31,833 nucleotides of DNA from positions 1 to 31,833 of the IMG/VR virus record IMGVR_UViG_3300005882_000012. The stretch is one strand, 5' to 3'. The notes below the pieces were generated by a model. That model was not told where the DNA came from. It made no database searches and saw only the letters and a list, made by a program, of their open reading frames with translations. The stretch comes from a virus. This document shows, in pieces, positions 1 to 31,833 of the stretch. Position numbers and translations under genes: made by a program. Position 1 is the stretch's first letter; each line of letters starts with the position of its first letter.

Positions 1-33
1 TCACTACTTTTATTAAAAAAAACGGCTGGAAAA

Positions 34-426
34 ATGGAATTTGCCGAAATCATTAAAAAAACTCAATTAAAGACTGTTTGCAAGGCAATTGATGCCTTTG
101 GTCCGGATTTTTTGGACGCCGATGTTTGCCGAAAATTTGTTTTCAAATATTTGCATCCGGAAGGCGCCAGGTGTCCGGAATGCGGCGCGGGGCTGGATGA
201 GACGAAGTCGTCACGGTTTTGGCAGGGAAAAGCCGTAAAATGCCGGCAATGCGGAAAAACTTTTACCATACGCACTGGCACCGCCCTGGCCGGCAAGGGG
301 TTGTCCGTCCAGGAAATCGTTTTGATGCTCTGGTTATTGTCCCGCGGGGAAACCGATATCCGGATTGCTAAAATAGTTGGTTGTAACCGGGAGACCGTCC
401 GCTTGTGGCGCCGGAAAACAACTTAA
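34..426 (+). CDS. Zinc-ribbon plus helix-turn-helix DNA-binding protein, putative phage regulator
   Basis: This 130-residue protein has two Cys pairs (C47/C50 in CPEC and C70/C73 in CRQC) that form a zinc ribbon of the type seen at the N-terminus of IS1595-like transposases and some phage regulators. A helix-turn-helix follows at about residues 91-127 (LSVQEIVLMLW, then IAKIVGCNRETVRLW). There is no transposase catalytic domain and there are no terminal repeats, so a stand-alone DNA-binding protein is the better reading. It is the first gene of a tightly spaced + strand run leading into the terminase genes, a place where late-gene activators or antiterminators often sit; that role is inferred from position alone. 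The ribosome-binding site is weak (CTGGAA). Confidence 0.6.
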   Translation: MEFAEIIKKTQLKTVCKAIDAFGPDFLDADVCRKFVFKYLHPEGARCPECGAGLDETKSSRFWQGKAVKCRQCGKTFTIRTGTALAGKGLSVQEIVLMLWLLSRGETDIRIAKIVGCNRETVRLWRRKTT

Positions 427-452
427 CCAGTAAGAGGATTAAAAGGAGAATC

Positions 453-803
453 ATGAAAGTTGCTGTTTGCGGCCCAAGATGGGTTCAGAAAATTGACCTA
501 GAAAGTGTTCTGCCGGAAGCAACATCCACGATTGTTTCCGGAGGCGCCAGGGGCGTTGACACCCTGGCGGAAAATTTTGCCCGGCAGCGCGGGCTTAAAA
601 CGATCATCCATTATCCGGACTATAAGCGTTATGGCCGGCGGGCCCCGCTTGTTCGAAACTCCCTGATTGTTGGGGATGCCGATCAAGTGATCGCCTTCTG
701 GGACGGGGTTTCCCGCGGAACCCACGACACCATTAAGAAAGCAGAACGAAAAGGCAAACCTGTTCTGATTGTTTCTGTGGAGGTTGGGCGGAATGACGAA
801 TAA
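453..803 (+). CDS. Stand-alone SLOG-family (DUF2493/YspA-like) protein
   Basis: The protein is a 116-residue single Rossmann-like domain. It has VAVCGPRW at residues 3-10, the glycine-rich SGGARGVD at 29-36, RRAPLVRNSLIV at about 62-73, and AFWDG followed by RGT at 81-90. This is the pattern of the DprA/LOG/DUF2493 SLOG superfamily, whose members bind nucleotides or nucleotide-derived ligands. I chose ATG 453 because it has a good AAAAGGAG site 3-10 bases upstream; the longer frame from 405 would begin inside the previous gene. The stop overlaps the start of the next gene (ATG 793), and that gene contains further SLOG-like domains, so the two are probably co-translated and may work together. 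The ligand is unknown. Confidence 0.75.
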   Translation: MKVAVCGPRWVQKIDLESVLPEATSTIVSGGARGVDTLAENFARQRGLKTIIHYPDYKRYGRRAPLVRNSLIVGDADQVIAFWDGVSRGTHDTIKKAERKGKPVLIVSVEVGRNDE

Positions 804-1785
804 GTGCATGGTCTATGTTTGTTGTCCGTATTGGCATGAGGATGAAAGCGTCAGGAATTACCGCCGGCGCAAGGCCATTGAATATTCAACGGTCCTGGTT
901 AAAAAGGGTGTGCCCTGCTATTCGCCCCTGCTTTATACAGAGCGGTTCAAGAATGACAACACCAAGGAAGGCTATTGGATCGAGCACGGCCGCCGGATGC
1001 TCGATGCATGTGACGAAGTGCGCGTGTTATGCCTGGATGGCTGGGAAGAAAGCAATGGTGTGAAAGGCGAAATCCAGAGGGCTGAAGAGCTGGGCCTTGA
1101 AATCAAGTATATCGAAAAACACAGCCGACTGTCTTTCCATGGCAGCCGGACCCTGGTTGATTCAAAAACCCGCCGGGTCATTTTGACAGAAATTGAAAAG
1201 CACCAGCCCGAAACCATTGTCACCCATGGAGAACCAGAGGGCGCCTGTGCTCTTGCCAGGGAGATAAGCAGAAAAGAGGGAATCCCTTTAAAGCTCCATC
1301 ATCTGCAGCACAAGTACCTGGCAGGGCAATTTCATCATCGGTCAGTGGCTGTTTTGGAAGACTGCGATCATGCCATATTCCTTCACGATGGCATAAGTCA
1401 GGGATGCAGCAATGAACTGGTTTTAGCCCGTAAAATGGGTATTCCCTATACCTATTATGTTCTGGAAAACGGAGTCCTGGTCCAGCGCGATGCCGAGGAT
1501 CTGGCCAGCCAGGATATTGGGGTTGATCTGCTGGGGGACCAGTATGAGGCAAAGCTGGATCAATCAGCCAGAAAAACCCCGGAGTACAGAAAGTTTGTCA
1601 AGGCGGTTCTGGAACGGGACAATTACACCTGTCAGTTTTGCGGATCCAAGGAAAACTATACGGTTCATCATCTTATACCATTTTCCAAGCATAATGAGCT
1701 AGCATTAGATCCCACCAATGGGCAAACACTTTGCAAAGACTGTCATGAGGGAGTCCATGGAAAGAGACGATACAAACGAGCCTAA
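793..1785 (+). CDS. SLOG-like / SLOG-like / HNH endonuclease fusion protein
   Basis: This 330-residue protein has three parts. Residues 1-110 (MVYVCCPYW, then LDGWEESNGVKGEIQRAEELG) look like the DUF1937/DUF4406 group of small Rossmann proteins. Residues about 111-237 form a second SLOG-like domain (SFHGSRTLV, ETIVTHGEPEGA, HHRSVAVLEDCDHAIFLHDG). Residues about 262-325 are an HNH nuclease with ERDNYTCQFCG, the catalytic-type VHHLIPFSKHNE, and a second zinc knuckle LCKDC. ATG 793 is preceded by GGAGGT at 779-784 and overlaps the upstream SLOG gene. HNH proteins beside terminases are commonly needed for packaging in lambda/HK97-type phages. The two extra ligand-binding-type domains are unusual and suggest a regulated nuclease. 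The domain assignments come from motif reading only. Confidence 0.7.
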   Translation: MTNKCMVYVCCPYWHEDESVRNYRRRKAIEYSTVLVKKGVPCYSPLLYTERFKNDNTKEGYWIEHGRRMLDACDEVRVLCLDGWEESNGVKGEIQRAEELGLEIKYIEKHSRLSFHGSRTLVDSKTRRVILTEIEKHQPETIVTHGEPEGACALAREISRKEGIPLKLHHLQHKYLAGQFHHRSVAVLEDCDHAIFLHDGISQGCSNELVLARKMGIPYTYYVLENGVLVQRDAEDLASQDIGVDLLGDQYEAKLDQSARKTPEYRKFVKAVLERDNYTCQFCGSKENYTVHHLIPFSKHNELALDPTNGQTLCKDCHEGVHGKRRYKRA

Positions 1786-2212
1786 CAAGGAAGTTATTGG
1801 CAAGATAGCCGGCTATATGCGAGTTGGGGCTGATTTCTTTTTGGCTGCTGCCGCCTGCGGGATTTCTGAACGGGTCGCAGTGGAATGGAAAGAAAAGGCC
1901 TTGGCCGCTGAAAGGCAAAATGCCGGGGATGTTTACCAGGAGTTATACGAGGCAGTCAGACAAGCCCAGGCCCATGCCGAGGTGATAGCCCTGCAGCGAT
2001 TGTCTGCAGAGGGCGGCAGTGCCGGGGCTAAATGGCTTTTGGAGAAAATGAACCCGGACAAATACGGCAAGGCCGGCAGTAAGAAGCCGGATGAGGGAAA
2101 AGGAGTCCAGCAGGGGGACATCAAGAAGGTAAACGACGCCGGTGGCCTGGAACAAATAACCTGGGAAACCCTTGAAGATGGCGAAAACGCCGGGGACTGC
2201 CTTGCAGAATAA
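1757..2212 (+). CDS. HTH protein resembling phage terminase small subunits
   Basis: The protein has 151 residues from ATG 1757, which follows GAGGGA at 1747-1752 and overlaps the end of the HNH gene. The N-terminal part (FFLAAAACGISERVAVEWKEK) is a homeodomain-like HTH. The middle (AQAHAEVIALQRLSAEGG, then AKWLLEKMNPDKYGK) has the motif typical of proteins annotated as phage terminase small subunits or HTH proteins beside terminases. The acidic tail (ETLEDGENAGD) shows no motif. The next gene has a better Nu1-type signature, so this one may be an accessory DNA-recognition factor rather than the main small subunit. The stop overlaps the following gene by 35 bases. Confidence 0.55.
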   Translation: MERDDTNEPNKEVIGKIAGYMRVGADFFLAAAACGISERVAVEWKEKALAAERQNAGDVYQELYEAVRQAQAHAEVIALQRLSAEGGSAGAKWLLEKMNPDKYGKAGSKKPDEGKGVQQGDIKKVNDAGGLEQITWETLEDGENAGDCLAE

Positions 2213-2951
2213 AGTCGAAAAACTGCTGGAAATTGTCACGGATACTGAAAAGACGGAATTGACCGTCTTAAACAATGCCGTGGTCAAAAACATCCGCGCT
2301 TATCGGGCGGATCCTTCGGCCGCAAATAAAAAGAACTGGGATGCGGCACAAGAGGGGTTTGATAACCGGGTCAGGCAGTTATGGGAAAAGTATTTTGAGG
2401 ATGAAGAAGCCGAAGAGGCTTCAAAGTTAAAAAACATCCCTGCAGTGGTTGACTATCTCGACGGTCAGGGCTGGAAAATTTCCAAGTCTGCCGCTTACAA
2501 GCACAAAAAGGAAGGCAAACTTCGGCCAGGATCAGACGGCCGGTTTTCCTTCAGATCTGTTGACAAGTACGCCAGGCAGTGGCTGGAAAAAAAGGACGGT
2601 TCTGAAAGCGAATCAGCAGAAGATTTGCAGGCGCAAAAAGCCCAGGCAGAATTAGAAAAGATCAAGGCCCAGGCTCGACACTGGGATACGAAAACAAAAA
2701 TCGAACTGGGCCAGTATGTTCCGCGGGAAGACTGGGACCGGGAACTTGCCGCCAGGGCCCGGGTATTTAAATCCGACATTGAAAATTTCATCCGGACCGA
2801 GGCAACCGAAGTGATCCGGATTGTCAACGGCGATCCTGACAAAGCACCGGATCTGATTGAATACTATTTACGCCAGGCTGAAACCTGGATGAACCGATAC
2901 ACCCAGGAAAAAACCTGGAAAGTCACGGGAGGTGAAAATGAACACAGCTGA
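2178..2951 (+). CDS. Terminase small subunit, Nu1-like
   Basis: The protein has 257 residues from ATG 2178 (a TTG lies two codons earlier). Residues about 85-140 contain a winged-helix-type segment, AVVDYLDGQGWKISKSAAYK followed by KLRPGSDGRFSFRSVDKYAR. This matches the N-terminal DNA-binding domain of lambda Nu1-type small terminases, which recognise the packaging site. A charged helix (QAQKAQAELEKIKAQARHWD) and an assembly/TerL-contact-type region (PREDWDRELAARARVF) follow, as in this family. The reading frame runs into the large-subunit gene with a 14-base overlap, the usual coupling of small and large terminase genes. Confidence 0.75.
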   Translation: MAKTPGTALQNKVEKLLEIVTDTEKTELTVLNNAVVKNIRAYRADPSAANKKNWDAAQEGFDNRVRQLWEKYFEDEEAEEASKLKNIPAVVDYLDGQGWKISKSAAYKHKKEGKLRPGSDGRFSFRSVDKYARQWLEKKDGSESESAEDLQAQKAQAELEKIKAQARHWDTKTKIELGQYVPREDWDRELAARARVFKSDIENFIRTEATEVIRIVNGDPDKAPDLIEYYLRQAETWMNRYTQEKTWKVTGGENEHS

Positions 2952-4887
2952 AGATTTGACTGCTGCCGAATACGAGTTTGAGTTCACCAAGGCTGAAAAG
3001 CGGGTTTTCCGGGCAAAAGAAAACCTTACGGTATCCGAACATGCTGAAAAGTTCAGGGAAGTCACCCGGGGTCCATGGAAAGGGCCATGGCGGAATGAAA
3101 ATACAGAGTATTGCCGCTTTCCCATGGACCTTTTTAACAAGCCGTCTGTCAGGCGGATTTATATGTGCTGGGCGCCCCAGACAGGCAAAACCCAGGTAGG
3201 GGCAAACTGTCTGGACTATGTGATTGATCAGGATCCGGACACGGCATTTTATGTCATGGCCTCGGAGTCCACTGCAAAGCGGATTGCCAAGCGGCAGTTA
3301 ATTCCCATGTTTCGGGCCCATCGCCGGGTATCAAAGCTTTTGTCCCGGCGCGCCGATGATACCTCCACGCTTTCGGTAAGCTTTCAAAACGGAATGGATT
3401 TGTTGCTGGCCTGGGCTTCGTCTGTTTCCGCCCTGGCCTCAGAGTCTGCCCGGTATATGTTTTTTGATGAAGTCGATAAATACTGGCCCAGGATCAACCT
3501 TTCCCTGGGTGACCAGCGGACAAACGCCTATCCGTTTACCAAAAAGCTGCTTTATTTCACCACGCCGGAAGACACGGAAGCCCCGATTACGCAGTTGATC
3601 CGCTACGAAGCCGATCTTCTGTATATCTATCATGCGGTATGCCCCATGTGCGGTCATTTCCAGCGCATGATTTTTGACAATATCAAATGGCCTTCGGAAA
3701 TCAGGGATTTCCGCAAAATTGAAAACAGGAAGCTGGCTTATTATATCTGCGAGTCTTGCGGTATGGGCTGGAATGACAGCCACAGAAACATGGCGGTTAA
3801 ACGCGGTGGATGGGTCCCTTATCATCATGACAGTGACTGGCCGGATGGAAAGCTTTGTCCCATGGAACCCGATGAAGTTCCGGAAAGACCCGAAAATGTG
3901 GCACTGCACCTGCCGGCCTGGTATTCGCCTTTTGTGTCTTTGTCTGAAAACGCCGGCATGTTTTTGCGCGGCCTGGCTGATCCGGAAAAGCTGCAGATCT
4001 TTGTCACCCAGTATAAGGCAGAGCCCTGGAAACAAACCGTATCCGAGCTGACCGAAGACAAGATCCTGGCCGCCAAGGTTAAGAACCTGGATGCGCAATA
4101 TGTCCCGGAAAGCGCTGTTGCGCTTACCTGCGGAATTGATGTCCAGAAGTACGGGTTCTGGTTTTTGGTGCGCGCATGGGCCCGGGATTATACCAACTGG
4201 TTAATCCATTACGGATTTCTTTCATCATGGGCAGAGATCGAGGATCTTTTATTCATGCGCGAATACCCCCGGATCGATGGCGGCCAGGGCTTGCGGATCT
4301 GGCGGGCGGGCTTTGATACCGGCGGTGGAAAATACCAGGAAGAATATTCTTCGGCCGAAAAAGTTTATTTCTGGATTCAGGAAAATCGAGGGCGCGGCTG
4401 CCAAATCTGGCCCACCAAGGGCGCAAGCCGGCCGCTTGCAACCAAGATTTCCATTGGAAAATCACAGGAAAGGGCGCCCAGCGGAAAAGCCATTCCCGGA
4501 GGCCTCCAGATCATCAGCCTGGATACCAACAAGTTAAAGGATCTTTACCACTTCAGGGTTGCCAAGGCTGTGGATGAAGGCGGGCCCATGTCTGCCTATC
4601 TGAACCAGGGGGTAGGCCGTGACTATTCAAGGCAGATCCTGGCCGAAGTCAAAGAAAAACAAAAAAACGGAACCGAAGCCTGGGTGCAGAAGGCCCGGGA
4701 CAATCACCTGTTTGACTGCGAGGTGATTGCCCATGCCCTGGCTGACCCGGAATGGCCCGGCGGCGGGGTGCATCTGCTGTCTGATTTGGCAGACGACGCC
4801 CCGGCTCCCAGAAGGCCAGCACAACAGGTAAACCCGCGCGACCGGGCCACGGCAATACGAGAACGAATCCGAAACAACCGAAGATAA
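2938..4887 (+). CDS. Terminase large subunit, GpA family
   Basis: This 649-residue packaging motor follows the lambda gpA plan. The N-terminal ATPase has a Walker A-like APQTGKT at about 79-85 and a Walker B YMFFDE at 173-178. A zinc-binding insertion follows, with CPMC and, about 50 residues on, CESC. The C-terminal nuclease region has acidic candidates in ALTCGIDVQ, AGFDTGGGKY and HLFDCEVIAHAL. The family translocates concatemeric DNA into proheads and cuts it at cos or pac sites. I chose ATG 2938 because a near-perfect GGAGGTGA precedes it; an in-frame GTG at 2932 lies inside that ribosome-binding site. Length is close to lambda gpA (641 residues). No frameshift is seen. Confidence 0.95.
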   Translation: MNTAEDLTAAEYEFEFTKAEKRVFRAKENLTVSEHAEKFREVTRGPWKGPWRNENTEYCRFPMDLFNKPSVRRIYMCWAPQTGKTQVGANCLDYVIDQDPDTAFYVMASESTAKRIAKRQLIPMFRAHRRVSKLLSRRADDTSTLSVSFQNGMDLLLAWASSVSALASESARYMFFDEVDKYWPRINLSLGDQRTNAYPFTKKLLYFTTPEDTEAPITQLIRYEADLLYIYHAVCPMCGHFQRMIFDNIKWPSEIRDFRKIENRKLAYYICESCGMGWNDSHRNMAVKRGGWVPYHHDSDWPDGKLCPMEPDEVPERPENVALHLPAWYSPFVSLSENAGMFLRGLADPEKLQIFVTQYKAEPWKQTVSELTEDKILAAKVKNLDAQYVPESAVALTCGIDVQKYGFWFLVRAWARDYTNWLIHYGFLSSWAEIEDLLFMREYPRIDGGQGLRIWRAGFDTGGGKYQEEYSSAEKVYFWIQENRGRGCQIWPTKGASRPLATKISIGKSQERAPSGKAIPGGLQIISLDTNKLKDLYHFRVAKAVDEGGPMSAYLNQGVGRDYSRQILAEVKEKQKNGTEAWVQKARDNHLFDCEVIAHALADPEWPGGGVHLLSDLADDAPAPRRPAQQVNPRDRATAIRERIRNNRR

Positions 4888-4896
4888 GGGGGTCCC

Positions 4897-5151
4897 ATGA
4901 CCGAAAATCAACACGCATTTGTCTACCGCCGCAACCGGCCGGATTTGCAGGATGGCAGCCAAGCCCGCACGGATCGGCTACTTAACATCGACCAGGTCCG
5001 CCGCCGGCTCAACTGCTCCAAGTCCCACGTCTATAACCTGATCCAGGCAGGGGATCTGCCGGCGGTTACCCTGGGGGCGTCCAGGGGAAAAAGGGTTTAT
5101 GAGGCAGAGGTAAGTCTGTACTTGGAGCGCAAGCAAGATGCGGATGAGTAA
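4897..5151 (+). CDS. Small excisionase/AlpA-like helix-turn-helix protein
   Basis: The protein has 84 residues. Residues 28-80 (LLNIDQVRRRLNCSKSHVYN, then GDLPAVTLG, then KRVYEAEVSLYLERK) form a MerR/excisionase-type winged helix of the HTH_17 kind. It starts 9 bases after the large terminase stop with a GGGGG-type ribosome-binding site (AAGGGGGTCCC). Proteins of this class act as small transcription regulators or directionality factors. It is the first gene of the accessory block between terminase and portal genes, so it might regulate that block, but no operator was recognised. Its stop is followed by 46 bases and then the integron cassette. Confidence 0.65.
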   Translation: MTENQHAFVYRRNRPDLQDGSQARTDRLLNIDQVRRRLNCSKSHVYNLIQAGDLPAVTLGASRGKRVYEAEVSLYLERKQDADE

Positions 5152-5197
5152 CAGCGGGAATTGTTTGGCTATCCGCATAAAACCGCTATTTCAGATG

Positions 5198-6096
5198 TTA
5201 GCCAATATTGGAAGTGCTAATGTTCGCACATGATTTAATAACGGATCTGAGTTTTGTTGATACAGACAAAACTCATTCTCATTTTGGCCTTGGATCTGAA
5301 TATATAGAAAATATAAAGAATTCTTTTCATTTTTTTTTGGGTGATTCTAAAGAAATTTTGAGTTTCGCAAAAAGAAAGGAATATAAGGGGCAGCGCCCTT
5401 TTTCTGGTTTGTTGGGGTATGATGTTAAAATGCCTTTTCCGAAGTGTCTTTTTTTCTTTCAGAGTCCAAAGGGGGTTAAAGTTGCGTTATACGCTGAGGA
5501 GTTCGACACGGGCGATAAAATAAATCTTTATTGTTTTATCAAAAAATCTCGAGCAACAGGATGGGGAGTTCCTTGTCACAAGATAACGATCTCTTATTTA
5601 CTAAACCCAGAAGATAAATCTCTGTTTGATATTGAATATTTACCTGATTCCGGGTTTGGACGTGATCGGGATCATGCAGAATTTATGTATTCTCAAGTGT
5701 GGATATTAAATTTCACACTTATGCTTTTAAATACCAAAAACATCATCCATAAAAAAAATAAACCGCCAGAAAAATTGAACAAAAAACGTGTCCAAAAAAA
5801 TAAGCCACCGCTTTTTTCTTATCATACCTTGGAAGTTGTTAAGCCCGGTCAGCAGACGGTTTCAGAGGGTTGGGATTCTCCTGGGAACACAATGCGCTTG
5901 CATTTTTGTCGGGGGCATTTTCGATATTACACAAAAGAAAAACCCTTATTTGGAAGGCTCGTAGGTCGTTTCTGGATACAGCCGCATTTAAGGGGCAGCA
6001 AAAACAAGGGTATGGTGGCTAAGGATTATAACGTAAAAATTGGCTAACAAGCGCATCCACTGGACCGGAAAAAGCCCCGGCCAGTGATGGTTAACG
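5198..6096 (+). mobile_element. Integron gene cassette (single ORF plus attC) inserted in the prophage
   Basis: The unit is 899 bases and has all the parts of a mobile gene cassette. Its left edge is the TTAGCC of GTTAGCC (5197-5203). It carries one ORF whose stop codon lies in a terminal attC-like element, and its right edge is the G of GTTAGGA (6096-6102). The attC R'' box GGCTAAC (6042-6048) is the exact reverse complement of the cassette's own leading GTTAGCC, as expected for an excisable circle. Removing the unit restores CAGATGTTAGGAGGCTG, a continuous leader with a GTTRRR target and the AGGAGG site of the next gene. The insert is visibly more AT-rich than its neighbours. No integron integrase is present. 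Confidence 0.82.
5220..6047 (+). CDS. Integron-cassette protein of unknown function
   Basis: The protein has 275 residues from ATG 5220, with GGAAG five bases upstream; in-frame GTG 5214 and TTG 5208 are alternatives. I do not recognise a characterised family. Three parts are visible: an N-terminal half with mixed hydrophobic strands (KCLFFFQSPKGVKVALY), a very basic linker at about 177-197 (HKKNKPPEKLNKKR), and a C-terminal block at about 226-272 (RGHFRYYTKEKPLFG, then FWIQPHLRG, then MVAKDYNV). That block resembles a conserved tail I associate with many phage and plasmid hypothetical proteins. Codon use is AT-rich, unlike the flanking phage genes. The stop codon lies inside the attC R'' box, as is common for cassette ORFs. 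A phage-related or nucleic-acid role is conceivable but not shown. Confidence 0.8.
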   Translation: MFAHDLITDLSFVDTDKTHSHFGLGSEYIENIKNSFHFFLGDSKEILSFAKRKEYKGQRPFSGLLGYDVKMPFPKCLFFFQSPKGVKVALYAEEFDTGDKINLYCFIKKSRATGWGVPCHKITISYLLNPEDKSLFDIEYLPDSGFGRDRDHAEFMYSQVWILNFTLMLLNTKNIIHKKNKPPEKLNKKRVQKNKPPLFSYHTLEVVKPGQQTVSEGWDSPGNTMRLHFCRGHFRYYTKEKPLFGRLVGRFWIQPHLRGSKNKGMVAKDYNVKIG

Positions 6097-6102
6097 TTAG
6101 GA
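6042..6102 (+). other. attC recombination site (59-base-element type)
   Basis: R'' is GGCTAAC (6042-6048) and R' is GTTAGGA (6096-6102). Between them, the imperfect arms CATCCACTGGACCGG (6054-6068) and CCGGCCAGTGATGG (6077-6090) pair around an 8-base loop. The left arm carries two extra unpaired bases, C and A. Short imperfect arms with extrahelical bases are the known recognition features of folded attC sites bound by integron integrases. The total of about 61 bases is within the usual range. Confidence 0.8.
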
Positions 6103-6112
6103 GGCTGAAAAA

Positions 6113-6451
6113 ATGCTTCATGTATCATTTGCCATGACATCAGAGGCGTATGCCGATGGGACAAAGACAGAAACCCGCAGATTTTGGAAGCCCAGGCATG
6201 CCGATAAATTCAAGCCAGGCACGGTATTTATGGGCATAACAAAAGATTTCCGGGCAGGAGGAGAGAGGATGCACCCGGCACGGGTGGTCTTTTGCAGACC
6301 AGAGCGCCTGGGAGATATGACCGAGGACAGTTTTCAGCGGGAAGGTGGTGTTAGGTATTGGATCGATCGGGAGAATTATATCCAGACCATGGGCGGCCCT
6401 GAAAGGGTGCCTTATGTTTTGCGGTTTGAGCACGTAAAGGATGGCCAGTGA
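6113..6451 (+). CDS. ASCH/PUA-like domain protein
   Basis: This 112-residue protein begins LHVSFAMTSEAYADGTKTET, followed by RR. The G-x-K-T-x-T-R-R motif is typical of the ASCH branch of the PUA-like fold. A short beta-rich core (PGTVFMGI, HPARVVFCRPERLGDMTEDSF) and the ending PYVLRFEHV also fit ASCH proteins, which are thought to bind RNA or modified nucleotides. AGGAGG lies 9 bases upstream of the ATG and comes from the sequence just right of the cassette insertion point, so this gene kept its ribosome-binding site. The stop overlaps the next start (GTGATG). Its role in the phage is unknown. Confidence 0.65.
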   Translation: MLHVSFAMTSEAYADGTKTETRRFWKPRHADKFKPGTVFMGITKDFRAGGERMHPARVVFCRPERLGDMTEDSFQREGGVRYWIDRENYIQTMGGPERVPYVLRFEHVKDGQ

Positions 6452-6714
6452 TGCCAGTGGACTGGTCCAAATATCCGTCTGATCATAAAACGCCAATGAA
6501 ACAGCTCACTTTAGACCGATTTTTCGATTTTAAAAGTATGTGCAGGCATAAAAGTATTTGCGCCACACATGCTTATGTCCCGACAGGAATAGCATGTTTG
6601 GACTGCGGCAAATTGTTGGCACAGTATATCCCGGAATCGCCGGAAGTCTTGGGGTATGTATCAGCGGACTGGGCTTGGAAGCATATACATGGTGAAGAGT
6701 GGACTACTCAATGA
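6451..6714 (+). CDS. Small cysteine-rich protein, possible zinc binder
   Basis: The protein has 87 residues from ATG 6451, overlapping the ASCH gene stop by one base, so translation is probably coupled. The centre holds CRHKSICATH and, after a short spacer, CLDCGK, which could form one zinc site. Aromatic residues are frequent at both ends (VDWSKYPSD, DWAWKHIHGEEW). No family is recognised. It belongs to the accessory block between terminase and gpW. Confidence 0.55.
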   Translation: MPVDWSKYPSDHKTPMKQLTLDRFFDFKSMCRHKSICATHAYVPTGIACLDCGKLLAQYIPESPEVLGYVSADWAWKHIHGEEWTTQ

Positions 6715-6722
6715 ATTTGTGC

Positions 6723-6755
6723 TTGCAGTTAAAATAATTTTTTGTTTTTTATAAT
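6723..6755 (+). promoter_or_regulatory. Possible promoter with a consensus -10 box
   Basis: A perfect TATAAT (6750-6755) sits in a very AT-rich stretch upstream of the small ORF at 6796. The best -35-like hexamer, TTGCAG (6723-6728), is 21 bases away, longer than optimal. Other -35 choices are poor. The site would start transcription inside the accessory block, as is usual for phage morons. Confidence 0.3.
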
Positions 6756-6795
6756 AAATATAAGGGATTAATACCCAAACAAAAGGAGGCCTATC

Positions 6796-6861
6796 ATGAC
6801 CAAACTTTTGAAGGGGGCACGCTCTGTGCTTATTGGAAGCGGGATAACCTTGGACGTTTAA
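6796..6861 (+). pseudogene. 21-codon ORF, probable N-terminal remnant of a paralogue of the gene at 7223
   Basis: A strong AAAGGAGG (6782-6789) precedes an ATG that opens only 21 codons, reading MTKLLKGARSVL and then GSGITLDV. The start matches the start of the protein at 7223 (MTKKIKNILRGAGSVM) in length and pattern, but the rest of that protein is missing. It is either a truncated duplicate or a short leader peptide. The good ribosome-binding site shows it could still be translated. Confidence 0.45.
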
Positions 6862-7060
6862 GACCACCAAAAAAAGTCCAGGAACCTTAATTTAGAAATA
6901 ACAGAGGCAAGGGGTAATAGCAGGATCCCCAATAATTTGCTGGTGGTCGCGTTGTTGGGATAAATTCTGTCGCGCCTCCCTCTTTATCTTAATTTTAGCT
7001 AAGTGGTTGTCACGCACCGCCAAGCGTATTATCTTTATTATGTAATTTGAATGTAAGTAG
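6862..7060 (+). other. Non-coding stretch with a long-range inverted repeat
   Basis: No credible gene is seen between 6862 and 7222. GACCACCA (6862-6869), starting at the base after the small ORF's stop, pairs perfectly with TGGTGGTC (6941-6948). Inside lies a weaker GGGG/CCCC hairpin (6911-6914 with 6927-6930). This could be the closing stem of a structured RNA of about 87 nucleotides or a decayed gene. No T-tract follows, so it is not a plain terminator. Confidence 0.3.
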
Positions 7061-7089
7061 GTGACTGAAAGCTTGCATCAATATATAGT
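7061..7089 (+). promoter_or_regulatory. Candidate sigma70-type promoter for the DUF2335 gene pair
   Basis: GTGACT (7061-7066) and TATAGT (7084-7089) are separated by 17 bases, with 4/6 and 5/6 consensus matches. They lie about 130 bases upstream of the gene at 7223 in AT-rich sequence. With the terminator at 7911-7948 this would make an independently transcribed moron-type unit. Confidence 0.4.
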
Positions 7090-7222
7090 GTATAGAGAAA
7101 ATATTTTTCCAAAATCATGTATGCTTACTTGATCCTTGTTGACAGAATCAGAAAATTAAACGATTCCACAAATAAGTGAAAAAGATTGTTGAATCATATA
7201 GCCGCTGCGAAAGGGCAAGGTA

Positions 7223-7414
7223 ATGACAAAAAAAATCAAGAATATATTAAGAGGCGCGGGCAGCGTGATGGATATTGCACCTGCCACCAATTACAATCAG
7301 TTCGTGCCTGAAAGAAATATAGCGAAAAGGATAGAGGGACACTGGATCAGAACCGGCAAAAATATTCAAAGGGCCATAGATCGCTTTGCCAATGAACAAA
7401 AAGCAAAAAAGTAG
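7223..7414 (+). CDS. Small protein co-encoded with a DUF2335 membrane protein
   Basis: This 63-residue basic protein reads MTKKIKNILRGAGSVMDIAP at its start and ends with IQRAIDRFANEQKAKK. The ribosome-binding site is AAGG at about 7217-7220. The stop overlaps the next gene by 23 bases, indicating coupled translation. I have the impression that short proteins with this pattern recur upstream of DUF2335 genes in prophages, but no function is known. The 21-codon ORF at 6796 copies its first residues. It belongs to a unit with its own likely promoter and a strong terminator. Confidence 0.6.
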   Translation: MTKKIKNILRGAGSVMDIAPATNYNQFVPERNIAKRIEGHWIRTGKNIQRAIDRFANEQKAKK

Positions 7415-7820
7415 CCAGCCCTCAAAAAAGCAAACCGCGCCGCAACAGGGGGAGGAAGCCCCAAAAAACAATAAAAACAGTCTTGTTGCAAGTGCCCAGT
7501 GGATAGGTCCCCTTCCGCCGCCCGGAGCATTGGATCAATACGAAAAAGTCATCCCGGGTGCAGCTGAAAGAATTTTGTCCATGGCCGAAGGTGAAGCAGA
7601 GCATCAAAAATACATGGAAAAATCAGCGATGCACCTGCAGCACAAGGAAAACCGACGCGGCCAGTATTTCGGAATTCTCACTGTAATTTTGTCTTTTGGA
7701 ACAACCATCGCTTGCGCATACCTGGGGGCGACCGCTGCGGCCGGTATAATCGGTGGCGCAACGGTTGTCGGTCTTGTAACAGTTTTTGTGACGGGAAGAT
7801 CACAAAAAGCCTCAAAATAG
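7392..7820 (+). CDS. DUF2335-type predicted membrane protein
   Basis: The protein has 142 residues from ATG 7392. A polar, Lys/Gln-rich N-terminus is followed by WIGPLPPPGALDQYEKVIPG and AAERILSMAEGEAEHQKYME, the signature of the DUF2335 family. Two hydrophobic segments then lie at about 95-135 (ILTVILSFGTTIACAYLG, then AAGIIGGATVVGLVTVFV), so the C-terminus is anchored in the inner membrane and the long N-terminus is probably cytoplasmic. Members are common in prophages and plasmids; their role is unknown. In this accessory position a superinfection or host-fitness function is plausible but unproven. Confidence 0.75.
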   Translation: MNKKQKSSQPSKKQTAPQQGEEAPKNNKNSLVASAQWIGPLPPPGALDQYEKVIPGAAERILSMAEGEAEHQKYMEKSAMHLQHKENRRGQYFGILTVILSFGTTIACAYLGATAAAGIIGGATVVGLVTVFVTGRSQKASK

Positions 7821-7838
7821 TTCGACCATAAATTTTTT

Positions 7839-7874
7839 GTCCACTATTTCCACTACGTCCACTATTTCCATGGC
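7839..7874 (+). repeat. Four-copy 9-base tandem repeat
   Basis: GTCCACTAT, TTCCACTAC, GTCCACTAT and TTCCATGGC follow each other without gaps between the DUF2335 stop and the terminator. The first three copies fit KTCCACTAY; the fourth is degenerate. No coding role is seen. Confidence 0.6.
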
Positions 7875-7910
7875 GTATTAGACAACAGAACGACTTGCCC
7901 CATATAATGA

Positions 7911-7948
7911 CCCCATCATATGGCATAAATCCATATATGGGGTTTTTT
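7911..7948 (+). terminator. Strong intrinsic terminator abutting the gpW start codon
   Basis: CCCCATCATATGG (7911-7923) pairs with CCATATATGGGG (7931-7942) through 12 base pairs with one bulged C. A 7-base loop and a run of six T (7943-7948) complete the signal. It closes the accessory block. The ATG of gpW begins two bases after the T-run, so the GGGG that would have to serve gpW as ribosome-binding site is in the hairpin's 3' arm. Confidence 0.8.
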
Positions 7949-7949
7949 C

Positions 7950-8177
7950 ATGTCCTTTTTCACCATCGCGGAATTAGACGAACAGATCGCGGCTTATAAA
8001 GCGGCCTTGAAAGCCGTGGCCATCAACCAGGAATACTCGGTGGGTGGTCGGCGGTTTACCCGGGCCGATCTTCCGGAAATCCGCAAAACACTGGAATGGC
8101 TCTGGTCTGAGCGGTCCCGGATTGCCAATGGCATGGCACCGGGTCTGCAGGGCGTATCCACGCGGGTGGCCCGATGA
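7950..8177 (+). CDS. Head-to-tail joining protein, gpW family
   Basis: This 75-residue protein reads FTIAELDEQIAAYKAALKAV, then QEYSVGGRRFTRADLPEIRK, then TLEWL. It closely follows the lambda gpW pattern of a helix, a beta-hairpin with GGR, and a second helix; lambda gpW has 68 residues. gpW completes the head by plugging the portal before gpFII and the tail are added. In lambda the gene directly follows the large terminase; here about 3 kb of accessory genes and a terminator come between. It overlaps the portal start by four bases (ATGA). Confidence 0.88.
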   Translation: MSFFTIAELDEQIAAYKAALKAVAINQEYSVGGRRFTRADLPEIRKTLEWLWSERSRIANGMAPGLQGVSTRVAR

Positions 8178-9715
8178 GCAGCCGTCCGGACCATAAGCAT
8201 CAACAGACCCAGGGCCTGCTGGCCAGCCTGGCTAAATACAATTTCATGGCTATGGATGGGCCTGCATCCGGCCGGAAAAGTCCGATTTCCACTTCCGGGT
8301 ATCCGGATGTTTCCAGGACTGCCGCATCCCGCAAGGGCACCATGTCCAACTGGGTTGTAAAACGGCTAAACCGGGTGACTGAATCGGCCGAACGGATCAC
8401 GGTTACAGACCGGGCCGCGGACATGGTTTCCAATGATCCGCATGCGGCATCCATTGTTGATTCCATGGCCCTTAATTCAGTGGGCACCGGGTTGATTGCG
8501 CAATCAAACCCCCACCAGTCCATTCTGGGCTGGACCGATTCCCAGGTGCAGGATTTTCAGGAACAGGCCGAATGGTGGTTTTCCGTCTGGGGCCGGCAAG
8601 CAGATGCAGCCGGGCGCATGCCCTGGTGGTGCATAGAGTTTCTGACCATATATTCCCTTTTTGTCCACGGGGAATACTTGCGTGTTCCCGTGGTTTTAAA
8701 TCAATCAAACCGAAGTTTTTCCATGGCGTTGCAGTGTCTGCATCCGGCACGGCTTGCAACACCCCGTGATTATGTTGGCAGCCCCAGGGTGCGCGATGGC
8801 GTTGAGCTTACCTCCTGGGGCGCGCCATTCCGGTATTTTATCGCCAATCCATCAGATCGGTTCATGAGGACCCCTTCGGGTCTTTTGTCTTCCCAGTTTG
8901 CCAAGGTGCCGGCCTGGATCGGCCACCGACCCGGATGCTTCCATGGGTTTGTGCAGAAAACCGAGGAACAGGTCAGGGGTGTGTCCGTGCTGGCGCCGGC
9001 CATGAAGTTTTTCCGGGACCTGTCCGACTATCTCGACTTTGAGCTGGTGGGAGCGATCGTGGCGGCCAGTTTCCCGGTGTTCATCGAGACTGCCAACCCC
9101 TACGAGCAGGCCGCGGGCATGAAAAAGGTGCCCGAGCCGTTTCACGATATTGAGGCCGGCGGGGTTTACTTCGGCGCATCCAACCAAAGGCCCCATGTTT
9201 TGTCCCCGAACCGTCCTGGCAACACGTTTCCCGATTTTGTTGAACGCCTGTTGCGTGCCGTGGGCGCGTCTGTAGGCATGCCCTACGAGGTGGTGGCCAA
9301 GGATTTTTCAAAAACCAATTACAGCTCTGCCCGGGCCGCCCTGCTGGAAGCCTGGCGGGTTTATTCGTTTTACCAGAAGTGGCTGGTGGACAATTTTTGC
9401 CAGCGCGTCTGGGAAATGGTCCTGGAGGAAGCCTGGCTGAGGGGATACCTGACCCTGCCCCGAAAGGACCAGGATTTTTACGACATCCGCCAGGCTGCAT
9501 GCCGGGCCAGGTGGATCCCGCCCAAGCGGGGGCATGTTGATCCGATCAAGGAGATTAACGCCATGGTCAAGGCCCTGGAAAACGACATCACAACCCTGGC
9601 TGACAGCGCGGCGGAAATGTCGGGCGGCGACTGGGAGTCTACAGTGGCCCAGCGCGCCAGGGAACGCCGGCGCCAGCGTGACGCCAACGGAACCGAATTG
9701 GAGATGGATGAATGA
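8174..9715 (+). CDS. Portal protein, gpB (lambda-type) family
   Basis: The protein has 513 residues, close to lambda gpB (533). Family features are the N-terminal region with LNRVTESAERITVTDRAADM, the YSLFVHGEYLRVPVV core strand region, SMALQCLHPARLATP, and the conserved DFSKTNYSSARAALLE near residues 376-391. The portal forms the dodecameric ring at one head vertex through which the terminase loads DNA. Gene order gpW-portal-protease is as in lambda, with ATGA overlaps on both sides. No truncation is seen. Confidence 0.93.
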   Translation: MSSRPDHKHQQTQGLLASLAKYNFMAMDGPASGRKSPISTSGYPDVSRTAASRKGTMSNWVVKRLNRVTESAERITVTDRAADMVSNDPHAASIVDSMALNSVGTGLIAQSNPHQSILGWTDSQVQDFQEQAEWWFSVWGRQADAAGRMPWWCIEFLTIYSLFVHGEYLRVPVVLNQSNRSFSMALQCLHPARLATPRDYVGSPRVRDGVELTSWGAPFRYFIANPSDRFMRTPSGLLSSQFAKVPAWIGHRPGCFHGFVQKTEEQVRGVSVLAPAMKFFRDLSDYLDFELVGAIVAASFPVFIETANPYEQAAGMKKVPEPFHDIEAGGVYFGASNQRPHVLSPNRPGNTFPDFVERLLRAVGASVGMPYEVVAKDFSKTNYSSARAALLEAWRVYSFYQKWLVDNFCQRVWEMVLEEAWLRGYLTLPRKDQDFYDIRQAACRARWIPPKRGHVDPIKEINAMVKALENDITTLADSAAEMSGGDWESTVAQRARERRRQRDANGTELEMDE

Positions 9716-11106
9716 GATTTCGCGGCATTGACATATCCATGTTTGATGGTCCCTGGATGATCGAGCCCCAGGCTATGGATAATCTGGTGGCAAATATGCG
9801 GTCCATGGACTGGGAAGCGGCCGTGCGAGTTCCTGGCATTGGCCAGGACAAGACGGGCAGCAAAGAGCTTTATGAACTACACGGGGGTGCGGCTGTAATA
9901 AGGATCAAAGGCATCCTGACCCCGGAGGAATCATTTTTTTCCAGACTATTTGGCGGATCTGGCATCAGGTCATATGCAGGCATAAAGGCTGCCGTCCAGG
10001 CTGCGGACAAAGATCCCAGAGTTAAGAAAAAGGTTCTGGTTTTTAATTCTCCTGGTGGCACTGTGGCAGGGGCTTTTGAGGCCCTGCATTCCCTTTCCGC
10101 CTCTGCTGCGGAAAAACCTGTTTACGCGTATGCAGATGGACAGATGACATCAGGTGCCCTTCTTATGGCTCTTCCAGCCGCAAAGATCGCTGCCCCAAAG
10201 ACCGCCCAGATCGGCTCCATTGGAGTGTTGTTTACCCATATCAATGAGGAAAAGCTAAACGAGCGGATCGGGATTTCGGTCACCTATCTGACCGCGGGCA
10301 AATACAAGGCGTTCGGCAACCCGGACGAACCTCTTTCTGATGACGCCAGGGCCTATTTCCAGGACCGGCTGGATAAAATCTATGCGTTTTTTGTTGATGA
10401 GGTTGCAGCTAGGCGGGGGCTTTCTTCTGAGCAGGCCCTTGCTGCAGCAGAAGGAAAAGTGTTTCTGGCAGAACAGGCCAAGGAAGCCGGCCTGGTGGAT
10501 GTGATTGTCAACGATTTTGATGAATTTTTGCAAACCCTTACCAAGGAGGAACCACCCATGGATGTCAATGAACTCAAAACCCAGCATCCGGAATTGTACG
10601 CCCAGGTACTGGACCAGGGCAAAAAAGAAGGCCGGGACGCGGCCGCAGCCCAGGCCCCGGACCCGCAAGCCGCAGCCAAGCAGGCCATGGACTCGGTGCT
10701 TTCGATTCTGGGTGTGGTGGCAGGAAAAGACACGGCAGACCAGGTCAGAAAGATCACAGATCTTGGCATGACTGCAGAACAGCTCGAAGCAGCCCGCGGG
10801 CTTCTGGCTTCGGCCGGGGGCAATGGCGGGGATACCAACCAGGACAGCCAGCCGGATACATCCGGGGGGCAAAGCCAGGCTCCGACCAGACAGCAAATGC
10901 TGGATGCTATTAACAGCGTGGGCACACCGCCTTTAAACGCGGGCGGCGGCCAGAGTCCAGACCCGGAAAAGGTGGATTTCATGGCCGAAGTGGAAGCCTG
11001 GAAAAAGGAGAATCCCAACTCAAACCACATGGCCGCCATCCAGGCTGTTCGAAAGGCCCATCCCCAGGCCTATGAAAAATGGATCCAGGCTGAAAACCGG
11101 AAATAA
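9712..11106 (+). CDS. Head maturation protease (S49/gpC-type) with C-terminal scaffold domain
   Basis: The protein has 464 residues. Residues about 60-285 form an SppA-like S49 serine protease: NSPGGTVAGA at 112-121, the nucleophile region DGQMTSGALL with Ser147, and the general-base region TAGKYKAFGNP with Lys197 or Lys199, Lys199 by analogy with SppA/gpC. Residues about 283-464 are Ala/Gln/Gly-rich and helical (EQLEAARGLLASAGGNG), as expected for an assembly scaffold. In lambda gpC processes the prohead and its 3' end encodes the scaffold Nu3 from an internal start. The same arrangement is present here (see 10558). It overlaps the portal gene by ATGA. Confidence 0.92.
   Translation: MRFRGIDISMFDGPWMIEPQAMDNLVANMRSMDWEAAVRVPGIGQDKTGSKELYELHGGAAVIRIKGILTPEESFFSRLFGGSGIRSYAGIKAAVQAADKDPRVKKKVLVFNSPGGTVAGAFEALHSLSASAAEKPVYAYADGQMTSGALLMALPAAKIAAPKTAQIGSIGVLFTHINEEKLNERIGISVTYLTAGKYKAFGNPDEPLSDDARAYFQDRLDKIYAFFVDEVAARRGLSSEQALAAAEGKVFLAEQAKEAGLVDVIVNDFDEFLQTLTKEEPPMDVNELKTQHPELYAQVLDQGKKEGRDAAAAQAPDPQAAAKQAMDSVLSILGVVAGKDTADQVRKITDLGMTAEQLEAARGLLASAGGNGGDTNQDSQPDTSGGQSQAPTRQQMLDAINSVGTPPLNAGGGQSPDPEKVDFMAEVEAWKKENPNSNHMAAIQAVRKAHPQAYEKWIQAENRK
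10558..11106 (+). CDS. Nested in-frame scaffold gene (Nu3-like)
   Basis: An internal ATG in the same frame as the protease is preceded by AAGGAGGA (10543-10550) at good spacing. It would yield a separate 182-residue protein starting MDVNELKTQHPELYAQVLDQ. The product is acidic to neutral, helical and low in aromatics. Lambda Nu3 is made the same way from the C gene and acts as internal scaffold for capsid assembly. Position, frame, ribosome-binding site and composition all agree. Confidence 0.75.
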   Translation: MDVNELKTQHPELYAQVLDQGKKEGRDAAAAQAPDPQAAAKQAMDSVLSILGVVAGKDTADQVRKITDLGMTAEQLEAARGLLASAGGNGGDTNQDSQPDTSGGQSQAPTRQQMLDAINSVGTPPLNAGGGQSPDPEKVDFMAEVEAWKKENPNSNHMAAIQAVRKAHPQAYEKWIQAENRK

Positions 11107-11143
11107 CCGCCATGTTGGCCGGTAAACCCGCCGGCAAGGCGTG

Positions 11144-11159
11144 TGATTATCAATAATCA
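11144..11159 (+). repeat. Perfect short palindrome upstream of the decoration gene
   Basis: TGATTAT and ATAATCA form a 7-base-pair stem with two loop bases. A GC hairpin (GCCGG at 11118-11122 with CCGGC at 11131-11135) precedes it in the same 70-base leader. The AGGAGG of the next gene follows. It could stabilise or process the mRNA of the abundant capsid genes, or be an operator. Confidence 0.35.
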
Positions 11160-11176
11160 ATCAGGAGGATTTCACA

Positions 11177-11572
11177 ATGTATAACAAGGGACCCAAAACT
11201 TTTCCCATCGGCACTGGCGGCGGGGTTCGAAACCGGTTGGTCAAGCTGTCTTCCGGTGCCGTGGTGCTAAACACCGCCACAGCTACAGACGATCCCATCG
11301 GCGCCATTGTGGGCATGGACGGTGACGGTGCGGAAGGCGATTATGCCGCGGTCCAGTTTTTAAAGGACGATGGCACCATTGAACTGGAAATGGCCGGCGC
11401 CATTGATCTGGATTCAGACGTGTACGCGGCTGCCGACGGCATGGGCCAGGCCCTGCCGGCTACCCCTGGCGATTACCGCAAGATAGGCAAACCCCTGCAG
11501 GCGGCCAGCGGTGCAGGCAGTGTAATCGAAGTGCTGCCCTACGACTTTTACCACGTGGAAACCGTGGCCTAA
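11177..11572 (+). CDS. Head decoration protein, gpD-like
   Basis: This 131-residue, mostly beta protein has repeated short strands and many Gly, Ala and Asp residues (VKLSSGAVVLNTATATDDPI, then EVLPYDFYHVETVA). Its position between the protease/scaffold and the major capsid gene is that of lambda gpD, which trims the capsid lattice at the threefold axes. A strong AGGAGG (11162-11168 region) fits high expression. DUF2190-type capsid proteins are the alternative assignment. Confidence rests mainly on gene order, size and composition. Confidence 0.7.
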   Translation: MYNKGPKTFPIGTGGGVRNRLVKLSSGAVVLNTATATDDPIGAIVGMDGDGAEGDYAAVQFLKDDGTIELEMAGAIDLDSDVYAAADGMGQALPATPGDYRKIGKPLQAASGAGSVIEVLPYDFYHVETVA

Positions 11573-11628
11573 AACATTGATTCGGCGGATATGACATCCG
11601 GCCGCAAAAACCAAGGAGGACCTTAAAT

Positions 11629-12633
11629 ATGAGACCCGAATCTGGAACCCCCGTTTACCGGCCGGACCTGGGCATTTACATGATTGAAACCGGCCAGATT
11701 CCCCAGGGTGGATTTATCGGCCTGGAAGTGCTGCCACCCTATACCACCCCGGACGATGCCGGCACCTTCAAGGTGATTCCCCTGGAGGAATACCGAAAAT
11801 TGGTGTCAGACAGCCGCAGCCCCCTGGGTGCTTACAACCGGACTGACTGGAAATATCAGCGAGCCCGGTTTTCCACCCGGGACAAGGGCATTGAAGAGCC
11901 CATCGATGACGATGAATTTGACCGCCTGGAACGGCAAAGCCCTGGTATGGCTGATCAGGTCACCATTGATTCAGCCAGGGGTATCATTCAGATGAACCAG
12001 GAAAAGCGCATTGCCGACAAGGTCATGGACCCCACCCGGTTTACCGCCAAGGGCGTTTCAACCCCTTGGGATAATGTTTCCACCGGAAAGCCCATCACAG
12101 ATGTCAAGGACGGCATGTCTGACTTCCGGAAAAAAATGGGTGTGCTGCCCGACACTCTGGTCCTTTCCTGGAATTCAGCAAACAACGTCAATAAGACCGA
12201 AGAGGTCCGAAACACCTTGCAGTACACGTTTCCCGGCCTGGACATCAACAACCTGACCGCGGTTCAATTGGCCCGGATGTTCGGCATTGCCCGGGTGTTG
12301 ATAGGAAACGCCTTGTTTGACGCGGCAGACAAGAATCGGCCCAGGGAGTTGACCGACTTCTGGCCTGACACCCATGCTGCCCTGGTCAAGACAAACCGGG
12401 GCCCGGATCTGCGTCAGCCCTGTGTGGGCCGGACTTTTATCTGGACTGCTGATTCCCGCACCGAGCCCATTGTGGAAGTCTACCGGGAAGAGCAGATCCG
12501 CTCCGACGTTTACCGGGTAAGGCACCATGTGGATGAGCGCCTGCTGGTAACAGAAGACGAAGACGGCAACACCCTGACCGATATTGCCGCGTCCTGCGTG
12601 TATCTGTTTTCCGGAATCAAAACGGAGGATTAA
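11629..12633 (+). CDS. Major capsid protein
   Basis: The protein has 334 residues, close to lambda gpE (341). It reads RARFSTRDKGIEEPIDDDEF, then an internal helix region (MNQEKRIADKVMDP), then PDTLVLSWNSANNVNK and DPRI-like mid-domain strands, ending in IAASCVYLFSGI. These fit capsid proteins of the gpE/HK97-fold type, and the order decoration-capsid-gpFII agrees. A strong AAGGAGG precedes the ATG. It is followed by an inverted-repeat element at 12641-12740. Confidence 0.82.
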   Translation: MRPESGTPVYRPDLGIYMIETGQIPQGGFIGLEVLPPYTTPDDAGTFKVIPLEEYRKLVSDSRSPLGAYNRTDWKYQRARFSTRDKGIEEPIDDDEFDRLERQSPGMADQVTIDSARGIIQMNQEKRIADKVMDPTRFTAKGVSTPWDNVSTGKPITDVKDGMSDFRKKMGVLPDTLVLSWNSANNVNKTEEVRNTLQYTFPGLDINNLTAVQLARMFGIARVLIGNALFDAADKNRPRELTDFWPDTHAALVKTNRGPDLRQPCVGRTFIWTADSRTEPIVEVYREEQIRSDVYRVRHHVDERLLVTEDEDGNTLTDIAASCVYLFSGIKTED

Positions 12634-12640
12634 GGCAGAT

Positions 12641-12743
12641 GTGAGTTGTCAGTGATGAGTAGTGAGTCAAACCTGTCTCAACTGACAACTCATTACTCAT
12701 TACTGGTTTCTCACAACTCACTACTCACTACTGACAACTGGGG
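12641..12743 (+). repeat. Heptamer-based inverted-repeat element, copy 1
   Basis: The left arm 12644-12667 (AGTTGTCAGTGATGAGTAGT and on) pairs with the right arm 12716-12739 (ACTCACTACTCACTACTGAC and on) at 22 of 24 positions. The arms are built of 7-base units such as ACTCACT, ACTGACA and ACTCATT. The right end, ACAACTGGGGT, lies just upstream of the GTG start at 12750 and supplies its only ribosome-binding-like GGGG. It fills the gap after the major capsid gene. Confidence 0.85.
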
Positions 12744-12749
12744 TACACC

Positions 12750-13109
12750 GTGACCGATTTTGAAGAACTGATTTTTGCCGATACTGCTGCCATGCTTGCA
12801 GCCGAAGAGTTTGCCGAAGACATTGTCTATCGCAGGCCGTCGGCTGGGGGCGTGGAACGGACTATCAGGGGTATTACCGAAATCGGGGATCTGTCCCGGA
12901 TGAAGGATATACGCACGGAAAACCTGCCCCAGCGTCGCACCGGCCGCCTGTATGTGGCAGACACGGCCTTGGCCGATTTCGGGGGCGCGGCTGAATACCG
13001 CGATGAGGTGGATATCAACGGGCAGACCTGGACGGTGCTTTCCACCATATCCGAGGAATACGGTCTGATAGAGTTGCTGATCGAGCGCGACGTCCGGCCG
13101 GCATTTTAA
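12750..13109 (+). CDS. Head-tail joining protein, gpFII-like
   Basis: The protein has 119 residues; lambda gpFII has 117. It is mostly beta strand (RRTGRLYVADTALADFGG, then YRDEVDINGQTWTVLSTISE) and ends in an LIERDV strand, as is usual for connector proteins of this class. Position directly after the major capsid gene supports gpFII, which sits on gpW and gives the tail its docking surface. The start is GTG 12750 with the GGGGT of the upstream repeat element as ribosome-binding site. Confidence 0.65.
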   Translation: MTDFEELIFADTAAMLAAEEFAEDIVYRRPSAGGVERTIRGITEIGDLSRMKDIRTENLPQRRTGRLYVADTALADFGGAAEYRDEVDINGQTWTVLSTISEEYGLIELLIERDVRPAF

Positions 13110-13118
13110 GGGGTGTTT

Positions 13119-13463
13119 ATGGATCCTGTTTCAGTGCAGACATTTCAGTTTTCCGGACTGGAAACCCTGCTGATTTCTTTGCTGGTGGCCGTGATTGCCT
13201 GCGTGACTCTTTTCTGGCGGATGTCATCGAGATTTGTGACTCATGATGAATGCAAGCGCAACCACGATGGGGCAAACAGCGATGACGAGCAAATCCGGCA
13301 ATTGCTCGAAAAGATGGAAAAAAAGATGGATGACCGTGACGCGCGCATGAACACCAAGCACGAGCTTTTGTTCCGCATGATGCGGGCAGTCATTTTATAC
13401 ATGGATCTGCCAGCGGAAAAGAAAACCGAGATCCTGAACATGAGGCCGAATCGTGAAACCTGA
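13119..13463 (+). CDS. Small membrane protein with coiled-coil tail, unknown role
   Basis: The protein has 114 residues from ATG 13119 (AAGGGG upstream; GTG 13113 is an alternative). A single hydrophobic helix at about 15-34 (LETLLISLLVAVIACVTLFW) is followed by a charged region with heptad character (EQIRQLLEKMEKKMDDRDAR). A membrane protein inside the head-tail connector cluster is unexpected. It could be an early lysis/spanin-like or superinfection protein, or an anchored assembly factor. I recognise no family. It overlaps the next gene by 11 bases. Confidence 0.65.
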   Translation: MDPVSVQTFQFSGLETLLISLLVAVIACVTLFWRMSSRFVTHDECKRNHDGANSDDEQIRQLLEKMEKKMDDRDARMNTKHELLFRMMRAVILYMDLPAEKKTEILNMRPNRET

Positions 13464-14103
13464 AATATTAGTTGATCCCCGCGGTGAAGTGCTCATCGAG
13501 AATATCGAGGAGATTGTGGGCCGGTATCCCAAATGGGCAAAGCGGGCCATCAACTCCGCGCTGGCCTCAGAGGGTTATGTTCTTAGGCACATGCTCCAGG
13601 ACGCAATAAAAAGAGGTGGGCCGCCTGGCGCATCATGGGAAAAGCTTAATCCCTACACAGCCCTTATGGAATCTCAATCCAGGAGACAAGAGCGCAGGAA
13701 GTCCTATGTACCCAAACTCAATCCGTCAGAGCTAACCGGGGATTATCGGGTGCCCCTACTGAAATTTAGAGGTGGTATCAGGTATGCGGTAAACAAGGAT
13801 GAAACAGCCATGGGCGTGGGGTTTATAAACCCGATTCCAGATGGCAAGGGGTGGGGGCCTCCTGGAACATCATTTCTGAATATGCTGAAGATGCATGCAA
13901 AGGGGTACACTAAGCGCGTGACCCGACGGATGCAGATCAAGTTTTTTACCCTTGGTCTGCCATTGACGGCCCGGACTCTCAGGGTGCCTGCCCGCCCACT
14001 GATTGAGCCGGTTTGGGATCAGGAAAAAGAGAATGTGATTTTTTCCATTGAACGAAAATTTTTTCTAAACATGGATCGGTATGCCAGAGGGGGCAAGAAG
14101 TGA
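13453..14103 (+). CDS. Minor tail / tail completion protein, gpZ-like
   Basis: This basic protein has 216 residues (lambda gpZ 192). An N-terminal helical part (YPKWAKRAINSALASEGYVL) is followed by GGIRYAVNKDETAMGVGF and TARTLRVPARPLIEPVWDQE. The last motif (R-x-P-x-R-P) is typical of phage virion-morphogenesis and HK97 gp10/gpZ-type proteins, which complete the tail-to-head joint. The GTG start has GAGG upstream and overlaps the preceding gene; the stop overlaps the next start. Confidence 0.65.
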   Translation: MKPEILVDPRGEVLIENIEEIVGRYPKWAKRAINSALASEGYVLRHMLQDAIKRGGPPGASWEKLNPYTALMESQSRRQERRKSYVPKLNPSELTGDYRVPLLKFRGGIRYAVNKDETAMGVGFINPIPDGKGWGPPGTSFLNMLKMHAKGYTKRVTRRMQIKFFTLGLPLTARTLRVPARPLIEPVWDQEKENVIFSIERKFFLNMDRYARGGKK

Positions 14104-14549
14104 ACACCCTAAGCCTGATCGCAAAATTAAAAGAAGTTTTTACCACAGATACAACCTTCCTGGCCTGGTGCACGGAGAATATCGGGGGGCGTCCAACATT
14201 GTATGTCGGGATGGATGACGCCAACCCGCCTGGCCGGGAAGATTATCCAATTGTGGGTATCACGGAAATCACATCAGAAGGTGAATCCGTGCGCGGGCAG
14301 GCTGATTTTACCCTTGAAGCTGGTTTCGGCATTGAGTCTGAGGTCATCACTGATGAATCAGCAATTAAATGCCGGACCTATACCGGTTTTACTTTGGCAG
14401 AATCTTTCCGGGTGGCCGGGCTTGCAGCTTTAAAGCGTGCAGCCCTGGGCAATATGACCGTGGAAGGCACCGGCCAGGTTAATTATCACCCGCTGTACGT
14501 CAGCGGCATGCGAATCAAAATATCAACTATCAACACAGGGAGAAACTAA
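14100..14549 (+). CDS. Tail terminator protein, gpU-like
   Basis: The protein has 149 residues (lambda gpU 131). It starts LSLIAKLKEVFTTDTTFLAW, contains PTLYVGMDDANPPGREDYP and EITSEGESVRGQADFTLEAG, and ends in a strand-rich region. The alpha/beta layout and the position between gpZ-like and tail-tube genes fit gpU, which caps the growing tail tube at the end that joins the head. The GTG start overlaps the previous gene by four bases. Confidence 0.6.
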   Translation: MNTLSLIAKLKEVFTTDTTFLAWCTENIGGRPTLYVGMDDANPPGREDYPIVGITEITSEGESVRGQADFTLEAGFGIESEVITDESAIKCRTYTGFTLAESFRVAGLAALKRAALGNMTVEGTGQVNYHPLYVSGMRIKISTINTGRN

Positions 14550-14550
14550 A

Positions 14551-15492
14551 ATGGGTGATGCACAAAGCTTTCTTGGTGCCGGGGATCTTTACATGGACCG
14601 GCTCGATGAAGACGGAACCAAAAACGGACTGGTGAAAGTGGGCGCGGCCCTGCTTTCCCTCCAGTCAAACGCGGAAATCAGGCAGGCCACATCAAAGGGC
14701 CGCGACGCTTACGGCCAGGTCATAGCATCTGCCACCATCGGTCAGCCCCCGGTGGTAAATGCGTCCATCACCCAGCTGGACCGGGTGGCCCTGGCAATGA
14801 ACTTTCTTGGAAACCTGGAAGATGTGGATGTATCTGCCGGATCTGTTGCAGCCGAAGAAATTACCGTGCAGAACCTGGACAGGTATTTTAGGCTTGCCAA
14901 GCGCAATATTGACGCCACAAGTGTTGTTGTGACCAGATCCGCCGGATCAGGCGCTACCGCATGGAGTTCTGAGGCCACAGTGGAAGAAGGTGCTTATTAT
15001 GTACCTCCATCCGGATCTGAAAACGATCATTTTTACAAGGTCACGACTGGCGGTACTGTCGGCACCACAGAACCCATATGGCCCACAGACGGCAGCACTG
15101 TTGAAGACGGCACAGCGGTTTTCCAGGACATGGGGCTGATTGAGGCGGCCGCAACCGATTTTGAAGTGATTGCCAGAACCGGCATGATCCGGGCTCTTTC
15201 CACCGGCAACATAGAGGCAGGCGAAACCCTGTCCATTGCCTATGATTATCTGGATGTCACCGGGGCAAAGGTCTTAGGCGCGGTACAGCCGACTATCAAG
15301 GCATATCTGTTCCTGGACGGCGTTAACAAAGTTGATGGCAAGGACGTTGAAGTTGAAGTTTGGGAAGCCCAGCTTCGGCCTACTTCGCCCGTTGACTTCC
15401 TGGCCGATGACTTTACCAGCCTCGAAATGGAAGGCACGCCAGTCACGCCGGCTGATAAGAGCAGCCCCTTTGTGATCACGTATATTGATTAA
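14551..15492 (+). CDS. Major tail tube protein, gpV-like, with inserted beta domain
   Basis: The protein has 313 residues; lambda gpV has 246. The two ends read as one tube domain: GAGDLYMDRLDEDGTKNGLV at 9-28 and AYLFLDGVNKVDGKDVEVEV at 251-270, then VWEAQLRPTSPVDFLADDFT. Residues about 145-196 look like an insertion of a small beta module with GAYYVPP, HFYKVTTGGTVGTTEPIWPT and EDGTAVFQDMG, a pattern that recurs in phage surface proteins and could be displayed on the tube exterior. Two bases separate it from the gpU-like gene; an inverted-repeat element follows it. Confidence 0.78.
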   Translation: MGDAQSFLGAGDLYMDRLDEDGTKNGLVKVGAALLSLQSNAEIRQATSKGRDAYGQVIASATIGQPPVVNASITQLDRVALAMNFLGNLEDVDVSAGSVAAEEITVQNLDRYFRLAKRNIDATSVVVTRSAGSGATAWSSEATVEEGAYYVPPSGSENDHFYKVTTGGTVGTTEPIWPTDGSTVEDGTAVFQDMGLIEAAATDFEVIARTGMIRALSTGNIEAGETLSIAYDYLDVTGAKVLGAVQPTIKAYLFLDGVNKVDGKDVEVEVWEAQLRPTSPVDFLADDFTSLEMEGTPVTPADKSSPFVITYID

Positions 15493-15498
15493 GCAGCA

Positions 15499-15592
15499 AG
15501 TGAGTTGTCAGTAGTGAGTTGCGAGTTGAAAGACGGCTCCGACTCACAACTGACAACTCATAACTCACTACTCACTACTCACTACTGGAGTC
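15499..15592 (+). repeat. Heptamer-based inverted-repeat element, copy 2
   Basis: The left arm at 15500-15528 (GTGAGTTGTCAGTAGTGAGT and on) is answered by a right side made of consecutive 7-base units: ACTGACA, ACTCATA, and three ACTCACT. CAACTCATAACTCACTACT matches the left-arm complement at 17 of 19 positions. The right end, CTACTGGAGT, supplies the ribosome-binding site of the GTG start at 15597. It shares GGCTCCGACTCAC with copy 3. Confidence 0.85.
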
Positions 15593-15596
15593 CAAA

Positions 15597-16019
15597 GTGG
15601 CAAGATTAGAAAAAACTATCACAATCAAAGGCCGGGGTCCGGTCACAGTCTACGAGCTTTCGGCAAAACAGATCCGTCAGATTGTTGATAAGCTCGAATC
15701 CATGGACGAAAAACAGATCCAGGAGCTTTTGGCCTGGTGCTCAACTGCCAGCTTGGATGAGATTCAGGAAATGTATCCATCTGAGATTCGGCAATTATAT
15801 GATGCCTGGGCGGAGGTGAACACTGATTTTTTGCACCTGATACGGACGGCAATGAAGCAGCCGGCCGTAAAGAATTTTCTGGAAAGCTTACTCGACGAAG
15901 GCTTGAAGAAAGCGTCTGCGACCTTATCGAGTATGGGCATGTCAATGCCTGGGAATACGGATATAGCTTTTTACTGGCCTGTCTCCGAAGATCAGGCAGA
16001 AGGGATGCCCGGCGATTAA
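15597..16019 (+). CDS. Tail assembly chaperone, zero-frame product (gpG analogue)
   Basis: This 140-residue helical protein starts with a strand pair (LEKTITIKGRGPVTVYELSA) followed by helices (KQIRQIVDKLESMDEKQIQE, then YDAWAEVNTDFLHLIRTAMK). Length equals lambda gpG, and it lies in the classic position between tail tube and tape measure. Such chaperones coat the tape measure before the tube polymerises. GTG 15597 has GGAGT six bases upstream. A second product is expected through a -1 shift (see 15827-16108). Confidence 0.75.
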   Translation: MARLEKTITIKGRGPVTVYELSAKQIRQIVDKLESMDEKQIQELLAWCSTASLDEIQEMYPSEIRQLYDAWAEVNTDFLHLIRTAMKQPAVKNFLESLLDEGLKKASATLSSMGMSMPGNTDIAFYWPVSEDQAEGMPGD

Positions 16020-16108
16020 TTGACACGGCCAGGGCCATGCGTGCGGCATTTACGGCGGACAGTAACGGCTGGAGAAGTTTTATTAACACTTTGGAAAAAC
16101 AGTTGTGA
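15827..16108 (+). CDS. -1 frame extension of the tail assembly chaperone (gpT analogue)
   Basis: The -1 frame is open from a TGA at 15824-15826 to a TGA at 16106-16108. It encodes ESVCDLIEYGHVNAWEYGYS, then FLLACLRRSGRRDARRLIDT, and ends in SFINTLEKQL, with the character of tail-chaperone T domains. It has no ribosome-binding site of its own. A perfect T TTT TTG heptamer in zero-frame phase lies at 15827-15833, giving a 170-residue fusion (79 plus 91 codons). The shift point could also be further downstream, because zero-frame residues 78-107 look genuine too, but no perfect heptamer was found there. Confidence 0.65.
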   Translation, partial: FFAPDTDGNEAAGRKEFSGKLTRRRLEESVCDLIEYGHVNAWEYGYSFLLACLRRSGRRDARRLIDTARAMRAAFTADSNGWRSFINTLEKQL

Positions 16109-16112
16109 AAAA

Positions 16113-16206
16113 ACAGTAGTGAGTTGTCAGTGGTCAGTAGTGAGCAAAACCGGCTCCGACTCACTGATTTAAACTCACTACTCACAACTCATAACTGAAA
16201 ACTGGG
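16113..16206 (+). repeat. Heptamer-based inverted-repeat element, copy 3
   Basis: The left side (CAGTAGTGAGTTGTCAGTGG at 16114-16133 and on) and the right side (ACTCACTACTCACAACTCAT at 16173-16192 and on) form imperfect inverted arms of the same 7-base units. The element begins five bases after the -1 frame stop of the tail chaperone. Its right end, AAAACTGGGGT, is the ribosome-binding site of the tape measure gene at 16213. Confidence 0.85.
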
Positions 16207-16212
16207 GTTCAC

Positions 16213-19200
16213 ATGGCGGCAAATAACAAATTCCAGATTATCATTGAGGCGGTCTCCCAGGGCTTTAAAGAGGTCCGGGCGGACATGAAAAACGCCCTTG
16301 GCAAAGGCAGTCAGGAAGCCACCGAAGAGATCAACCGCCTGAATCAGCGGCTCAAGGCCTTGGAGGCTGAAGCTGCGGCCACGCAGAACACCCTGGGCAA
16401 AATCCAGTCCTTCCGCAAGCTCAAAAACGAGTCCGCCGAGCTGTCTGCTGAATGGAAGACCACCGAGGCCCGCCTGGCAGAACTGGCCCGCCAGATCCGC
16501 ACAGCCGAAGGCGGCACAAAAACCCTGGAGCGGGAGTTTGAAAAGACCCGCAAACAGGCTGCAAAACTTAAAGAAGAATATCGTCAGAACGAGGCCGCCC
16601 TGCAATCTATGCGCAATGAGCTGGGAGAATCTGGCGTCCGTGTCAATGCTTTGTCAGCAGCACAGGTGCGGCTTAAAAAAGATCTCAATGCCACCCAGGC
16701 GGAAATCAAGCAGACCGGCACAGCGTTTAAATCAGCACAGAAACCTACCACTGGTTTTTTTACCAAAGCCCGCCAAGGTGCAGGCGCGTTTTCCCAGGAG
16801 CTTCAGAAAAACCGAAAAGCCGCCTCCGGGTGGTCAACAGCTTTAAAGGGCGCTTTTGCGGCAATCGGTATCCGGGAAGTTACGCGGGGGTTGTGGGATG
16901 CTGCCAGGCAAGGCCAGAGCCTCAATATCGCCTTTAAATCAATTTCCGGGTCCAGCGCTGCTGCAGCAGACGAACTGGAGTTTATTCGCGGTGTCACAGA
17001 TGAGCTCAAGCTTGAATTTTATTCTACAGCCGAATCTTATAAGGGAATTTTTGCAGCTGCTAAAAATACAACCCTGGAAGGTGAAGGCGTCCGCAAAATT
17101 TTTACTTCCGTGTCTGAAGCGGCAGCAGCTCTGCAGATGTCGGCCGATAATACCAGCGGCACACTGCGTGCTTTAACGCAGGTAATGAGTAAAGGCAAGG
17201 TCCAGGCTGAAGAATTGCGCGGCCAGATGGGTGAACGTCTTTATGGCGCTTTTACCATGGCTGCTGAAGGTATGGGCATTACCACAGAGCAGTTAGACCA
17301 AATGCTTGAGCGCGGTGAAGTGGTTGCAGATGAGTTCTTGCCCAGGTTTGCCAACATTCTATCCGAGCGTTATGGCAAAGCTGCCCGGGAAGCTGCAAGC
17401 GATACGGAAAACATGCAGGCGTCCATGAATGATTTTAAGACGACCTGGAAAGACCTGACTATTGAAATCGCCAAGTCCGGGTTTATCAAAACAGCAACAG
17501 ACACATTGCGGCGGCTGACTGCAACCCTAAAAGACCCTGAAACCAAGCAATCAATCACCGAGCTTACCTCCCTGATTTTTAAAATGATTGCCGCCGTGGT
17601 TGATATTACTGCCAAGTACGGCAAGTGGATATTGATTTTAGGCGGCGGTGGCATGGCTGTTAAAAAGCTGACAAACCTGATGCTAGCCCTAAATGCCGCA
17701 ATGCTCAAGGTTACTGGCGTGGGTATTATAACGTGGTTTAAAAAGTACATTGCCCAGGTCGACATAGCTATTATTAAAAACGGGGTCTTGGATAAAAGTT
17801 TTACAACGCTAAAAGGCACCATCGGCCTTGCAGCAGGGGCTCTTGGATCATTTTTCGCCGGCTGGCAGATCGGCAAGATGATCGGTGAAATTGATATTGT
17901 GGAGCGTGCCGTCCAGGGCATGTATGCCACTATTGATACATGGATCACCAAGGCAAGAATAAAATACCTGGAATTAAAAAAGGCATGGGAAAGCCTGTGG
18001 GGTGATGAGCAGGCAGTCAATGATATTAATAAGCGCATTGATCAGTTAAATCGGCATTTAGATGTTATTGATTTAACAAAAGATAAAATTAAAGAAATCG
18101 GCAAAGTCACAAAAGAAACAGCTGCTGACGCCAAACAAGCCGCCGAAGAAGAAGTGGCAGCCGAAGAAGACAAGCAAGCCGCCATCAAAAAAACCGAAGA
18201 GATCAAAAAACAATCCCATGATGAGAATTTAAAGCGCATCAATTCCGAGCTTGCAGCCCTGGAAGTGGCTTTGGATGAGCAGCAGGCAGACATTGAACTG
18301 GCCCTTGCTAAACGTGAAATATCTGAAAAGGAAGCATCAAAGCGGCGCATCCAGATTGAGATGGACGCTCAAAAGCAAAAGATCCAGGTATTAAAAGATG
18401 CCCTGGCCAAGGCTGATGAACTATTCAAGGATGACACGGAAGCTGCGGAAAAATATAAAAAGGAGCTTAACGAAAAGCTGCGTCAGGCTGAAATTGACCT
18501 TACCCGCATCATGGCAGCAGAACATAACCGGCGCAATCAAATAGCCGATGAAGCTGCACAGGCCCAGGCAGATGCTGCAAAAAAAGCAGCAGATAAGGAA
18601 GTTGAAGCTGCCAAAGGCGCAAGTGAGCAGAAAAAAGAGATTCGGCAAAACGATTTATTAACCCTGATTGAAGATCACGAGCGCCAGCTTGAATATATTG
18701 ATGCCCTGGAGCAGGAAGGCATCATCAAGCATCATGAGGCCCTGCAGCGCAAAATTCAGGCGGATCTCGAATTTGCCCGGGCCAAGGTTGAGCACACAAA
18801 AGAAGCTGTTGATAAAGCGGTTGAGCAGTACGGCCGGGAATCTGACGAATATAAAAAAGCCATTCAGGAAATGAAAGACGCCATGGGTGAACTGGCCGAA
18901 GCTGAAGACGAAGCTGAAGAGCGCCAGAAAGAAGCCCAGGAGTCTTACCAAAGCTGGGTTGCCTGGAAGATAAAAAAGATCAAGGAGCAGGCCCTTGGCT
19001 ATGATGAGCTGAACGCCAAGCTAAAAGAGCAGCAAAACCGCCTGGCCGACATACCGCGATCCACACCGTACGTTGTGTTGCTAAATCAGGTCAATCGTGT
19101 TGTGCAGGCCATGGAAGATTACGTCGAGCAGTTTGACCGGGTCCATGAGCGTGCAGAACGCGTGCTCGGGGTTCAGATTGATATTTCCAACACCTCCTTT

Positions 19201-21189
19201 GATGATTTGGTGGCCGGGGTTGAAGGCTTGCGCCAGAAGTTTGCCGACACCTACGAGCAGACCAAAGAAACTCGTGGCGGCATAGACGATATTAAAAACG
19301 GCATTACTCAATGGCGCAATGAGATATCAGATGCTGATGCCGCCATGGATGCTTATGCCAGCAGCGTCCAGGCTTATAACCGGGCATGGCAGAACCTGTT
19401 TTCAGACACTCCAAAGACCATTGCAGAGATCGAGGCTGCACTGGACTCTGTTGCCGGGTCTTATGATGACATGGTGTCTGCCGGTGCAGCCGCCATTGAC
19501 TCTTTAAAATCCAAATGGGACGAACTCGACGACAAGATCAAGAGCGTTGAGCAAACCATCCGGGATCTGCATAAAAATACAGCTGACACGATTCGGGATT
19601 TAAACCGGGATCTGATGTCTGATGAACAGGCCTGGCTCGACACCCGTAAGCAGGCCCATGAAGTTTATGCCCGTGCAGTGCAGGAAATGGAGCGGGGCAA
19701 CACCGAGTATGCAAAACAGCTTTTTGACGAAGCCCGCAACCTTGCCAAGTCTTTAGCTGTTGAGATTAAAGACACTGAAGGCAACACAATAAAAAGCCTG
19801 GAATCAACCACAGATGTTGCAATCAGCTTGCTAAACAAAATCATGTCCGCCCAGGAGTCCGGCCTTAAATCCTACATGACCAGCATGGAAAAGCAGCAAA
19901 ACGCCCTTGACCAGACCATTACAAAAGTATGGACCCGGCTTGATTCCACGGGCAGGCGGCTGGATGTTTTAAAGGGCAAGGCCATAGAATTTGGCAAGGA
20001 AGTCAACTCTTGGGAATACGGCGGCGGACGGGATTACCGTTTATTCCAGTTTGCCACAGGCGGCCCTGTGATCGGCCCTTCCCATGCAGCCGGGGGCGTG
20101 CCCATCGAGGCAGAGGGCGGGGAGTACATCCTGCCTAAAAACCGCGTCAAAGAGCTGGGTCTGCCGTTTTTGGAAGCCCTGCGGTCCGGCGCTGGAGCCA
20201 TGGCCCGGATGTTTCGGCCCAAGTTTGCCGAAGGGGGGCTGATTGATTGGGATGATGTTGGCAAGCTGCGGCTTGGGCACTGGAAAGCGGATGATTTTTA
20301 TCTAAATTCTCCCAACCCCAAATATCAGCAGTATAAATTCAACCGACTTTTCAGCCCGTTGATGGAAGACATCAAAGATGTGTTGCAAACACCCGGCCTG
20401 GTGACTCAAGAGGAAGCAGACAAGGCCCTGGACCTGGGCGAAGCGTTGAAAAGTTTTGATATGAGCGATAAAGCTCCGAAAGACCTATTAGAGCTTCTGC
20501 GGTCCCTCCAGCAGCTTTTTTCAGAAATACAGGCATCGCATAAAGAAAAAAAAGACGACAATCCAGATAATATGGAGGCGTTTCGCATATGGTCGCGTGG
20601 CGATGACTTGATTACTCAGCAGCTGCTCAAAAAAATCAATGAGCCGGTTAGCACCCTATCAAACATTATAAACGCTGCGACAACTGAAGCGCGCGATGAA
20701 AGAATTTCATCGTTTGCCGCCGGCGGCCCGGTAATAGGTCCGTCGCATTCGGCAGGCGGTGTGCCGGTGGAAGTGGAAGGCGGGGAGCACATCCAGCCAA
20801 AGCGCGTAGTCAAGCATTACGGCGCGGCCATCTTTGAGGCTTTCAGAAATTTCCGCATACCCAAAGATATATCAGATCAGCTTGCCCGGCCAATGCGCCG
20901 TTTTGCAGCAGGCGGCCCTGTGCTGCCGGACATGAAATCAAGAATCCAGACAGGCATAAACCGCATGGGCGCGGCAGTGTCCGCAGCCCCGGCAGGCAGG
21001 ATGGTATTTGCAGCAGGCGGCCCGGTGCCGTCAGCGTCAGGAGCCCCGGCAGGAGCCATAAGGCCGGATCAGGTCATCCAAGTTGATTTTAATTTTGGGG
21101 CAGGCCGCAAAGCTTCCGGGCAGTTTTCCGAAGCTGATGCGGGGGCCCTGGTCCGGTATTTAAAAGATGCACAAACGCGGTCTAATTAA
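16213..21189 (+). CDS. Tape measure protein
   Basis: The protein has 1658 residues, which would predict a tail of roughly 240-250 nm at about 1.5 angstrom per residue. An N-terminal coiled coil (about 25-185) is followed by the conserved tape-measure domain at about 215-400 (SMNDFKTTWKDLTIEIAKSG and preceding RGQMGERLYGAF). Hydrophobic segments at about 450-570 (MIAAVVDITAKYGKWILILG, LAAGALGSFFAGWQIG) may enter the host membrane during DNA injection. Long Lys/Glu/Ala coiled coils (about 600-950) follow. The C-terminus repeats FAxGGPV motifs five times, two of them extended as IGPSH..GGVP.E.EGGE. No lysozyme or peptidase motif was recognised. Confidence 0.92.
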   Translation: MAANNKFQIIIEAVSQGFKEVRADMKNALGKGSQEATEEINRLNQRLKALEAEAAATQNTLGKIQSFRKLKNESAELSAEWKTTEARLAELARQIRTAEGGTKTLEREFEKTRKQAAKLKEEYRQNEAALQSMRNELGESGVRVNALSAAQVRLKKDLNATQAEIKQTGTAFKSAQKPTTGFFTKARQGAGAFSQELQKNRKAASGWSTALKGAFAAIGIREVTRGLWDAARQGQSLNIAFKSISGSSAAAADELEFIRGVTDELKLEFYSTAESYKGIFAAAKNTTLEGEGVRKIFTSVSEAAAALQMSADNTSGTLRALTQVMSKGKVQAEELRGQMGERLYGAFTMAAEGMGITTEQLDQMLERGEVVADEFLPRFANILSERYGKAAREAASDTENMQASMNDFKTTWKDLTIEIAKSGFIKTATDTLRRLTATLKDPETKQSITELTSLIFKMIAAVVDITAKYGKWILILGGGGMAVKKLTNLMLALNAAMLKVTGVGIITWFKKYIAQVDIAIIKNGVLDKSFTTLKGTIGLAAGALGSFFAGWQIGKMIGEIDIVERAVQGMYATIDTWITKARIKYLELKKAWESLWGDEQAVNDINKRIDQLNRHLDVIDLTKDKIKEIGKVTKETAADAKQAAEEEVAAEEDKQAAIKKTEEIKKQSHDENLKRINSELAALEVALDEQQADIELALAKREISEKEASKRRIQIEMDAQKQKIQVLKDALAKADELFKDDTEAAEKYKKELNEKLRQAEIDLTRIMAAEHNRRNQIADEAAQAQADAAKKAADKEVEAAKGASEQKKEIRQNDLLTLIEDHERQLEYIDALEQEGIIKHHEALQRKIQADLEFARAKVEHTKEAVDKAVEQYGRESDEYKKAIQEMKDAMGELAEAEDEAEERQKEAQESYQSWVAWKIKKIKEQALGYDELNAKLKEQQNRLADIPRSTPYVVLLNQVNRVVQAMEDYVEQFDRVHERAERVLGVQIDISNTSFDDLVAGVEGLRQKFADTYEQTKETRGGIDDIKNGITQWRNEISDADAAMDAYASSVQAYNRAWQNLFSDTPKTIAEIEAALDSVAGSYDDMVSAGAAAIDSLKSKWDELDDKIKSVEQTIRDLHKNTADTIRDLNRDLMSDEQAWLDTRKQAHEVYARAVQEMERGNTEYAKQLFDEARNLAKSLAVEIKDTEGNTIKSLESTTDVAISLLNKIMSAQESGLKSYMTSMEKQQNALDQTITKVWTRLDSTGRRLDVLKGKAIEFGKEVNSWEYGGGRDYRLFQFATGGPVIGPSHAAGGVPIEAEGGEYILPKNRVKELGLPFLEALRSGAGAMARMFRPKFAEGGLIDWDDVGKLRLGHWKADDFYLNSPNPKYQQYKFNRLFSPLMEDIKDVLQTPGLVTQEEADKALDLGEALKSFDMSDKAPKDLLELLRSLQQLFSEIQASHKEKKDDNPDNMEAFRIWSRGDDLITQQLLKKINEPVSTLSNIINAATTEARDERISSFAAGGPVIGPSHSAGGVPVEVEGGEHIQPKRVVKHYGAAIFEAFRNFRIPKDISDQLARPMRRFAAGGPVLPDMKSRIQTGINRMGAAVSAAPAGRMVFAAGGPVPSASGAPAGAIRPDQVIQVDFNFGAGRKASGQFSEADAGALVRYLKDAQTRSN

Positions 21190-21196
21190 CCAGCAC

Positions 21197-21218
21197 GGGC
21201 GGACACACAGGTCCGCCC
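21197..21218 (+). repeat. REP-like GC hairpin
   Basis: GGGCGGAC and GTCCGCCC form a perfect 8-base-pair stem around ACACAG, followed by CCTACAG and no T-tract. The pattern resembles short dispersed palindromes found in many bacterial genomes. It lies between the tape measure stop and the next gene. Confidence 0.6.
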
Positions 21219-21254
21219 CTACAGAATAATTGCAACACTGAAGGGCAGGCAGAT

Positions 21255-22883
21255 ATGGCCGATATAACAGAATCCGATGTAAAGCTCTACAAATCAGAAG
21301 ACCAGACCGACACTGACACCGGCGGTGGGCGGATTTCCTCCAACGTTGTCGAGTCCGGCGTCATTAACAATTTATATGCCAACATTTCCCGCGTTGACCG
21401 GCTTCAGGGGCGCATCCAACCTAAAAAGGTGTTCCAGAAAATAGACTCTATCAATACCGGCGTTTATTCCGGTGCGCATCTGATTGTAAAGGACATGCCG
21501 CTGGATGAAAACGTGTCTGTGATCATGTTTGACACCGATGATCATAATGACAAACTGCCAGATATTGTTGACTATATGGAGAGCTATTACCAGGCATCAA
21601 CCCCGGTGGGCAATGCAGGTCTTGAATACGCGGTATCAGCAGGTGACCGGCAGCTGGTGTTTAAGATCCGGCACTACGAGTACACCCCGGAATACGACCG
21701 GGACGGCAAGCTGGTCTATCTTAAAAAAATTGATGCCAAGTACGCTTTTAACGCCACAGTCGGCGATCTGCTTTTGCTCGATGACGGGGAAGACACCACT
21801 GAGCATATCCACATTCAGGAGATGGAGCGCGTCACAGAGCACTTAGACGGTGCAGACGAAAAGCATTATTACACTGTTGAATATATTGTTGTTACGCTGT
21901 CTGCCGGGCTGCTAAACGCCTGGGCCAAGGATACTATACCCTACCGCACGAAAAGAAACGCGGCCTGGAAGGCATACGGCGCAATGATGCTGGCAGAAGA
22001 CGCAGCAGCAGAAGACACAGACATCGGCCTTGTGTCAACCAAGTCCCGGATCGCTCCGGTGATTTCCCGCAATATTGCCGTGTCTGACCAGGCTTTTTTC
22101 GGGCCTCCGACCATTGCAGACGATGTGGCCGCCGGTGCTGATGGCATTGAATGGACCCTGGACCAGGCTGAAGAAATCAACACGTCTGAATCCATAATAG
22201 CTATTGCCGGAAAAACATCTTATACGCACGTACTGGAAAACAAGCCGCTTAAGGCCTCAACCCTTGAGATCTGGTATCGCTCAAACCTTGGCTGGTTTGT
22301 GATCACAGAAACAGACGGCGTGCTTTCGGGTGACGGATCAGGCTCAGTGTCTGATGACGGGGTGCTGACATTTACGTTAAGTGATGCAGCAGATCCGGAT
22401 ACCCATATCATGCTGTTTTACACTCGTTCGCACAACCTAAATGAGGTTGTAAATATTCCGCTCACATCCCCTGATGTCACCTATGAGCAGACGCAGGTTG
22501 CTGTTGCATCTGAAACAGAAACAATTTCCGGCACCATAGAAGACGCCCCGGTTGAACCAGGTTTTGTACGTCTTTTTATAGATGAGGGTGCCGGGTGGGA
22601 GGAGTTCGGCACAGATGGCGGAGCGGGGGTAATTACTGGCGACAATATCAATGCCTGTGAATTTGATTATATTACCGGCCAGTGGGAGTTGACATTCCAG
22701 AGCTTCTACACTGCCGGGATAGTTTTGAAATGGGAGTATGTGCCTCGATCTACATCTTTCGCGAGCGAAAACGGGTCTTTACCAGTCGGCGTGTCTGCCG
22801 GAAGTGCGTCTTTTAATTTAAGCAGCCGGCCCATAGCTCCAGGGTCTGTGAGGGTCACAATAGCTGGGTATTATCGATATTAA
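21255..22883 (+). CDS. Tail-tip structural protein, upstream half of a probable split gene
   Basis: This 542-residue beta-rich protein has no recognised enzyme motif. The N-terminal half (residues 1-270) contains a mixed region with VDRLQGRIQPKKVFQKIDSI. The C-terminal half carries repeated modules of about 70-90 residues with the shape P..P..VR...D.G.G...GD...Y.TG...L.F.......I...Y: one near residues 335-395, one near 430-500, and a third that begins at SRPIAPGSVRVTIAG and stops at residue 542. The third module seems to be completed in the next gene, which is in the same frame after one TAA codon. It is probably a distal tail or baseplate component. Confidence 0.65.
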   Translation: MADITESDVKLYKSEDQTDTDTGGGRISSNVVESGVINNLYANISRVDRLQGRIQPKKVFQKIDSINTGVYSGAHLIVKDMPLDENVSVIMFDTDDHNDKLPDIVDYMESYYQASTPVGNAGLEYAVSAGDRQLVFKIRHYEYTPEYDRDGKLVYLKKIDAKYAFNATVGDLLLLDDGEDTTEHIHIQEMERVTEHLDGADEKHYYTVEYIVVTLSAGLLNAWAKDTIPYRTKRNAAWKAYGAMMLAEDAAAEDTDIGLVSTKSRIAPVISRNIAVSDQAFFGPPTIADDVAAGADGIEWTLDQAEEINTSESIIAIAGKTSYTHVLENKPLKASTLEIWYRSNLGWFVITETDGVLSGDGSGSVSDDGVLTFTLSDAADPDTHIMLFYTRSHNLNEVVNIPLTSPDVTYEQTQVAVASETETISGTIEDAPVEPGFVRLFIDEGAGWEEFGTDGGAGVITGDNINACEFDYITGQWELTFQSFYTAGIVLKWEYVPRSTSFASENGSLPVGVSAGSASFNLSSRPIAPGSVRVTIAGYYRY

Positions 22884-22898
22884 TGGAGGGCAATGATC

Positions 22899-25502
22899 AT
22901 GGCAGGCGCTGTATATAATCCATTCGGCGGCTCTGTACGATATGAGCTTGTGTTAGAAGATGATGGCAATGGCAACCTTGTGTTAGATAACGGGGACGGA
23001 ACTGCAGTAGGCACAATAAATTACAGCACAGGCAAGGTGGAGTTAAACTACAATTTTGCAAACAATATTAATTCAGCTGTTTCATGGTTTGCTTCTTACC
23101 AGCAAATCGTAAGCGGCATCTTCCAGCAGCTTGCCCTGCCATACCGCTTTTCCATCGGCCGCACCGATGCTTTGCCAGGCTCGCTGCTGATCAAATACTA
23201 CACCGAAGGGGTGGACGCGGCGTGGTATGCCAGGGATAAAGGCCGGGGTGAATTGGAGCTGATTGCAAGTTTGGGCGGATGGCAGTCTGGGTCACCGTTT
23301 ACTCCGTCAGTAACCAATTTTGGTTGTGTGTATGGCAACGGTCGATGGCTTGCACTGATAGGAGAAGAAGATCCTCCAGGTTTTATAGGCGGGCAGGTTT
23401 GGACCTCCATTACCGGGCAGGAATGGGCGGTTTTGGTCGAAAGCACAGGATCTCGCGAATACTGGTGGAATGTGGCTTTCAAGGAAAGTGGGCCGGTTTG
23501 GGTGGCATGTGGGGATCAATACGAAAATTCCGGTATAGATGGGGATCAGGTTGGCAGGTCGACGGACGGGGTCAACTGGACATCGCAAAACATAGGAGGT
23601 CATTCAGGGCCCGTTTTCCGGGACATTTGTTATTCGCCCGATTTAGATCTGTTTATGATGGTTTCCAACGGTGGTGTTTATATCTCCGATAATGACGGCG
23701 TCAGTTGGAGTTCCCAGGTTAATGCAATCGGCAATTTGCAGTTCGGATTGGCTGCCACGTTAGACCTAACTCATATGCTGTTTGCTTTTGGCACAACAGG
23801 CCGATACCAATATTCCCTAAACGGCACCGACTGGACCGAAGGCAATAGCCAGCTAAACAATCCAGCTGTATGCGGTGCAGTGATCGCAGAAGATGGCATC
23901 AATACACTGATCGTAATGGATAGCGCTGGCAATGTGTCCAAAAGCGTGGATGGAATTGAATTTGTCCTTTTGGACGCATCTCTGAACGGATCCCCGGTCA
24001 ATATAGCCACGGACGGGTCGGCTCTTCTGGTTGTGGCATTAGATGATGGGTCTGTGGATGTGTCCGATAATTACGGACAGAGCTGGAGCAACGTGGTTTT
24101 AGGCCACCAATGGAGTAATGTGGTGCGGCATAAGGTCTTTTTTGCCGAAGAAACGGGCTGGCTCCATCTCAGTTTTGGCAATTCAGGGGATGCCGATGCG
24201 ATAAAGCCTTCTGCCGCACCTTTCGAAGTTATGACAGATGAAACAGGCACCGCCATTAAAACAGTCGGAGCATTTGACCCGGCCACCGGCATCGGCGAAA
24301 TTACCGCCGGAGACCTGCCGGTTTCGGCCTCGGCACGGTATTTTCTAACGCCCCGGAGGCTTTCGGATTTTGTGGTGTTCACCTGGGGCGCGGTGCCGGT
24401 TCATGACAATTCATTCACCGTCTTTGGCCGCACGCACACCGGGGCCATGGTTATGCTCTCAGAAGATTCGGAAAACCCCGGCACGCTCACAGGCGACGGC
24501 ACGGGCACGGTTAACAAAGAAACAGGTGTGGCAGAACTGACCTTTTCCCATGACGTGCGGCCTGAAACTATACGTATCAGCTATTCTTACGGCTCCATCT
24601 ACAAACCCGAATACGACGAAATCAACACCAGGGCACTGCCCTTAGATGGCCTGGTGCCTGTTGTGCAGGTCGGTGATGTGGCAGTGATTGTGGAGCATGC
24701 CCGGGCAAAGCTGATATCTGCCATAACAGATGCTGAAATGGCCATTGATATTGACGACGGAGCAGTATTTCCGGACCGGGCCATTACGGTAAAAATCGAA
24801 GACGAAGAAATTACCGGCACCATGAGCGGTGACACATTTTCTGTGACCGCACGCGGGGCAAACGGCACCACAGCAGCAGAGCATGACGCAAATACGGTCA
24901 TGAAGCTGACTTCCCGGCGCGAGGAAATGATTAACATCCTGCAGGTGGCAGGCAACCGGATCACAACTCCAAATCCCCTGGCCTATGATTATAAGGCAGG
25001 CGGTGCCATCCTGACATCTGCAATCGTTAAAGGTGATCTGTACGCCAGGGAATCAGGACATCATACGCAGGACGGCGAAGTGCCAGGATCATTGTGGATT
25101 GATTCTGACGATTTCGATGGCACCCCGGCTGACGGCACATACAATTTTGCAGACCACCCCTTGGAGCTTACCAACCAGGGAACCACCACCGAACGCTGGA
25201 AGCTGACCGTAACCGGCACAAGCCCTGTGACTGTAAACGTTGAGGGTGAATACTTAGGCATCATTGCAACAGATCAGGCCATAACATCTGATATAGCACC
25301 TGCAAACCCCCAAACCGGGGGGCAGTATTTCATTTTGCCGTCCGAAGGCTGGGGCGCTGGTTGGCAGGTGGGAAACATCCTGCGATTTGATACGGTCATG
25401 GCCGGAGGCCCTGCCTGGATCACCCGGGTTATAAATGCCAGGGCATCAGACATTCAGGATGATTACGCAACAATTCAGAGCAGGGGGGACGTGGCAGTAT
25501 AA
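22899..25502 (+). CDS. Tail-tip adhesin with beta-propeller (Asp-box) domain
   Basis: The protein has 867 residues from ATG 22899 (TGGAGGG eight bases upstream; ATG 22893 is too close). Residues about 1-65 look like the completion of the preceding gene's last module (DDGNGNLVLDNGDGTAVGTI, then NYSTGKVELN). Residues about 125-430 form a BNR/Asp-box propeller with STDGVNWT (221), SDNDGVSW (263), SLNGTDWT (306) and SDNYGQSW (389). Another beta module lies at about 500-565. Asp-box propellers in phage tails are often receptor- or glycan-binding. Sialidase catalytic residues were not recognised. It overlaps the next gene by one base (TAATG). Confidence 0.7.
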   Translation: MAGAVYNPFGGSVRYELVLEDDGNGNLVLDNGDGTAVGTINYSTGKVELNYNFANNINSAVSWFASYQQIVSGIFQQLALPYRFSIGRTDALPGSLLIKYYTEGVDAAWYARDKGRGELELIASLGGWQSGSPFTPSVTNFGCVYGNGRWLALIGEEDPPGFIGGQVWTSITGQEWAVLVESTGSREYWWNVAFKESGPVWVACGDQYENSGIDGDQVGRSTDGVNWTSQNIGGHSGPVFRDICYSPDLDLFMMVSNGGVYISDNDGVSWSSQVNAIGNLQFGLAATLDLTHMLFAFGTTGRYQYSLNGTDWTEGNSQLNNPAVCGAVIAEDGINTLIVMDSAGNVSKSVDGIEFVLLDASLNGSPVNIATDGSALLVVALDDGSVDVSDNYGQSWSNVVLGHQWSNVVRHKVFFAEETGWLHLSFGNSGDADAIKPSAAPFEVMTDETGTAIKTVGAFDPATGIGEITAGDLPVSASARYFLTPRRLSDFVVFTWGAVPVHDNSFTVFGRTHTGAMVMLSEDSENPGTLTGDGTGTVNKETGVAELTFSHDVRPETIRISYSYGSIYKPEYDEINTRALPLDGLVPVVQVGDVAVIVEHARAKLISAITDAEMAIDIDDGAVFPDRAITVKIEDEEITGTMSGDTFSVTARGANGTTAAEHDANTVMKLTSRREEMINILQVAGNRITTPNPLAYDYKAGGAILTSAIVKGDLYARESGHHTQDGEVPGSLWIDSDDFDGTPADGTYNFADHPLELTNQGTTTERWKLTVTGTSPVTVNVEGEYLGIIATDQAITSDIAPANPQTGGQYFILPSEGWGAGWQVGNILRFDTVMAGGPAWITRVINARASDIQDDYATIQSRGDVAV

Positions 25503-27439
25503 TGGCAGACCTTTCCGGATACAGATACCGATTTCCCATTTCGTTTGACCACACCAAGGTGGACACGGATCTGCCGTGGTTTCCCGTGCCGGTGGTGCTG
25601 GGCGCAGCGGTCGGCCTGGCCGAGAAGGATGTGACCGCCATTTTCGACGAAGTCGGGAGTGATTATCTCAAGATCGCCATCACCATGGCCGACGGCACAA
25701 CCCAGTTATATGCGGAGGTCGAGCAATGGGACGCGGCCACGGAAAAAGCCCTGGTCTGGGTGTCCAAGTCCGACTGGTCGCTGTTGAGTGTATCCGATCA
25801 GCAGGGGTATTTTTATTTTGATGCCACGGCCAGCGATAACACAGCTTATGTGGGCACGCCGGGCAACCGGCCGGAGGTGTGGAATAGCGATTTTGTTGCT
25901 GTTTATACAATGGCGCAAGATCCGAGCGGGGGCACGGATTGTATCATAGACTCAACGGGCAATGGAAACCATGGGACACCAGCCGGGTCAATGACTTCCG
26001 GGGATTTGGTTGACGGCCAGATTGGCAAAGCCATAGATTTTGATGGGTGGGATGATCGTAATTATGTTTCAGACGACAATTCCTTAGATGTAACTTCCGA
26101 GCTTTTCATTGCTGCGACATTAACGCCTGAGTCTGTAACAGGGCATCAAACGGTTGTATGTAAGGATTCAGACGACACTGATCTTGCTTTATTTTATCTT
26201 AAACTGTCAGATGCCGACAACTCCGACAAGTCTGGCTTTGTGTTGCGAGATCCATCATCCGATTCTGCTACAAGAATTTTTGGGGATAATTTATCTGTTG
26301 GCACGAGGTATCGGCTCGCGGCCCTTTATGATGGATCTTATCTAAGATTTTATATTGATGGGGTAGAGAAGGGATCTGCCAGCAGATCAGGAGACATCCC
26401 CACCTCTGTTGCTGATTTACAAGTCGGGTGTGGCTACTGGCTGCACGGGCTGGTCGATTATGCGGAGACTGCGATTGAGAACATACAGTTTGCATCTGCT
26501 GCTCCCTCTGCCGCCTGGATCAAAGCCGACTACCACGCCCAGACCGATAACCTGATCACCTGGGGCGACCTCGAAGACCTTGGCGCCAGCGGCGAAACAC
26601 CCACCGATCCCTACGAAGGCATGGCCGGCGCGCTTTGCACAGCAGCTGACACCGCAGCCATGGATCACCTGCACGGCACGGCCTATTCCCTGGCCGCCAC
26701 AGTCTACCTGGCCCTGTCCACGGCAGATCCGCTAAACGACGGCACCGGCCTGACAGAACCATCCGGCAACTATGCCCGCCAGGCCATATCTTTTAGCGCA
26801 GCGGCATCCCGGCAGATTGCAAATGCAGCAGATATTACTTTCCCCCTGGCCGAAGCCGCCTGGGGCGATGTCACCCACTGGGCGGTCTGCGATGCGCAAA
26901 CCGCCGGCAATGTGCTGGCCAGAGGGCAATTTGACGGGACAAAAACCGTTTCCGCCGGCATTGCACCGAAAATCTATGCCGGCGACATCTGGATCGCCAT
27001 TTCTGCCAGCGGATCAAACGGCCATGGCCTCACCGATTATGCGGCCAATGCCCTGCTTGATCTCATATTCCGGAACCAGAGCTTTGCCATTGCCGGGCTT
27101 GCCGTGGCTTTACTGGCCGCCGAAACAGACGACACAGCCGAAGACATAGCCACTGATTGCACGGAAACCACCGGCACCGGATATACACAAATAACAGTAA
27201 ACGAAGCCGGGGGCGCGTCTCCAGCATTTAACGCAGCATCAGACGGAGCTGTAACCAATGCCGACTTAATCGACTGGGGCACGCCAGGGCATGATGACTG
27301 GTCCACTGTTGCCGCCCTGGCCCTGGTCACGGATGCCGGCAAGGTCCTGGCATATGACAACAATATCACCGATTTTACGCCGGGTACTGCCGACACCGTG
27401 GCCATCCCGGCCGGCAGCTATCAGATGGCGCTGCATTGA
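25502..27439 (+). CDS. Tail fibre-like protein with DUF2341- and LamG-type domains
   Basis: The protein has 645 residues. The N-terminus (YRYRFPISFDHTKVDTDLPW, then KALVWVSKSDWSLLS and YFDATASDNTAYVG) matches DUF2341-type beta domains. Residues about 128-345 form a LamG/concanavalin-like sandwich (DSTGNGNHGTPAGSM, GKAIDFDGWDDRNYV, RLAALYDGSYLRFYIDGVEK). Two tail-fibre modules follow, about 395-500 (LALSTADPLNDGTGLTEPSG, WGDVTHWAVCDA) and about 520-645 with the same order of strands. Such proteins bind surface carbohydrates and likely set host range. The start overlaps the previous stop. Confidence 0.72.
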   Translation: MADLSGYRYRFPISFDHTKVDTDLPWFPVPVVLGAAVGLAEKDVTAIFDEVGSDYLKIAITMADGTTQLYAEVEQWDAATEKALVWVSKSDWSLLSVSDQQGYFYFDATASDNTAYVGTPGNRPEVWNSDFVAVYTMAQDPSGGTDCIIDSTGNGNHGTPAGSMTSGDLVDGQIGKAIDFDGWDDRNYVSDDNSLDVTSELFIAATLTPESVTGHQTVVCKDSDDTDLALFYLKLSDADNSDKSGFVLRDPSSDSATRIFGDNLSVGTRYRLAALYDGSYLRFYIDGVEKGSASRSGDIPTSVADLQVGCGYWLHGLVDYAETAIENIQFASAAPSAAWIKADYHAQTDNLITWGDLEDLGASGETPTDPYEGMAGALCTAADTAAMDHLHGTAYSLAATVYLALSTADPLNDGTGLTEPSGNYARQAISFSAAASRQIANAADITFPLAEAAWGDVTHWAVCDAQTAGNVLARGQFDGTKTVSAGIAPKIYAGDIWIAISASGSNGHGLTDYAANALLDLIFRNQSFAIAGLAVALLAAETDDTAEDIATDCTETTGTGYTQITVNEAGGASPAFNAASDGAVTNADLIDWGTPGHDDWSTVAALALVTDAGKVLAYDNNITDFTPGTADTVAIPAGSYQMALH

Positions 27440-27452
27440 GCGCAGGCGATGA

Positions 27453-29174
27453 ATGACCGATTACAGCCTGATCATATCCATATCCGCATTGACAGACAGC
27501 AGCGCGCCGGTGCTGGGGCGAGGGTTTGCCCTGCCTCCGATGATATCGGCACTGAGCGCGTCAGCGACAGACACGGAGATGTGGGCCGATGCATCCCCGG
27601 CAGTGGCGCTGCCATGGGAAAAATACCCCGGCGAAATCGATATCTCTCTGGAAACCCCATGGTCCACGGCATCGGCTCTGGACCGGGGAAACAACCTGAT
27701 CTGGGCGCTGCCATGGGGCCAGGTGGGGCATGTGGATGTTTCCACGGGCCTGCCCTGGGGCGTGACCGACCCGGCCGATGTGGACAATGCACTGCCATGG
27801 GGCGGGACCCTTCACACGGACGCAGATATTCAGATCCCGTGGCTGCAAGCCATCCCGACAGATCCGGACATTGTGCTGCCTTGGGTAAAGACCATCGACA
27901 CGGATGCGGACATAACGCTGCCCTGGGCCAAAACCGGCACAGTGGATGTTTCAACGGTGCTGCCATGGTGGATGATGCTGGCAGTAGATGTGGAGACCCG
28001 GCTGGCATGGGGCAAGACCCTGACCGTGGACGTTGGCGTCAAGTGCCCATGGTCAAAAACAATCGCCCTGGATGTGAGCAATTTTACAGGGTTTACCGAG
28101 GGCGAAGGCGAATACGTAAAACAGGCGCTGTTTAAAGACTTTAAACTGCCGTGGATCGCGGCCGCAAGGATTATCATGTATGAGCAGAACATCACATTTA
28201 CCAGGGTGTCAGATAGTGCAAACATCCGGCTGTTGTCAGCATCGGTAGACATTGACGTGGATTCATGGTGCTGGCAGATGCGCGTCACACTGCCGTCTAA
28301 AACCGATGCTGATTTGGTACGGCCGGACCCGGGAACAGGCGAAATGACCGAAGTGGAGCTGTCCATCAACGGTTACACGTGGCGGTTTCTGGTCACAGAG
28401 CTTTCGGAAAACTACGCCTGGGCAAAGGGCACATACAACATAACCGGCTATTCTCCGACTTACCTGCTCGGAGATCCTGGCCCGCGCATCACGCAGGCAT
28501 GGTCCGCACAGTCAGCAGAGGCTGTTGTGGCAGGGCTTTTGTCAGGTTCCGGCTACACATACACATGGAACCTGCTGGGAAACACCTGGAACCTGCCTGC
28601 CGGGTGCCTGTCTGTAGCCGATGCAACATGGATTGATGTTGTCAAAAAGGTTGCTGCTGCTGTAGGCGGGGTGGTCCAGACAAATCCAGCCGGATATGAT
28701 CTGATCTTGCAGTCCCGGTATCCCGCAAGCCCGAAAGACTGGGCAGCTACAACACCGGATGCAACATTGATGGCCGGAATCATGAGCCAGGGCATAGCGC
28801 CAAAGCAGCAGCCCGGATACAATCAGGTTATCGTGTCCGGCCAGCATTACGGAGTTATTGCAACTGTCAGGCGCGAAGGCACGGCAGGCGACAACCCGGC
28901 ACCGAATGTCACAGACCCCCTGCTTACCAACGTGGCAGTATGTACAGAGCGCGGACGGGTAGAGCTTGATGAAACCGGATATAACAAAGCTGATGAAACC
29001 CTGCTGCTGCCATTGCCCGGCCCCGGAAATACTCCAGCCTTACTGCTGCCCGGTGATCTGGTTTTAGTCCAGGATCTGTCAGCATCATGGCGCGGCCAGG
29101 TTAAAAGCGTATCTGTGGCAACCGAGCGGGCAAAAACGAGGCAGCAGGTAACTTTAGAGAGGGTCTATATATGA
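27453..29174 (+). CDS. Baseplate hub-like tail protein with nine 14-residue repeats
   Basis: The protein has 573 residues. Residues 86-211 are nine uninterrupted 14-residue repeats of the form LPW-x-K-T-x-x-x-D-[AV]-D-[IV]-x, with PW (once AW) at 87, 101, 115, 129, 143, 157, 171, 185 and 199; two looser PW units precede them. The C-terminal 350 residues (VELSINGYTWRFLVTELSEN, VVKKVAAAVGGVVQTNPAGY, LLPGDLVLVQDLSASWRGQV) resemble hub proteins of the gpD/gp27 type that join the tube to the tip, a similarity of pattern only. A 228-codon ORF that begins at 27449 in another frame is a shadow. The stop overlaps the next start (ATGA). Confidence 0.7.
   Translation: MTDYSLIISISALTDSSAPVLGRGFALPPMISALSASATDTEMWADASPAVALPWEKYPGEIDISLETPWSTASALDRGNNLIWALPWGQVGHVDVSTGLPWGVTDPADVDNALPWGGTLHTDADIQIPWLQAIPTDPDIVLPWVKTIDTDADITLPWAKTGTVDVSTVLPWWMMLAVDVETRLAWGKTLTVDVGVKCPWSKTIALDVSNFTGFTEGEGEYVKQALFKDFKLPWIAAARIIMYEQNITFTRVSDSANIRLLSASVDIDVDSWCWQMRVTLPSKTDADLVRPDPGTGEMTEVELSINGYTWRFLVTELSENYAWAKGTYNITGYSPTYLLGDPGPRITQAWSAQSAEAVVAGLLSGSGYTYTWNLLGNTWNLPAGCLSVADATWIDVVKKVAAAVGGVVQTNPAGYDLILQSRYPASPKDWAATTPDATLMAGIMSQGIAPKQQPGYNQVIVSGQHYGVIATVRREGTAGDNPAPNVTDPLLTNVAVCTERGRVELDETGYNKADETLLLPLPGPGNTPALLLPGDLVLVQDLSASWRGQVKSVSVATERAKTRQQVTLERVYI
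27708..28085 (+). repeat. Nine tandem 42-base repeats inside the hub-like gene
   Basis: Each unit encodes 14 residues beginning (L/I/C)PW or LAW. The DNA keeps CTGCC(A/C)TGG at most unit starts, but the units have diverged elsewhere, so the array is old or under functional selection. No unit is frameshifted. Confidence 0.85.
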
Positions 29175-29254
29175 ACGTCTGGAAACAATTTGAGCGCCTT
29201 CAAAAACCGTCCGGTCAGGATTTGAGGGTGGCCGAAGTTATAGCGGTCTATGAC
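29138..29254 (+). repeat. 117-base inverted duplication, tail-gene copy
   Basis: This segment spans the end of the hub-like gene, the ribosome-binding site and the first 28 codons of the next gene. It is repeated in inverted orientation at 31158-31274 with 113 of 117 bases identical. All four differences are third-position changes that keep the amino acid (Leu, Lys, Pro, Gly codons). Confidence 0.92.
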
Positions 29255-29401
29255 ACGGAATCATTGGTTGAAGACGCAGGCGGCCAGCAGTATCGAGCCC
29301 TGGGAACAGATCATTCAGCAGGACAGATGGTGTTTATCCGCGATGGTGCAATTATCGGCCAGGCACCGAGTCTGACAAACGCTGGCATAGTCTATGTTTA
29401 A
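29171..29401 (+). CDS. Small tail-region protein of unknown function
   Basis: The protein has 76 residues, starting MNVWKQFERLQKPSGQDLRV and ending in a glycine-rich strand region (MVFIRDGAIIGQAPSLTNAG). No family is recognised. It overlaps the hub-like gene by four bases, and GAGAGGGTC precedes the ATG. Its first 28 codons lie in a 117-base segment that is copied in inverted orientation at 31158-31274, where they continue into a different C-terminus. A tail-tip accessory or chaperone role is likely by position only. Confidence 0.6.
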   Translation: MNVWKQFERLQKPSGQDLRVAEVIAVYDTESLVEDAGGQQYRALGTDHSAGQMVFIRDGAIIGQAPSLTNAGIVYV

Positions 29402-29436
29402 ACTCTCAACTCATAACTCACTACTAACAACTGGTG
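29402..29436 (+). repeat. Heptamer-based repeat element, copy 4 (short)
   Basis: ACTCTCA, ACTCATA, ACTCACT, ACTAACA and ACTGGTG follow each other as 7-base units. Only the right-hand arm is present. As in the other copies, the end ACAACTGGTGT sits just before a start codon (ATG 29443). Confidence 0.8.
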
Positions 29437-29442
29437 TAAAAG

Positions 29443-29829
29443 ATGGCACAGCTCGAAACCATTGCATTAGACGACAGGCAGACCGTCTGGACCGATGAAT
29501 TTAACTGGTGTCCGGTGGGCCAGAGCGAGGAAACAGACATCCACGGCGGCCTGGTGGTTGAATACGTCAGCCCCAACGCTGATGGCCGCCCCGTGACTCT
29601 GGACCTGGGCTGGATAACCAAAACAACACTTGATGCCCTGGTTGCCTTGCGTGATGCAGAAACGCAGTCCATCATGACCCTAACCCTGCCGGACAGCAGG
29701 GAAATAGATGTGCTGTTTAGGCATGCCGATGGAAACCCGGTCCAGGTAACAGCCGTTGTTGAGCGGCCGGAATATGGTGCAGACGATCTGTTTGCTGTGG
29801 TCTTAAACCTTATGCAGGTGCTGGCGTAA
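29443..29829 (+). CDS. Conserved-looking tail-region protein, unknown function
   Basis: The protein has 128 residues, beta-rich, with QTVWTDEFNWCPVGQSEETD, VTLDLGWITKTTLDALVALR and a C-terminal strand region (FAVVLNLMQVLA). No signal peptide, membrane helix or catalytic motif is seen. It lies between tail-tip genes and the lysin, so a distal tail component is the most likely role. Its ribosome-binding site (GGTGT) is provided by the repeat element that fills the upstream gap. Confidence 0.55.
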   Translation: MAQLETIALDDRQTVWTDEFNWCPVGQSEETDIHGGLVVEYVSPNADGRPVTLDLGWITKTTLDALVALRDAETQSIMTLTLPDSREIDVLFRHADGNPVQVTAVVERPEYGADDLFAVVLNLMQVLA

Positions 29830-29830
29830 A

Positions 29831-30283
29831 ATGAGCATGCACCCCGGGCATTTGCGGAGAGTTATCGTAAGCGCGTTATTCCGGCACCTGGGCAGGGGCG
29901 CTGCATCTGCTGCAGCCGTGGAGTTGCTAATGCTCACTGCTGCAACCGAGTCGCGCCTGGGCACATATCTTTACCAGATCCGGGGCCCGGCCGTGGGCAT
30001 ATTCCAGATGGAGCCGCAAACACATGATGATTTACAGTCCCGAAAGGTGATTGGCAGATATACCAATGTGCCCCTAGCAGATGCCCAGCGCATGGCCTGG
30101 GATCTGGCATATGCAGCGGTTATGGCCCGTATCTATTACATGCAGTTTATTGAGCCCCTGCCGGCAGCAGATGATATACCCGGCATGGCTGAATACTGGA
30201 AAGAGTATTACAACACCGAAGCTGGGGCTGGCACACCCGAAAAGGCAATAGCTGATTATGAACGGTATGTATTGCGACTATGA
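29831..30283 (+). CDS. Lytic transglycosylase-like lysin
   Basis: The protein has 150 residues. LMLTAATESRLGTYLYQ (about 33-49), with a candidate catalytic Glu in ATESRLG, is followed by RGPAVGIFQMEPQTHDD. These are the E-S and G-x-F-Q-M motifs of soluble lytic transglycosylases and goose-type lysozymes. A helical second half (WDLAYAAVMARIYYMQFIEP) and YWKEYYNTEAGAGTPEKA fit the same fold. There is no signal peptide. Its place at the end of the tail block next to small membrane-type proteins suggests it is the phage endolysin; a virion-associated muramidase is the alternative. Confidence 0.72.
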   Translation: MSMHPGHLRRVIVSALFRHLGRGAASAAAVELLMLTAATESRLGTYLYQIRGPAVGIFQMEPQTHDDLQSRKVIGRYTNVPLADAQRMAWDLAYAAVMARIYYMQFIEPLPAADDIPGMAEYWKEYYNTEAGAGTPEKAIADYERYVLRL

Positions 30284-30407
30284 CAGCATTGATGCCATGG
30301 TTGCCCTGCTGAAGCTTAAATACGGCACAGACAGCCAGGAGCTACAAGATCGGTTAAATGGCCTGCTGGCAGAGCCTATGGACCAGAAAGGCGAAGATGA
30401 TGAGTAA
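30258..30407 (+). CDS. Small acidic protein overlapping the lysin end
   Basis: A 49-codon ORF reads MNGMYCDYDSIDAMVALLKL, then KYGTDSQELQDRLNGLLAEP, and ends GEDDE. It overlaps the lysin stop by 26 bases and the DUF1353 start by about 11 bases, filling what would otherwise be a 113-base gap in a compact operon. The amphipathic, acidic composition is protein-like. The second ATG (30267) is an alternative start. Function unknown. Confidence 0.5.
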   Translation: MNGMYCDYDSIDAMVALLKLKYGTDSQELQDRLNGLLAEPMDQKGEDDE

Positions 30408-30813
30408 TAACATCCGGCAGTATTTCCCGGACTACTTGCGTGTAGAGTCTATTTTCGGCGGCAAGTGGCGAAACTGGCGGCTGGTTTCCAGGTTTCGTTA
30501 TTTTCCATACAAAGGCAAGCCGCCCATTGAGGCGGAAGCAGGATTTGTTACTGACCTTACAAGCATCCCCTGGTTTCTGCGCTCGCTGATCCCGGTATGG
30601 GGCAGACATGGCCCGGCTGCCGTGATCCATGATTATCTATATGCTGTATCCGCTGGCAAGTTGTATGCAGACTGGATGTTTCTGCGGGCATTAAAGCAGT
30701 CCGGCTGCTGCGCGGCAAAACGATGGGCCATGTTTTTAGCCGTGCTGTGCTTTGGCTGGTTTGCCTATTGGAATCATAAACGTAAAAATAAAAAGGAGAC
30801 ACGCTATGTTTAA
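30397..30813 (+). CDS. DUF1353 family phage protein
   Basis: The protein has 138 residues from the first of two consecutive ATG codons. EAGFVTDLTSIPWFLRSLIP and, after GRHGPAAVIHDYLYA, ADWMFLRALKQSG are the conserved core of DUF1353, a family found in lysis and late regions of many tailed phages. A hydrophobic stretch near the C-terminus (MFLAVLCFGWFAYWN) is followed by a basic tail (HKRKNKKE), which suggests membrane association. Function of the family is not established. It overlaps the small acidic ORF upstream. Confidence 0.8.
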   Translation: MMSNNIRQYFPDYLRVESIFGGKWRNWRLVSRFRYFPYKGKPPIEAEAGFVTDLTSIPWFLRSLIPVWGRHGPAAVIHDYLYAVSAGKLYADWMFLRALKQSGCCAAKRWAMFLAVLCFGWFAYWNHKRKNKKETRYV

Positions 30814-31105
30814 AAAAATCGGATCATTTTTACTTGGAATCGGAGCATGGCTGGCAGGCTATATAAAGACCGCAGCTGCCCGCATGCTCGACGAAATCGG
30901 ACCCATCGCCGAAGATGTTGTGCGGCAAGTTGAAAAGCAATCTAATGGCCGAATGTCAGGCTCTGAAAAATTCGAGCTGGCCAAAACAATTTTGATTAAA
31001 AAATTATCGGCCAGGGGGATTGCCTTTACTGTTTCGATTGTCCATTCCGCCCTGGAGTTGGCTGTTGATCTGCTCCGGGATCGCAACCAGGAAGTAAAGG
31101 GCTAA
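30806..31105 (+). CDS. Small hydrophobic protein, possible holin-like lysis factor
   Basis: The protein has 99 residues from ATG 30806, with AAGGAG 8 bases upstream; the longer frame from 30752 begins inside the previous gene. An N-terminal hydrophobic segment (IGSFLLGIGAWLAGYI, about 5-20) is followed by a charged middle and a second amphipathic stretch (GIAFTVSIVHSALELAVDLL, about 70-89). Size, location after the lysin and two membrane-prone segments suggest a holin or lysis accessory protein, but no family was recognised. It is the last + strand gene and converges on the minus-strand ORF with about 10 bases between stops. Confidence 0.5.
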   Translation: MFKKIGSFLLGIGAWLAGYIKTAAARMLDEIGPIAEDVVRQVEKQSNGRMSGSEKFELAKTILIKKLSARGIAFTVSIVHSALELAVDLLRDRNQEVKG

Positions 31106-31115
31106 AAATACATTA

Positions 31116-31833
31116 TTAACGTAATGCCATAGCACTACACGCCTTGAGATCGTCCAAGTCATAGACCGCTATAACTTCGGCCACCCTCAAATCCTGGCCG
31201 GATGGCTTTTGCAGGCGCTCAAATTGTTTCCAGACGTTCATATATAGACCCTCTCTAAAGTTACCTGCTGCCTCATCGGACGGATCTTTAGGGTTGCCGC
31301 ACTTCGGGCATCTGTGAGGTGATGTTTCGGTGCCCTTGTAAGCGGGTTTGTCCGGGTGTTTTTTTGACAACTCCTTAAATCCGCTTTTAGGTTGTTTTAC
31401 AGGTTGTTGTGTTGGTGGGGGTGGGATGGTTCCGGTTTCGTGAAAGTCGTGTAGAGTTTGCCTTATAAGCTTTGCTTTTGGCGGCGGATAATCATAAGAC
31501 CACCTTTTTTCATCAACATTGTATCCAAATTCCCTGTAAGCGCCTTTTGATGATCCGCGGTTCCGGTCTCTTGTAATAACGTTATACCAGTTGTTGCTGC
31601 TTGGGCCGATGAAAGCAGCGGGTTGGCCGTCCAGGCTAATTTCAATGTAAGGGGCATATATTGGGATGCCGGCTCCCCTGGCTTCTGCGGACATGAGGAT
31701 TTCTTCTATGTGCTCTGGCATATCAGAAGTTGCACCCGACTGGCAAAGGGCATGGGCCAGGTGCTTGCAAAGCCTGCGTAGGTCTGTGGCTGGATAATCC
31801 TTTCTGCGTTTGTGGAAATCCGGGCAGGAGCAG
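31116..31833 (-). CDS. SWIM zinc-finger protein, 5' partial, with phage-derived C-terminus
   Basis: The frame is open from the window edge, so the start is outside. The visible N-terminal part has CSCPDFHKR and, after 13 residues, LCKHLAHAL, the C-x-C ... C-x-H pattern of SWIM fingers. A middle domain (IYAPYIEISLDGQPAAFIGP, then RSYDYPP-like WSYDYPPPKAKLIRQTL) and a Pro/Gln-rich linker follow, then half a zinc ribbon (RCPKCGNP) without a second Cys pair. From there on the ORF is the 117-base inverted copy of the tail region (MNVWKQFERLQKPSGQDLRV) and 13 unrelated codons. The native C-terminus seems to have been replaced. SWIM proteins bind DNA or protein partners. It may be a phage early gene or host. 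Confidence 0.6.
   Translation of the reverse strand, partial: CSCPDFHKRRKDYPATDLRRLCKHLAHALCQSGATSDMPEHIEEILMSAEARGAGIPIYAPYIEISLDGQPAAFIGPSSNNWYNVITRDRNRGSSKGAYREFGYNVDEKRWSYDYPPPKAKLIRQTLHDFHETGTIPPPPTQQPVKQPKSGFKELSKKHPDKPAYKGTETSPHRCPKCGNPKDPSDEAAGNFREGLYMNVWKQFERLQKPSGQDLRVAEVIAVYDLDDLKACSAMALR
31158..31274 (-). repeat. 117-base inverted duplication, copy inside the SWIM ORF
   Basis: The segment is the reverse-orientation partner of 29138-29254 (113/117 identical). It keeps the ribosome-binding site, ATG and first 28 codons of the tail-region gene, then diverges to LDDLKACSAMALR and a stop. The two copies flank 1903 bases holding the rest of that gene, one tail gene and the lysis genes. 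Confidence 0.92.

What the first reader, a model, noticed from the sequence alone, without database searches (positions are those of the whole stretch)
793..1785. Two SLOG-like domains fused to an HNH nuclease
One ORF joins a DUF1937-like domain, a second SLOG-like domain and an HNH nuclease with complete zinc knuckles and HH motif. Known: SLOG domains sense nucleotide-derived signals in defence systems such as Thoeris and are effector-linked in predicted conflict systems; HNH proteins next to terminases assist DNA packaging. A ligand-gated HNH could tie packaging or degradation of DNA to a nucleotide signal, for example as an anti-defence sink or a phage-phage conflict nuclease.
Basis: partly seen in the sequence, partly recalled or inferred. 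Interest (0 to 1): 0.7.

Follow-up and report, generated by a model that had tools for sequence, protein, structure and literature searches.

The report
Terminase-linked SLOG–NDT–HNH fusion protein
A virus, probably of sulfate-reducing-type bacteria, carries directly before its DNA-packaging genes one protein that joins a nucleotide-cutting-type domain, a SLOG nucleotide-binding-type domain and a DNA-cutting HNH domain; its SLOG domain belongs to an unnamed family found beside packaging genes in 31 of 34 distinct viral sequence clusters, which points to an uncharacterised accessory of phage DNA packaging.

Summary
ORF 793-1785 (330 aa) encodes three domains. D1 (res. 6-107) is DUF7768/DUF1937, with a nucleoside deoxyribosyltransferase/DNPH1 fold rather than a SLOG proper. 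D2 (111-226) is a true SLOG fold. The HNH (257-327) has intact motifs. A homologue in another phage differs by 7% in DNA, yet D1 and D2 have no amino-acid change (gene dN/dS about 0.01), so all three parts are selected. The triple fusion is rare: two close copies plus a truncated 67%-identical one.

D2 defines a SLOG subfamily ('tSLOG') with an invariant DGxSxG...E signature. Of 34 distinct tSLOGs (90% clusters), 31 lie at TerS/TerL: often overlapping TerS, sometimes between TerS and TerL, once (L062) fused to an HTH protein in the TerS position. The terminases are of about four types. Canonical YAcAr SLOGs show this in 1 of 13 loci. Neighbours include Mom, TET-associated glycosyltransferase, ParB-methylase, radical SAM and nucleases.

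Best reading: a packaging-operon accessory nuclease (HK97 gp74-like) whose SLOG/NDT domains bind or process a nucleotide or modified base. Anatomy is secure; mechanism is inferred. Sporadic phage SLOG-HNH fusions are already published; I found no report of the terminase link.

The parts
793..1785 (+). Fusion ORF, 330 aa: NDT/DNPH1-like domain, terminase-associated SLOG domain, HNH nuclease
   Evidence: dN/dS
808..1113 (+). Domain 1 (res. 6-107): DUF7768/DUF1937/DUF4406; nucleoside deoxyribosyltransferase/DNPH1 fold; R24, S87, G89, E93 invariant and Y8 nearly so
1123..1470 (+). Domain 2 (res. 111-226): SLOG fold, tSLOG subfamily; invariant R183, D199, G200, S202, G204, E208
1504..1554 (+). Linker (about res. 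238-254), low model confidence, probably flexible
   Evidence: model residues 137-153 have pLDDT under 50
1561..1773 (+). HNH nuclease domain (res. 257-327): two CxxC knuckles, HH 292-293, N309, H318/H322
453..803 (+). Stand-alone canonical YAcAr SLOG protein; overlaps the start of the fusion ORF
   Evidence: (PF10686, 38.8 bits against 28.2)
1745..2212 (+). TerS1: terminase small subunit-type protein (PHROG 4102), overlaps the end of the fusion ORF; start could also be 1757
2178..2951 (+). TerS2: terminase small subunit of the gpA-type system (PHROG 57)
2938..4887 (+). TerL: gpA-type terminase large subunit
34..426 (+). Zn-ribbon/HTH protein; marks the left edge of the pre-terminase cargo slot in relatives

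Best explanation
The ORF encodes an accessory protein of the phage packaging operon. The C-terminal HNH would nick or cut phage DNA together with the terminase, as HK97 gp74 stimulates cos cleavage. The SLOG domain (tSLOG) is the part that ties it to the terminase: it belongs to a subfamily that sits beside terminase genes and is once fused to an HTH protein in the TerS position. It and the NDT/DNPH1-like domain bind, and probably hydrolyse or exchange, an N-glycosidic bond in a nucleotide or modified base, since both keep a catalytic-type glutamate (E93, E208). Cutting or packaging would thereby be tuned to a nucleotide state or to the modification state of the DNA. Shown: domains, folds, conserved residues, selection on all three parts, operon, and terminase association of the subfamily. 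Inferred: physical contact with terminase, catalysis by D1 or D2, and control of the HNH by them.
For: Overlapping gene order SLOG-fusion-TerS1-TerS2-TerL. 31 of 34 tSLOG clusters have TerS and/or TerL adjacent or within about 3.5 kb, against TerL in 1 of 13 canonical YAcAr loci, Fisher p 1e-7. tSLOG lies between TerS and TerL in L085 and L089, and in L062 is one ORF with an HTH domain directly before TerL. tSLOGs in one supported clade sit with three TerL types. R, E and the DGxSxG loop are kept in all tSLOGs wherever covered. Strong purifying selection on D1, D2 and HNH. HK97 gp74 precedent: a phage-encoded HNH protein promotes cos cleavage in a reconstituted packaging system (PMC9410871). 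L195 has separate D1-type and tSLOG genes in the same primase-ZnHTH-TerS2 arrangement.
Against: Relatives with 66-77% identical TerL lack the gene at the same position, so it is not essential for that terminase. Most tSLOG loci have no HNH detected nearby, so the nuclease is not a fixed partner. The slot before TerS is a general cargo site in these phages, so position alone may overstate a functional tie. No interaction or activity has been measured.
Confidence: 0.42

Rival explanations
1. It is part of a DNA-modification or self/non-self module that happens to lie before the terminase. The NDT/SLOG domains recognise or process modified bases or nucleotides, and the HNH cuts DNA lacking or bearing the modification (host or competitor DNA).
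For: tSLOG neighbours include Mom (L092, L095), TET-associated glycosyltransferase (L057, L090), ParB_N + N6/N4 methylase (L080), radical SAM (L056) and DUF5131 (L092). Neighbours of D1-type genes are often DNA methyltransferases (14 of 99 scanned) or ParB-like proteins. D1 resembles DNPH1, solved with 5hm-dUMP.
Against: No modification enzyme is recognised beside the fusion in this phage itself. Many tSLOG loci lack such neighbours on the DNA held. Modification genes are commonly placed before terminases for other reasons (own knowledge).
Confidence: 0.25
2. Counter-defence or conflict protein: the SLOG/NDT domains sense or destroy NAD- or ADPr-derived immune signals and the HNH is the effector, as proposed for sporadic phage SLOG fusions by Iyer, Burroughs and Aravind 2022.
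For: Published precedent for phage SLOG-HNH fusions and that prediction (PMC9503650). D1 fold lies near TIR/ThsB and D2 fold matches the ThsA SLOG. A D1 homologue lies beside PnuC and nicotinamide riboside kinase genes in Caulobacter phage BL47.
Against: No Macro, NADAR, SIR2 or Nudix partner among the genes scanned near the fusion. D2 is closer to YpsA, DprA and LOG than to ThsA. The terminase linkage is not explained by signal sensing.
Confidence: 0.2
3. Fusion and TerS1 are a mobile DNA-targeting pair: TerS1 binds a DNA site and the HNH cuts there, either to spread the cassette or to redirect or sabotage packaging of a competing phage.
For: Fusion and TerS1 occur together (window, L021, L037) and are absent together in relatives. 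TerS1 (PHROG 4102) is of a different family from the terminase's own TerS2; in L055 a tSLOG sits with a TerS that also hits PHROG 4102 and with a different TerL. The cassette is 93% identical in two otherwise different phages.
Against: The constraint on D1-D2 is stronger than a homing passenger would need. tSLOG mostly occurs alone, without TerS1 or HNH.
Confidence: 0.1

Closest known systems
Phage SLOG-HNH and SLOG-HTH fusions of Iyer, Burroughs and Aravind 2022 (PMC9503650, Fig. 5i)
   Same: A phage SLOG domain fused to an HNH nuclease or an HTH domain; predicted nucleotide-controlled DNA enzyme.
   Different: Described as sporadic and read as NAD/ADPr sensing; no terminase link is mentioned in the passages read. 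Here an NDT-like domain is added, and the SLOG belongs to a terminase-linked subfamily with a conserved glutamate.
HK97 gp74-type HNH packaging proteins
   Same: HNH encoded next to terminase genes; gp74 stimulates cos cleavage (PMC9410871).
   Different: As far as known gp74 has no SLOG or NDT domain (own knowledge); here the terminase is gpA-type and relatives lack the HNH.
Nucleoside 2-deoxyribosyltransferase / DNPH1 / MilB family
   Same: Domain 1 has the fold and the conserved Tyr and Glu region.
   Different: Fused to SLOG and HNH; the rest of the pocket and the substrate are unknown; the closest structure is an uncharacterised protein, 1t1j.
YAcAr / DprA / LOG SLOG proteins
   Same: Domain 2 has the SLOG fold and shares the GSR loop, a conserved Arg and the DGxSxG loop with YAcAr.
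   Different: Below the Pfam YAcAr threshold; has an invariant Glu that the YAcAr sequences aligned here lack, in a LOG-like layout (LOG motif from memory).
Thoeris ThsA (SIR2-SLOG)
   Same: A SLOG domain joined to another domain; fold match Z 8.2.
   Different: No SIR2 NADase in the protein; closer to YpsA, DprA and LOG; phage gene in a packaging operon.

Membership tests
SLOG superfamily (domain 2) | SLOG Rossmann-type fold | tested here: met
   AlphaFold model realigned to YpsA Z 12.8 (119 aligned), DprA 11.9, LOG 10.7, ThsA SLOG 8.2
YAcAr (PF10686) | Pfam gathering score | tested here: not met
   12-14 bits against a cut-off of 28.2; a separate subfamily by profile
LOG-type nucleotide hydrolase | Conserved Arg and Glu of the active-site layout | tested here: inconclusive
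   R183 and E208 invariant in the subfamily, but the PGGxGTxxE motif itself is HDGxSxG(T/C)xxE; correspondence is by layout from memory, not by superposition of residues
NDT/DNPH1-like, DUF7768 (domain 1) | Profile above cut-off and matching fold | tested here: met
   DUF7768 55.7 bits against 26; 1t1j Z 16.1, NDT and DNPH1 Z 10-12
NDT/DNPH1-like, DUF7768 (domain 1) | Catalytic-type Glu kept | tested here: met
   E93 invariant in 46 sequences; its equivalence to the NDT nucleophile is from family knowledge
NDT/DNPH1-like, DUF7768 (domain 1) | N-glycosidic transferase or hydrolase activity | not testable with these tools
   needs an assay
HNH nuclease | HNH profile, HH...N...H motif and two CxxC knuckles | tested here: met
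   PF01844 36.8 bits against 21.4; motif positions
HK97 gp74-type packaging HNH | Encoded with the terminase genes | tested here: met
   overlaps TerS1; TerS2 and TerL follow
HK97 gp74-type packaging HNH | Stimulates terminase cleavage of packaging sites | not testable with these tools
   needs purified proteins; absence in related phages weighs against an essential role
Thoeris ThsA | SIR2 NADase domain joined to SLOG | tested here: not met
   No SIR2 family among Pfam or PADLOC hits listed for the protein

The most novel reading that the evidence does not exclude
tSLOG is a previously unnamed, widespread accessory subunit of tailed-phage packaging: a nucleotide- or modified-base-processing SLOG enzyme that partners with small terminase across unrelated terminase types. 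The focal protein is its form fused to an NDT-like domain and a nuclease.
Probability: 0.3. Interest if true: 0.85.

Novelty: new variant of a known kind. Interest (0 to 1): 0.58.

Why it matters
SLOG domains are studied as sensors in bacterial immunity (Thoeris) and as cytokinin-type hydrolases. A SLOG subfamily bound to terminase genes across unrelated packaging machines would place nucleotide chemistry or sensing at the point where the phage selects and cuts its DNA. It makes a question testable: what licenses packaging (DNA modification state, nucleotide pool)? It also gives a clear family signature for annotation, since the stand-alone tSLOGs scanned against Pfam were recognised weakly or not at all.

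Tried and rejected
The fusion was sought in phages, plasmids, GTDB genomes and 395 Desulfobacterota genomes: no full-length homologue beyond the two close copies; the genome-contig scan uses short back-translated patterns, so it reaches close relatives only. D2 and stand-alone tSLOG sequences against cultured-phage records: none clearly in the subfamily; the one weak hit, L096, scores as canonical. tSLOG profile in 395 Desulfobacterota genomes: two hits, both at canonical level. A combined full-length alignment for one structure job was dropped because domain-1 rows smeared over both Rossmann-type domains, so D1 and D2-HNH were modelled apart and their mutual arrangement is unknown. Foldseek alone ranked D2-HNH poorly (no match at E 0.001); the realignment was clearer. 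Rejected: 'only the HNH is conserved'; 'chance ORF'; 'homing HNH with a random N-terminus' (D1 and D2 are bona fide folds). Promoter and terminator scans gave nothing above shuffles. No paper linking a SLOG family to terminase was found, but only open-licence papers are held, and two papers I wanted (10.1093/nar/gkv1267 and 10.1093/nar/gkt573) were not available.

Full report
What is there. The window is a 31.8-kb IMG/VR virus record of a tailed phage with a tape-measure protein, portal, head maturation protease and a lambda-gpA-type terminase. Related terminases lie in genomes named Desulfobacteraceae, Desulforapulum, Desulfoluna and Desulfobacterium, and in one contig binned as Brocadiaceae, so the host is most likely a Desulfobacterota member (inference). 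The record starts just before a Zn-ribbon/HTH gene (34-426). Then follow, in overlapping frames, a canonical YAcAr SLOG protein (453-803), the fusion (793-1785), TerS1 (to 2212), TerS2 (2178-2951) and TerL (2938-4887). A longer record (L022, 100% identical over 7.5 kb) has a replication gene with primase-type features further upstream (my reading of the sequence).

Domains of the fusion. Residues 6-107 match DUF7768, DUF4406 and DUF1937 above cut-off and PHROG 355, 'nucleoside 2-deoxyribosyltransferase'. An AlphaFold model (pLDDT 87) matches 1t1j at Z 16.1, then deoxyribosyltransferases, DNPH1, MilB and TIR/ThsB at Z 10-12. R24, S87, G89 and E93 are invariant, and Y8 nearly so, in a 46-sequence alignment. 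D1 is NDT/DNPH1-like, a sister of SLOG rather than a SLOG proper. Residues 111-226 give only weak sequence hits (YAcAr 14 bits, PHROG 289 E 4e-7), but the model matches YpsA (Z 12.8), DprA (11.9) and LOG (10.7): a genuine SLOG. A linker at about residues 238-254 is predicted with low confidence. Residues 257-327 are an intact HNH matching GVE2 HNH 5h0m at Z 9.1.

Selection. In L021, an otherwise different phage, 2.9 kb of this cassette is 93% identical in DNA. The fusion shows dS 0.22 and dN 0.0026; residues 1-237 have 29 synonymous and no non-synonymous differences. TerS1 next to it shows dN 0.029. The nuclease is therefore not the only selected part. A third, contig-truncated copy (L037, 67% identical over residues 198-323) is followed by the same TerS1-TerS2-TerL order.

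The SLOG subfamily. Scans with D2 profiles found stand-alone relatives, most at 32-61% identity. They form a family (A5) with a GSR loop, R76, D92-G93-x-S95-x-G97 and E101 (alignment numbering; R183, D199, G200, S202, G204 and E208 in the protein). These are kept in all 39 sequences wherever covered. A profile separates intact members (E 1e-32 or better) from canonical YAcAr (E 2e-17 or worse). The layout with a conserved Arg followed by HDGxSxGTxxE resembles the LOG layout R...PGGxGTxxE (comparison from memory), whereas the YAcAr sequences aligned lack the Glu. tSLOG is thus predicted to be catalytically equipped; this is inference.

Terminase linkage. Of 34 clusters (90% identity; the focal pair is one), 31 have TerS and/or TerL adjacent or within about 3.5 kb. 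Exceptions are L210, L212 and L213, with nothing found within 5 kb. In 13 canonical YAcAr loci with similar flanks, a clear TerL was found in one (only ORFs of 200 aa or more were scanned there, so weak cases could be missed); Fisher p 1e-7, or 4e-6 if only TerL is counted, with about 28 of 34. tSLOG commonly overlaps or abuts the TerS start (L055, L081, L195). It lies between TerS and TerL in L085 and L089, and in L062 it is one ORF with an HTH domain directly before TerL. The TerLs match gpA type (PHROG 15), PHROG 2/979/3717, PHROG 38 and PHROG 9. A tSLOG tree needs several terminase switches; within one supported clade of seven, three types occur. Some deep branches are weak. Caveat: the region before TerS is a cargo slot in these phages. 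Relatives of the focal phage carry there nothing (L024), a YAcAr SLOG with a phosphoribosyltransferase-type gene (L030), a ParB/methylase-type gene (L029) or a DUF5131-like gene (L028).

Neighbourhood chemistry. Near tSLOG genes lie Mom (L092, L095), TET-associated glycosyltransferase (L057 below cut-off, L090 above), ParB_N + N6/N4 methylase (L080), radical SAM (L056), DUF5131 (L092) and nucleases (HNH in L089 and L090, MTES_1575 REase in L081). D1 is a common phage domain (160 candidates, 80 loci kept), often next to DNA methyltransferases. In none of those loci other than the focal cassette was it found fused to SLOG or HNH. In L195 separate D1-type and tSLOG genes sit in the same primase / ZnHTH / TerS2 arrangement as the focal phage. 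The fusion therefore looks like a joining of genes that already shared one neighbourhood.

How it probably works. By the HK97 precedent, an HNH protein of the phage promotes cos cleavage (PMC9410871). I therefore favour an accessory packaging nuclease whose tSLOG docks on or near TerS and whose D1/D2 read or process a nucleotide or modified base. Docking, catalysis and gating are inferred. Absence of the gene in relatives with 66-77% identical TerL shows it is accessory. Rivals are a DNA-modification-linked nuclease, an NAD/ADPr-sensing conflict protein, and a mobile TerS1-nuclease pair.

Comparison with what is known. Sporadic phage fusions of SLOG to HTH and HNH are already described and interpreted as controlled by NAD/ADPr derivatives (PMC9503650), so the fusion principle is not new. 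I found no report of a terminase-bound SLOG subfamily or of the NDT-SLOG-HNH architecture, within the limits of an open-licence library. Hence 'new variant of a known kind'.

Noticed in passing
window 453-803; L030 4162-5078: A second, canonical YAcAr SLOG gene overlaps the fusion. In a related phage (L030) its 57%-identical homologue sits in the same slot beside a phosphoribosyltransferase-type gene instead of the fusion.
   Followed up: partly
window 34-426: A Zn-ribbon/HTH protein of unknown function marks the left edge of the pre-terminase cargo slot in many related phages and prophages (37-100% identical); it also lies directly before a stand-alone tSLOG in L195 and L196.
   Followed up: partly
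window 1745-2951: Two different small-terminase-type genes in one operon: TerS1 (PHROG 4102) and TerS2 (PHROG 57). Relatives without the fusion have only TerS2.
   Followed up: partly
L092 6721-7389; L095 427-1272: Mom-family DNA-modification genes lie in the same pre-terminase region as tSLOG genes.
   Followed up: partly
L051 260-1686 (Caulobacter phage BL47): A domain-1 homologue directly follows PnuC and ribosylnicotinamide kinase genes, suggesting some members of that family act in NAD salvage.
   Followed up: no
L199 4048-4875, L200 2549-3376, L206 4057-4884; L056 4044-5249, L186 3281-4660: Radical-SAM-type genes recur just before tSLOG: one recognised by Pfam (L056), the others by eye from similar sequence or a CxxxCxxC-like motif.
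   Followed up: partly
L186 5438-7732: A gpA-type TerL with an N-terminal extension of about 125 residues directly follows a tSLOG, with no separate TerS seen; possibly a TerS-TerL fusion.
   Followed up: no

Follow-up and report, generated by a model that had tools for sequence, protein, structure and literature searches.

Palindromic heptamer repeats in the stop-to-start gaps of a phage late operon: a putative family of small dispersed elements

What are the arrays of 7-nt units that separate late genes at four junctions of a phage genome, and do they serve the genes on either side? The DNA in which they lie, called the window throughout, is the whole stretch of 31,833 nt of the IMG/VR record IMGVR_UViG_3300005882_000012. 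Family searches identified terminase, portal, head protease, capsid, major tail, chaperone-like, tape measure and other tail genes and assigned the gpFII-like attachment gene to PF05354, in agreement with the gene names given in the original prediction. A second record, IMGVR_UViG_3300005067_000027, was identical to the window over the stretches compared. No close DNA relative was found among named phages, and the relatives of the window used in this analysis are the loci L008, L009 and L012 to L016. The four heptamer elements that had been predicted from the letters alone are real, and their coordinates, common units and orientation all agreed with our analysis. These elements, their right ends and a second hairpin repeat are as follows.

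12634 to 12749, plus strand: copy 1, full hairpin element (MFE -43.3, z -4.3), lying between the stop of the capsid gene (12631-12633) and the start of the gpFII-like gene (12750), with its left arm at 12641-12667 and its right arm at 12681-12736
12737 to 12744, plus strand: right end of copy 1, ACTGGGGT, likely a weak ribosome-binding site (duplex energy -6.1 kcal/mol)
15493 to 15596, plus strand: copy 2, full hairpin element (MFE -43.7, z -5.7), lying between the stop of the major tail gene and the start of the chaperone-like gene (15597), with its left arm at 15499-15528 and its right arm at 15542-15583
15584 to 15591, plus strand: right end of copy 2, ACTGGAGT, likely a weak ribosome-binding site (duplex energy -5.9 kcal/mol)
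16109 to 16212, plus strand: copy 3, full hairpin element (MFE -32.4, z -4.0), lying between the stop (16106-16108) that closes the -1-frame chaperone extension and the start of the tape measure gene (16213)
16201 to 16208, plus strand: right end of copy 3, ACTGGGGT, likely a weak ribosome-binding site (duplex energy -6.1 kcal/mol)
21190 to 21254: second, unrelated hairpin repeat, with GTAGGGGCGGACCTGTGTGTCCGCCC on the minus strand from 21222, in the gap after the tape measure gene
29402 to 29442, plus strand: copy 4, right arm alone (z -1.2), in the gap from a stop (29399-29401) to a start (29443)
29430 to 29437, plus strand: right end of copy 4, ACTGGTGT, likely a weak ribosome-binding site (duplex energy -5.4 kcal/mol)

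The elements consist of ACTCACT, ACTCATA, ACTGACA and variants of these units, set in inverted arrays around a core, and 7 is their standout repeat period. Over the whole window, segments of lag-7 self-similarity scoring at least 9 were confined to the four elements (best score 25.5), while the top score in 60 windows simulated under a Markov-1 model was 11.0. The control lags 5, 8, 10, 11 and 13 gave zero segments, and lags 6 and 9 gave one each (9.5 and 12.0, respectively). The z values compare folding energy with that of dinucleotide shuffles, and by this measure copies 1 to 3 fold far better than shuffled sequence and form strong hairpins. In copy 1, the two 24-nt arms show 92% complementarity, which bears out the 22 of 24 pairs reported earlier. 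Copy 4 has no left arm, and its hairpin was not significant.

The claim that these elements fill the only sizeable gaps of the operon was too strong, since the late operon also has gaps of 70, 56, 65 and 74 nt, and the 65-nt gap at 21190-21254 is occupied by the different hairpin repeat listed above. In addition, part of the 193-nt gap that precedes copy 3 is coding sequence: the chaperone-like ORF has a -1-frame extension (15827-16108) that is open until its stop at 16106-16108, and copy 3 starts right at this stop. The same extension is one residue longer in L012 and ends at a different stop. Judging from the reading frames, it would be as expected for a programmed frameshift upstream of the tape measure gene. 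Searches with Rfam covariance models gave zero matches at all four elements up to E 5, and no known RNA family was identified. It has been reported that stable stem-loops in bacteria are concentrated in the first 50 bp downstream of stop codons, with a possible influence on mRNA stability (PMC1590033). The window copies are unlike such stem-loops and intrinsic terminators in that they have no T run, their stems leading into ACTCA units or ACTGGNGT, and in that unrelated repeats provide the hairpin at the same junction of relatives. In L008, a T run is present after the capsid gene hairpin.

Homologous copies of the elements occupy stop-to-start gaps in the relative L012 and in L198 and L199, which are phages by gene content. 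The elements of L198 were 74-84% identical to those of the window over 75-113 nt, and when 20 window proteins served as queries, none matched a protein of L198 or L199. The four elements appear to belong to one family of small (~100 bp) palindromic dispersed repeats that fill the stop-to-start gaps of phage late operons. The family element is short and palindromic, has inverted terminal repeats and occurs in many copies, three of them full in the window and about nine in L012, L198 and L199 together. In these last three it starts at the stop codon of the preceding gene and, in most copies, extends to the next start. Its left end comprises the stop codon, a short purine-rich stretch with CAG, GTGAGTTGTCAGT or near variants, and more TGAGT units; CCGGCTCCGACTC or ACCNATTTATTT frequently forms the core, and the right arm is built of ACTCA units. 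No whole element was found in named phages or plasmids, where the partial matches covered 28-46% of the query among the matches listed. Two heptamer elements were present on L139 (contig 174 of G649), a short contig that also encodes a phage-type reverse transcriptase. Dispersed heptamer hairpins also occur in a 3.97-Mb genome (G336, loci L142-L147), with the cores AAAACAGCTTATTTT / AAAACAAGCTGTTTT and the ends ATATGAAAG; these have heptamer arms but a different core and different ends, so that they were not counted as members and are probably a separate family of the same architecture.

Two forms of right end were observed. The end ACTGGNGT is found in copies 1-4 of the window and in L012-15821, and in six long-form copies (L012-7300, L012-8144 and four of L198) the right end continues to CTNNYYTA and then a Shine-Dalgarno (SD) sequence; L012-8144 has both right ends, TTTA and then ACTGGAGT. 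All six long-form copies have the right end CTNNYY-TA and four have a TA on the left, while the window copies are without the TA right end. When the flanks of the TA pair were joined, a compact stop-SD-start junction resulted in four of the six, which suggests that long-form elements may have been inserted at a TA within a stop codon. A clean empty site with a single TA was not found.

According to the original prediction, the elements might be spreading and bringing their own SD sequence. In every copy of the window the ACTGG(G/A/T)GT end does precede a start codon, with 5-6 nt from the GGNG core to the start, and it is the sole G-rich site at these genes, but a pairing of -5.4 to -6.1 kcal/mol makes it a weak SD sequence. 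With the generic anti-SD used for scoring, this pairing is among the weaker ones of the 29 window genes for which it was calculated, and just 32-57% of the right-end region of the copies is unpaired. Copy 2 and L012-8144 have ACTGGAGTYYAAAGTG in common, through the GTG start, before different genes, and copy 4 and L012-15821 have ACTGGTGTAA in common before unrelated genes. The idea of spreading elements that bring an SD of their own is largely supported, as they recur in phages without detected protein homology and copy 3 is missing in L012. That they carry their own SD is supported by the recurrence of the ACTGGNGT end and its spacer before unrelated genes, but the six copies of L012 and L198 extend to CTNNYYTA, and in these the gene itself may provide the SD.

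In the genome collection, ACTSAYW arrays ending in ACTGGNGT are present in many phyla. An array ending in ACTGGAGT was followed within 12 nt by a start codon and ORF in 15 of 18 cases (background 17%), while none of the five arrays ending in ACTGGCGT was followed by a start codon with an ORF; the difference in following start codons between the ACTGGAGT end and all other ends was significant (Fisher p 0.001). However, among arrays of the host class taken regardless of their end, 8/48 preceded starts, which is the background level, and a genome-wide preference of heptamer arrays for start codons was rejected. The original prediction would have been refuted by genome-wide copies lying at random relative to start codons, and the outcome falls half-way: heptamer arrays as a whole show no link with starts, whereas the ACTGGAGT end does.

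Lag-7 arrays numbered 10 in 116 kb of phage loci, picked by protein alone, versus 1 in 719 kb of chromosome, sampled from two genomes only. By pattern search, 33 of the 389 genomes of the host class contained arrays, and similar heptamer units occur in many phyla. The lag-7 units of the relatives differ, being GGGCCGA in L008, ACCTGAA and AGAAGGT in L016, and GTTCAAG and ATTGAAC in L015. As a candidate host, the genome G353 has a prophage whose capsid protein is 90% identical to that of the window, but it was rejected because it has no ACTCAYW arrays; in the 359 kb sampled there were only two lag-7 arrays, both in the prophage and of another unit. A second candidate, G481, which shares the GTAG repeat described below and has a few arrays, was not established as the host.

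The second repeat opens with GTAGGGGC and occupies the same gaps as the heptamer elements. A GTAG next to a short hairpin is found in the repeat at 21190-21254 only and is absent from the heptamer elements; in this respect the second repeat is like the REP-type repeats, which start with GTAG and form short hairpins in gaps, whereas the heptamer element is unlike them in being periodic and without a GTAG hairpin. The GTAGGGGCGGACCTGTGTGTCCGCCC repeat was found in the window, L012 and L198, and the bacterial genome G481 contains 11 matches to it (≤3 mismatches). In several cases the GTAG repeat lies within a heptamer element, between its arms (L198 2577-2676 and 3142-3301; L012 2880-3010), an arrangement that suggests nested insertion. 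G481, which is a host-like genome, also has a few ACTSA arrays, at sites that include junctions within an oligopeptide transporter operon and between ilvN and ilvC. Since both repeats are present in phages and in G481, they belong to a pool that the phages have in common with one or more bacteria of that class.

Comparison of junctions between relatives revealed how these gaps change. The sole indel between the near-identical phages L012 and L013 across 13,650 aligned bases is one 7-nt heptamer unit. The window and L012 form a mosaic, in which identity changes abruptly between neighbouring genes, none being detected for the capsid and 97% being reached for the major tail. Where the chaperone and tape measure genes meet, L012 has CAGTTGAAATAACATGG in place of copy 3 and uses a different stop codon, and there is no heptamer element there and no right-end ribosome-binding site like that of copy 3. 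The original prediction had proposed to check whether relatives lack the elements at these junctions, and L012 is empty at the copy 3 site. Between the major tail and chaperone genes, the heptamer element of the window (copy 2) corresponds to two GTAG repeats in L012, whereas downstream of the tape measure gene the GTAG repeat is in the window and a heptamer arm in L012. The proteins flanking the swapped junctions are 73-97% identical between the two. Because the repeat types are swapped at two homologous junctions, whole stop-to-start gaps, including the ribosome-binding region, have been exchanged.

A hairpin was located 3' of the major tail gene in 6/6 phages (window, L009, L012, L014, L015 and L016) and 3' of the capsid gene in four of five close phages, and in both positions the sequences are unrelated. 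Values of z < -2.5 were obtained for 5/6 major tail gene ends and 4/5 capsid gene ends, compared with 10% of 120 other gene ends on the same contigs; the Mann-Whitney tests against these 120 ends (tail p 5e-6, capsid p 0.002) overstate the difference because the phages are few and related and gap lengths are unmatched. In more distant relatives of the capsid and tail genes the hairpin is often absent, so that a universal phage rule was rejected. When arms of one copy were paired with its own or with foreign arms, no compensatory pairing was detected (own mean -35.3, foreign -38.0 kcal/mol). Since own-arm pairing is not above cross-arm pairing, selection on each individual hairpin is not demonstrated. 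The suggestion of a shared control of tail gene dosage gained indirect support from the hairpin kept behind the major tail and capsid genes despite unrelated sequence, and lost some from own arms pairing no better than foreign ones. We read this as a hairpin that is useful behind high-copy genes in this clade and is provided by whichever repeat is available; gap occupation without function is possible. Given that the hairpins at equivalent positions of related phages are unrelated in sequence, they probably contribute to setting the amount of each virion protein. A hairpin that is kept behind capsid and tail genes while its sequence changes wholly would be missed by a search for conserved sequence.

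The explanation towards which we lean, with slightly more than an even chance, is that the elements are mobile palindromic transcribed linkers that were co-opted as hairpins behind high-copy virion genes and carry a weak ribosome-binding site in their right end. The element would spread as a non-autonomous mobile repeat or via recombination between gaps, with TA as a possible target site. It would be transcribed together with the operon, and its RNA would fold behind the upstream gene, where the hairpin may protect or attenuate the transcript of high-copy capsid and major tail genes. The hairpin would also separate the translation of the next gene, which would start from the weak element-borne site. 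An unlikely extension is that the elements act as portable intercistronic punctuation, one mobile repeat making any junction an insulated stop-hairpin-start unit (with a TGA in every left-arm unit and 7 not being a multiple of 3, all frames would be stopped within three units), and that phages sharing hosts swap linkers and thereby tune the ratios of their virion proteins.

The evidence can also be read in other ways. Two unrelated repeat types that occupy the same gaps and are at times nested, the lack of compensatory pairing within copies and a junction that is empty in the close relative L012 are what would be seen if the elements were purely selfish or neutral dispersed repeats, which survive only in harmless intergenic gaps and have no role in expression. 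We consider this somewhat unlikely, because hairpins are not spread over gene ends in general but cluster behind the genes for the major tail protein and the capsid, although gap length was unmatched in that comparison. If the intergenic repeats were mainly short homologies for module exchange between phages and were kept for promoting it, the mosaic of the window and L012 (undetected for capsid, 97% for major tail) and the exchange of whole gaps would follow, but no crossover was located within an element and mosaicism was found at element-free junctions too, which leaves this reading quite improbable. There is also a very slight chance that simple-sequence repeats arose independently at each junction by slippage. 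The 7-nt indel between the sister phages L012 and L013 fits that view, as do the similar units in many phyla, for several of which heptamer repeats have been published (PMC4679880); however, unit order, the CCGGCTCCGACTC core and the left end of a stop plus CAG are common to copies in different phages. The common core and ends contradict slippage for the phage family, while for plain arrays (G603, G610) it is still possible.

If the elements are mobile linkers of the kind proposed above, small mobile repeats serve as exchangeable expression parts in phage virion operons, and the intergenic heptamer repeats that are widespread in bacteria, and for the most part lack an explanation, could then be tested in a compact system whose products, capsid and tail subunits, can be counted. 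Literature searches yielded no paper on heptamer hairpin linkers in phage operons. It has been demonstrated that ERIC, RUP and Correia/NEMIS are small mobile palindromic repeats, or bacterial MITEs, and that ERIC insertions within operons change mRNA stability (PMC2229807, PMC3049150). Like the window elements, these repeats are palindromic, intergenic, dispersed and ~100-150 bp long; they are in part transcribed with neighbouring genes and usually have TA at their ends (PMC2229807, PMC3049150). The window elements differ from them in consisting of a variable number of 7-nt units, in occupying the entire stop-to-start gap, in having a likely ribosome-binding site as their right end and in being dense in phage late operons. 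The pneumococcal BOX is a further published analogue. Heptamer repeats of the TAACTGA type have been described in Beggiatoaceae, Cyanobacteria and Bacteroidetes (MacGregor 2015, PMC4679880); these are also tandem 7-nt units that are mostly intergenic, and in one genome they lie close before starts. However, they are direct repeats, mostly without an SD and with almost no inverted arms (PMC4679880), whereas the window elements are not direct TAACTGA repeats and have other units, inverted arms, a core and an SD-like final unit.

A further repeat was noted near the end of the window. A 122-nt inverted repeat of 95% identity is present at 29138-29259 and 31153-31274; its first copy covers the end of the tail gene at 27453-29174 together with the ribosome-binding site and start of the next gene, and its second copy lies inside a minus-strand ORF (31721-31116). 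This repeat is possibly an invertible tail segment or a duplication.
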